This document shows positions 1-64,000 of a stretch of 64,000 nt of DNA, one piece after another; the stretch's first letter is position 1, and the number at the start of each line of letters is the position of its first letter. The DNA is taken from assembly GCA_025201365.1 (NCBI GenBank), contig JAIXMF010000001.1, forward strand, positions 1,984,001-2,048,000, read 5' to 3'. The notes under the pieces were generated by a model, which was given only the letters and a program-made list of their open reading frames with translations, had not been told where the DNA came from and made no database searches. A program made the position numbers and the translations under genes. The stretch comes from Syncephalis plumigaleata (Eukaryota > Zoopagomycota > Zoopagomycetes > Zoopagales > Piptocephalidaceae).

Positions 1-1372
1 AGGAAGCCGAAGAGCAAGCACGTGAAGCAGAACGATTGGCCAAGGAGCGTGCGGAGGCCGATGAGAAGGAGCGTTTAGTGCAGCAGAAGAAGCAACGTGA
101 AGCGTTGAAAAACAAACTACGTAAGGGACGTAAGGCAGTGCGTACACTATTAAAGGTAAGCTTATTGTTGTAATAAAAGAGAGAGCATGTATATACTAAC
201 ATGCTTTATTATTAGGACGACCATTTGGTATTGCCATGCTTAATGGTGAAACAATGTCGGAAACGGCCGTTGCACTACGAGATGTACAACTGGATACGGT
301 CATCGAGAAACTAGATGTAGATGCATTGATGGCATTAAAGAGTCGACTAGAGAGTGAGACAACAGATACAGCATTGTCGCAGCAAGTCATTGAAGAACTA
401 GTAAGTGATAGTAGTGATTATTGACTATATGCTATCTATTACTAATTTATTATTATGTAGGCTTGTCAATTTGTAGCTAATAATGAACTAACGGCGGAAT
501 CCGTTAATCTTCTCGTTTCACGTAAGTATATCTACATGTATGCATGTATATATATATACTGTGATGACTAACATGTTACATTATGAATAGCTGAAGTACT
601 TAGTGGTCAACAACCAAAACATCCTCTGTTAATGTGTCACCTAAGAAGAGGAAACAAAAACGACGACCACGACAACAGCTGAATCTACAAAGAAATCCAC
701 TGAATGGTCGACCGAGGAGATTGCCATTCTTATCAAGGCTGTCAATAAGTTCCCCGGTGGTACACGTAAACGGTAATTATTACACATTATTATGAGTATC
801 ATACATGAATACTTACTGTTATTTGTGGTTATTACTAGTTGGGAGACCATTAGTGACTATGTTGCATTGCATAGTGGACAAGCAGCTCGTAGTAATGAGG
901 AACTAATTGCTAAATCAAAGGAATTACAGAAAGGTAAGTATAGTCAAGTAATAGTTAAAGTATTGAACAATTCATTGATTGATTTATCTGTTTATTATAG
1001 GTGCTAATGTACTACAAAACGATGCTATTCAAAAGTTACAACATATAAAGAAACACACGGACACACGTATTAATGATGAGCCATCACAACGTTACGAAGA
1101 TACTGCTTCTGATGCAGCAACAGCAACATCGGCCACTACTGCTGATACTGCTACTGATGCTGTTGCACCTGCAGAACAATCGCAGTCACTTGGTCACCCG
1201 AGGAACAACAAAGTTAGAGGCTGCCCTTAAGAAATATCCAGCTAGCTGGAAAGGTGAAGGAGATCGTTGGGATATGATTACAGCGGAAGTAACCGGACGT
1301 ACAAAGCGTGAGATCAAACTACGCGTCAAGTTCTTGATGGATCAGATTAAGGCCAAGAAAGCTGCACAATAA
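1..1372 (+). CDS. ZUO1: Zuotin/DNAJC2-like ribosome-associated J-protein, C-terminal part (5' end outside window)
   Basis: Exons read as 1-155, 216-400, 461-521, 591-772, 839-933 and 1001-1372. The family is a ribosome-bound Hsp40 that recruits an atypical Hsp70 (RAC complex); the J domain would lie upstream of the window. Visible parts are a charged helical stretch (EAEEQAREAERLAKERAEAD), then two SANT/Myb-like domains: the first around WSTEEIAILIKAVNKFP and RWETISDYV, the second around LEAALKKYPASW and GRTKREIKLRVKFL. The protein ends in IKAKKAAQ followed by TAA. SANT domains occur in animal and plant DNAJC2 but not in S. cerevisiae Zuo1. The frame steps back by one base at five short runs (near 224-226, 616-619, 656-660, 1190-1191 and 1210-1212). 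Each looks like one base missing from a run, so this is either sequence error or decay. Identity is confident; the exact protein is not. Confidence 0.85.
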
Positions 1373-1377
1373 ATAAA
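1368..1377 (+). terminator. Overlapping AATAAA poly(A) signals of the Zuotin-like gene
   Basis: Two AATAAA hexamers (1368-1373 and 1372-1377) overlap the stop codon at 1370-1372. The convergent gene on the other strand stops at 1414, so the two 3' untranslated regions must overlap. The hexamers are visible; their use is inferred. Confidence 0.5.
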
Positions 1378-1413
1378 GAATAATGCAGGATTTAATAGAA
1401 TAATGGTATAGAT

Positions 1414-2149
1414 CTATGATGTAGCAGTGGTAGTAGTCGATTTCTTTTGTTTCTTTCGTTTCTTCTGGCCTAGATAAAAGTTGAGCATATCATGACTATT
1501 ACTGGGCATGACACGTTTGTTATTGTTGTTACTATGATTATTGTTACTCATATGCTTTGTTGTATTTGAAGTGCCTCTTTGCTCTTCCTCTTCATCTTCA
1601 CTATCATTATTATTGCTGTTATTAGTAGATGCACGCTTACTATTGTTGGTGGATCCGTTATTCGTCGTATTTGTTGAACGTTGATTTCCCGTCAATTTAC
1701 GTCGTAATTTATCCTCTGATAGCATGCCTTTACCATTAGATGTATTAATCGATTGAATAGCCTGTCGATGTGGTAGATATTTGGCACCTAATCCCAATCT
1801 ATAATTTATACATTTGCTTATTATTAGTATTCGATTAATTGTACGTGTAGTATTATCATGATGATGATACTTGCCTAGGTGGTCGTGCAGTCATACCACC
1901 AATTGTTATTTGCTCCTGCTTATTACTTTTGCTATTATTGTTACTCTTGATGGATTGAGTGGTGATAGTGGTAGTCGTCGTCGTGGTTTCTTTATCGTCG
2001 TCATCTTCAGGTGGCAACCACGATGCCACTAGAGTACGAGTCATACCAACTGACACTTCTAGACGTGTACGTAACATGTCGAGATCAACTGGCGCGCCAT
2101 TTGAGGCAGCATCTTTATGCGAAGTAGTTGGTGCTGTCATTTGGTTCAA
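1414..2149 (-). CDS. Small basic protein of unknown function, resembles the DUF3245 family
   Basis: Two exons, 2149-1875 and 1798-1414, give 219 residues. The first exon starts MNQMTAPTTSHKDAASNGAP and contains RLEVSVGMTRTLVASWLPPE before an acidic/Thr-rich stretch. Across the intron the protein reads ARPPRLGLGAKYLPH, a short motif I associate with DUF3245 proteins. The rest is Asn/Ser/Thr-rich, with an acidic patch (EDEEEEQ) and a strongly basic tail (GQKKRKKQKK) that could be a nuclear or nucleolar signal. The intron has a GC donor (AG|GCAAGT). The nearby GT alternative would lose the LGLGAK frame, which supports the GC reading. Function is unknown; the family assignment is from memory of the motif. 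Confidence 0.65.
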
Positions 2150-2474
2150 TTAGTAAAAGTTGAATAAGAAAAAAAAGAAAAATGGCATAAATATAGCAGA
2201 GAGAAACGGATGTCGTGTCTACAGTGTTTTTTCCTCCAACTTGCGGATTTATCATTTAACATTTGCAGTTATTAATAGATAGATTACACAATTGTTAACA
2301 CCATTATCACCATAGAAATGCCAATTGATATAGCATGATAATAATAACAATTCAGTATTCAGTAATGGATCATTATTGATAGCAATAACTATCATCATCA
2401 ATTCTATAAGGTAGATGATACAAGTGTACAGAATAGTTGGATATTGCCATGTCATATACTTACAAGTAGCTATT

Positions 2475-2678
2475 GATTATCGTGTATGGAATCGGGATAT
2501 GGCTGCATGTCTGAACTTATTCAGATTATCCACAGTGTTCGTAGGACAACCTATTCCAACACAATTCAACGAGGTGCCGTTCCTTCCAAACGTTCAAGCA
2601 ATGAGCAAGATCAAGAGGGAACCAAACAACAAAAACATTCATCCGGATAGTTATCGCTATCTACACCCGAAGATACTT
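2475..2678 (+). mobile_element. Fragment resembling the C-terminus of a Fanzor/TnpB-type RNA-guided nuclease
   Basis: An open stretch reads DYRVWNRDMAACLNLFRL, then a phenylalanine-containing tail and a basic region (MSKIKREPNN). The pattern W-x-RD-x-x-A-x-x-N is the last RuvC block of TnpB and eukaryotic Fanzor proteins, where the Asp is a metal ligand. No zinc-ribbon CxxC pairs, earlier RuvC blocks or guide-RNA end are recognisable nearby, so only a short remnant or exon is present. It lies between the unknown protein gene (-) and the BAP31-like gene (+). The stretch ends at a donor-like GTAAGT at 2679. The alternative is a chance match in a host 5' exon. Confidence 0.4.
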
Positions 2679-2930
2679 GTAAGTGTTGGCTATTGTTTAT
2701 TCGTGAAACAAAAGGTAACTGCGCAAATTGGATGGAAATAGCCTGCATTGACCAATCGATAACATCATCGTAGCATCATTATCAGCATCATCATCATCAC
2801 TATTTAATGACGTATATTAGAGTAGCGTACTCATTCTACTTTTTTCATTCTCTATAACTTGTTCCTTTTTGTTGCACTCGTTTACTTTGTGATTATCTGT
2901 TGTCTAGCTCATTGATTCACGTCTACTACT

Positions 2931-4077
2931 ATGACACTCTACTACACCATTATATTTGGCCTGTTGGTCGGTGAGGTAAGTGGTTCTAGTTACATGAGTA
3001 TTTGAATAGTAATAATGGTATTGTATTAGATGGCCACACTACTGCTCTATATTGTAAGTAGACAAGCAATATCGTCTATAGATTGATAGTAAACATGTTG
3101 TGCTTATTCGTCTTGTAGGCACCCTTACCCCTAGGCTTCCGTAAACGAATGTTTACCATATTATCACGCTCTGATGTGGTAAGTACACACACACTAGCAC
3201 ATGATGCTCTTATCCATTAAACCATACTAAGCCGAAGTATATTTTATCTAATATATGTAGGTGGCACGACTCGAATACTCGCTCAAGATTATATTCATGT
3301 AAGTGGAAGAAACTAGTATTCGTCATACGTCTAACGATGTTCGTTTCAGTTTTGTATTTGTCCTATTCCTTGATGCTTTGAACCGTATGTGGAGGACACA
3401 AGCTGACCTGGAGAAGCGTGACAGTCTACCGGATGCACGTACCGATACCAATCTTCACTTGAAGATGTTCTACAATCAGCGTAACATGTAAGTGCTTACT
3501 ATACGTAGTATCATGTATAGCATCGACTCATAACATGATGACTTTATATGTAGGTATTTGACTGGCTTTACCCTGTTCCTCTCACTGGTCGTTGCTCGTC
3601 TTCACACTATCATGGTAAAGATGACGGAGCGTGAAGAAGAGTTTGACCGTATTAAGCGTAGTGTAAGTCCATTGGTGCAATGCTACTCTATAAATAATAT
3701 ATATATATATGGTCATTTACACTTGATACTAATCGTGATTCTTTTATTAGACGGCAGTTCAATCTACCGATCAATTGAAGTTACAAGAGGTGAACGAACA
3801 TCAAGCACGTGAAATTACCGAATTACAAGATAAATTGAAGGAGACCGAGCGACGTGCTCGTGATGCAGACACCCTGAAGAAACAGGCGGATCAACAGCAC
3901 CAGGAGTACATGCGATTGACCGATAGGTACAACGAGCTGGAGGCAAGTATCAAATAAACTATGAGCATGTTAATCGCAAATACTTACCTATACCTCTACG
4001 TGCCTACCATTCATATAATATAACATATATAGAAACGCCTAGAAGGTCGAGAGGATGAGGTCCGTAAAGATGCGTAA
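2931..4077 (+). CDS. BAP31/Yet-family ER membrane protein
   Basis: Eight exons (2931-2975, 3030-3053, 3119-3178, 3261-3298, 3350-3487, 3554-3662, 3751-3942, 4033-4077) give 216 residues without a frame break. The family comprises ER sorting chaperones for membrane proteins. Three hydrophobic segments are seen: near the start (TIIFGLLVGEMATLLLYIA), after RLEYSLK (IIFIFVFVLFLDAL) and after QRNMYL (TGFTLFLSLVVARL). A long coiled coil follows, from about residue 120 (TEREEEFDRIKRS to LEKRLEGREDEV). This is the BAP31 layout, and the length is close to the roughly 200-250 usual in the family. The protein ends VRKDA rather than a KKxx retrieval signal. Exon 2 is only 24 bases long. The last intron (3943-4032) has a GC donor. 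Confidence 0.9.
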
Positions 4078-4170
4078 ATGGCAACCATTCACTTCAGTTC
4101 ATGAGTTGTTTCTAACCTTACCATTGACCGCGGTATGAAAGTAACGCGTTCTATCGTAGTTTCATTGATT

Positions 4171-4176
4171 AATAAA
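4171..4176 (+). terminator. AATAAA poly(A) signal of the BAP31-like gene
   Basis: An AATAAA lies 94 bases after the stop codon of the BAP31-like gene. The hexamer is visible; its use is inferred. Confidence 0.45.
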
Positions 4177-4177
4177 G

Positions 4178-6427
4178 ATAAATATCCATTATTTCATGAA
4201 TAGTAATTACAGTACAACGAGTAATACTGCTTTATTAAGATAATACTAGAGCGAGAGAAGGAGAAGAAGAAAGAAAAGTAAATAATAACGCATAGCAAAC
4301 GCTGATTAGACTAAACTAGGAATAATAATAATGAAACAGACGGAGACTTGATTAATGTTGACGCTATGTCATGGCGAACTAGTGAGATTTCCGATAACTG
4401 ATTTGTTGACAAGTACTACGAGATTATGTATTTCGTTTGTAATGCTATTACTACTCTGCTTGCAAACCGATGCACATACCGGATGACAACTGAAGTAAGA
4501 AGACTTCATGATGCAAACAAATTAAGCAATAACACTTTTTAGCATGAGTCGAGAAATTAAAATGTATTTCTATGTCGATTAAGATGCAATTGTATGATCT
4601 ACCTTTCTCTATCTTTTAGCAGTATGCTAGTAATGCTAATGGTACTAATGATGTTGGTGATGTTAATGCTGATACTGGTGATTGATGTGATATGTTCATA
4701 CATGAATGAAACGATTGTCTTTCGCTTTCTCTCTCTCTCTCTCTCTTTGTCATTGTCAATGATTGTAACCAATTAATTAGTTAAGATAGATTTCAAATTG
4801 TTGTCTTTGTAATAATAGTAATAGTAATAATAAAAATCTCATAAAGTGAGATAGTAATGATTACAATGATACAATTGTATATACCAATTGAGAAACAATG
4901 TAACTATAATGACAGCGACAACAACAACAACAATGATAATAATAATAGTAATAGTAGCAGTAATTAGCAACTTTTAACAAAACTGAAATCTTTTTCTTTG
5001 CTTGTGTGCATAAAAATAATGCTGTATGGTTAGGCTATCAAGAAAACAAACAAAGATATAATGAACTTTACGTTCAAAGAGAAATGCTAATACGACAAAA
5101 TGCTAGGAATGATGTGTTCATCAGTGACGTTGTACGCATAAGAAATAGAAGTTGAATGCCGCCAATAATAATTATAATGTGGTGTATAGGTAAGCGTGTA
5201 TATATATATATCGAATAGAGCGAGTCCATAGGAAAAAAGGGTCCATGAGGGAAAGCAAGATGGGCTTACAATGGTTGCACATCATTCATACGTGCATGTC
5301 CAATCTAGTTGTCGTATCTCGATTAGACAATAGTATGGATACTGATTATTACAATAATGAAACTATTCAGGAGTAGTAATGCGCAAAGGACATTACTACT
5401 ACTTTTAATTTACGTAATATCAAAACAAATACAATTATCTATTAGGTATTGCTTTCTCCTTTTCTTTTTCCTTTACCTGATACAATTCAATAGATAGGGA
5501 GTGTGTTGGGAAAGACAACAACAATAAACAATTGCTTTGTTGAATGAATGAATGAATGAATGAATGTTCAATAACCATATACAATCACACCAATGCTTAA
5601 ATGATAATTAGTTGTGCTTTTATAGGCCATTATTTCCTCGGCGTGATATATATATATATATGCATGTATGTATATAAGTATATGTATATGTATATGTATA
5701 CGTATGTATGTATGTGTATATATGTATGTGTATATAGGCGGCAAACTTTTGCGGTAATACAATGCAGGTATGGGATGATATCAATAATAATAATAAAAAT
5801 GGATCGTTGTCGTGAAGCAATGGCTGATGGCCATAAATACCGAAGTCGGCGTGTTCCCAACAAGAAAAAGACCGAAGGCGCGTACACTATTCGTAGTGTT
5901 GATTGGCCACGGATCGACGCAGCATCCGCATGGCAGCCTTGAATGTTGATTGGGAAAGTAGAAATGATGCAACATTTAATGGATGCATCTCTGTGTGTAT
6001 ATGCGTATATCGATGTGGTTGGATGTATGTGCTATTACAATGATCATGCTATAAAACACAGTGTCATAATGGTTTTCAGCCCGAAATATGCCGGAAAACA
6101 ACAATCACCAGTGTAAATGTAAATGTAAAAATGAAAATGAAAAGTAAACGAACCGATTGGGATGAAATAGTAGAAAAGAAAGCAAGAAAGAGCGAAAGAT
6201 TAAAACAAAAGAATAATGGAAATATGCTAGCGATGGCAGTGTAAATGAAGAATGAAAGCAAGAAAGCAAGAAAGCAAGAAAATAAAACTGATAAAACGAC
6301 TAAACAATTGAAAAGAGAAGAAGAGAAGGAAGCGAAGGACGACGACGGCGAGAAGAAACGAGGAAATGTATAATGCTGATATTGGATATTAACGATGATA
6401 ATAATGGTGATGATGATGGTGTTGTAA
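4178..6427. other. Gene-poor spacer between the BAP31-like gene and ZF1
   Basis: About 2.2 kb with no gene I can support. It holds AT-rich sequence, an ATGA tetranucleotide run (5543-5566) and a TA/ATGT-rich block (5648-5740). A 47-codon open stretch at 5799-5941 is basic but resembles nothing I know. From 6080 to 6360 the + strand is purine-rich, which on the ZF1 coding strand is a pyrimidine-rich 3' flank. Confidence 0.7.
5648..5740. repeat. TA/ATGT-rich compound microsatellite
   Basis: Alternating TA runs and GTAT/ATGT tetranucleotides. Overlapping short open frames on both strands here are artefacts of the repeat. Confidence 0.85.
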
Positions 6428-8361
6428 TTAGAAAAGGGACATCGAGTCAAGCTCGGCCAAAGAGAGATCTTTGCCGTTGACTGGACTGAAAGTCGACAAC
6501 TGCGCCAGGGTTACGGGTGTGTTAGCGGGCCAGGTCATCCAGGATGCTTCCGCCGTGTGATTCTCGGCCGGCATAGAAGTCATTAGTAGATGTGGTGTAG
6601 CTTCGGATTTAGCCACTACAGCTGCTAATGCTTGTAGTACATCAGGTTTGAAGCAGCTATCGGTGGGAGTCAACTCGGGATAGCTGGTCGACAAATCGCT
6701 CGTATTGTTCATCGACACTGGTAGAGCAAGTGGAGATGGTGATGACGCCATGGACGATACGGTGAACGTGGCGGTATGTGGTGGTGGCGGTGGCGGTGTA
6801 GGCGTAGGCGAGAGCACACCCGCTCTATCGGCGGCCATCGTAGGTGGCAATGAACCATCACGCGATGCTGCCGTATTAGCATAAGAGTCGACTACTGAGA
6901 CTGCCGCAACGAACGCCGCAGCTTCCATGCTATCGGAGGCATCACCCATAGACAATGGCTGTGCACTAGTTGCATGCTGATGCTGATGATGGTGATGATG
7001 ATGATGATTGAAAAGCATGACCGAGGTGGCACTAGTGGGACTCGTCATGGATGTGGGTGCCGTTGCTAACGTCCGAGGTGGCGTTAACTGAAAAACCGAT
7101 GCCACAGGTGAGTGATTACTATGAGGTGATGCCATCGGCATGGATGGCATGGCAAAGTGTGCAGCCATTACAGCGGCCGCTGCTTCGGGACTAGAGAACG
7201 CGTGGTGTTGAAAGTTGTTCGGCGAGTGGATATGCGAGGCCATTGCCACCGTATGAGCAGGCAGTTGGTATGGATGCGACGACACTTGCTCGCACATTCT
7301 AGCCGCGAGGGTCGAGTGTGTAGCGGCGTGACTACCACCAATACCAGCAGCACCTATCGCGAGACCCGATAAGCGTCGAGATGCATTGCCACGCTGCGTT
7401 TGACGACGTAGTTCAACACTGCCAGATAGTCGGAATGAACGAGCATGTCGTCGAATGTGCTTTTTCAAATCATGAGAGCGTTTGAACGTTCCACCGCAGA
7501 GCTAAAAAAGGTGATCATCATAGTAATAGTTAGCAAGAATTCAAGTTAATTAGTGTGTGTGTGTTATTTGCGCTGCACCAATCATCAATAAACAAGCATT
7601 GGGACTGGCATATACATGTGCGTGTCTGTATGTCTGCGCGTTTGTCTGTATATATGTGTGCGTGCGTCTGTATGTGTACGAGTGTCTGTGTGCCCATTCA
7701 CGTTTACCCTATCAAACTTGCTTGTTTACTTTCTCTCTCCCCTTGCACACACGCACACACACGCACACACACACATACACACAAACAAGCACGTTATTTT
7801 ACAGTGACGTAATAGTCGATGCGACTTTCCATAAGGGCGCATTCGTGTGCATTAAAAATAAAGTGTCCGAATCATCACGCGAATCGTCACACGTGTAAAA
7901 GCTTACCTCACACTCGAATGGTCTAAATGGAACATGCACCTTAAGATGAGAGGTGATGTGATCACGTTTAAGTGTACGTACACCGCACTGAGCCCAACGA
8001 CATTCGAGGCAGCGATTACCCTGTCGAAAACGACCAATGTGCTCGTCGCATAAATGACGATAGAGCGCGGTGGGATTCGGGTACACTTGCTGGCAGTTGT
8101 CCCATTGACAGCGTAGACTTCCCTCTGTCCTGTTGTCGTTGTTGTCGTTGTTGCCGTTGCATTGTTGTTGTTAGCGTCATTGATATTGCTAACTGGCATG
8201 ATCATGGCAGATGTCGTGGTATCGGATGCAGGCGAGTAGTTCTGCGATGGTACCATGGGTGGTTCCGGCACCATGGTATTGGGTGAACCACCACTATCTG
8301 CGACACTAGCTGATGGAAGGCTCGTTTGCCATGAAAAAAAGTCTTGGAATTGTTGATCCAT
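6428..8361 (-). CDS. ZF1: Rim101/PacC-like three-finger C2H2 transcription factor
   Basis: Exons 8361-7907 and 7501-6428, about 509 residues. A Thr/Asn-rich N-terminus (MDQQFQDFFSWQTSLP) precedes fingers at about 85-171: [32 protein letters not shown], and CELCGGTFKRSHDLKKHIRRH split by the phase-0 intron. Finger 2 has the KRDHITSH signature of Rim101/PacC, factors that control the response to ambient pH. The C-terminal region has a run of eight His, Pro/Ala-rich stretches, YPEL (the YPXL form bound by PalA/Rim20 in PacC) and an acidic-hydrophobic end (LAELDSMSLF). The first exon needs one extra base at the GGG at 8123-8121 to join N-terminus to finger 1; exon length (455) plus one restores phase with exon 2. 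A sequence deletion there is likely. Confidence 0.85.
7745..7785. repeat. AC-rich dinucleotide repeat in ZF1 intron
   Basis: A CACACG/CACACA run in the 405-base intron that splits finger 3 of ZF1 (7906-7502). The intron is unusually long for this window because of this and neighbouring GT-rich sequence. Confidence 0.85.
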
Positions 8362-10440
8362 GGTATTAAGATGTGTTGGCCTTACAATGCAACTAAGCTT
8401 TACGAGAAAGAAACTAAACTAATAAGTTAAATGACCCTGAAGTGAAGCATCAATACCTACCAATGGTGATAAACAGGGTTCCTGAGAGAGCACCAATAAT
8501 TATTGAGATCCAAGTGGGAATAAAAGGAAAATACTTGTTCAATAGCCGGTTAAGGGGCTCGAGAACTATCGATAGATGAATGGTACGGACCGAGCTGGTA
8601 ATGGCAATAGAGAGATAACAATAAAGTAACAATAACAATGGTGACGATGATGTACTACTGATGCTGTATAACGAGGGGAAAGGAGAAGTTAGCTTGAACT
8701 GTGGTTCCAATTCGCGCGGGGACAAGTCAACAGGCTAAGAAGTGTCAAGGTAGTAGTGTTAAGGTCGAGGATCACGGCAAGAGCAATAACAACAATAGAA
8801 ACGACAATAACAACAACTGCAATAATAATAATAATGAGATATGCTAGTAGTATTAGTAGTAATAGTAGTGATTACAATGATATAACTGCAACTACGATAA
8901 CTACGATAATAATACGATCAATAGACTAGTCAGCGTATAGAGTAGCTAATAGATCTACAATCAATAGTAAATAATAGATATCAAATGTATATCTGCTAAT
9001 AATAATGATGATGATGATGATTAGAAAGGGGAAGCCAACGGAACAGGGGTGATGTCAATAAGGAGTTAGCCAACAGTATACGAGAGCACGATCGAGATCA
9101 ACGCACGTTGCGCAACGCAGCACAGACGTTTAATTATCGGGACTGTAATGAACTACCAAAAATAGGAGTGATGCTCATTAAAGTCCGCCCGATAAAGTTG
9201 GTGGACAGGAAATGAAGGGAAACGGAGGGAAAGAAAGGGAACAGGGTTCAACTTTAGTAAGTGGTAACAGACCAGACTATGATGTCAATGCGTGGAGTGC
9301 GTCCGCTAGAATTCTATTCTGCGATGCTTTCCCCGTTCAATAATCACCTTGCTTGCAGAGTGAATTAAGAGTCAGGGGATATGGTTACGACAGAAATAGA
9401 GTGTGGTATTTGTAATATGGACAGTAGCTGCAATAGCGTAAATAGCAGTAGTAGCGACAATAACCACAACAATAGCAAAAGTAGCAGCAGCAAGGAGAAC
9501 AGATAATCTGGCGGGGACGGGAAAAAGGAGATGTTACTGGATTGGAGGGAAATAAAACAAATGAATCAATGACGGATAATAGGAAAAAGGGATTGCTTTC
9601 GATGAAGAAAATGAAGAAGAAGAAGGTGAAGGCAATAACAACAACAACAACAAGGTTATTGATGATAGTATCTACACACGTAGATCAATGTGTATAGAAA
9701 TGAAAGTGAGAAAGAGAGAGAACGAGAGAAAGTGCGCACAGACAAATAGGAAAGATGAAGAGAGAGAGAGGGAGGGAGGGAGAGAGGAATGGAAGAATAA
9801 AACTTAAAATTGACAATGGTGTAAATAGATTGGAACGCGCGCGCGTATCCGTGAAAAACAAAGGGAATCAAGAAAGTGTCACTAAAGTGCGGCACGAAAA
9901 AAAGTAAAAATGGAAATGATATCGATGCAGCGATGGATTGCGGAACTTTTTAAAAGTGCGAGCTAAAGAAACAAGCAACGAGCAATGGCCGCGGAAGGAA
10001 TATAAGCAACGATGTACCGCGTGGAAACGATGCACCGCGTGCGTACGGAGAACTAGGGAGCGTGAAGGTCAGGCGGACAAATGAGCGAAAGTTATAGATA
10101 GATAGATGGGTAGATAGATAGATAGAGTCGAAGCAAGCGCGAGTGAATGGAAAAGCGAGTGACAGATGGACGGAGGGACTGTCAAACACAGAGGAGAGCG
10201 AACGAACGAGCAAGCGAGCGAGCGAGACTGACAGAATGTTCAATGGTGAACTGCACAGGTCAACCGGTCAAGACACGCAGCTTGACGACACATTCAAGCG
10301 CACACACACACGCGCGTACACACACACACTTACAAAGTGGTGGGAGTAATATGGTAATAATGGTATCGATAGGGAAGCTATATTAGCACACGCCTGTGTA
10401 CATACACCAATGTATGACGGTGAGTTTGCAACACTATTGA

Positions 10441-10461
10441 TATATATATATATATATATAT
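10441..10461. repeat. (TA)n microsatellite
   Basis: About ten uninterrupted TA units in the ZF1 upstream region. Confidence 0.9.
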
Positions 10462-11603
10462 TACCAATAAAGACGAATGTAAAGGTAAACAAACGAATGG
10501 ATACGATGTAAATGTAAATGTACGTATGTATGCTGTTATCTATGTTAGAGCGTATGTACGTGTGTGTATGTATGCCTACAAGATATTAATAGAGTAGCAC
10601 GACAACACGACGATCAAACAGCTGGCAACAGATACAGACGATGGAGACAAGGGGTATGTGTAATAATGAAGAGTGGAATCGATGATGATGATGATAATGA
10701 TGATAATGATAATGATGAAGGAGCAGGAGAGGTAATAATAATAATAGGAGTAAGAGTAGGAGACAGCGATGGCGATGATAGGTTAGAAAATGTATGGATA
10801 AAACCACAATACTTTCGGGAATTATATCGTGCGTATGTGTATCACATAAACAGTGCACAATATAATAATGAAATGTAGGAGTGGTAGATAGGGAAAGGGA
10901 AAAGTATGTACGTAGAGAAAGAGAGAGAGAGAGAGAAAGAGAGAAAGTAATGATTACCAATAGAGTGATAATATGAGACAGCGGATAATGAATGGAATAA
11001 AGATGTAGAAGATGTAGAAGATGGAGAAGAGATATGTTGTTATTTGATGTTGTTATTGTTGAGCGGAATGTACAAATGTACGATTTAATTTATAAACAGC
11101 GCTTCATGGCATGTCGCGTATGTGTACACGTACCTTTTTGTCCATAGGATTACACTAATGTCTACGATCACTTGCAAGCAGTACTATCAGTGTGTTACCA
11201 TTAATGATAATAGTGATAATAGGTGCACACAGGCGAGTGGACAAGTGTTGGATCGGCAGCTTGAACCGTTCGAAAAAAACAAGTAGAACCACGCTCAACT
11301 AGACCAATATCGGTAACCTCCCTGCGCCTGTACGATTCTGCGTGCTTGGTGCACAATTGCCAGTAAATGAGCTGCCAAGCGTTCTCGCTCGTTGCATTTG
11401 GTTGTCAAATAGTTGCCTTGGCATAGGAAACTGGACGTGAGGATGACCTTGCTTGTTCGCTTGCTCGTTCGCCTTCATCGCCCCGCTACTTGCAACTCGT
11501 GGTGGCCATAATCGTCAAAAATCTGACTTTTCTAAGCCATGACATCATAGCTGGTTAGGCACAAAGTCATCGTTTATTGCATTCCTTTTCAGTGTAATCT
11601 AGT

Positions 11604-11630
11604 AAAAAAACAAAACAAAACAAAACAAAA
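11604..11630. repeat. (AAAAC)n pentanucleotide run
   Basis: A seven-A run followed by repeated CAAAA units. It resembles a retroposon tail, but I see no RNA polymerase III boxes or duplicated target site to support a SINE. Confidence 0.7.
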
Positions 11631-14600
11631 TACCAACCATTCTAGAACATGAGTATTGATTCAATTTAATGAAGACAATAAGGTTCATCAAATCGGAATT
11701 TTACTAATGGTTATTCCGTTAAATTAGCCGAATAATTGTAATCCGGCAAATTAACATTAACTATCAGATACTAGGAGGGTGAGGAGGTGAGAGGATTCTA
11801 CGCTCGTCTTCGCTCTTCCGTTTCCAATAGACTCGCATCAATACCATCGAATGTGCCTATTCCGACATTCATGCTTCGCGTTCACTGAATCGCACGTGTC
11901 GCGAATGATTTGCACGTAGCGTGAGGGAGGAGGAGGAAGGAGGAAGTACGAGGACAGTCCATCATGAATTCACCTATCCGTAATGGTTGTTATTGCTGTA
12001 CTGGCAATAGCAATAATAGCAGCAATAGATGCTAATGACGATAGTGATCATAATGATGGTCGCATTGAATACATGCAAATGTATTATGTGCAATGTTACC
12101 TGCACGGCAAAGACCGAGCGGCGGTTGTACCGGCCGAGTAGAGTGCACATAGACTGTTCCACTTCTTAACCAGTTTATCAGTAGTAGCGCACGCACCTAC
12201 ATGCACATGATTGATATATTCTCCTATGCGCTTACGCGTACACAAATGGTTCTAAGCAATACGCCGAGCAAGTCTTGTAGCATCAATTAGGGAGAAATAA
12301 TAAACCAACGATGCAGTCAAATTCTCCGTCATTTGACGCCGATGAGTCAAACTGTAGAAACGCAAGGAAAATAACATGCCATTCAATGACTGATAACAGT
12401 GATGGCAGTGATAGCATCTCAACATCGCTAGAGTTTTGTCAAGCAGGTCTAGCCATGCTATTGCCAAACCGTATACACTGAGCTGCACATGTCTACTACT
12501 AAACCAAATGCATTCCATGACATCATGATGTAAAGGAAAAGAACGAGCAACCCATCATTGCTACTAGTGGACACATGTCCTACCTCTGTCTGTGTGCGTG
12601 TAGCGAAAGAGGGAGAGGGAGAGAGAGCATCATTCGTTCATGCACGCATCCATACTCACGCACAAGTACACATGCTAATTTCTATAACTAGCTAACTGGC
12701 TAGCTAACTGATAGAGTGGCTGGCTGACCAGCTAGTTGACTATCACGCCACATTTAGCATTGACAGAACCAGAAATAGTCAAGTAATACTGATCAATGAA
12801 GTCATTGCACCAGTGTTTACTGGTTGATTGATACACACACGCACTCATACACTCATACACACCCATCACCATCATCATCACTATCATCACCATTTACTCA
12901 AGTCTGTACACTTCCAATTGAACGAATGGACAAGTAAGCAGCAGCCTATCATTCTACACGAGCTCCTCGCTAGTCCTATCCATACTAGTTTGCCAGTTAA
13001 ACCAAGTATAGAAATTAAAGCCTGCTTTTACCGCTTGGCTATCTGTAAAAATTAGTCATTATCATAGGCAATAAGGTAGGATAGCCTCTTATTGTCCAAC
13101 ATTGACTAGCACGTAATGTCAAATAGGACAGCATGCTGAATATCAATTGGCAATCCATGCATATCGAACGACAATCTGTAACGATATCGCTCATACCTGT
13201 TAGATGGACAAGCGAGATGACTCAATTAACTTGATACAAGTAACATGACGACAAACTCTTTTTAGATTACTTGTTTTTGTTTTTCTGGCTTATCATCATG
13301 CTCGGCGATTTCTCGTAACTTAAACGCAACACGCGATGACTACATCCAGTTATTGATATTGTTGTTTACTTTTTTAATTAACATATGTAGCAGCCAAGCG
13401 TATCGCCATGTCTAGCATCGCCATCACTATCGATGACTATTCTTCTTCTTATCAGCGTCACCATAATTATGACGCAAAACACATCAACCATATCCTTGCA
13501 TTCGACATGCCATGCAGCCAGTTCATCGATATTAGTCGTGACTGCACTCAATATTAGATTTTTTTTAATGCTTGGCCTCTCACTCCCCCCGCTACTTTCA
13601 CTTTTTTCATTTTATCCAATATTCATTCTCAGTATAAAATAAACTTACATGAAGATGATGCGGCCATTATAAGCACACGTAGACTTGAATCCTATTTGAT
13701 ACACGATAATAGTTGCCATATCATGGATTAAAATCAATAAAGAATGTGAGAGAGAGAGAGCGAGAGAGGATGAAAAAGAGAAAGAGAGAAAGAGCAGTAG
13801 TTGTACCGATTGTAGTAGGGTTCCCCCTCTTGTGGAAGGTGTAAACTGCAAGCCGCGATCCGAGTATCATCGATTATCCCTTGGAGTTACGGCTCATTTT
13901 TCCCTTCAAAGGATGCACTCATATTCGCAACACTCGTGGTTGGTATTATTCTCTTGTAAAACGTCACTTTCCAAGCAATGCCCAGCCACATATGCATGTC
14001 TGTGTAACATTGCGGTCATTATGGTCCAATCAGATGGATTGGGTTCTATCTACACAAAAAAGTATAGACCAATTAGCGTGCCGTGTAGCAAACATTAAAA
14101 CATCACAAAGATAAAGCAACACACACATCTACATGTATTTCAACGGATAATAACACTAATGTTTATTAACATTGTCATAAGGCAACTAAATGATTGACAT
14201 TGTTTAATCTAGTTGTAACAACAAATAATAATGCATATCCAATTCCTTATATCGATGATTGATAGTGATAGTGATAGTGATATATATATTTAGATGTATA
14301 TAAATAATTCTCCACATTCATATGCATGTGCATATGCATAATAGCATGACTGCAGCTAATGAATGGTCAAGTATGAACGTATGTATGAATGAATGTATGT
14401 ATGAATGAATGGGGATAGTATTAACCATTGTATTGACTGCTCTTATTCTTTTTTTTACTTGTATACAAGTTATAACTATTAACAACACGTAAATATATGT
14501 ATAAACGAAGGTAGTTTCATTATTTATAATGCCTACTACTATTCATTGTTGACAATAAACAATAGATTGAGGAATGAAAAAAAGATAATAAAATATAATT

Positions 14601-14781
14601 AGAAAAGAAAGTAAAATGGCAAGTAGAACACACACAAATGTTTGTGCATAGGCGTGACTAATCAGAAAGTAACAAATTCAATAAGGATAAGAGAACGTGA
14701 GTGTACCCACACAAACACATACATGTCAGTATAGGAGCATGTTAGTGCGTGCAATCAATGGAATGATGACTGTATTCTTCT

Positions 14782-17619
14782 TTAATTAACTTCCTGCGAA
14801 GTACTCGATCCACCATGCGAGTCGAGTAATTGCCAATGTGAACTTGTATCGTCTTGTCTTCTTGCTCTGGATGAATTGGTTTTCTCCTCTTGTTTCTGGA
14901 ATAATACACTGATTCTCTTTAGAAGCGTTTCAATCAATGCCTTATGTTCCTCCCTTGTCTTGTAGTCAACTACCGTCTTCCTAACGGATGTGGCTGCTGC
15001 TGCTGTTGAAGATGCACGCGCACCATACGAAGACGCTTCGTTGCCTCGATAGATTTGTGGTTCAGGCATGCTAACCGAGTGGTGTGTAACCGCGGATGCG
15101 GACGAAGAGGCTGGGCGTGGTGCACTCGGCTGCACACCATTATCAGCGACAGATAAACCGCTCAATTGGTCGGCAATATGGTCAACGTTCACATCCACAA
15201 ATCCGCCCTCATCAATATAGTTCATTCGTATGTTGCATGGTTCAGCCTCTGGTTTGCCTGGTAGATTACTACTACTACTGCCACATCTGCTACTACTACC
15301 CTTATTGTTTGACACCGACGAGTAGTATTTACTTGTTTTTTCATGAGAGTTCATGCTCGTCGATTGAACTGAAGCTGATCGTTGTCCGGTGTTGGCCCTT
15401 GGCATTGCTACAGATACTGAGGTTGAAACGACCGAAGCTACTCCCGCTACTGTCGACATTGATTGTAGCGAGGATTTCCTCGTTGGCTGTGGCATGGATG
15501 TGGCATGGCCAGCCTGATATGGAACCTGATAATGCTCTCTTCTTACATCGTTTGACGCCGTTGACGATGCTTGGTGGTACGCGGCTTCACGCTGCGGTAG
15601 TAGCATATGCCGTTGCACTTGCATGGGATGATAGCCCGTAATATTTGGCTGTGGATAAATTGGCATGCGAACCATTGTAGGTGCCGCCTGAGTCATTAAC
15701 GCTTGACCCGGCATAATAATCGGGACAGTTCGTACATTCGGCTCTACCCGTTGTTCACGTGAGATTGAGGAATTTACTCCTTGTGGATTCGCATTGATTT
15801 CTATTCTTCCCATATTCGTAGGTTGAACCATGTTGGACGACGATGTCAAGTAAGTGTTCGTCGTCATATTGACGGGTGCATTGTACATTGGCGTAGTGGT
15901 TTGAGATGCTGCGGTAACTAACAAATTGTTATACACGCTAGCTGGTGATGATGCTTGCGCTTGCGAGTTGCCCAAATCCGGGAATAGCGACTGTCCCGGT
16001 AGTGATGTGGAAGACGACCAGTCGGGCACGTAGCTCTCATTAATAGATCCCGGCGAGACTGCATAGCCATTGATGGTTGGCACGGGCATCGGTGATTTAC
16101 TCGGTGTACGATACGAGATTAGTGCTGGATCGGTCGATTGGCTATTCATAGGAATGGTAGGCGATGGATACAACTCGGATGGAGTGGTGGAGGTTAGCGA
16201 GAGTTTCTCCATTGTAGCCTGATCGATTCGGAATGCACTCTCGGTAGTTGGCGTATTACCCATTGCTAGTTGACTACGATTTTGCAATGCCTCATCGGAA
16301 CACATGTCCAAGTTGACATATTGATTGACCTCTTGTCCTTGTTCCTGATCGATGTTGTCAGTAAGTGAAAGGCAAAACTGCTCCAATAACATCTGATCGT
16401 GTTCCGTCTTGATCGTTTGCGGTAGCTCATTCAATTCCGAGATCATTGGAGCCATTTCATTTAGTAGAGCCATCATAGCTATTCAACGTAGTATAAACAC
16501 CAGAATGAAACCAGTTATTAATAAATTCGAGATTATTCGATGATGATGATGCATGTCATCTAGTATGATGGTTCATTATTTATATATATTTATATATATA
16601 GCCTACCTAGATTATAGTCTGGTTCCATACGCTGTTTCTTAATCGAATCGACGAAATGTTCAATAGGATCGATACTACGCTTGCCCGTGCCACTATTACT
16701 ATTGCCATTATTATTGTTATTATTGTTATTAACAATTTGTGGCATATCAAATGCCGCGACATTGCCCGTGTTCAACGAGGATGTATACATCATGGGGTTA
16801 ATGGTAGGAGCCGTTGTCGCAACAGTTGCAGCTAGATTTGTTGATGCCAACATACCTATAGGCAAGTCATCATCATTTAGTTCCAACGGTTGGTACATTG
16901 GTTCTACAATTATTATAAATGGTTAGGCATCGTTATTCTATATATAGATCTTTACTTTACCTAATGGTGATGACGCATACTGCAATTCAGATGTCGAACT
17001 ACAAGGTGATGCCACGCCCAATTGCGGGAACATCGAATGCGGATAATCCATCGATGCCGTCGTTGTCATCATCGTGGTAGTGTAAGGTCCAGGTGACGGT
17101 GATAGATTAGACGTCATGGTGGATGGTGTCAATGATCCCATAGACGCCGGGGATTGCGGCAAGGTATGAACATTCGGCGCTAATGGAGATGACGCTAATG
17201 TGGCACCAGTAATACTAGCATCAGTAGTAGTAGTGGTAGTAGTACCATCCTGATCCGTTTGATGCACTTTATCATGCTTCTTCAAATCTTGTGGTCGTTT
17301 AAAGAACTTATCACAATGCTGGTTATCGTATAGCGGGTGGTTAGCTGAACAAGTTACTCTAAGCAGCGGGTTACGTAACACTTACTGGGCATTTATAAGG
17401 TGTGAAAGGAATATGACGACGAATATGCGAGGTTATGTGATCACGCTTACTTGTCTTTATAGTGCAGTCGCCCCAATAGCAGTCAAGACATAGGTTGTTG
17501 GTGGCTTTGCGTCCAATATGATCATTGCAAACATGCACAAATAGTTGTTCACCATCTGTAGTGTTAAAGGTACAACCGCGCCACTTGCACTCTAAAACAC
17601 GAGTTACGAATTGGTCCAT
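14782..17619 (-). CDS. ZF2: closest PacC/Rim101 orthologue candidate, three-finger C2H2 factor
   Basis: Exons 17619-17386, 17318-16961, 16903-16607 and 16478-14782 give 861 residues with no frame break. Fingers lie at residues 11-97: [36 protein letters not shown] and [30 protein letters not shown] is the exact PacC finger 3 signature. After an Asn run comes [18 protein letters not shown], like the FF..IK++K..P.YN block downstream of the fingers in PacC/Rim101. Near the C-terminus [20 protein letters not shown] forms an amphipathic helix, as in the PacC tail. No YPXL motif is seen. The start is the first ATG in the open frame, only 10 residues before finger 1, so an upstream coding exon may exist. 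The upstream + strand (17690-18030) is purine-rich. Confidence 0.9.
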
Positions 17620-19395
17620 TACGGTATTCTTGGCAACTTCTTCTTGGGCAAAGAGTAAAAAGTATGCGTATGCGTATGTGTGTGTGTATATCGGACTATA
17701 TACCAAAGGAATCGGTATAGACAAAGTATGCTCGGAGGATACAAAAGAAAGAGAAGAAAGAAGAAATAGCAGTAGCAGTAGTAGCAGTCGTGGCAGTAGT
17801 AGAAAGTTAAAGCTACTTATTGTCACTCCTACTATTATCGTTATTATCCGTGTAGCAAATACAGCAGTTGCGTTGCTATAACGATAAGCATAAACTACAA
17901 ACTAGCTGTAGTGGTAGCGATAGAAGAAGAGGAAATCAGGAATGCAGTAGAAGCAGCAATGACAACGTAGGTTATAGTAGTGGCGGTAATGACGGCAGCA
18001 AGATAGATAAAGAGAAAGAGAAAGTGCTAGCGAGATAAATGGGAAATAAATCGCACTCTGGGTCCGAACGAATAATGATGATGGGAGAGCGCATAAATTT
18101 GAAGCGCATCCTTTAAAGCCAAGAAATACTGCTCTGGCTAATCTTGGCCAACTCCCATCATCATTATCATCATCATCACCATCATCGTTGTTAGAGGTAT
18201 TATTATTATAACTGCTATTCTATATTATTAACTATTTGGATAATAGACAAGCTAGCTTAACTTACTACTCCTACGGCATACATGTCATATGATAATTGAA
18301 AGCAGGTATTGTTGAACTTGTTACGTCTAATAGTGCATGCATATACCAATGGACTACTTGATACTAATAGTAGAATATTGGATGCATTCTATTGTTAGCT
18401 CAAATTAATTGCATAAATGTGAGAATAGGAATGATGCCGATGATAACGGTGATGATAGCAATGCTTATCAAAGGGCAAATATACGTGTCATTCCAATAGT
18501 AATGGCAAATCTACGTTGACACACCAAGGATTGACAATATCAGTGTTACTGTTAATCGACAGCTTACTACCTTAAGAAGTAAATAGATCTGTACTAGTAA
18601 TGTGAGTATGGAATATTTCCATGAATGGACGAGGTGAACTGTTTTTGATCATTTCTTGGCAAAAAGAAACAGCAGTCGATTTAGTAGACATCCCGTAGAT
18701 ATCAAGGAGGGTGAGAACACCATGGGTCATCCGAGGTGAGGTGATGTAAGGCACGAGATCTTCTTAGTCATGGCATAATACGCAGTTAATGATGCAACAT
18801 TTACCTACACCGGCAAAGGTTGCCATCGCCGACCTCGTACTGTTAAAGTTATCGAATGTGGCGTTGGCAATGCCACTACTATTTTTACGAATAATTAGCG
18901 TTACATCAACACGTCACATGAATGAAGGTAAGACGGTACACAAAGGATAGTAAAAATAAAACGGATATGTTGAATGATTGGCATACGCTATAGCAACTAT
19001 ACTAGTTACATCAATACTACATTCGATTATTATCCTAGAAACATGTATAGTGTATAACGTACACATTATTAGATATGAAGTAACTACTAGCTTTATTTGT
19101 TATAAATATCGCATGCGTTGCTTAATATGATAACAACATGTCAGTTCTATTTTTATCCATCGTATGAGGTATTGTTACACGAACAGCCTTGTCCATCCAT
19201 AGTAGACGTAACCCCGTTGTAGTTGACTGATATCCTTTATTATTATCGTTGTTCACTATTGTTATTATTATTATTATTTTGCTTACGTCGTCATCTCTCG
19301 TTTCACTGCGTATATTAATTTACATATAGCCACTTTATCAAATATTACTGGACAGAACAATAGTCTGTGTGTGTGCGTGTGTATGTATAGTAAAC
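17620..19395. other. Divergent spacer between ZF2 (-) and the PS decarboxylase (+)
   Basis: A 1.8 kb region that should hold both promoters. The ZF2 side is purine-rich on the + strand to about 18030. An inverted repeat with 16-base arms (18072-18087 and 18152-18167) encloses a GCCAAG and a CTTGGC. An open stretch at 18572-18754 (-) resembles nothing known. No RNA gene is seen. Confidence 0.6.
18072..18167. promoter_or_regulatory. Inverted repeat with two PacC-type GCCARG sites upstream of ZF2
   Basis: Arms ATAATGATGATGGGAG and CTCCCATCATCATTAT pair perfectly. Inside lie GCCAAG (18118-18123) and, on the other strand, a second site (CTTGGC 18143-18148), about 500 bases before the ZF2 start. 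GCCARG is the known PacC recognition core. Such hexamers occur by chance every 1-2 kb, so function is only suggested by the pairing and position. Confidence 0.25.
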
Positions 19396-21540
19396 ATGAA
19401 TTCGTTGGTACCAAAGTTAAAGCGTTTGTCTGTAAAAGTTTTACACAAGCCAACAAAGTCAGCGGAGAAAGACCAGCATAGCCAGTTGACGGCTTCTTCC
19501 TCTTCCTTCTCTTCCGATAGAGTGGTAGTGGACACCGATGTGAATGTTATACCACCTGCTATCGACGAGATAAATGAACATGACCATGAGGAATCCGAGT
19601 CAGACTTTCACGAGTTGGACTTGTCCCAATTTACGTTGGTAGGCGATGGAATTAAAGCCAGCGACATCGACAACGACAATGGTACGTTTAGCGGTGTGGA
19701 TATCGCATCAATTGAGACAATGTACAAGCAGGACAATGTACTTGGATTAGTTCAGGTAATAATATAATAATATACATAGACGCATACATGCATACCAATA
19801 GCAATGCTAATATATATATATATATATGATGGTACATATGCCTAGACATTAACCTTACTGGTGAATCAACGTCATGAGGGCGGAATCGGTAAGGAGAAAT
19901 GCGTTATGCTTATTGATTCCTTCAACCGATAGCTGACACGAGTGCGAATGTAAACATATGTGCACAGTGAATGATGGTATATTGGCCAATGATGAATTGC
20001 AGCACAAAGGCGACGTTGAATCCGGTCTACTGTCTAGTTTCACGCTGCAACCATGGTATGAACGTATCCTGGGATATCTACCATTACCAAGTGGTATTGC
20101 TAGGAAATTTGGCGTATATATCATTGATCGTAAGGTATTAACAGAAAGAGCGAGAAAGAAATACGCATATACGTGTGTAATACCATATGAAATAACCAGT
20201 ATATGCCTACATTTACTTGATCGATTAGACTTTTGAGAAACGCTATGAAGCGATGCCGCTCTATGTGCGTATCGGTTTAAATCTACTTTACGTTGGACAT
20301 CTCAAGGAGAAATGTGAGTTTGTCCGTTGAATCACCAATATATATATACCATGCTAACCCTTCTCTCCTTCTCCCTCTCCTTCTCTCCCTCCTATTAGTA
20401 CTGGAAACGGGCATTCTCGACAAGATCCTGGAGCATGAAACGATTAGACAGGGTCGCTACTTTGATTCACCCAAATCAGTAACGCAGATAGCATCCTTTA
20501 TCAAAACGTACAACATACCAACAGATGAACTGTTGACCCCCGATATTGCATCGTTTAATACGTTCAACGAATTCTTCTATCGTAAATTAAAACCGAATGC
20601 CCGTCCAATTGCCAGTCCATCGGACGAAGTAAGCTACAACTGCAATTGCTATAACTACCATTACTACGAGTATTTACACATTTCAGTATAAGGTTGTTTC
20701 AACAAGCGATAGTAGACTCATTGTGTTTCCAAAAGTAAATGAAGCGACGAGATTCTGGTAATTAAGAAGATATGTGAACAGCATCTATTGCATTCTGTCT
20801 AATTCTGTTGATGCAGGGTCAAGGGAAGCAACTTTAGCCTGGCGAATCTTCTTCAAGACGATGTATTGGCAAGTAATTGATACCATAACGATGATGATGA
20901 TAACGCGTATTTATTACATTGGCATTAATGTATTGTAATATCAAAACTAATAGGCCAAGCAGTTCGAAGGTGCGCCTATGGCTATATTCCGATTGGCCCC
21001 GCAGGATTATCATCGTTTCCACGCACCCATTACCGCCAAATGTACCGGTTGTCGGGAAATACCCGGTAAATATTATACAGGTAAGCGTTGTAAGAGAGGC
21101 AAAGATAGTTATTACCGAGAAACTAGTCGACTAATCAATTCGTATATCATGCCATTCACCTCATCCACTTAGTCAATCCATTGGCAGTTAATACTAGTGT
21201 TAATGTGCTAACTGAGAATGCGCGTGTCGTGCTCACCTTTTCCACCGTGTCGGATGAGAGTGTCGTCAATAAGCTGAAGCAAACCTATGATTTCGTCCTA
21301 ATTCCTATAGGAGCCATGCTTGTCGGTAGCATTGGCCTGACGGGTGCTCAACCAGAAGTGGAGACTAAGAAGGGCGATGAGTTGGGATATTTCGCATTTG
21401 GCGGCAGTACCGTGGTGGTCATCTTTCCACCAAATGCAAACATGCAGTTCGACGCCGATCTATTGAATAACTCGGCTAAAGGACTTGAGACCTTGGTTAA
21501 GATGGGAGAATCCATCGGTACTTTCAAGCAAGATCCTTAG
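19396..21540 (+). CDS. PSD: Phosphatidylserine decarboxylase proenzyme (PSD2-like)
   Basis: Nine exons (19396-19755, 19846-19888, 19968-20134, 20229-20313, 20399-20628, 20693-20757, 20817-20868, 20954-21080, 21173-21540) give 498 residues in frame. The enzyme converts phosphatidylserine to phosphatidylethanolamine in membranes. The family core is clear: FNTFNEFFYRKLKPNARPI, then DSRLIVFPKVNEATRFWVKG, FRLAPQDYHRFHAPI with the catalytic His region, GKYYTVNPLAVN, and GAMLVGSIG where the proenzyme cleaves itself before Ser to form the pyruvoyl group (VGS in place of LGST). GYFAFGGSTVVVIF follows. The N-terminal 120 residues are Ser/acidic-rich and unrecognised; no C2 domain is clear. Intron 7 (20869-20953) has a GC donor. 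Exons 2 and 3 are the least certain. Confidence 0.92.
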
Positions 21541-22442
21541 ATTTATTTATATGATCCGATGGAAGTAGATCCTTTTCACTTTAACTAGTATATTTGCTAC
21601 TACTACTACTAATAATAATAATGCTCATTTAATATGATATTAATAAACTGGTTTATATTGTTCGTATATCAATATCATTGGGTACAATAGATAGTAAATT
21701 ACTCGTTATAAGCTTTCTCTTGCTTGCTTACATGCTGATATCATTATGTTCAAAATGAGCATTATAAATAGGTTGATGCGATCAAGAAGTATCATTTTAA
21801 TGAATGAATGAATACTCGTATAGTTGCCATAGAGTGGCGAGACTTTTGCTTCCAAAGCAAAAACAATGCAAGATACCATAATCTATCAAAAAAAGTATTA
21901 CATAAAGTTGTAAATTTACCGGTGCTGCCTATGCATAGAACAATTATACGCGTATAAATGTTTGTCATCATAGTCCAGCTAGTATTTAAACCACGAATGC
22001 AAAAAGGCAATGCAGTTAAATAGACAAGGTCAAAAATGAAAATATCCATTGATGTACTAATAAAAATCATAGTGATGAATATCTTCTAGTGTGTATCTCT
22101 TTCTCATCTATAGCGTAAGGAAATAGGAAAATTAAATGTAAGTAAGGAAAACGGAAAAAAGCAACTAAATGAATAGGTGAGTATGCGTGTGCGAATGAAT
22201 ACGTAAAATAATACAGCAAAATTGAATTGTGGATAGTCCTACAAGAAGGTGGGAGATACCAATGTATGTCGCGCGTGTAACGGCCAGGTCAGGGTTGACC
22301 CGAAGTTAAACGGGATATAAAGCCATGTATAGTGTTATAATATTGGAAAACCAGCACCAATAAAATGATCTAATCGCGTAATCAATCAATGTGATGTACT
22401 CAATACAACAAATGATGACGACGACGACGACGATGATGATAA
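21541..22442. other. Convergent spacer between PS decarboxylase and ZF3
   Basis: A poly(A) signal AATAAA lies at 21642-21647, 102 bases after the PSD stop. The rest is AT-rich 3' flank. A short stretch at 22280-22311 has ACGGCCA and CGAAGTTAAAC, motifs of 5S rRNA, but they lie far too close together for a 5S gene. Nothing else is recognised. Confidence 0.6.
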
Positions 22443-24274
22443 TTAAATTGCGTATGGCTTTTCCATGTGACGTCGTAGATGCCGTTTCAATGCAGGATTA
22501 CGTTTAAACATGCGACCACAAAGCTAGAAAGGACGATTAAATGTTAGCATCTATGATAAGGAGTCTCGTTCAGAGAGAGAGAGAGAGAAAAGCTTACCTT
22601 GCAGGCCAATGGCCAATACGGGATATGTAGGCGAATATGGGAGATGATATGATCCCGCTTACGGGCTGTCACCTCACAGTCATCCCATTCGCAGCGTAGA
22701 TTAAGATGGCCCAAGGCACGACGACCGATGTGTTCCTCGCTAGCGTGGTGCATAAGCAAGGCGGGATCAGGGAATATCTTCGTGCATCCACGCCATTTAC
22801 AATGATAAGTTGGTGCCTCACCGGCCGATGCATCAATAGGAATGGCATGGATATGCGCGATAAAGTTATCCAACGAGCTCGAGTCTTCCAATGACACCGG
22901 GGTCATGGCGGATGCTGATCTAGACTGTAGGGAATCAAGGTTGGAATGTCCAATTTCAACCTGATTACCATACGAGTAAGCCGAGCTATACGTGCTGTGC
23001 GGATTACCAAAGTAGTTGATTGCTCCTTGATTGTCCTGTCTAGTGCCAGTCGATGCGGTTAAAGCATCAAACAACTGACCATGCTGATACGCCCCATTTA
23101 CGTCATGAGAGGACATTTCAGAATTGGAGTAGGACTGCTGACTCGATGTTAGCGTCATAGACATTGGCAGCAGCTGTGGAATTGCGCTGTTGGAGCTCAA
23201 TGAAGACGAAAAAGAGGATGATGATGAAGAGGATGATGATGGCATCATGGTGCTGGTTTTATACTGCATAGGATACAGCGACAATTGAGTATAATCATAA
23301 TGCATCGGTGTCGTTTGCATCGGTAGCGTTTGGTGATAACCATCTGGCATTGAACGATTCAGCTCGTTCATCGATGAGACAATATCAATTTGTGGCAAGC
23401 TAGCCGCCATTGAATTCATCGGCGTAGCATGGCCTTGACTACTCTTCTTCAATAGACTATACGCCTGCATCGGAATAGGAGCAGGAGTAGTGGCAGCGGT
23501 GGTAGGAGGGTGAGGATGAGGATGAGGATGAGGGGACATGAGCTGGTGTTGAGGCGATGTAACAGCTACATTCTTGGTTGGTAGGTGGAAAGATGCAGAG
23601 ACCTGTGGCCAGTGTTGTCCCTCGGCTGTCGTAGTCGCAATCGGGGTCGTATTTTGCGATGGCAATCCATGTAGATTCACGTAATCCGAAGAGTGAGGAT
23701 TAGTTGATGGCATACCGGAGGTATACACAACGGATGTGTTGTGTTTAATCGGCATGGGCGCACTATGCGACATTAATTGTTGTTGCTGTGCGGTAGGTGC
23801 ATACGACAAGGTTGATGTGATTAGTGCAGCCTGAGTGACGGTCAACTCTGTCAATGCATTATCTATATGCGGGGTATCCTTGCATTGGAACGAGAGTACA
23901 CCAGCGTTTGGTGGCGAGTAGGTTGACCGGGCGCTTTGTACTAGTTCCGGAATAGGGGACGAGGATGACAGCGCGCTTGGTAAATCCAAGTAAGTGGCGG
24001 TAGTAATAGTAGGTGTAGCATTATCGTTGGATGATGCCATTGCCATAGCTAATGGAGATCCGTTCTCGGCAGATGCAGGAGTTACTGTGTTCTCTCGGAA
24101 ACTACTCGCCAGTTCAGATATACCGACAATACGATCCGGAATAGATAGATTCGGAATGTTTTTTTGAGTTGTACAAATTGTCGATGAACGAGAAGGGTAT
24201 GAAGGGAATACGGTATTATTCGGGGAAGGTGGAATAGTTATGAAAGAGTGCTGGTTAGCAAAAGTCTCGTCCAT
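22443..24274 (-). CDS. ZF3: Rim101/PacC-like factor with fingers at the extreme C-terminus
   Basis: Exons 24274-22598 and 22523-22443 give 585 residues in frame. About 490 residues of low-complexity Ser/Thr/Pro/Gln/His-rich sequence come first, with a run of alternating His-Pro (PHPHPHPHPP) and a Ser run. Fingers follow at about 492-578: CKWRGC..HHASEEHIGRR, CEWDDC..RKRDHIISHIRLH and CKLCGRMFKRNPALKRHLRRH, the last split by the shared phase-0 intron (22597-22524). Only seven residues (MEKPYAI) follow the last zinc ligand, so the whole C-terminal regulatory part of a PacC protein is absent. The long N-terminal region could be an activation or interaction domain. Spacing inside the finger block is identical to ZF1, ZF2, ZF7 and ZF9. 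Confidence 0.9.
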
Positions 24275-27200
24275 AGCAATACACGCTTGATTTCAATTAC
24301 TGATGAAATTGCACGCAAATCTAACGGTACTAAAAGTAATAGTGATCAAAAATTAAGTTAATATAATGCAGTATATAGGATGTATCGAAGTGAACAGGAA
24401 ATGTTGGCAAACAACAAAAGGGAAAGCGGAATGAAAGTGGAAGTTACGTAAACGGATATAAACGGATATATCCAAAATAACCTTGGACCAAATATAGGTT
24501 CGCGAGTTCACTGATTAACGCTAAAAAAGAACTTACGTTTACTTGCCGGTTAGGTACCTCAAGTAAGAAGGAAATGAGTGAATAGTCGAGAACGGAATAT
24601 AAGGAAGCCGATACAGGTTTGGTTGGAGAAACAACAAAAAAGAAATCAACGATCGGCAAATAAGTTAAGGGAGAGGAAGGGAAGGAATAATCTGACAAGG
24701 AAGTTCAAAAACACTTGCAATAAACGAATAAAATGGTAACGACCGCTGCAGTATACGAATAGCGCGTAATTTTAGTAACGCAACGCTCTAGCAGTGATGA
24801 TGATAATAACGACAATAACAATAGTATACTTAGCCAGACGCAATAACAAGAACTTATGTTATAAAGTTAGGCAGGTGTACATGCGCTATTAAAGGTGGGG
24901 AAACTGCCTTGTCAACAACTGCAGTTTATATGCGAGGCAATAGGAACTATAACGGTAACAATAGAAAAAACTGGATAACGAATCGTGTTAGACCGGATAA
25001 CACGCTGTACGTCTTTGTTATCACCGTTGAAGTATTGATATCTCAAGGATTGATAGCAGGATATATATATGTGTGAGTGTGTTTGTGAGTGAGTGCAAGT
25101 GTAAGTGCGAAAGAGAGAGTGTGTGTGTGTATTTCTGGGTGTGTCAGAGTGTGTTTGCGTGTGCGTAGTAGATATGGAGGAAGTGTAGTGACAACAAGAA
25201 GTTATAAAAGAGCTCAGACAGCTAGCGATTTAGCTGATATTGGCGCTGTATAAAAGTGTAAACGATCTGTGGATAGCTTAGGCCACAATGAGATGCTTAG
25301 AGAATAATCCTTAATACTTATACCACCTTTGAAGCTAGGAAAAGCGCTGGGCGGTAATTAACAAACCGAGGCGGCAATGCCAAACACGGAATTAAACGCA
25401 AGCACAAGGGAAGAAAAAGGGACTAATCTATCGCGTTGGATTTGTGTCTCGCAATAGGAGGCAACCTGGAACCGATAATATGGCGTCGTAATAAAGCCAG
25501 GAATGAACTTGAACTTCAAGTGTAGTACCACGTGTGCAACTAGTTGCTCTTGAGTTTATAGCGAAACCAACTAAAAGAAAGATTGTAAATTGAAGAATCG
25601 CAATGGGGTAGCACAAGTGGAAGTTGGATTACGAGCCTATACTAATAAAAAAAGAAGATAATTGTGCTGTATTCTTTCTACGTGCTGATCTGTGAATCGG
25701 ACAACACCTAACTAGCGGTGCATTTTTGTAGCCTCCTGGTTGGAGAGGACAGCCAAGCAAACAGAAATACGCTTGATTAAAGAAGCGTACTAAAGGGTAG
25801 AATTCCATACTGCAGGGTAGGCACACGTATAAGCTTACAGTGGTGATCAATAAGGCAACTGGGAGACCGATGCAAGTACCGTTTCGCTAATTGGACTGTG
25901 TACAAGGATTTCACCGATGTAGTAGAAGTTTCGTGATATTCGCTCAATAACAATCGCCACCTTGTCCTGTATTGACACAATGGTTTTTGTTTTTTTCTTC
26001 CTATAGATCGCGTGGAGGATCATGATGCGATGCATAGAAAGGTAGAAAGGTAAACATGTAGACACACAGAGAGAGACAGAGAGAGAGAGAGAGATAAAAA
26101 GAACAACGTGGTATTCATGTTGAGCACACTTTGTTAACAATCATCAATAGCTCCAGAAATAGCATTAGCGACTACACTGCGTTGTGCATAGAACTATCTA
26201 GAATGCATCGCTGAAACAATTGGTATACACTAAGAAAGCGCAAACAAGGACTCCAAGCGTGTAAATCTATATTATTACTTCGGTCTGAATCATGGGACAA
26301 ACATGAATTACGTAGAACAATGCCAACATCTTAGTTGAAAACAAACAGATTATCATCCCTTGATTGACCATATATCGGCCTTTCTCTCCCTTCAGCGTAA
26401 TAACTATCTTCTAACAATGCCAACACTAGCGCTACCATTAACATTGTCATTATAATCACCACCTTCCTCGTTTTCTTCTTTAATATTGGCATCCAAGCTA
26501 ACCGTTATTGATGGATATCATGCAGGGAACACTAATGACATTATTATACATCATATACATGCTATTTTTACTGTTTGATTTTGAAGATGGCAAAATAAAC
26601 CACATGTGCTTTATTGCCGTGTATATTCATGATTATCAATTACAAGTATGACTGGTAATGCTATCACACTAATCCTCCATGGTTACGTTCGTTAATTATC
26701 GGTGAAACGACGTCTATAACAGGGTTCCAGGACTCGTGTCGAAAGTTCATAACATGTCGAATGATCGTGACGTTCGGATCTAAAAGAGGGATGGTTGCCA
26801 AGGCGTTTAAAAATACCCAATTGCACGCTGTGATCGTGTTGCTATCAAACGAGCGAATAAACAAGTAAACGCTATGAGCATTTTTATCACATATATATAT
26901 ATGATCAATTATAGAAATTTCAACAAGATGGATCGCATGACCTGGAAAGCGCGCTACTCTAAATCTACCGGGAGATCCTTGTATCAGCACTAGTTGCAAG
27001 CCCTATAACTGTCTTGCCATGCACACGTTGTAATATGTGTTCATTTCACCATTCGACTGTTATCGCCAATGCTCTCCATCACTGTCGTCGTTACCATGCG
27101 CAACATCTACTTAGTCATGCATAATTCGAGGCGTGACTTGCTTAGCATATTTTATTACCCGAAAACGTTGCAATGAACACACATACACATACACACATAC

Positions 27201-28329
27201 ACACACGCGCGCGCATACGCGCTAGTGATTGACGGAATAAACGGTAATTCAACTATGCTAAATTTTGCCATGGTTTATCCGATTAGCCGTATGACGATGT
27301 TTTAGAACCATTTGTTAGTTCAGTACAAGGTGTCCACGAGGAGACGAAACGACAAGAATGATCTTGCGCTAATGGTAGCTTTTGCCTTATCGGCGACCAT
27401 GAAGCCGGCTCTGACAACTATCGTAGATTGCGCGTACAAATATATATTTGTATATTTTCATGTTTATATTACTACACGTTAATTATTATAAAAGGTAAAC
27501 AACAATGTATACGAGTTCATTTACGTTGTAGCGTTACGTATATATCAATCGCTATAGCGAATGCAGTAAATTTGGTCAGAAGATGTCATTGAGTACGCTG
27601 ATAACGCATTGTTTTAGGCGTGGGTTGGCAAGCATCTACAAGTTGAATGCAACCAGTTTGCTAATGATGTCAAGCCCCTTGGTTGCGACACTAGTATACT
27701 AGAACTTTTCGTAACTGTGGTACACACACATTTTCTCTCTCTCTCTCTCTCTTCCTATGTATCACCATCTATCTATCCCCGTCGTGATGTAAGTCTCAAC
27801 CAGCATTGGCGAGTTGCACCTCGGCGTAAACCAAGGTGTACAGCTACCATTCCTACCATTCCTACCATTACCACTAAGGTTTGCTCGGTATAGTTTGCGA
27901 TCTGGCAATCCTTTGGCATCGACACTAAATGAATCGTGTACGTGTAGCAACTGGATGCACATCTACCAACAGTGGTAATAGGGGACTATTTTTAGCCATT
28001 CATGTCATTCTCATACTGGTTATGTCGCCTTGATTTCAGTGCAACGTGAAATGATACCAAGCGACAGCGCTAATAGTCAACAAGTCTTGTCAATCTCGTT
28101 TCTCCCTTTTTTTCACGCTCACTCATTCACTCACTCACTCGCTCGCATTCGCCATTTTGACCTTTTCTTTCTCATTATTACAACTATTGAAAGTAGTCTT
28201 TTGTCGCTTGCATTGGCCGTAAAATTCTACTCTTCTTAAAATATATCTATCATAATCATCTATCTAACACTGCCAACCACCTTTCTTAATATCTTCATAA
28301 AACACTTTTCTTGATATATCCATCAAAAG
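24275..28329. other. 4 kb gene-free divergent spacer between ZF3 (-) and the secreted protein (+)
   Basis: No supported gene. An open stretch at 26664-26999 (-) of 111 codons lacks an early ATG and has no recognisable family. Repeats include (GA)n at 26071-26094, an AC/GC alternating block at 27181-27222 and (CT)n at 27734-27752. The last 250 bases before 28330 are pyrimidine-rich on the + strand (ACTC tetranucleotides near 28120-28142), the usual look of a gene start in this window. Confidence 0.65.
27734..27752. repeat. (CT)n microsatellite
   Basis: Uninterrupted CT units in the spacer upstream of the secreted-protein gene. Confidence 0.85.
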
Positions 28330-29115
28330 ATGAAGCATCAATTATCGCTGACTATTGCCCTGGTGGCTATGGTATCGCTAGCTAATGCTGATCCCCGCCC
28401 AGCTAGCGATTTAATCTCCTTAGCGCTTAACCTATCATCCGAGTGTCGTTCCTACTTGATGTCGAAGATGAAGGATAACGAACTTACTCGTTGTTTACCC
28501 ATTCAATCGCTAATGAAGCTGGCGGGCGATGAACTCCCAGATCCCGAGGATTTCTCCGCCGCCGTCAAGGGTATCTGTCGCGTTCCGCCATGTCGTGACA
28601 CACTCGTTCAAAGCTTACAACGGGACGTGCGAGCCAAGTGTAGCAGCAACATTGAATCAGGTGAATTTGCCGAAACATTCCGTTCAGCCCTGTATGTATT
28701 GGATAACTACACGCCATTAAGAAACGCTACGTGTGTCAAGTCCAAGGATGACGGTCTGTGTGCGGTCGAGACCTATGCTAAAGTCTATCCGTCAGCCAAA
28801 AACACGCCACATAATCAACTATTGGAGAAGATTCCTCAGAGTGATCTTTGCTCCGAATGCAACAAAGGTATGGTAACCGTCCTGTTACAAGCTGACAAGG
28901 CGGAGCCAGGCAAATTACTAAGCGAGTCTACCGCCAAGAACGTATCCGCTCGTATTACCAATACGTGTGGCAAGGACTACTTGGATGGTAAGACGGACAC
29001 CGTTTCCGGCGATCAAGTTCATACGGCATCCACTGGCACGACGAGCCTAGTCTATTCGTCGTACACCATTGCACTATCATTAATGTCTGTCGTTTTAATG
29101 TCCACTTTACTTTAG
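28330..29115 (+). CDS. Predicted secreted, GPI-anchored cysteine-rich surface protein
   Basis: A single exon of 261 residues. Residues 1-20 are a typical signal peptide (KHQLSLTIALVAMVSLANA after Met) with a likely cut after ANA. The mature part has ten Cys, a helical repeat-like pattern (SECRSYLMSKMKDNELTRCL, GICRVPPCRDTL, LCSECNKGMV) and four N-glycosylation sequons (NLS, NYT, NAT, NVS). The last 20 residues are hydrophobic (TIALSLMSVVLMSTLL) after a small-residue stretch, as expected for GPI attachment. The cysteine pattern recalls fungal DUF7729-type surface proteins, but I am not certain. The role is unknown; cell wall or plasma membrane surface is inferred. It is convergent with the DDHD phospholipase (158 bases between stops). 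Confidence 0.8.
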   Translation: MKHQLSLTIALVAMVSLANADPRPASDLISLALNLSSECRSYLMSKMKDNELTRCLPIQSLMKLAGDELPDPEDFSAAVKGICRVPPCRDTLVQSLQRDVRAKCSSNIESGEFAETFRSALYVLDNYTPLRNATCVKSKDDGLCAVETYAKVYPSAKNTPHNQLLEKIPQSDLCSECNKGMVTVLLQADKAEPGKLLSESTAKNVSARITNTCGKDYLDGKTDTVSGDQVHTASTGTTSLVYSSYTIALSLMSVVLMSTLL

Positions 29116-29127
29116 CATTATTTAATT

Positions 29128-29133
29128 AATAAA
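29128..29133 (+). terminator. AATAAA poly(A) signal of the secreted-protein gene
   Basis: An AATAAA begins 13 bases after the stop codon at 29113-29115. The hexamer is visible; its use is inferred. Confidence 0.5.
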
Positions 29134-29273
29134 CTAGCAGTGCACTATATACAATAGTTGTTGTTCTATTTAACTGATTATTTATTTATTTACTTAGTAT
29201 CTAGTATAGTCATGCGGTGTTACAATCTATAATAGCCGGTGGCATATCCACACTAGTCAGTCCACGATGGCAA

Positions 29274-31284
29274 TTACACTTGACTGTCATCATCTTTCAT
29301 TGATGCCGAACTAGCGGCAATTGGATGAATGCCTAAACAACGCAATAAATGTCGCATAAGATCCCGGTTGCGCCAATAGCTGAAATGAGCACGAATACCG
29401 ATAACATATTCATTTAGAGTTCGTAGTCGCGGCTCATACAACATGAAATCTATACGCTGATCCAACGGCTTCGGATCATCTGTCGCGTAGCGTACGGCCA
29501 TATCCCCGTCAATATGCACGTAATCCTGCTCGATCGTGTCCGGTCCACCAATGGTTGTCGTCTCTATAATCTCTACAGATAAGCCGGTGTTGCTAACTAG
29601 TAACTCTGATGTTTCCGCCATATTCGTGATTGTATTAATCGACGTTGTAGCAGTTGTTATTACTTCATTTTTGTGTACAAGATGTTCCTGCTCCTCTTCT
29701 TCTTCATCGTCATCGCTTACAATAATTACTTTATCATTACATTGGTTATCAATTATAGTTGTAGCTGTAGTTGTAGCTGTAGTTGACGATATAGCATCAG
29801 TGTCATCAAGTAGTTGTGTTGTATCCTTGGGCCATAATGATTCCTCACTACTTTCCGATACACGACGTCGTTTTCTATAGTGCCGAACTGGCTCATCGTC
29901 ATGTTTCTTACGACTACCATGAAGGCTGCCGTTATCATACTCGCTATCATTGTCGTCATCCCCCTTGATTGATCCACCCTCCGAACCGCCGTACATGTAG
30001 CCTGCAAATGCCGATAGGAATCGGTAGGCATAACCAACACCGGGAAAGAACGAGCCAGGTGTACGTGGTGACATCCAATCCAACAATGCTTGTCGACGTG
30101 ATCGAGGTGGCAAATGATCTATTTGTACCGGTGGGATATCCGTGTACTTCTCCATAATCAACGGTTCAATACGATAAGCCTATGCGAAGGTCAGTCTTAC
30201 TATATTATTATTACTATTATAATAAACGCGTAAAACCAATGCTCTCTACGCGTTAATTACCAGTGGATCACACGGATGCGTAATATTCTGATGACGACAC
30301 CAGGGCGGCAGTTGCAAGTCGCACATTTCCCAGCCTCGCATCACCATTACGCCGGCTATCGGGGAACCGAATGTGAACAGCCATGGTGGCTGGAACTTGA
30401 GCTGCGCCACACTACGATAATCGGTGGTGTCCGGGTTAACGATACCACCTGGTTGGCGTGTCAGTATATCGTAGCAACAAACGCCGCCTAGACTAAATCC
30501 CACTATGACTACACTACCGGTAAAACCGGGATATTTATCGATAAACTCATCGTATCGCATGTTCAATTGATCCACTACCACGTCAATAATCATTTGACCA
30601 TGATTATGAGTGAAATAATGCAGTGAATCCGCTAGATACTCGTTACAAAGTACACGCATTGCTGAACAATGAGTTAACGCCGCTTTAGCCATCCGACTAT
30701 AAATGTGAACACGATTAGCGTGTGTGCGCGCGTGCGTGTGTGCTAATGTATCATTGTTTGCACTCTATACTACTTGCCTGTCAACTTTTTCATGTAGTAT
30801 CGAGTGCCATTCTATCGATATATCCATTAGTTGATTAGTTAGTTAGTTAGTTAGTTAGTTAGTCAGCTAGTTAGCGATCAAGTCGTATTATAATCATTTC
30901 ATTGTAGATAGACATACCTATGGGAATGACAGCAATAGCTTCGTCGGGTCGTTGGAATTCGTCGTTTAGCACTTCGCGTAAAGTAGTTCGCATGTCACGG
31001 ACTATCGACACAATGTCAAATAGACGACATTTCCATTATCGATTCCACTTACTGTTATCGCGATATTTACCGCGTTCCTCTAGTTGACGACCCATACCGT
31101 GCACGACAAATACGAGATGACGAATATCTATTGGATGAGCACATATTCATTGGTTTATTATGAGTACGTGTCAACACTATTCATACGATATAGCTAGACA
31201 TTATTTACCGTGTCCCTCTAGAGCCGGGTCATGCCAGAACGATGGTTCAGTATTGTCAATAAGCGCTGATAGACCGATAGTCAT
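29274..31284 (-). CDS. DDHD-domain phospholipase (PA-preferring PLA1 / SEC23IP family)
   Basis: Six exons (31284-31209, 31127-31053, 31001-30918, 30811-30778, 30696-30261, 30179-29274) give 536 residues in frame. The family are intracellular phospholipases A1 acting at ER/Golgi membranes. Visible are HLVFVVHGMGRQLEERG, EWHSILHEK, the nucleophile elbow VIVGFSLGGVCCYDIL (GxSxG with Ser), LFTFGSPIAG, HPCDPLAYRIEPLI, and the DDHD residues RIDFMLYEP, HFSYWRNRDL near the end. A long acidic/Thr-rich insert lies between the lipase and DDHD parts. The N-terminus is short: no SAM or WWE domain. Exon 4 is only 34 bases and is followed by a GC-donor intron (30777-30697). The enzyme is predicted active from the visible Ser, Asp and His; the H of GHSLG is F here. 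Confidence 0.92.
30827..30873. repeat. (TTAG)n tetranucleotide repeat in DDHD intron 3
   Basis: About nine TTAG units with small changes, inside the intron 30917-30812. Not a telomere repeat: the unit lacks the fungal TTAGGG form and lies inside a gene. Confidence 0.85.
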
Positions 31285-31904
31285 GATTTATTAAGCAAAG
31301 TGATAGCGGATAATGAGAAAGAATAATGTAGCGACCCTGTATCTTCAAAGTGCAATTATTGGTTACTAGCAAATACTATTTTTAGAATAATCATTGAAAC
31401 AATCTATGTAGCTGATGAATAGTAGATGAAATCCTTTAGGAAACTTTTTTGTTTTTAGCATTTCATTATTGACTACATACATACATACATGCATGTATGT
31501 ATACATGGATACATATGAATCTATTGTATAACTAGGAAAGCACAGATTTTATATACATAATACACATTATAAAGGGTAGTACTAGTAGTAGGTAGTGTGT
31601 GTGTGTATGATTAGATGAGGAAAAATAACACAAATGCATATATTATTTACAATTGTAATTATTATATTAAAACAAAAGTAATGTGTAAATTCACTGGGTT
31701 AATATAGCTGTGTTTAAAAAGGAGAGCGGACGTTTGTAGCGATGAAGGAAAGCGAAAGAAAGCAAACACGCTTCCTATTCAAAAGATAGTGGCATATCCA
31801 CGTGGTGTGTCCTTTGTACCGCTCACAGCAATAGCGATGATGTTTACATGTATATGTGTGTATACGTACGTGTCATCATAGAGACAAATGAAAACAAGTA
31901 ACTA

Positions 31905-31942
31905 TTAGTTAGTTAGTTAGTTAGTTGATTGGTTGGTTGGTT
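31905..31942. repeat. TTAG/TTGG tetranucleotide run
   Basis: Repeated TTAG units grade into TTGG units in the spacer after ZF4. Confidence 0.85.
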
Positions 31943-32108
31943 AAATAAGTAAGCACAAGTAAGCAAGCAAGTATGCGGTAATGGATGAGAGCATGAATGC
32001 GTGAAGAAGTATGGCACAAGCCCCAAAGAAAACTACAACGAATAACAAGCAATAGTATATGCCTGGTGAGGGTAGCTTAAAAAAGAAAGAGAAAGCTACT
32101 CATATTAC

Positions 32109-32144
32109 ACTTCAGGAATAATATATATATTATATGCCTGAAGT
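32109..32144. other. Near-perfect hairpin 3' of ZF4
   Basis: Arms ACTTCAGG (32109-32116) and CCTGAAGT (32137-32144) enclose a 16-base self-complementary core ATAATATATATATTAT (32118-32133). It lies about 480 bases after the ZF4 stop. It could be an RNA element, an end-processing signal or a cruciform-prone spot. Confidence 0.55.
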
Positions 32145-32173
32145 TAGTAGTAGTAGTAGTAGTAGTAGTAGTA
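32145..32173. repeat. (TAG)n trinucleotide repeat
   Basis: About nine TAG units directly after the hairpin 3' of ZF4. Confidence 0.9.
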
Positions 32174-32624
32174 CCAGACGGGGAAACCAACGAGTGAGTT
32201 GAATATGCTTTAAATGGATGATAAATGCCAATATGAATTAACTATATACAATAGAGTAGTAGCCTGGATGGAACAATTAGAGGGAGAGAGAGGAAAGGAA
32301 AGGAAAGGAGAGAAGAAGAAGAGGGAACGGAATGCTATGTAACAATGATGATGAATGATGCTTATGTATAGTAAGATGCGAAATAAATAGTGCATACATA
32401 TGTCCACAATCATGTCGAGTAATATAATCAATAATAGGAGAGTGTCATTATGGTTTAGAGAAAACCCCCTATACCATCATCAATACCAACATCGTTAGTA
32501 AATGATGATGATGATGATAACGAATCCTATAATGCTGAGATGGAAAGATAAAATACGACAAATAGTGTATACATGTACATATACATATACATATATATAT
32601 ATATGCAGATAGATATATGGATGT

Positions 32625-34310
32625 TTACGGATGATTGTGGCTATAGTGCACCATATTGTGTGCTGCAGTTAGCGAAGCCACCTGCCATGTCGACGAGTCC
32701 AATGCCTGATCTGTAATACCGAAAAGCAACGGTAGTTCCGGGGTCATGTGGTCGGCCGTCAATGAACTTAGCATTGCTTTGGAGGTGAGCAAGTCATTAT
32801 TATGCTCGGCCCAGAGGTCATTGACATCACTGTGATACTGATGTTGATATTGATGATGCTGACTACCGCCAATATAAGGTGTTGCGGCCAATGAGTAAGT
32901 AGGGCTCGTTGGTGACAATGGCTGCTGCTGCTGCTGCTGCTGCTGTGATAATGGTGGTGATAATTGTAGTCCCAGGCTAAGAGGACTGGTGCTACCATTT
33001 GTACTGCCGTGTGGAGCATGCATACCCGAGAGTAACTCATTGGTGAGTAGCGTGTGTGGATCAGCAGTAGATGACACGCCAAGTAGCATGTTCGTATCGA
33101 GTGCGGCGTACATGTCAGGCACCGGTGGCAATGAGTTTAGCATGAATGTGCTATGATCATGAACAGGAATATCGGAAAGATCTACCACACCTAATTATTA
33201 TTATAATAATAGACATCCACAATACGTTCCACAATGTATATGTTAGTGCTACAGCATTCATTATTATTATTATTATTGTTATGGTACTTACCCGTGGAGA
33301 TATTACGATGATGACCGCTACCATTATGCTGATGAGAATGATGATGAGAATGATGATGATGATGATGATGAGGACTGGTAGACATGTTCAATGATGCCTC
33401 AAAGGAGGTTAGACTCTGGAATGGCGTGGTATCTTGTCCACCTGAAAGGGTCGGGCTTAGAATAGCCGGGATCAGTGTGGGACTACCGATTAACGGGCTC
33501 ATTAGAGTTGGTGACGTGGATGGCAGCATGTTGATGGTGGCGGGAGTAGTGGTGGCACTTTCCGTATCTTCACCGGCAGTAGTATCAATCGATGTCAATG
33601 CTGACGACACATTTGAAGGACGAGCATGTGGGTGTTTCTTCTTGAAATGAGCGGTCAAATCAGGTCGACGTGTAAAGTGAACGTGACACAACTAATTCAT
33701 TTTTGGACAACAGGACACAATAGAACAGTACAAATACGAATGGTTAATTCACCAATCAAATACATACACACGCACACACACACAAATATACACATACGTA
33801 TACACATATACATAGAAATACCCTCACACATAGGATGATCATTACTGCATTGTTTTGGACGCGTCATCGTTATCGTCCATCAATAGCAATAGCAATATTC
33901 CCTAGTGTACCCTTCACTGCCCTTCTCGCTCTCATGCTCTCACTCACTCTCATGCTCTTACTTACCTCACAGGCGAATTCCTTCCAACCTAGTTCGCGGG
34001 CCAAATGACCACGGATATGAGCTTCGGTGCTATAGGAACCAGGGCGGAATCGTTTAGCGCAGGTGCCCCAATGACACTCTACGGTAATATTGGGATTGGT
34101 AGTGGTGGCACGGTAGTAGAGGCCGTGATCTTTACGCCAATGATCAAGTAGCACTTTACCCGCGTGATGTGGGTTGAAATTGTTGCCATGTCGATGTTGA
34201 GGTTGCTGCTGCTGTTGGTCGATGGTAAACGAGCAGCCCTCCCATTTACAGCGTAGGGATGATTGACCTCGTTGCACCGTTCGGTTACGTGGTGTAGTTG
34301 CTTGCTTCAT
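32625..34310 (-). CDS. ZF4: diverged Rim101/PacC-like C2H2 factor
   Basis: Exons 34310-33966, 33691-33292 and 33190-32625 give 436 residues in frame. Fingers lie at about 21-135: CKWEGC with a Gln/His-rich insert before the His ligands (LLDHWRKDH), CHWGTCAKRF..HIRGHL, and CELCHVHFTRRPDLTAHFKKKH, the last split by the shared phase-0 intron. Finger 2 has lost KRDHITSH, so DNA contacts should differ from ZF1/2/3/7/9. The C-terminal part is low-complexity, with a His/Ser run and an eight-Gln run, then a hydrophobic-acidic stretch after DLSDIPVHD that could be an activation segment. Adjacent to the other diverged members ZF5 and ZF6, same strand. Confidence 0.85.
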
Positions 34311-34812
34311 GATAGGATGCCGTAGAAAAAGTTGCTATTTGCTTGTGCTTGTGCTTGTGCTTGCGTATGTGGTTATTGTTGTTGTTGTTGGTTTTTTTGT
34401 TGTTCAAAGAATGCAAAAATACGAAGAGTACGGATCGATATTTTGATAGATATGATAATGAAAATGAAAAATGAAATGAATCGAACCGACTCGGACGGTG
34501 AAGACCGAATAGGATAAAGAGAAAGAAAAAAAATGACAAAGCGTACGAATGGCGTAGAGAGAGAAGGGACGAAGCCAGGATGGGTCAGCCTTTGCGAGTC
34601 TACTGTATTTATTCTATTTGGGATGGAGGAATAGCACATTACACACACACATACACGCATGCCGCTCTATTCAGCTAAAGAAAAAAAAGGACAATAGTAT
34701 CATCACACTAAAATGGATGTGTGGTAGATTGTGCTGTAATGTGCCGTGTGATGTCGGCGTTTGTTCCGTGGTTCTCTTGTGTATGTGCGATTGATTGATG
34801 AAGGGAAGGAAA

Positions 34813-34858
34813 ACACGACACGACACGACACGACATAGTACAGTATAGTACAGTATGG
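34813..34858. repeat. ACGAC pentanucleotide run and adjoining AGTACAGT units
   Basis: About four to five CGACA units, then two near-copies of AGTACAGTAT. Confidence 0.85.
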
Positions 34859-35616
34859 TACACCTCACATCCAGCAATTGCATCATTTACATCCATATTT
34901 GACATTAGTTATCCGTACCCGCATCTATTGATGTGGTCGCATGAGGAGCGTGTCATTTGTCCGTACGGTTTATTGTTGTTTGTTTCTTTCTTTCTTCTGC
35001 GATACCTACTGGATTGTGAAGCAACAACGAAAAAAAAACAGGCCACTCACTATCATATGCTCATACTCTTCTAGTAACGGTGATAGCAATGATAACAGTA
35101 TAGTATGAGCAATTGTCCGCCATACGTCGCCTGTGGTGCTGCGATGTACAATAAAATTCCTATTCTTATCCGCAAAACACATGGTGTGTCATCCCAAACG
35201 GCTCTTCATTATGTCTAAATATCAACGCTTTTTTGGTTGTACTAACCAATCAGCCTGCTATGCTCGTGTCACACATGCACGGCATGAATTCTTGTAACGC
35301 AGCTGTGTCTGGCTATTCTTAACCATGTTCGCATACACGTATTCACGCGGACGACAATGATGTCTAGATCAATGCATACTATCTGCTTGTATATTTCTTT
35401 CTTCTGTTCTAATCTGCTCTAGCAGCAACACCAATAAAACACATCAATTAACGTGGCACAAAGACTTTTTTACACATCTATTCTTGGCACTTGACCAAAA
35501 AATGAACATGGCTGCATTTATGACAACTTAGCAATGAAGTAGCATTGGCGTAGACATTAGACAAGAATAAAGAAGAGAAATGACACAATGACAACGCCGA
35601 TAACTTGATCATTATT

Positions 35617-35650
35617 AGAGAGAGAGAGAGAGGGAGAGAGAGAGAGAGAG
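35617..35650. repeat. (GA)n microsatellite
   Basis: A GA run with one G insertion, in the spacer between ZF4 and ZF5. Confidence 0.9.
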
Positions 35651-36293
35651 CTAAGAGAAATTACGTCTACAATCACCGGAACCGTCTCTTCTATTCATCC
35701 GATTGACTAATTTCCGATGAATTGAATGTTCAACTAACTGAGAATGGTGGTGGTGGTGGTGACTCATTAAACAAAATAAATGAATAAATGAGATGAAACG
35801 ATAGATAACTAGGAAGATAAAGAGATAAAGAGACGAGGCGAATGATAGATGAAGGTAGGGACAATTAAATACGCATACTAAACATCATATGATAATATAT
35901 GTATATATATATATATATATGAATATGAGACAACTATTACTACTATTACTAATGTGCTATTACGATGAAAAAGACATTCACCGAACAATACAAACAAAAC
36001 TAGCGAACAAACAAACTAGCGAACAAAACGAACGGATAAACAAACAACCAAAAATGAAGAAAAGTAGAAATGGCGTTAAATGGTCTTAATTAGACGGTAG
36101 AAGAAAGTGGTAAAGCTCACTCGCGTGCAATGGACATATACTAGCTTACTCCTACTACAATCCAAGTACAAATGATAACTGCCTTTTCTACTTCTCTACT
36201 TGTATACTTGTATAATAGAAAAAAAGTGACAATTAATTAAGCACACAGAGATGATGACACACGCGTGAGTGCAAGAACAATAATGCTACATGG

Positions 36294-37842
36294 TTATTCT
36301 GGCACGCTAAAGATCGACTCGATGGAATCAATGTTCAAGTCGAGCCATGGATGATCTATGGATATATCACTTGAAGGTAGTGTCAATGGTCCGGATGAGT
36401 GTGACGACTCATTGCTATGTTGTTGTTGTTGCTGCTGTTGCTGTTGTTGCTGTTGTTGTTCGCTTGATCCAAATCCCGTATAGGTCATGGTATCTGTGAT
36501 GTCATAGTTGGCGGAGATTGAATTAGCATTTGTTTTTAGACAATAATAAATTTATTTTTATTTTTATTTTTAACTACATAGAATAAATCCATTCTTTTTC
36601 ACTCGTGCTTACCTCTCACGTTATCTTGTGCTGACCAACCGATAAATGGTTGATTTTGCCCTGTTAATACGCACGACCTCATGGCTGCTGCATTTGAAGC
36701 ATGACTTGCCGAATTAGAGGCAGATGAACATCCTTTGGATTCGGCTACATTAGCATAATATGCAAGGTTGTTATGGTTAGTTAACAGTAACAGTAATAGT
36801 AACAGTAATAGTAATAGTAATAGTAATGAAAATATTACCTTGCTTGTTAAGGTCATCATGAACGGATAGCGAACAGGCCAATGAATTATCTTGACTTATA
36901 CCATCCATGATAGAGGCCTGCGAGTATAGGAATAGGTTAAACAGATCATCGGCAAGATTGGGTACTTGGTTGAACGAGCCAATATCCGGAGCAGTAGTGT
37001 TTTCCAACGAGACAAGTAGTGGCTCATCGAATTGGGGCGCCACTCCACTCGTTGCTTCCTGGTAGAATGACTGGAATACACTATTGACCGAGGGTTCTGG
37101 CACGCTTGGCTGCATCTCGATTCCTACTAGTGGTACCGATACTGGTTGTGGTTGTGGCTGTGGCACCACCGTTTCAGCTTGTGGTAGTGTGCACGACACG
37201 GGCATCGAGTCTGATATCGATATTATTAATGGCATATTCAATGGTCCAGTTGGTGATGAAGATGACGAAGAAGAAGAAGAAGATACCATGGCAAATTCGC
37301 TAGGATCACGGGGTTCAACTCGTCCAGCGCCATTCAAAACTGCAAGCGAATGTTTGCACTTCTTCTGATGACGAAGCATTTCAGAGCGTCGTGGTGTCCT
37401 CATATTGCAACCCTAAAGACGAAGGAGGAGGGAGAACAATGTAATATGTTATAAGTGAGTAATTTGATTTTTTGTAGGTAAACACAGATTGACTCATATC
37501 TACGCAATACATTTTACAAGCACAAGTGCATTACACACACAATCTTACCGGATTTTCGCAGGCAAACGGTTTCAAATTGATACGCTTGCAAATCTTACGC
37601 CATAAATGCGATTTTATACAAAACTTCTTCTTCGTGCTATACTGGCAGTCGGGATAGGAACACCGATAGATATCGATTGATTGTTGCTCGCTATGGCTTA
37701 ATAGATGCTCCACGAATAATGTCACCGCTTCCTTTTGAGACGCAGTAGGATACGAGCATGTCTCCACACAGCCGGGATAGGGACAGGGTAGTACGCAAAA
37801 GCTTGAGCTAGAGCTTGAGCTTGAACTAAAGGCTAGATCCAT
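36294..37842 (-). CDS. ZF5: strongly diverged Rim101/PacC-like C2H2 factor
   Basis: Exons 37842-37549, 37412-36839, 36744-36613 and 36493-36294 give 399 residues in frame. A nine-Ser run precedes three modified fingers at about 20-119: CPYPGC..LFVEHLLSH, CSYPDCQYSTKKKFCIKSH, and CENPGCNMRTPRRSEMLRHQKKCKH. The third has a wider Cys spacing and a Cys near its last ligand; the shared phase-0 intron falls in the same place. KRDHITSH is gone. The rest is Gln/Pro/Ser-rich with a run of about 13 Gln, and it ends in an acidic-hydrophobic tail (LDLNIDSIESIFSVPE) like an activation domain. Intron 2 (36838-36745) is largely AGTAAC/AGTAAT repeats on the + strand. Whether all three fingers still bind zinc is uncertain. 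Confidence 0.82.
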
Positions 37843-38372
37843 GATATTGCTCTATCGATTAGTACGGACAGCGATAAGCAAAAGAACAAGGAGGAAATGG
37901 AGAATAAGGAGAAGTAGAAGAAGGAGATGATATCGATCGCGGTAAGTGACGGAGTGTAGTAATAGGTTGGCAAGTTGAAAAGCGTTAACGTGTGTGTGGT
38001 GTGTATGAAATACCAGAGGAAAGGATGAAGACAACTAAAGGAAATCGACAAATAGCGTAATAAAAGAAGATGTCAATATCGCGATAATTGAGAGTCGATA
38101 TATGGTGGAATGGTTGTGGTTGTGGTGTAAAGTGAGTGGCCGAATGGACGAGCGAGCGAGTAGGTGAGTGAGTGAGTGAACAAGCAAGTATGGTTATGGT
38201 GACTACAACGACTGACAAATGAAATGCGGTACAGTTTAAGGCCGACGAAAGGGTTGAAAGAGAAGGCGGCCACCCCCGTGTAGCTTTCCCTCCGGATTTA
38301 TGTGGTTACTCGGGCGTTGCAAAAGAGCAAGCACATCACCAAAGGCAGCCCTAACATTTCATTCCATTCGTT

Positions 38373-38433
38373 CAGTCAGTCAGTCAGTCAGTCAGCCAGC
38401 CACTCCTTCACTCACTCACTCACTCACTCACTC
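38373..38433. repeat. Compound (CAGT)n / (CACT)n repeat
   Basis: About six CAGT units, a short GCCAGCC spacer, then about six CACT units, in the ZF5 upstream region. Confidence 0.9.
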
Positions 38434-40550
38434 ATACATACATACGCACATACGCACGCGCACATACATACATACAGAGAAATAAAATGTAATTGAGGCG
38501 TTTTTCCATTCGATACAAATGACGATGCTACGCTCATTGGCATGCTGCATCTGTCCAAAAAGATTCTAACACGGACCAGTTGATGAACGGCGTAGCTACT
38601 GTCCTACCCGAAGTTAAAGCTTAACCACCACCACCGGTTTCCCTCTTTTATCAGCATCATTGTTGTATGTTGTTCATTGTCGCGCTACCTTACTTGATAT
38701 GTGATGTGCGTGCCCATAACTTTCTTACCAAATACCGTCTAGTGTCACAATTGCGGTTAATTCTCTGGAGAGTATTTTTAGACAGATATATCCCACAAAG
38801 CCGTTACATCTTTTCCTTGCAATACATGATGCTTCTTTCCTGATCCTATTCGTAGAGCAACAGCAGCAATTACCAGTTTTCTTGGTAAAAATAACACTAA
38901 TGACGACTTGATAGATTGTCAATTGGCACTTGATGCTATTAGGTCGGCAATACCACGACAACACCATCTTTTCTCCTAGTAACTATCATGTGGCCGTCGG
39001 TATGTTATACGCTAAGGCGAAACGGCGAATCTGCTTCTAAATACTTTGATTGGTTCCATTGGTTTCCTTTGTTCGCAGAAGGAATGCTTCAAGATATCAA
39101 TCCCTTTTTTGTACAAAACATTATTATAGCAAAGATGCGCAAATTTCATACATCCTGTAACAAGTATAATAAAATAATCACATGTGCCTACACACAAAAA
39201 CACACATACACATACACATATACGTACACGTACACATAAGCAAATAAACAAGTGCTCATTGGTCTGCCTTTTAGATTAGTTGTATTTATTTTTAACGATT
39301 TCAACAAAGAAAACCATGTAGTATAATGAAGGCAAGAGAGGAAGAGAGGAAGGGGAAATCAAACGGAACTATATGGATAAGAGTTGCTGCGCATTGTCAA
39401 AATAGTAGTAAATGTTGCGCGTGTCTGCATTACACCCTGTAAAGATGAGCACATTAATATTGCTAGGAATGAAGAAAGCAATAATAACACGATGACCTGA
39501 TAATGCGAATGATGATGATAATGATGATGGTATTGAAACATCTAAATAATTAGCAATAAATAAAAATACGATGTTTATATACGAGGGTATTCCCTATGAG
39601 ATACGACAGTATGAAGACGATGAAGACGGTGCTATGTCGAGGTGTACACTCGGGTTTTCTCCATTCATGAAATATCCATCATACTATGTGTACACACAAT
39701 ATAATAAATATTGAAAGAGAAAATGGCATATACCGACGACAGGAACCATTCATCATCATGCATCCTATCTCGTGTCTGTATCTTTTTTTCACGGAAATAC
39801 GTCATTATTTCATCAGTCCCATTTGGAACCATTCAAGATCATGGTTTAGACGTATTAATAGTAAGAAAGGGGGTAATAGTAGTAGTAGTAGTAACAACAA
39901 CAGCAGCAGCAGGATGAGGAAAAGGAAGATGCGCACGTGTGACGACAGCCAACTATATTACTATTACTGCTACTATTACACTACTACTACTACTACTACA
40001 ATTACTATTATAATGACGACTATTGGGCAAGCAAACTCATTCCATCGGCATGATACGGCCGATACTTTTGTTCGTAATAGTGTTGCTAAGCTCTATTGGG
40101 AACAAAAAGAAAATAGTGCAAATAAAAAGGAGATAAAGGAAAGAATACAGAAATATGCTAGATAAAATGGTGGACACATATGCAACGTCAAAGGTGTAGA
40201 TGAGTGGAAGTGGGAGAGGAGCATAGGTATCTTTTGACGAAAAACACACGGGACACGGGAACAAGCGGGGAAGAGGAAGGAAGGAAGGGGCGAAGCGGAT
40301 AAAACACAAAACAACGCACAACTGGAAACAAAATAGGGAACAATTAAAGATGTAAAGCTGTCGTAGCACAGGTTAATAGCTAGTTGGTTGGCACGAGCGA
40401 TAAAAGTAGTAAGAAATAACTAGGAGAAAAATGAACGACGCAAGACAAAAAAGAATAATAAGGCGATGGTGCGTAAAGGCACACAGCAGCTGATCAACAC
40501 ATCAACCCATACTATACTAAAGAGATAGAAAGGAAGCATGATTGTTCATC

Positions 40551-40580
40551 ATTGATATATATATATATAGCGATATCAAT
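40551..40580. other. Hairpin just 3' of ZF6
   Basis: Arms ATTGATAT (40551-40558) and ATATCAAT (40573-40580) flank a TA run. The position, 78 bases after the ZF6 stop, is inside the expected 3' untranslated region. Confidence 0.45.
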
Positions 40581-40658
40581 ATCATAAAAAGAAGGAATAA
40601 CCTACGGGTACAATAGGTTTGTATAGGTATATGTATATCCTAAATATCCAATAGATTA

Positions 40659-42826
40659 TTATAGTTGGGCGATGACAGGGTTGAAGTCAGTTGAAGTGAA
40701 TGTGGTTGCGGCATTATCATTGATGCTGCTGTTGTAGTTGTTGCTATTGAAGTTGACGTTGTTGCAATTGTTGTTGTTGTTGATATTCGAAACGGATGGA
40801 AGGGCGGCTGGTGCAGTTACCGTGGTTGTAATGGGATGTAGCATATTCGCCATTTTACGTGCACTACCGGACATGATGGGGAAGTTGACGTGCGCCAATG
40901 GACTGTAGGCTGGATCGCACTTGCCGTACATTACAGGTGATGGTAGGTTGTGATGAGAGAAGATCGGGTGGTCGAAACTATGAGCGGAAACAGCGCTACC
41001 TAGACTTCTAACGCTGACGGCATCACTGTCATCAGAGTCGGAAGTAGCGAGTTTCCCCTCCAACAATGGCAACCAGTTGGAGGCGTTGTCAAAAGAGTTG
41101 TCGGCCTGTACGAGTTCGGAGAAACTGGCACTGCCACTCATTGCCAAGGGGCGTGGCAATGAAGATGGTTGATAATGTTGAATCGTTGGACTTTCTGACT
41201 TGTAGTTTGAGGAATCTATTATGAATCAATTGAATAGATACAAAAGAAGCACAATGTAATGATTAGTTAAATGTAAAGTAACTCATACATACACACAGCC
41301 AAATATACATATACATATACATAGAATATATTGTACATGAAAAGTCCACTCAATAGGAACGCGTGTAATCCGCATGCATTACCTACACTCTCTCATAATA
41401 CACATATATACACGCTCAAGTATTCACATCAAAAGGTAAAGACACGTACGGAAATGAAAGCGGCCGTGTCCTAGCTAGCGGGACAGACGAGCATACTTGC
41501 CTTGCGGATTGACCAATATATGAGCCATTGGATCCGTTGGACAAGGTACTGGTGCACTAACGGGCGTGTCGTTCAAGTTGTGATAGTGGAATGTCAATGG
41601 TCCCGGATGATTCACTAATTGCTGATAGCCATGCGTGGGCTGTTGACTAATCGATGAAAAGTCGGGCGACATGGAAAAATGACCGGCTGCCTCCATCATA
41701 CTCATTAACGAGTTGCGATGGTCACCGAGACCGTTCTGCACGAGTGGTGCACCCATGGGTGAAGCAGCCGATACGGCCGTGAAGGCATAATCCGACAATG
41801 CTGGTGGAGGAGCAATGGGACCAGAGAATGTAGGTGGTGCCGAATGTGTGAACGGATATTCCGGCATCGTGTCGCAAGATTGTGGTGGTGGTGGTGGTGG
41901 TGACATCATACCGTTGAATTCTTCTTCAGGTGCGCTCAATCGACGTTCGCGTTCCTCCTTGGTGCGAGAAGCAGCCGTGGCGCGGGAGGCACGTGGACGA
42001 AGCGGAGTGGCATCAGGGTGCTTACGCGCCAAATGCTTCTTTTGGTCGCCGCGGTGTTTGAATCGTTCGTCGCAATGCTAAATTGGCAATGAAAACAATT
42101 CACGTGTATTAGTATTACTATTTCTTAGTGTACATGCGCGTGTATATGATGTATGTATAGAAAGAGAAGAGAAAGAGAAAAGAGAAAGCACATGTTGATG
42201 ATGATGATGGAAAAGAAACGGATGCACTTACTACCGAGAATGCACCCTACCAATGTGATCACACCTACGTATACGTATACGTAGATAGAGAGAGAGAGAG
42301 AGAGAGAGAGACTCGGTATTTACCATAATGCTATAGCAATTCATATACCAGCTCCAAAAAAGACAAGCGAAAGAAAGATGAAACTAAGTGGACAAAAACT
42401 TACCTCGCAGCCAAATGGACGCCAATCCAAGTGTTTCTTCATGTGCGACTTGAGCCGGAACAGACTGGGGCGCACTTCGTCACAGCCAACCCAACGACAT
42501 GTAAGCCCTCCAGTGTTTGGTTCGGCTGAGCCCACCGCCTGCAAACGAGACGATAGATGCTCCGTTTCGATGTGTCGCCAGATGGCATCACCAGTGGGAA
42601 AGGCGTGCTCGCATAGCATACAATCCTCCCAGCGGCAGAAGAATGGACCAAGCAAACGAGCGTTATTGCCGTTACGACTCGTGGTGATACTGCCACGACG
42701 AATGGGGCCGGTGATACGACCGTTGATGGCGGGTGAAGTAGCGGGAGATAACGAGGGACTGCCGTGGAACGGCAACATGTTACCTTCAGCTACGGAGGAT
42801 AGAGAGAAGTGAGCGAAATTGTCCAT
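40659..42826 (-). CDS. ZF6: diverged Rim101/PacC-like C2H2 factor
   Basis: Exons 42826-42404, 42077-41501 and 41215-40659 give 518 residues in frame. A Ser/Pro-rich N-terminus leads to fingers at about 64-161: CRWEDCMLCEHAFPTGDAIW with the His pair in IWRHIETEH, CRWVGCDEVRPSLFRLKSHMKKH, and CEHCDERFKHRGDQKKHLARKH split by the shared phase-0 intron. Finger 1 carries an extra Cys and the fingers 1-2 linker is longer than in ZF1. After finger 3 comes a basic segment (TKEERERRL), a Pro run, and later Ser-rich acidic sequence (ATSDSDDSDAVSVRSLGS) and an Asn-rich tail. The second intron (41500-41216) has a GC donor; the GT alternative four bases on would change frame and lose the long last exon. 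Confidence 0.85.
42265..42284. repeat. 20-base perfect palindrome in ZF6 intron 1
   Basis: CTACGTATACGTATACGTAG equals its own reverse complement. It sits in the intron that splits finger 3 and is followed directly by a GA run (42286-42310). Confidence 0.75.
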
Positions 42827-45800
42827 ATTAACAGCTATTAATTTAGAAACACCGCTGTATTAATCAAGTGGAGCTATTAAACCAATGAAGAAAGAAAAGA
42901 AGAGGTTCACCGTAAAGGAAAAAATGAAACAAAGAACAAAGACGAGTGTGCGTTTGTTTGTGTGTTTGCGTTTGTGTGTGTGTGTGTGCGTGTTTGTGTG
43001 TGTGGTATGCAAATGGCGATAATGAGATAGAGATAGAAAGAGAGAAAGAGAGAGAGAATAACAAGATGGTTCCCACGAATCCTAAGATTTGTTATTAAAA
43101 TAAATGTGGTGTGATGGATGATGATAGTGGTAACAGTACCAACTGTTATATGATAATAATGTTATTGATATAAATGGCGAGGATATGACTAATATACTTC
43201 AAGTATAATAGAGAAGAAGCAAATCACAACTCGAGATTATATCACACCGTAAAAACGTTAAGAAGGGAAGAGACACCCAAATAAACTAAAATAAGAACTA
43301 GACTAGACTAAACTAAACTAACTAAAAGACTGGGGAGAGAGAGAGAGTGAGAGAGTGAGAGAGGTGAGGGGAATGGAAAAAACGAGAGTATCGATCGTAG
43401 GAAGCAGCGAGCGTAGAGGAAATAATAACGTAACGTTATTGGCAAGAATGTGACCAGCAACGCAGGACGAATAGAGAAAGAGACGTGACTCAATAATAAT
43501 GGTAATAGTAGTAATAGGAATAATAAGGGTAGTAAGTAGGATTCAATCAATTGATAAACAACAAAGATAGCACAATAACCACCACCAAGTCGTAATAGAC
43601 AATTAAAGTGACGACGGCTAATCAATGATGAAAATCAAACAGGAACGTAAGAAGAAAATAATAATTGAATCGACGTAGAAGTAAAAGTCGGAAGAAGTTC
43701 GTATGGACGTAGAAATAGAGAGAGAAAGAAATAGAGAGGGAGAGAGAGAACAAGAAAACGAGAATAAAAGAGTAGCGATGGAGTAACGTAAGGTGCAAGT
43801 GCAAAAAGTGTGTGGATGTTATAATGATAAAATGATGTGCTGTGTGCGAATGGAAAGCGTTAAAAGGAAGAAATGAGCGCTAATGAAAAACGGATGAGGC
43901 GGCAAAAAACTAAGGCGACAAGCACGAATGGTGCAGCGTGACTGTACGACTTGCTGGTAAAAATAGTAAACGCCGAAGTGTAGTAATAACCGGGGTGGCT
44001 ATTTAAAAGAGAGAGAGAGAGAAAGCGGAAGGAGAGTGGTGGAAGCGTAGCAATGTTTCAAAGAAGCGCTGATTTAGTAATAAGTAAAAGTGGTAGTAGA
44101 AGTAGTAGAAGAGTGAGGAGTTAGTAACGGACGTAGACCAGCAATGAAAAGAGAAAATCAAGTTGATGTGTAATAGGAATGAAACGGTAACAAAGAGACG
44201 ATTTAGTTGCGAGAAATAAACGCGAAAGTAACCGTGTTTGATGTTGGCGTGGATGGATAGTAAAGATAGCTGTACTTGTACTTGTAGTTGTAGTGGTTGT
44301 AGTTGTAGTTACTAGTTATAATTTAATAGTAATCAGATGAATAATGTGTACGTGTGGATAAAAGATTGTGTGTGTGTTTGTTTGTTAAGATAACTAAAAA
44401 GTCCTCAGCAATGCTGCAGTAAACGGATGTATAAAAGCGATACCGTCCGAAAAGGTGTTTAATGAAGTCAAATAAATAGTATGTTTCGGATTCATTAGTA
44501 GCCGTAAATATGTGTGTGTACAAAAGAGAGGGAGAGAGAGAAAGGAAGAGGGCAGAGTAATGGTACCGCAACTAAACATGCCAATGCTACTCTATCATTG
44601 ATGCTGCAGCTGTTGTCATTATTGATGATGATGATGATAACAACGATGATGATGCGGTAGTAGTGCTAATTACCACAACCGATGTATGATAACGGATGGC
44701 GCACAACCGGTTATGCTTTCATGGTCTGCCACATCTCACACACATCCACACACATCCATCTTCATTAGTATCATCATCACATTCCATTACAGAACTCCGT
44801 AGGGACGGAGTGAGTGAGTGAGGGGGGAATGAGACTGAGGAGGACAAGAAAACGAGTGCCATTTGGTGTTACCATGTCGAGGAGAGAGAGAAAGCTTGCG
44901 TCAGTAATAATGGACCCGGATGAAAATGTCCGTTGGTCTCGAACTTGGTTGCACCACCAATCAGGGTGGTCCTAACGAGGGCGAGAATGTACGGATGGTT
45001 GGTGTACGCGGGTATGTATGCGTGTGTATGTACGAGTGCACACGCAAGATGCTCGATGTAAAGCAAAACTTTGAAGTAAGGCTGAAAGGCCAGCCCATTG
45101 TTCGATTACGATGTAACAATAACAAAATCGCTATATTTGTTGTTACTGTTATTGTTGTTGTTGTTGTTAATGTCATAAATATCGTATTGTTAAACATGTC
45201 AATTACTTGTGTGTACATGTGCATGAGAATTCATACATGTGCTTGTTTGTTTGTGTAGGATGTGTGCCATAACAACAAAAGAAAAAATGTCGTACTAGTG
45301 GTGGCACACACACCTGCACACAAATACACAAGTTGCTTTATTTTTTCATGGTACTAGAACGCTCAACAAGAATGCGCGCGTGTGTGTGTGTGCACCATGG
45401 ATAAAAATGGACATGGCACTAGGCATTTACCAATCAAAATAATCGTGATGATGAAATGGTTATCGCTATTGCCGTTGTTATTGCCGTTGCCGTTAATTAC
45501 CATTGAAGCACCGGCACTTCGCTCGTACATTCGAAAAGAGAAAAAACGAGAATACATCGATATGACTGGTAGACCTGTAACGAAACAAAACTGGCTACCC
45601 CTTGTTTCGTAAAAATGTGCTACATCAAGTCGGTATACGTTCTCTGCTACGTGACCTCCGACTATTTTGTACGGCAGATCATGCAGAAAAATGGCATACT
45701 GGACCCTTACGGCCTAGTAATTAATGGAACACATACACACGTACATATACACACGTACAGAACCATAGGCGATCTGAGAAAGATGACATGAACTCAAGTC

Positions 45801-48595
45801 TATAAGAAATGAATATAATCTCTGTATGTACTAGGCGCAACAACCATATAATGATAACAGTTATTGTTTTGTTTGTCTAAAAATAATGCTGACCATTTCG
45901 TTCGAGCACTAGAAACAAACAGATCCCGCATATTCGTTACAGTTTATCAAGTCACCCGCATGATCATCGCCATTGGTTACGATGATATCGAAAGAAACAC
46001 GGTGACAGACTGTGTGCATCATGGTATGTGACCTGTGGTGTCTGCACTGCTATTTGCGCGTTTAATTGAAACACAAATAATAAAGTGCTAAATAGATGGG
46101 TACTACCGGAAAGAGATGATGCATAGCCAGTTTACGCGTGGTCTAACACCAACAAGGATTCGTCAATCAAATTGAATAAGGAACGGAAAAACAAGTGAAC
46201 CTTGTATTCCATGCTATCTTTCCGTTTGTCTGTTCTCCTTCTTCGCCGTTAACACGACTCACCAGTGATATGTATGTAATGTCTATTTTTGTTACAACAT
46301 GTTGAACGAATGACCAGTTCACTAATCTCAATCATGCATAGGAAGAGAAGTGACATATCCCACGGGCGAGAGCCAGGAACACGACATGAAATGAAACTGG
46401 CCAACATGTCACCGTTCAGGAATGGATGAACCAGGAAAGAGAAGAGATAAACTTGTGATAGAGGAATAGCATCCATGAGCAATTATCGTGGTTCCTTGTT
46501 TTTCCTGATAGATCACCCTGATGTGAAATAAATATGTGAGTCATGTATAATATCCCTTATAGAGCATGTTAACCATAACAATAATAATAGAAGGGAATTG
46601 ACCATAGTTCACCTATTTCATGACAAGCAGCACTACTACTACTACTACTTGCGATAAACTTACAAGCCATGAGGCTACACACAAACATGCACAAGTATCG
46701 TATAGACTATAATACACGCACATACATACATGCCTCATGTTCGTAATACACAAGTCTTGGCTGTTTTATTTTACTCATAAGCACCTGCCCGGTTATTACA
46801 CCTAATCACGAAAGACATTGAGTAATATATATTTTCCTGGGTAGACTTTACCTCAACCCTGTAAAACGAAGGAAACAGGACAGCAATAAGGATGGTCCAC
46901 GGAATATTATCTATCCATCTAGTATTTGGGCCTATGCTCATCTAGAACATGGTCCTTGGTCCTGTTACATTGCCTCACTCTACTCACCCTCAGATGTATC
47001 TTGACGACTGTGTCTGTGTCTATATTGTTTTTACAATGCATTAATGAACAAACAAACAAGCAAGCAAACACATAGAAATGATCTAACTACCCTTGTCTTG
47101 TACATGTGTACTAATACTTGTATCATCCATTCTACATTAATGCGTTAACGAGCAGTATCATCGTGTAGCACACACGCTATTTCTCACTGACTATTAAAGA
47201 TCGTCGTTGTTCTATGATTAGACATGGATTGAGGATTGATCATGGTTACTCTTGCCCTGTCTATAATAACGGTGATACAACGACAAGTAGTTACTAATGA
47301 TGAATACTATTGAATAAATGTCAGGGATGCTATACTACCACCTTATCTTTCTCTCTCTTTCTCTCTCCCTATCTCGCTCAATCTCGTCTAGTTTAACAGC
47401 GTCATTCTACCTACTAATTATCTCGTTTGCTTGCTAGTCAATCCATATGCAATACTCTCCAATAATCGTCTAAATTTGGCATAACAATGTTGAAGTCCAT
47501 TGAATGGTGGTGTCTTTACAAGAATTTGCACAAATAACTTGCCAAGCGTTTTCCACGTGCGCTATATCCATTTTAAGTCGCTATCATTTTGTACCATGTA
47601 CGAAATTTGTCGGCGAATCAAATCCCGAAATCAGCATGAATGATTTCCTGTTTCTCTTCCTTTCTACCTCATCTGCTTGTCTCTCTCTCTCTCTCTCTAT
47701 GCGTGTGTGCCTATCTGTCTACCTCGCTTTTCCTCGCTCGTTCATTCGTCGTTTGTCCCTGTAGTTCTATACTTGATGTTGATTGGACAAGAATCACACT
47801 CGCTCATTCGTCCATTCATTTTCGTTCAACTCTCCATACCATTTCCATTCACGCGTGTCTCTCATCTGTATGGTGTATTTTCCACTTATTGTCGTTACTC
47901 GTTGTTACCTGTCTAACACCACTATCTGTGCTTCATTCAACATGCAATAAACCGTACATTCCCGTCATACGTACATTGTTCGGAATTAGAAAACAGAAAA
48001 CAAGAATATTGAATAAATGTCGGCTTTCTATGACTGTTCCATTGCTTTGCAGATTGCTTTACCCAAAATAGATGCAATTAACCGACAAGTAAAAGTATAG
48101 CTGCATTGGCAACCATTGGCATCACCATCATCATCATCATTAGTCAAGTAAACAGCAATACGCTATAATATGTCAATAGATTAATAATAGCAATAATAAT
48201 AGGAATAGCAATAATTACTGACAAATGCTGATTTTACCGATGGATGCCATTTTGCTTGGCGGATATGTACCCAGACATACCACGCGACAACTAGTACATT
48301 GTACATCAATGAACGGAATTAGCTCATATCCGTACATATGCTGATGATATTGATGTATGTGTATATGTATGTGGAGATAATTATCGTCATTAGTGCCATT
48401 GTCATCATCGTCATCGTCATCGGCATCAGCATCAGCAGCATCATTGTCATTATTGTCGTTATTATCATCATTATTATTGTCATTTTCATCATCACTGATG
48501 CTGTTCTTGTTACTGCTGCTTATCCACATGTCACTTGATTACTACATCTGTAGTATGAGATGTTTCATGTAAAGTGCGTACATATGTACATACAC

Positions 48596-48597
<2 letters not shown>

Positions 48598-48633
<36 letters not shown>
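48598..48633. repeat. (GT)18 microsatellite
   Basis: The longest perfect dinucleotide repeat in the window. Confidence 0.95.
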
Positions 48634-48765
48634 TATGTTTATGTGAATGGATAAATGGGTAAATGGGTAAACGAATGAGTGGAATGAGGCGAGCATTCTT
48701 TGTAGTGCTTTATCAGGTCACGAGAACAGTCATGATATGGTGAGCATTGTAGAGTAGCAGTAAAA

Positions 48766-48815
48766 GGTAGAGAGAGAGAGAGAGAGAAAGGGAGAGGGAG
48801 AGAGAGAAAGGGAGA
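48766..48815. repeat. GA-rich microsatellite
   Basis: GA units with AAAG and GGGA interruptions. Confidence 0.85.
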
Positions 48816-51104
48816 GGAAGAGAAGGCCACGTCTTATGACACTATAATTTACTTTTGTAACTTGTGCAATTCTCACCCACACGCTTGGCTAATAAAGCTG
48901 CACACACAATTCCTGTTTGTCGTAGATGTATCGCGACTTATTGCTTGTCAGTATAGTTATTTTCTATGAAATATTTACATCGCCAAGCGACACTTGTCTT
49001 ATTTCGACACTAAATTCGTGATAGTGAGGATTGACAACAGGTCAGCACGGTTTCACCGTGACAGCATTAACATCAGTAACTTGCCGTCGATCTTCAATAC
49101 AACGCGTGTATGTGTGTGTATGTGTGCTACCATTGTCGGATATTGAATTTATTTTGTATAAAAAAGCCGCCACATAAAAAAGCACGTTGTTGTCCGTTAT
49201 TATTTATTAACAGACTACCATCACTTGTTATCCATTGATCAATTTGTTATAACCGACGTTTCATTTCTTTGTATCCGCTTCTATTACCGTGTGCCGTATT
49301 CGTATCTCTCCATTGCTATTACGGTATCTCACTTGTTAACACCTTTTATTCGTAAACACGTATTATCATCACTATCTCGGTTTATTCCCGCGGTCCTCTA
49401 TATACCTGCCATACTATTAACTAGCTATCTAGCTATCTATCTACGTACGTACGTCTCTCTATTCCACCCAGTAATTATTAGTATTACTTTTTTGTTTCAA
49501 CCTACTACATTGATCTCTCACTCTATTACTTCTCTCTCACACTCTATTATCTCACTTTCTCTTATTCTTTTGTTACTCGGTAGTGTGTTATCCGCAATAG
49601 CAACACGCGGCTGTTTCATTACTAAAATATTCCCAAAAACAGACCTATCGATCTGTGCATCAATCGGCATTGCGTAAACCTCGACGCAATACAGAAAGAA
49701 ACAGAAAGAAACAGAAAGAGAAAGCTGCGTGCTGCGTGTTATTAACTGGTTGCAGTATTCTCGGCTTTTCCTTCAGTGCTTGGCTTGCATCCACACACAC
49801 TCATCCACACACCACACACATACTCGCACCTATTATCACTTGCTTTTTACACTCCTTTTTTCTCCGATTCAATACCATTGCGCTATTTTTATCCTTACGT
49901 TTCTTCCTAAATACCAACGACATACCTTTCTTCGAATCTATTTATATCCGTTGAATCACTATTTATAGTAATCTATTCCACACTCGCTGGCGACTACATA
50001 ACCTTTGACAAAAAGTGTAACCCACAACTCCACTTGCACCTTATCGCAAAACACACTCATCCACACCACACACCTCTCTCTCACACCTATCCTTACTCGT
50101 TTACTCATACTTGCAACACACTTGCAACACACACACACACACACTTACAACGTAAATCACATTTATTGTACACGCTAACCAACTACACTCTCATTCCTAT
50201 TCTTCATCATTATCATCATTATTGTCAAGTAGTGTTTCACCCTGTACACACACGCTTACTTGTCTATCCCGTTTGTTTGTTAGTTTGTTATTTGTTTGTT
50301 GTTTTTACATTGCTATCGCTTACGTATTGTGTACGTGGCGTGTATCTAACTCTTTTTGATTTTGTCAGTTCGTGTAGCTGGCCTGCCATCCACGCTTCCT
50401 TTACCCAATCTCGTTTCTTTTTTAGTTATAATAACTTGCAGTAGCGCTGCAGTTATCGGATTGGACACTACTACTTGGCAAAGTCGCCATTGTGTTATAT
50501 CACGCCATTACCCGAGTGGGATATTATTCAGCTTTGCCCTTATTTGCCCTTATTTGTCCTACCTATCCTCAAAGCAATCATTGCAGTGTGTACTATTAGT
50601 ATTAGTATTATTAGTATTATTAGTATTATTAGTAGCACTAATCCCTATTGCTATAGTCAATCTCTTTCGCTTCCGCTTTTTGTGTATGTGTGTGGGTGAT
50701 TCATCAATTTTGTAACACACTCTTCCTCATTCGTTTATTCCCTTAACTTTCCTCCGTTGATCATCCCGTTGCCCTCTGTTGACTTTGCCATCTTTGCCGA
50801 GAGACCGAGACACACGGACAGACAAAATTAACCTTTCATTTTTATTTCTTTTTCCTTATAATTAATTGATTGATTCCCATCTCATTCTCCTACTCACCTC
50901 ATCCTCATCCTCATCCTCCTTGGGTTATCATTGATATTAATTATACTTGTACGTGTACGTGTACGTGTGTAGCAGGCAGCAGCCATTAATTAACCATTGG
51001 CATTGTTAAGAATATCATTCATCTACATCCACATCCACATCTCGACTGTTTATTGTTTATTAGTTCCGACACGTTCACACATACACCGCTTAAAGTAATC
51101 AATT

Positions 51105-52268
51105 ATGAATAGCGAAATGTCTGGTGCAATGATGCAAAAGCCATTCGATCCAGCTACGGACTCGGTCGATTCCATCCTAAACAACGTGCTCTACCTGTGC
51201 GCTGTCGGCTACTTTCCAACACAATTGGGTGGATTAGCACCAACAGTAGAAACTAGTGGTAGTGCTAGCACTGCCAATACTGCCAGTACTGCTACTATTG
51301 CTAATGACAATCTCCATCCCGTTGGACTTGTTTCACCGAATGACTCGCCACTTTTAGCGCAGCAACATCTCCATTATTACTCGCATCCACACCAATCGTT
51401 TGACATGCAACATCGAGGCTCGTGCGAGCAATTAACGCCCGAACTATCGCCGGTCATATCACACTCGTCTATCTCGCTATCATCGGCATCATCACCCTTG
51501 GCTGTCGATCCCGCCTATATTAGCATGCCAGTAGGTAAACCCATTATGAATGGTATGCTACCCAGTCCGCAATCACCGATTTGCATGGAGCAGTCGTGCT
51601 ATCCGATGGAACACTTTATGCCGCAATCAGTCGAGATGAAACCCTCGCTTAGCTTCGAGACTGTATCGTCAACTGCCTCTTCGAGATCATCTTCCTCTTC
51701 AAGATTATTGCCATCATTACCATCCTCCTCTTCTTCCTCTTCTTCCTCTTCCTCTTCTAGTGGATATAGCATGTCAAAATCCACACTAACCTCGCCACAT
51801 CGCTGTCTATGGGATGGTTGTGGTCGCGAATTTCCCGTGCAAACTGATCTGCTTCGCCATTTGAGCGAGATCACGTAGGTCGTAGTCTACGCGGCAACCT
51901 GTGTCTCACCTGTCGTTGGCCGGGGTGCTCACGTGTGGCGAAGAAGCGTGATCACATGGTGTCCCACCTAAAGAGCCACGTCCCATTCTGGCCGTTTACT
52001 TGCAAGGTGAGAATCATTTTTACTCTATTATTTCATTCGAAATGAGCAATGCCCTATATCCATACGTGTGCACACACACACACACAAAATGCATATCATT
52101 GTTGTTGGCATCAATCATTTACGGTCATTCACCATTAGCATGACATATACACTAACGCAGATATGCATTTTTTTGTTATTTATTTAGTATTGCGGTAATC
52201 GCTTTAAGCACGCCACCGGATTAAATCGTCATATTAACCGTCATGAAATGCGTGGAGAAACGCAATAA
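51105..52268 (+). CDS. ZF7: Rim101/PacC-like factor with fingers at the extreme C-terminus
   Basis: Exons 51105-52006 and 52188-52268, about 327 residues. About 230 residues of Ser/Thr/Ala/Pro-rich sequence with a long Ser run come first. Fingers follow at about 234-320: CLWDGC..LLRHLSEDH, CRWPGC..KKRDHMVSHLKSH and CKYCGNRFKHATGLNRHINRH split by the shared phase-0 intron. Only seven residues (EMRGETQ) follow. In the sequence as given, finger 1 runs into a stop after RHLSEI: one base appears to be missing near 51869 (E-D-H-V-G-R in ZF9 and relatives). Exon length 902 plus one restores phase with exon 2. Like ZF3 it has no C-terminal regulatory region. The + strand upstream is pyrimidine-rich. 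Confidence 0.82.
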
Positions 52269-55200
52269 GCAAGAGATAGCAGCGCCAAATCGTGTACATA
52301 CTGGTGCTGTTGTAGTCAAGCGTGAAGAGAGAGAGAGGGCAAATTGATTGCCTTATTTTTGTAGATATTGATTATGTACAACATCACCAGTATTCCGTAT
52401 TTCTTCTGTTTTAAGTTCGTGTTTTGTTCGTTCATTGTCGCGCGTTCCCATTCGTATTTCCGTTTGTCGTTCCTTCCTCTTCCTCTTCCTCTTCTTCTTT
52501 CATCGAACTACTGCTACTATTTACACCTATTTCTATCTGTTCATTCAAATCACATTCCCTTAAAAACGGATGTATACATTTTGGCGCATACTCTAATGCT
52601 TTATTTGTCCATTTCATTCATTCATTCATTCGTCCATTCGTCCGTCCTTTCTTTGTTTTACTGCCGCAACTACACACAATCATACACAACTCTTCCATCA
52701 CATGATCACATGATCGTCACGCCATTAATGCCTCTCCTTACTTTCCTCTCGATACTTTGTTGGCCTCCTTCAATCCTATCCCATTGCCTCCGCTGGTCGG
52801 ATGGCCCTTCTATTGATCGAGGTTAACCTTCACGCTTACCATCCATACATGGCTGCTTCTCAAGATTAGTAGTTATTATTACTACGACACTTTACTACTC
52901 GACTTTTCGAGTATGTAAGAGTGTGTAGGTGTATAACTAATGATTTGCAAAAGCAGCCATGTATATCATGATTTCATCTAACGAAAGCTATATAGTCACC
53001 GATACATCCTATCGGTATATTCTAACGAATCTTTTTTTGTTTTTCTTTGCTTTTATTTGTGCACTCACATTATTGCCGTGTTATTTCTGTACACACATTC
53101 TAACAACTTAACAACTTAACAACATCCTCAACAGTATGCGATCTAACCGCATAATCTATTTAATTCGCTTTATAGTCTGCTAAAACAAAGACTCGGCGAC
53201 AATGTATTTTTTCCACTTCTTCATTCTTTTTTTAATTACTACTATATGTTCTTTCAATATTTGTTCACGATCATTCATCTTAAAAAAGAAAAGAACAACA
53301 TGAGTATATATCTGTTTCTTGTTTCTATAAAAAAAACCATTTGTTTATTCTCCAATGTTGTTACTGAAAGACATGTTCCAAATCCTTTGATCCATCTTTA
53401 TTTTTTTCACTGCTACACTGCTACACTACCACATCAGCACTTTACATCTATTACGCTCTACTTGTCGAATAACTAGACTAGCCAACCGGCCACCTCTTCT
53501 AATACGTTGCATTCTTTTAACATCATTAATCAAAGCATAGGATGCTACTTGCTACCATATGTATGCAACATTCCCCTCCTATACCAGCGTGTTTCTCTCC
53601 TCTTTCCTTCAATGACCTCCAATGCATTCCAAATACTATTTGTTGTCCTATTGTACAATTCCTATCTATCCATCCAACATACATACATACATACGTCCCT
53701 TTCCTCTTGATTGTTTACAATAGCTTTTCTGTCGCTATGAACTATCATACTAAACGCATACCTTTATGCTATTTATTATTCTATAAAGATATAAACGAGT
53801 TACTGGCATCAAATCCATTCTTGTTCATCAGTCTAATTTGTTGACATGTTTAGTGAATTCACCTTGATAATGCATAATTTATTACTAGTAGTAATTATTA
53901 ACTTAATCAATGCATGAATCTATAGGTTACAGCCATTATATAATGAGATTATCTCTCGATCCAATTGAGATTCTATCTAATATATCCCAATCATTATTCA
54001 ATTGCTTTAGTCTCCGTCATTGCTCGGTGTTATTTTGTATATCTGCACGCACGGCCATTGAATTATGACATATTTCCATATTCCGCGTCGTATGCTCCGT
54101 GCTCTACGTGTTCACATATCTACATTTGCATAATTTTTTAATAAACTGACATTGAAATCGATTTGTTTCCTCATTGGTTGACTCCCATTGACTATCATCT
54201 GATCATACACATGCTACACACGTACACATACACGCGTAAATCAGTCAATATCAATTGCAACGACACTATCACTATCATATGACTGATAGTAGCATGAACA
54301 TTTATCGATAGAATGCTAATTAGCACTCAATTAAACATCTCGATCATTCATCGCTATGTTCTATGCTTGTATACTCTAGTTGGAAATATACGACATTATT
54401 CACTTGATAAACACTTGTCTTGCATATTGTTTACCAATAGGAATACATTCAATGCCATTGATCTATTTCTTTCTTGTTATTAAATAGTGATGAGTATCTA
54501 CATTACTATGATAATTTGATTGATAATCGACTGTTATAATATACGCAAAAGCAACGAGTACATTAATACAGACCGAACATCTGACATACACGAGCAGTTG
54601 TAACTTCTTTTAGATTCGTGCACACGTGTATATGTACGTGCGTGTGTGTATACGTGTGTATACGTGTGTGTGCGCGTGAGAGTAACTGTGCACTTGTGTA
54701 TCTTTCTTTCTGTTTTTTCTACTTCTTCGACGGTCGAGCCTACTTTCATCGATGTATTGTACTATTTTAGAATCTATTCCACGATTTGCTCAACTAGTTT
54801 GCTTAATTGCTTAATTGCTTACTGACCTACACTCATTCATTCGCACTTGTGCTTGTACACGTATCATCATTGTTACCACCATTATTGCTATTGCTATTGT
54901 CGCCGCCAACACCATCCATGAAGGCGCATATGTCGTTTTAAGCACACGACCATTGAATTGATCCTTTCACCCACCTGTGTGCACAACAAGTTCTTGTCCA
55001 TGGATTGTCTATTCATTGATAACAGGTTCAATCTTTACACTTTTCCTTCTTTATTTCTCTCGCTTCCACTATTTTAGTCTCTCTCTCTCTCTCTCTCTGT
55101 CTCACTTTCTCTCTTTACATACCTACCTACCTACATATCTCCATATCTACCTACCTAAAACACTACCACCTCACTTTAACTATTGGAAGTTTTCTTCTTC

Positions 55201-56421
55201 GTTTTTGCGTCCACTGAATAAACCAGCCTGTCGTGTCGTGCACACTGGTTACTCTCCTTACTCTCCTCCCTCCTCCCTCTCGCTCTCTCATCTTATATAT
55301 TTATTGGTAAGTTATTAGTATTGTCGAGGGTGTTGGTCACCTTATTTGCACCTGCTTCACTGATTATTTACGTACTCCGCCACCTCCTGTCTTTTCTCTA
55401 GGCATCTACCGGGCTACTCACTCACTCACTTACTCACTCATTTGCTATCTCTTTGTTTCATTACGTTCTACTCCTAACTCTGCTTCGTTGATTGAGATTC
55501 TTCATCGGGTAGTCGTTTATATTGCTATTCTATTCGACTGATTTCAACGTGTTCATCTATTACACCCAGCACCATCATCACCACCGCTACTTCTACTACC
55601 GCTACTACTATCACTACTCCTACTACTAGCGGTCAATTATACAAAGGTGTGAAGCGCCAGCCTCACCTCATTCTCCGCGCTTTGAGCCATTACCATTTTC
55701 GTTAATAGGGCACACACACACACACACACAGCGTTCTGGTCTCGCTTATTCGTCTCCGCTCAAAGAAAAACGCCACGACAACTATTCTGACTATACTTCA
55801 CCATCACTTTCTCGTATACGTACGCTACATCTCTTCTGTCCACTCTCGTAACATTTCTTCATACAACAACATATATTCGCGTTATATTAGCTTCTCTCTC
55901 TCTCTCTCTATTGGTGCACTTGTTTTTGTTTGGAACATTCAGCTAGTCTACTGAACCTGCACCTGCTTCAACTTTTTATTCTTTACTCGCTCGCTCGCTT
56001 GCTCACTTACAAGCTATTTCTTTCTAGTTGTATAGGTCTACTCTATTATTGCGACCAAAATAACTATACTGCATACATATTCATATAGAATAGTTGCATT
56101 GTCTACATCTACTCACCTGCTCACCTATCTCCTCCCTTCATTATTATTCTATCATTTCCTCCTCTTTCTCTTCTCTTTCTCTTTCTCCTCCTCTTCTTTT
56201 TACTCATCCCCCCTTAGTCTCATTTATAATATTTTATTTACACGTTAGCGCATAAGCGTATATGCATAGGCGATAGCGCATTTTACAAACACATACACAC
56301 ATACACACACATACACCCATATACATCTATCCATTTATCCATACCTATACTTATATATCTAATTGATCATTTCTTCGCTACAAACAAGCAAACAAGTAAA
56401 CAAGCAAAAAATACCAGCACT
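52269..56421. other. 4.2 kb spacer between ZF7 and ZF8 (both +)
   Basis: No supported gene. The ZF7 3' flank is pyrimidine-rich (TTCCTC runs at 52471-52500) and contains a 120-base fold-back at 52845-52964. From about 54970 to 56220 the + strand is CT-rich ((CT)n at 55078-55098, TCTTTCTC near 56160-56190): the leader side of ZF8. AC/TG repeats lie near 54620-54670 and 55711-55730. Open frames here are low-complexity. Confidence 0.65.
52845..52964. other. 120-base fold-back element 3' of ZF7 (MITE or small-RNA hairpin candidate)
   Basis: Outer arms ATACATGGCTGCTT (52845-52858) and AAGCAGCCATGTAT (52951-52964) are perfect 14-base inverted repeats. At the exact centre TACTCGA (52896-52902), a four-base loop and TCGAGTA (52907-52913) form a tight hairpin. 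The intervening halves (e.g. 52868-52876 with 52933-52941) also pair imperfectly with small bulges, so the whole can form one long stem. A TA dinucleotide borders CATGG at both ends, as a Tc1/mariner-type MITE would have. No second copy was seen in the window. Confidence 0.6.
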
Positions 56422-59150
56422 ATGGATAGCTCTGTTGCCGGTCCAGGTATGCTCTCGCTATCACTTCGACCACTTAATGAAGATAGCCAACAGTTAGCTT
56501 GTCGTTGGCGCGGATGTCAGGATGCAAATCGACTATTCTGTCCACAGTCACTCTATGATCATCTTTGTCAGGCTCACGCGAGCAGTTCCTATGCAGCATT
56601 GGGACTGGCCCAGGATCTATCGACTGGTGGCAGTAGTGGTAGTGCCACGGATGCTGATGGCAAATCCAGTGAAATCGGTGAGGGTGTCGCCTGTTTATGG
56701 GAGGGATGCCAATATCGATGCAAGAGTAAGAAACGACACCACATGAATAGTCATTTGCGTAGTCATGTGCCATTATCACCATTCCAGTGTCATGTAAGTA
56801 ATGCGGTTATAGTACCATTCATTATAGTCTATTCACTAAGACAATACTCGTATTTTCTCTTATTGCTACTACACTATCATTGTTGTTGTTATTGTTGTTG
56901 TTGTCGTGCCATCAATTATAGATTTGTGCCGTGACATTCAAATGGAAATCAGATCTTACCAAGCATCTTCGTCGTCAGCATGATATCACAGGACCAGCTG
57001 CTAATCAGGCAATGTCAGCCGATGACAATACACTCGAGACAGGCTCGATCATGTCGGATGAAATGGAATTCAGCTCGATGGCTAATATGGGTATGCATGA
57101 TGACGGACAACTTAATGCGCTACTAAATCAACAGTGTAAGTGTAGCAAATGGTAACAATACTGTAACACAATCAAAAATAGAATGGAATTCTATATAAAT
57201 CATACCATACAATGATGAACTAATATATATATATATATATATATATATACGCATATATACATATATTGTAGTGCAAGCAAATATGGCTGCTGCAGTTGCC
57301 GCTAGCAATGGAGGTATCGGTATCAATGGACATGGCAATGAAATAGACGCTGCACAAATGCAGGCCAATCGAGAACGCTCCATTTCTGTATTACAACACT
57401 TTATTCAAGTTGTCCGTGAAGGTCGACTACAACCACATTCTAACGATCCTGGTAAGCATTGACTTGCTCATCTATCTATCTATCTATCTATCTATTATTT
57501 ATTTATTTACTATTATCGTTATTATTATTATTAGCATTGGCAGCATGGAGTGAAGAATTATCCAAGTTAGATCTTGCTACGATTAAACCATTGCTAGAGA
57601 GTAATCCAGAAGCACTTCAAATGATTGAAAGTTTCCTAGATGTAATGAACGTAGAATCGGGTAAGTAAGCTGAATTTTTCGCCATTTTACTTTGCTTAGT
57701 GCGCCTCATCTTTATTAATGTATTTACGTATGATTCGGGTATTAGGCGGTGTAACTGTGAAAACCGAAATGTCCACATCGCCACAAGCTGTAACATCCAT
57801 CGACAATATGGCATTCCTAGCGCAGAACAGCATCAGTCCACCCATCTCCACTGATGGTAAAAGTATCGCATCGTCACCTGCTGTTATGGCGGTGGATGCA
57901 TTCAACGGAGGTGTACCGCTAACGGCTCCACTCGGCTCTATGGGCGGTCTATTCGCGATGGAACAGTCGCCATCCATGTACACGGGCAATAATGCTGGTA
58001 TAGCCGCGTATCCCAATGTTACCTCGCCGAACGATCCAGCTGGTATTGCTAATGCTGCTGCCGCAGTAGCTGCCATGACGAGCAGTCCACACGCCGGCAT
58101 ATTCTCACCACCCGTTCAAGCCACACCGTTGTCATTACTTAGTGCACATCAGAATCCGCAACAGGCGTCGCCATCACCGCACATGCCTTCAATGTCACCC
58201 TCGATCGATGAAAGTTTACTATTCGGTAGTTCACTTGACAGCTCGTCGTTTGTATACTCGCCACCGGCCAAGATCGAGGAGGAACCCGTCACATCACCGG
58301 GTGGTACATCGATTGAGGCGCAAATGGCCGCTGCATCACAACTCGATGTAGCTCAGTATAACTGGCTAATGGCACAAGAGGTAAACTAAAACAACTAACA
58401 TCAATTGCTATTGTTGCTATTACATTATTAACGAATATATGATACATTTATGCTTACTATTAGTATCCCATGGGTATTGAATCGGCGATGGGTGTGCAGC
58501 CCAGTGAGATATTCGGTGCCATGTCACCCACCAACACATTAGCGCAGCAAATAGCCGCCAATCCCCAGGCGCAAATGTTCAACTGGACCAGCCAGCTACG
58601 ACAGACGAGCAGCGCGGATGAACGCTCACTACGCCGTGTACAATCGACACCGATGCTGGTGGAGCACGCTCAACAACGACCGACCATCCGTTCCCCGGGA
58701 TCACCATCAATGCTACGACCGATGCGAAGTACAGAGTTACGCGCACGAATGGTGTCGCCATCGCGTAGCACCGAACGACCCGCACGACCCGTGCCACATC
58801 CAAGTAAAACTAGCCTGCTACGCGCTTCACAATCGGTTGACGCGCTACGTATGCATGCGGTGGCCGCGGCAGCAGTAGCAGCGGCTCAATCCAATCCCAC
58901 GATACCTGAACACGGTGGTGCACCCGATTATAACGCCGCCAATGTCGCTAATGTCGGCAATATGGGCATGGTCGGAGTTAGCAGCCCCACTAGTCCTGCG
59001 ATGCAGATGGATAAACGTGCCAATGGACGCGGTCGACTCGACACTGTACTACGTCGTATGCAACAATTGACACTGCGTAATCCGACGGGTGTCACGGGAC
59101 AAGTCAAGTTCAAACGATCACTAGAGCGCATTCGTTGGCAAGGACAATAG
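56422..59150 (+). CDS. ZF8: diverged Rim101/PacC-like C2H2 factor
   Basis: Six exons (56422-56793, 56922-57135, 57272-57451, 57535-57660, 57746-58380, 58464-59150) give 737 residues in frame. Fingers lie at about 27-144: CRWRGCQDANRLFCPQSLYD with HLCQAH, a longer Gly/Ser linker, CLWEGCQYRCKSKKRHHMNSH, and CHICAVTFKWKSDLTKHLRRQH split by the shared phase-0 intron. KRHHMNSH is a changed form of KRDHITSH. The large C-terminal part (about 590 residues) has a helical segment (SISVLQHFIQVVREGRL), another (LSKLDLATIKPLLES), long Ala/Ser/Pro-rich stretches and a basic C-terminus (RGRLDTVLRRMQQLTLRNP to KFKRSLERIRWQGQ). It has the most introns of the nine. Introns 2 and 3 hold (TA)n and (ATCT)n repeats. 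Confidence 0.88.
57223..57249. repeat. (TA)n microsatellite in ZF8 intron 2
   Basis: About 13 TA units within the intron 57136-57271. Confidence 0.9.
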
Positions 59151-60361
59151 AAAAGAAGTGAAGTGAGGTGAAGAGAGATGATAAGGGAAGAGAGAGGAGT
59201 CATATAATGCTATTTATCAAATTGTAGCCTGTTTTCGCGGTATTCAACTATATACATATCTATATATCTATTTATACGCCTTTTTTTACATATAGTAGGA
59301 TGAGCACATATACATATAGCGACATTTATACAAAAACAGTGTCATTAATAATTACCATTAGATATAATCATGATTATTGTCATTTGTTATTATTGATATA
59401 TACGATGTAATCGTAATAATAGAGAGGTTTTTTCATCAGCATCATAAATCTATGCGTCACGTATTACCATTATAACATCAACATCAACACTATCATAGTT
59501 TGCTTCTTTTATTTCATGCGACAATTACCCATTGATATACGTAATCAATATGTATATCCATCTCATTATAACATATATCTACGCAATACGTATATCTACA
59601 TATGATTCAATAACCACAATATCAATGACAATAATGCACACGCACACAAGTAATCGTAATTCATTAAACAACAGAGTATATTATTAATTTCCTTTCTTGT
59701 CTTTTTTTTCTTGCGAATAAGATAATGACAATGCTAATGATGACGAGAATAAGGATTATGATAATGATGGTAATGATGATGGTAAATGCTTATGTACGAT
59801 GATGGCACATGTATAGGACATGAGCGGGAAAAAAATAGAAAGAGAACTTCAATTAAAAAGAAAAGGACAACTCGTAAACTGGCATGCATACGTGTGTTAT
59901 ACGTGTGTTATATTATGTTATACGTGACAATAATGAATGCGTTAATTGGGAAACACAAATAAAAACAGGCAGACTGTAAAAATAATCAAAAATAGAAAAA
60001 GTATCGAACACAAGCAGAAGTAAATGATGGAATGAGGCAACTATCATATAATGATAATAATGGCAGTGGTAGTAGTAGTAAGAGGCAACGGAAAGAAAGC
60101 AGTCTTTGTAGATCAAAAATGAGTAAATAGAAATATATATATACTCGGGAAAGGAAAGGAAAGTGAATAATGCAAACAAGATAGATAACTCGATATCACA
60201 TAGAATATAAGAGGTATCCTCTTCTTCTAACTATTATTATTAGTCAAAAGAGTAAGGAATAATAACAATAATAGAGATGGATGTGTATGATGTGTATACT
60301 CCTCATTAGAAGATGAAAAGAACTAGAGAGAGTGAGAGAGTGAGATATGTTAGAGTAATAA

Positions 60362-60384
60362 ATGTAGATTGTCAAAATCTACAT
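60362..60384. other. Short perfect hairpin 3' of ZF9
   Basis: Stem ATGTAGATT / AATCTACAT (nine pairs) with a five-base loop, about 680 bases past the ZF9 stop. Confidence 0.5.
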
Positions 60385-60392
60385 CTACATAA

Positions 60393-60426
60393 ATAGATAG
60401 ATGGATAGATAGATAGATAGATAGAT
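60393..60426. repeat. (GATA)n tetranucleotide repeat
   Basis: About eight GATA units with one GGATA change. Confidence 0.9.
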
Positions 60427-60620
60427 CTCTCTAGTGTAAGTCTTTTTTGTTTTTGTTTTCTGCTTTTATCTTCTATGAATGAGAAGAGCAACAGCAACAA
60501 CAGCCATTGTCATTATTATTATTATTATCCTTGCTCCTTCAACTATAACAAGATGAGAGATTGATTGATTAAGAGAAAGAGAAAGAGAGAAAGAAAAAGA
60601 AAAAAGGGATTTGTTATAGA

Positions 60621-60676
60621 ATACTCGTATATATATATATCTACATAAGATATGTATATAGTATATACACGAGTAT
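60621..60676. other. Long imperfect hairpin 3' of ZF9
   Basis: Arms ATACTCGT (60621-60628) and ACGAGTAT (60669-60676) are perfect; the AT-rich inner halves continue to pair to a loop around TACATAA (60642-60648). It lies about 390 bases past the ZF9 stop. Confidence 0.5.
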
Positions 60677-61065
60677 ACAGAACAATAACCCAAGTTGTAA
60701 TATGAATCATCACTGATAAACTTTGATACATACATACATACACACTTATCAACAAATAAGAAAAGAGGGAAATAAAGGGAACGAGAAGGTGAGAGACACA
60801 AGTAGGATAGAATGAGAGAGTAAGGCTGGCGTATAACATGATGATAATCTAGGGAAAAAGAAACCGTTAGGAGACTAGAGATGATGTTTAAACAAGCATG
60901 TGTGTGCGTGCGTGCGTTTGTGTGTTTGTGTATACATCTCATGACCATGGCAAGGAGCATCGCAATCCAAAAGGGCGACATGCGCGTTTCAATTACTTTT
61001 TCGATTATTGCCACTACCTCACATCTTGCACTTATCCATAGCTGACTGACAACAACACATCATCT

Positions 61066-63327
61066 TTAGTAATGATGACCTGGATGATGTGCCGTAATCG
61101 GGGAAGATGATGTCGATGATGCTGATGAGTAATTGTTTGCTGTACTAGTAGTAGAAGCAATAACAGCAGTAGCACCAGCAGTAGTAGTAGTAGTACTTGT
61201 TGGTTCATAGGACATCATAGTAGCGTGCTTATGATTCACACTTAACAATTGATCCGAAGCACTAGTAGACCAGTGTCGTGTATGAGTTGGTTCATAAGGA
61301 TGTGGTGAGGTTATTGATGGCGATGACGATGAAGGCAATGGTGGAGGTGGTGGTAGTGAAGGGACAAATCCATGTAAAGAAGGACGATGATGAAGCATGG
61401 ATTGTGGACATGAACTGGATCGTTGATGTTGAGATGATGTAGATGTAGTAGTAGTATTACTATTATTACTAGTAGCTGCTGTATTAGTAGACATTGTTAC
61501 TGAGCCATTGTTGCTATTCAGTCCAGGTGATCTAGTCGATGTATGATATGGATGAAAGTGATGATGTGGATGATGATGGTGATGATGATGATGATGATGA
61601 TGCGAATGGTATGAAGGGTGTGGAGATGGTAAGGTAACAGTAGGTGGTGGATACTGTGCAGATACAGGAGTGGGTACAGGAGCAGGTAGTGTATTAGGCT
61701 GACTGTTATGACTGATAGACATCAATGAAGATTGATTAGTACTCGTATTAGTAATACTATGATGACGTTGATGTTGTTGACTCATGGTCGATATGGAATG
61801 TGGACTTGTTGGCATAGCTGTAGCAGATAAAGGAGCCATCATACTGGATAGTTCAATACCTAAATGACTACTTTCTAACTCGAGACGTTCCATGTGTTTA
61901 CGTTCGTGCTTCTTTAGATCCTGCCGACGTTTGTAGCGTTTATCGCATACCTAAATAATAAATGAATAAATAAACATATATAGATATATGTGTAGATCAC
62001 TTACTCGACATCTTAATGGTGTCAATGGTACATGAACACGTAAATGAGATGTGATGTGATCACGCTTATTGGTAGTCGTTTGACAGTCCTCCCAGCAACA
62101 AGTTAAACAAAGATTACCGCGCGCATGTCGTCCCACATGATCATCACATAAATGTTGGTATAGCAATTCGGGTTCATAAAACTTGCGTGTGCATTGTTTC
62201 CAACGACAATGGTAAAGACGTGCTCGTTTACGTTGAGAATCATTGCTACTACCGCTATTGCTATTACTACCAGTAATAGCAGTATCATTGTTATTCCTAA
62301 TACTACCACTGCTACTACTAATCGGTGAATTCATACTATTCGCATCAAGTAGGAGAGTGGGTGCGCTACCGTGATGATTATGATAGAATGAATGCTGTCT
62401 GCTGCCTATAGGTGAATTGGCAGATGAAGCGGAAAGTGGTTGCGGTGATGGATGAGCCGATGGAAAAGGTAACGATAAATGATGTTGATGTTGATGATGT
62501 GGATGCGGATGTGCAGCAGCAGTAATAGAAGTAGCACTTGTATGCGTAGTAGCAGGTAGAATATGCACGCTTAGACTTGGTGGCATAGGAAGTACTGGTG
62601 ATGCGGATGCAGTACGATTAGGTGTACTATGATAGCTGAACGTATTACTATTACTACTATCTGCCGATGGATGATGTGGTTCTAGTAAACTAGACAAGGA
62701 AGGTAAAGGTGTATTATGTTGTGCGGATGATGATGATGATGATGATGCGGGTTGTTGTTGTTGTTGATGATGCGGCATTGTCGTAAAATAAGCATCTGTC
62801 TGAATAGACAATGTTGGTGCTGCAGTAGATGATGTAGATGATGATGGCGGTGGTGTAGGTGTAGGAGGTGTATGAGGTGTAGTAGGACTAGTCACCATAG
62901 ACATGCTTGTATTTGATAGATTGTTATAGTAGTAATGGCTATTACTGTTATTGTGGTTAGTCATCGTAGATATAGTCATAGGTGGGGAGGCAGAGCCCAT
63001 GGGTCGATCTAAAGGGCTTGGCAATGGCAATGACGACGAAGATGATGACGACGACAATGTCGAGAACACGGTCTGACTATGATTACGACGATGGTTGTGA
63101 TAATATTGATAATCGGTAGCCGTTGATATGAGACCAGGTTTATACTGCTGATGACACTCAGAATTGGGCTGTTGTAGCTGTTGAGTAGCAGTACTATTAC
63201 TAGTAGCAGTGGCTGTAAACGATTGATGAGGTGGCGATAATTGTCGCTTATACGGCGATGGTAAGCACTTCGAGAACGCAAGTTCTGAGACTTGCGGTTC
63301 AACAATATGTAAAAGCGACGACGACAT
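61066..63327 (-). CDS. ZF9: Rim101/PacC-like three-finger C2H2 transcription factor
   Basis: Exons 63327-62005 and 61950-61066 give 735 residues in frame. About 370 residues rich in Ser/Thr/Pro/His/Gln come first. The canonical finger block lies at about 374-460: [37 protein letters not shown] and [29 protein letters not shown] is very close to the PacC finger 3 signature (RPQDLKKH). The shared phase-0 intron (62004-61951) splits finger 3. The C-terminal 275 residues are low-complexity, with a ten-His run, Pro runs and many Ser/Thr, and no YPXL motif. The two large flanking regions are largely trinucleotide repeats at the DNA level and may vary in length between strains. Confidence 0.9.
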
Positions 63328-64000
63328 AGTAGTTTAGAGTAAGGGGAACAAGCCGGACACACTACTGGTCAAAAGCTTTTCAATCAACGAATTCTGTTGA
63401 CCAGCGCGAATACTGTATATGTATGTATGTATGTATGTATATATGTATGTAATCAATAACTCCCTATAGAAATAAGAACAACAAGAACAGTATATAAGTA
63501 ACCTATTTGTTAAAACGCGATAGTTCTTTTTTCAATATGTGTAATTACGTGAGATATTTAGAAAGATACTGCCGTCATGACAGTAGTAAGGGTCATTCAA
63601 TAAATAAGAGTCAATGTACTGTATGTATCTGTTATGTTTGTATATAAATATATATATATCACTATAATATCAATATATCAATATATAATATATATATATG
63701 TAAATGTAAATAGATGTATCGCTTTAACTAGAACGCTTCACTGATATGCAATTAATCAATCAATCAATCAAGATACTGGCTGTTACTGCGCTATTCAAGT
63801 GTTATCGTAGAAGGACAAAAGGAACAAACAAACAAACAAGCATACATACGCGCACACAAACGATAGTAAAGTCGATGTAGTAGTAGTAGTAGTAGTAGTA
63901 ATGTGGTGCTGAACAAGGATAAGTAAGAGGTGGTGAGCGAGAAATGAGTAAGGGCGAAGGCGAGCAAGAGATGTGCAGGGACGCAAGTGATAGGTTATAA
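63328..64000. other. Upstream region of ZF9 to the window end
   Basis: No supported gene. A GTAT run lies at 63415-63450, AT-rich sequence follows, then a (TAG)n run at 63877-63902. From 63800 to the end the + strand is purine-rich, as in other ZF upstream regions. Confidence 0.6.
63415..63450. repeat. (GTAT)n tetranucleotide repeat
   Basis: About eight GTAT units with one ATAT interruption. Confidence 0.9.

Follow-up and report, generated by a model that had tools for sequence, protein, structure and literature searches.

An old cluster of zinc-finger genes dominated by PacC/Rim101-type fingers in Syncephalis plumigaleata

PacC/Rim101 is usually encoded by one or a few genes, and its activity is set by pH-triggered cleavage. 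Old paralogous regulators standing side by side with long spacers are known from elsewhere, in the Hox and iroquois complexes. For Aspergillus nidulans, PMC4832277 describes pH-triggered proteolysis of PacC. In Fusarium oxysporum, truncated pacC paralogues occur on lineage-specific chromosomes; PMC6994591 reports three of them, with transposable elements around, in two human-pathogenic strains and apart from the full-length gene, and it refers to previous studies in which the action of truncated PacC did not depend on pH. A literature search, made mostly without subscription journals, showed among the papers listed no described PacC gene array and no such cluster in Syncephalis.

Here we describe an array of genes with three C2H2 fingers each on contig C1 of Syncephalis plumigaleata (Zoopagomycota), most of it within a window of 64,000 nt, the whole stretch of DNA analysed. 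All nine genes that an earlier note had proposed are found between positions 6428 and 63327 (g7 and g8 on the plus strand, the other seven on the minus strand). The extent given there, 57 kb and nine genes, proved too small: a tenth member, g10 (C1:2057144-2057755), lies outside the window, 9.8 kb past g9, and with it the array spans 67 kb. At least two other genes are interspersed, including one for a DUF7729 protein (28315-29115, plus strand) and a set of DDHD-domain frames (30764-29274, minus strand) that are likely one gene. Searched with a profile of the nine genes, the 50 kb upstream and the 20 kb following L011 revealed no further members. The same profile did match, at 51 kb upstream of g1, a gene with multiple fingers.

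The array resembles the Hox and iroquois complexes in that old paralogous regulators are adjacent with long spacers; shared enhancers, collinearity and a role in development are not in evidence here. It resembles the F. oxysporum case as a PacC expansion with extra copies that seem to lack the regulatory C-terminus, and differs from it in being an old array that includes the canonical gene, with Syncephalis-wide orthologues and altered finger codes. With respect to PacC/Rim101 itself, g2 has the same three fingers, recognition residues, box and C-terminal tail, and g9 shares the finger code. By contrast, six PacC-finger genes (g10 included) stand here together with four divergent relatives, the box is mostly unfound and finger-3 residues are changed.

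Common descent of the nine window genes is supported by the position of a predicted intron. Each gene has a phase-0 intron one residue ahead of the second cysteine of finger 3 (g1, 7906-7502; g2, 17385-17319; g3, 22597-22524; g4, 33965-33692; g5, 37548-37413; g6, 42403-42078; g7, 52007-52187; g8, 56794-56921; g9, 62004-61951), with finger 3 on a second exon in 9/9, and it is because this knuckle intron falls in the same place throughout that we argue for a shared ancestor. A dispersed relative on C68 has it too; g10 is uninterrupted at the site. At seven other C2H2 loci of the genome a single open frame covers the fingers, and a further C2H2 gene outside the array, on C318, has an open frame that ends elsewhere than at this site.

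The fingers themselves are less uniform. The earlier note had seen the same finger block in all nine genes, most with KRDHITSH in finger 2; pairwise identity among the blocks is in fact 24–54%, and the exact motif occurs in three of nine (g1, g2 and g9). KRDH is present in five, counting KRDHIISH in g3 and KRDHMVSH in g7, and is missing from g4, g5, g6 and g8. Against a canonical profile made exclusively from 27 PacC-type proteins from elsewhere (24 from fungi, 3 from metagenomes), g2 scores 138 bits, g9 133, g1 123, g3 101 and g7 93 (with an X at the g7 break), far more than chance would give, and by their predicted fingers these five are clearly PacC-type. Among them, g1 (6428..8361, minus) has fingers 1 and 2 at 8110-7934 and finger 3 with the C-terminal exon at 7501-6428; g3 (22443..24274, minus) encodes a 585-aa protein with the fingers at its extreme C-terminus; g7 (51105..52268, plus) also has C-terminal fingers; and g9 (61066..63327, minus) keeps the canonical finger code.

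The other four are highly divergent, at 59 bits for g8, 42 for g6, 27 for g4 and 13 for g5 (E 0.033), and their putative PacC ancestry rests on the intron and on position, plus a weak box in g8. Gene g4 (32625..34310, minus) has three fingers with an insert in finger 1 and likely a further exon at 33194-32625; g6 (40659..42826, minus; last exon 41225-40659) has three fingers and is kept in Zoopagales; g8 (56422..59150, plus) encodes 735 aa in six exons, with altered fingers. The most divergent member, g5 (36777..37842, minus), closes fingers 2 and 3 with cysteine instead of histidine and has a finger-3 knuckle longer by two residues; its first finger exon alone scores 15 bits (E 0.0099), so that by the canonical profile it would be PacC-type at best borderline. 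A tryptophan two residues past the first cysteine (CxW) occurs in fingers 1 and 2 of g1–g4 and g6–g10, with tyrosine in both fingers of g5. Since the C318 gene also has CxW in fingers 1 and 2, the motif is not an exclusive mark of PacC and does not decide membership.

These scores bear on a mixed origin, in which PacC is the ancestor only of g1, g2, g3, g7, g9, g10 and perhaps of g8, and g4, g5, g6 and the C68 relative belong to one or more older C2H2 families that share the region by chance. The C318 gene reaches 68 bits on the canonical profile, above g8, g6, g4 and g5. A query with the g9 fingers gave 14 matches in the genome, of which nine are genes of the array or the corresponding copies in the second haplotype; the other five all lack KRDH. 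This query does not reach g4–g6, and searches with those genes as their own queries added one dispersed relative, the one on C68, which has a copy on C191. This relative is 44% identical to g6, more than either is to PacC, and in a finger tree it shares a long branch with g6 and the g6 orthologues. Against a mixed origin stands the knuckle intron, common to g4, g5, g6, the C68 relative and the other window genes and differing from the arrangement at the seven one-frame loci and the C318 gene; on balance we find such an origin rather unlikely.

The tree, of 89 columns, has a 28-row fork holding canonical PacC, g2 and g10; outside it fall g1, g3 with g7, g8, g9, g4, g5 and the g6 group. The data neither support nor reject a single clade uniting all members (p-AU 0.172, or 0.090 when the longest rows are dropped), and with or without those rows the columns are too few to resolve the members. 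Local expansion, as first proposed, stands as a local cluster dominated by PacC fingers; that every member is a local PacC duplicate is less certain, given a tree that does not resolve them and the excessive divergence of g4, g5, g6 and the C68 relative.

At the helix positions that, as a general rule for C2H2 fingers and not as measured specificity, govern recognition, the array follows a pattern. The code KDHS in finger 2 with RQDK in finger 3 is found in g2, in g9 and in 27/27 reference PacC rows, a uniformity that is partly an effect of choice, because these rows were hand-picked and found through likeness to g2 or to array paralogues. KDHS is retained in finger 2 of g1, g2, g3, g7, g9 and g10, with finger 3 reading RHDK, RPAR, HTGR or HSDR in g1, g3, g7 and g10; g4, g5, g6 and g8 have neither KDHS nor RQDK. 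The code of g8, KHHS/WSDK, recurs in 3/3 rows and that of g6, SFRS/HGDK, in 7/7, Thamnocephalis among them. (The searches behind the g2 and g8 relatives scored only those candidates that had the most words in common with the query, and the g2 list is the best 120 of 325.) In the predicted proteins, then, finger 2 is mostly kept and finger 3 changed, and for g6 and g8 the orthologues all have the same altered code.

Its canonical code, the box that follows the fingers and its C-terminal tail mark g2 (14782..17619, minus; 861 aa, four exons) as the ordinary PacC/Rim101 of the array, the canonical orthologue. The PacC box (KRs.d..ddFF.D.KKRr..P.Y) is found in g2 at E 3.4e-7, compared with 2.4e-5 and 0.0042 in the Umbelopsis and Coemansia controls, and the C-terminal helix resembles, by eye, those of other PacC proteins; C-terminal orthologues are present in S. 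fuscata and S. pseudoplumigaleata among the matches listed. YPx[LI], which we take to be the consensus of the PalA-binding motif, is missing from g2 and its relatives P0002 and P0003, a weak test in that it is also missing from 9/24 other PacC proteins; g1 has one. The box search found none in the models of g1, g3, g4, g5, g6, g9 and g10 (those of g4 and g6 without the last exon). It also missed g8, where a weak alignment scores 69 ungapped, compared with at most 49 in 15 shuffles, and hhalign gives E 0.0026 with a probability of 11.5%.

The earlier note had suggested that the paralogues perhaps divide pH or lipid-stress responses among themselves, which would make every member a factor of the ambient-pH pathway. 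Consistent with this, g2 and g9 retain the complete PacC finger code, and the genome has several loci of the Calpain family, among which that on C13 has two Calpain_III stretches, as well as a single BRO1 protein that includes a V domain; a PalH search matched nothing, and the control sequences were equally silent. The motif GCCARG, given for Neurospora crassa PAC-3 in PMC6738131, occurs 40 times in the window versus 28.6 expected, with 4/200 simulations as high, and ten times in upstream stretches (g2, four; g3, g4 and g7, two each), which may be set beside the pacC autoregulation that PMC4832277 describes in A. nidulans. Yet the upstream stretches scanned for g1, g5, g6, g8 and g9 (673 bp at g9, 1.5 kb at each of the others) contain no GCCARG, the box is undetected or weak outside g2, and the finger codes diverged and then stayed fixed in g6 and g8. 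The sole link to lipids seen is the DDHD gene inside the array. We therefore consider a shared pH-pathway role for every member quite improbable.

We take the duplications to be old, because the array units have no DNA similarity to each other (blastn, E 1e-8, low-complexity filter on; one weak inverted repeat only) and other species have orthologous copies of both g6 and g8. Orthologues of array genes are found in other species and in one other genus: that of g6 in S. pseudoplumigaleata is 79% identical over the whole length, that of g8 in S. fuscata 77.5% over the full length, and the g1 relatives P0135 and P0137 are 91% and 77% identical over fingers 1 and 2. In S. fuscata, the orthologues of g2, g6 and g8 (P0002, P0123 and P0130) all lie on contigs of 541,153 bp, and two of the three are BDF19DRAFT_413888 and _413890; because the contigs are of equal size (their names were not seen), linkage of the three genes is probably conserved there. 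It rests on three genes, since with g1, g3, g8 and g9 as query rows only g8 had an S. fuscata protein among the matches listed, and only g1 had own-species proteins listed.

This conservation argues against a view of the divergent copies as remnants of an old expansion that have little function left. Such decay would fit the frame breaks in the assembly, where g7 has its finger 1 divided between two reading frames and g1 has an N-terminus that does not share a frame with the fingers, neither stretch having a second copy in the assembly, and it would fit the high divergence of g4 and g5. In P0135, however, N-terminus and fingers share one frame. The frames of g2–g6 are intact in both haplotypes compared, C1 and C66, with 17 synonymous differences at 1382 sites and 11 nonsynonymous at 4633 in the compared codons, a low nonsynonymous rate overall; g4 and g5, with 0 and 0 and with 0 and 3 synonymous and nonsynonymous differences, respectively, therefore show no constraint on their own. 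Together with the full-length similarity of g6 and g8 to their orthologues, this makes decay very improbable.

We lean, by a little, towards a reading in which the nine genes with one knuckle-intron site, g2 among them as the PacC orthologue, arose by old local PacC duplications, most copies being predicted to do without pH-triggered processing and to have shifted their sites. In such a scheme, a pH signal would remove the C-terminal tail of g2, and the short form would bind GCCARG-type sites. Copies without box and tail would be synthesized from the start as short, active-like proteins under the control of their own promoters, for which the truncated paralogues of F. oxysporum are a precedent. 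The kept finger 2 would read a common half-site and the changed finger 3 would shift the other half, giving the copies overlapping yet distinct gene sets; the site of g9 need not differ from that of PacC, because g9 has the full canonical code. As a guess, the targets may serve development or mycoparasitic growth. A bolder version, which we think unlikely, is that the Zoopagales have a PacC complex of ancient origin and linked genes, in which one gene would preserve the pH-regulated ancestor and its neighbours would be a natural panel with finger 2 fixed and finger 3 recoded, free of proteolysis and maintained side by side to direct parasitic development.

An old array with the canonical gene amid copies that seem to lack box and tail would be a natural experiment in how a signalling-gated regulator gives rise to several independent ones. 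The recognition residues of the copies changed and then, where orthologues are known, froze, and the array yields predictions for binding in vitro that can be addressed without growing a host-dependent fungus. It may also offer a lead on gene control in these poorly studied mycoparasites.

Nine three-finger C2H2 genes (g1–g9, window positions 6428–63327) are present in the window (C1:1984001–2048000), as the earlier note had claimed, in a genome of 32.6 Mb on 383 contigs. Models without internal stops were obtained for g2 (861 aa), g3 (585 aa), g4 (281 aa), g5 (309 aa), g6 (341 aa), g8 (735 aa, six exons) and g9 (735 aa), and g4 and g6 likely each have one more exon. Two S. plumigaleata proteins match exactly: BDF22DRAFT_664893 with g6 (136 residues) and BDF22DRAFT_607973 with the g1 fingers (88 residues). 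The fingers lie at the C-terminus in g3 and g7, in the centre in g9 and towards the N-terminus in g2, g4, g5, g6 and g8, indicating that the flanks were rebuilt. By blastn, no DNA similarity is left between array units; the sole repeat in the DNA self-comparison is an imperfect inverted repeat directly downstream of g7 (window 52845–52964, 76% over 124 bp).

All nine genes share a phase-0 intron, placed one residue ahead of the second finger-3 cysteine, with fingers 1 and 2 encoded together and finger 3 in the following exon. In eight of the nine, this knuckle intron (54 to 405 bp, GT–AG ends) falls between the two residues separating the finger-3 cysteines; the g5 knuckle is two residues longer. 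The sequences of relatives of g1 and g8 from metagenomes run on into the intron at that site. Elsewhere in the genome, the finger run lies in one open frame at seven other C2H2 loci read, and the frame of a gene on contig C318 stops at a different place within a finger. A tenth member, g10 (C1:2057144–2057755, beyond the window), carries its three fingers all in one open frame. A profile of the nine genes found no further members in the upstream 50 kb or within 20 kb beyond locus L011. The multi-finger C2H2 gene at C1:1939030–1939644 (L005, L015), 51 kb upstream of g1 and without the finger-2 motif KRDH, is outside the array; from its row of fingers, we take it to be TFIIIA-like.

Judged from its sequence, g2 is PacC. 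By the general rule for C2H2 fingers, helix positions −1, 2, 3 and 6 are the recognition residues; those of g2 (KDHS in finger 2, RQDK in finger 3) are as in 27 of 27 reference PacC rows. A PacC box follows the fingers, the C-terminal helix resembles, by eye, those of other PacC proteins, and the finger tree places g2 within canonical PacC. Behind the fingers, g2 is matched by a protein from S. fuscata (52% over 66% of g2) and one from S. pseudoplumigaleata (55% over 51%); neither record includes the finger exons.

Against a profile built solely from PacC-type proteins from elsewhere, g9 scores 133 bits, g1 123, g10 113, g3 101 and g7 93 (with X at its break), followed by g8 (59), g6 (42), a dispersed relative on contig C68 (38), g4 (27) and g5 (13). 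On this profile the C318 gene reaches 68 bits and a multi-finger gene 83, so g4, g5, g6 and g8, below the former, are not PacC by score; they are array members by position and intron. The g8 stretch after the fingers aligns ungapped to the g2 box with a score of 69 (at most 49 in 15 shuffles), and weakly by hhalign (E 0.0026, probability 11.5%). A phase-1 intron comes just after the box in g2 and the box-like stretch in g8, one residue apart in the alignment by our reading.

The g2 code, KDHS/RQDK for fingers 2 and 3, recurs in g9; the others are KDHS/RHDK (g1), KDHS/RPAR (g3), KDHS/HTGR (g7), KDHS/HSDR (g10), KHHS/WSDK (g8) and SFRS/HGDK (g6). The g8 code is identical in three of three rows and the g6 code in seven of seven, Thamnocephalis and metagenome relatives among them. 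Because these changes are fixed, we argue from the residues for altered function of the g6 and g8 fingers rather than decay.

The N-terminal start of g1 (ATG at 8361) is in a frame other than that of its fingers, and g1 was modelled from the finger exon onward only; P0135, a relative, has a matching N-terminus in frame with its own fingers. In g7, the frame breaks in finger 1. The assembly has no second copy of either broken stretch, so the breaks may be real decay or assembly error.

Contig C66, 1–3% different from C1 and covering window 15900–44135, is probably the second haplotype; second copies of stretches also occur on C65, C191 and C217. PMC10386755 mentions a diploid ancestral stage for Zoopagomycota and cites a title calling Syncephalis a genus of ubiquitous mycoparasites. 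Over 489, 586, 282, 306 and 342 codons of g2, g3, g4, g5 and g6, the haplotypes show 5, 7, 0, 0 and 5 synonymous and 1, 7, 0, 3 and 0 nonsynonymous differences, respectively, and coding indels are multiples of three. The sums, 17 synonymous over 1382 sites and 11 nonsynonymous over 4633, show constraint for g2–g6 taken together, not for g4 or g5 alone.

At E up to 0.01, the g9 fingers have 14 matches in the genome, of which seven are array genes on C1, two are second copies on C66 and the remaining five lack KRDH. With g6, g5 and g4 as queries (E up to 0.1), there were 12, 2 and 4 matches, and outside the array and C66 only the C68 gene (C68:106021) and its copy (C191:12501, L052) matched. This gene, of about 800 aa, has the knuckle intron as in the window genes and 44% identity to g6 over the finger block.

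For g6, orthologues occur in S. pseudoplumigaleata (79%), T. sphaerospora (49%) and S. fuscata (83% over 87%); g8 has an orthologue in S. fuscata (77.5% over full length) and a metagenome relative (44%). The S. fuscata orthologues of g2, g6 and g8 each lie on a contig of 541,153 bp, and two of the three names are two apart (413888, 413890); we read them as sharing one contig. This linkage covers those three genes. Among the matches listed, g1, g3 and g9 were missing for S. fuscata, but so were g3 and g9 of the present genome, so this counts neither for nor against them. In the finger tree (49 rows, 89 columns), a fork of 28 rows (85/93) holds canonical PacC, including 26 of 27 reference rows; the array genes except g2 and g10 fall outside it, mostly in no resolved order, where long branches meet. 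P0133, a metagenome PacC-type protein, lay outside the fork in one tree. Constraining all array members to one clade gave p-AU 0.172. The value was 0.431 for a clade without g2 and g10, and 0.090 when g4, g5, the C68 gene and the outgroup were left out. On a local origin of the array, the finger tree decides neither way.

For the pH pathway, the calpain family (Peptidase_C2) has 11 matches in the genome, some with stops or near-identical copies. Loci include C13:140055–140790, C13:734424, C223:7442, C223:1944648 and others on C35, C362, C113, C118 and C218, at least four places on C13 and C223 alone, with stops inside some on the other contigs. The locus at C13:140383 has two Calpain_III stretches, an arrangement like that of PalB. 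A BRO1 protein with V domain is encoded at one locus, with a second-haplotype copy; among structures it matches ALIX best and Bro1 as well, so no PalA assignment is made. PalH gave 0 matches in the genome search, in which the controls were likewise silent. GCCARG occurs 40 times in the window against 28.6 expected (at least that many in 4 of 200 simulations), with ten in upstream stretches of array genes, four of them at g2.

PacC family expansion is already known from Fusarium; a PacC array was not described in the literature searched, among the matches listed. According to PMC4832277, the C-terminal part of full-length A. nidulans PacC keeps the protein closed, and two-step proteolysis following pH signalling yields a short nuclear form. 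F. oxysporum carries extra truncated PacC copies, and earlier work cited in PMC6994591 has truncated PacC acting pH-independently. By analogy with these two fungi, array copies without the box and tail would be active without processing.
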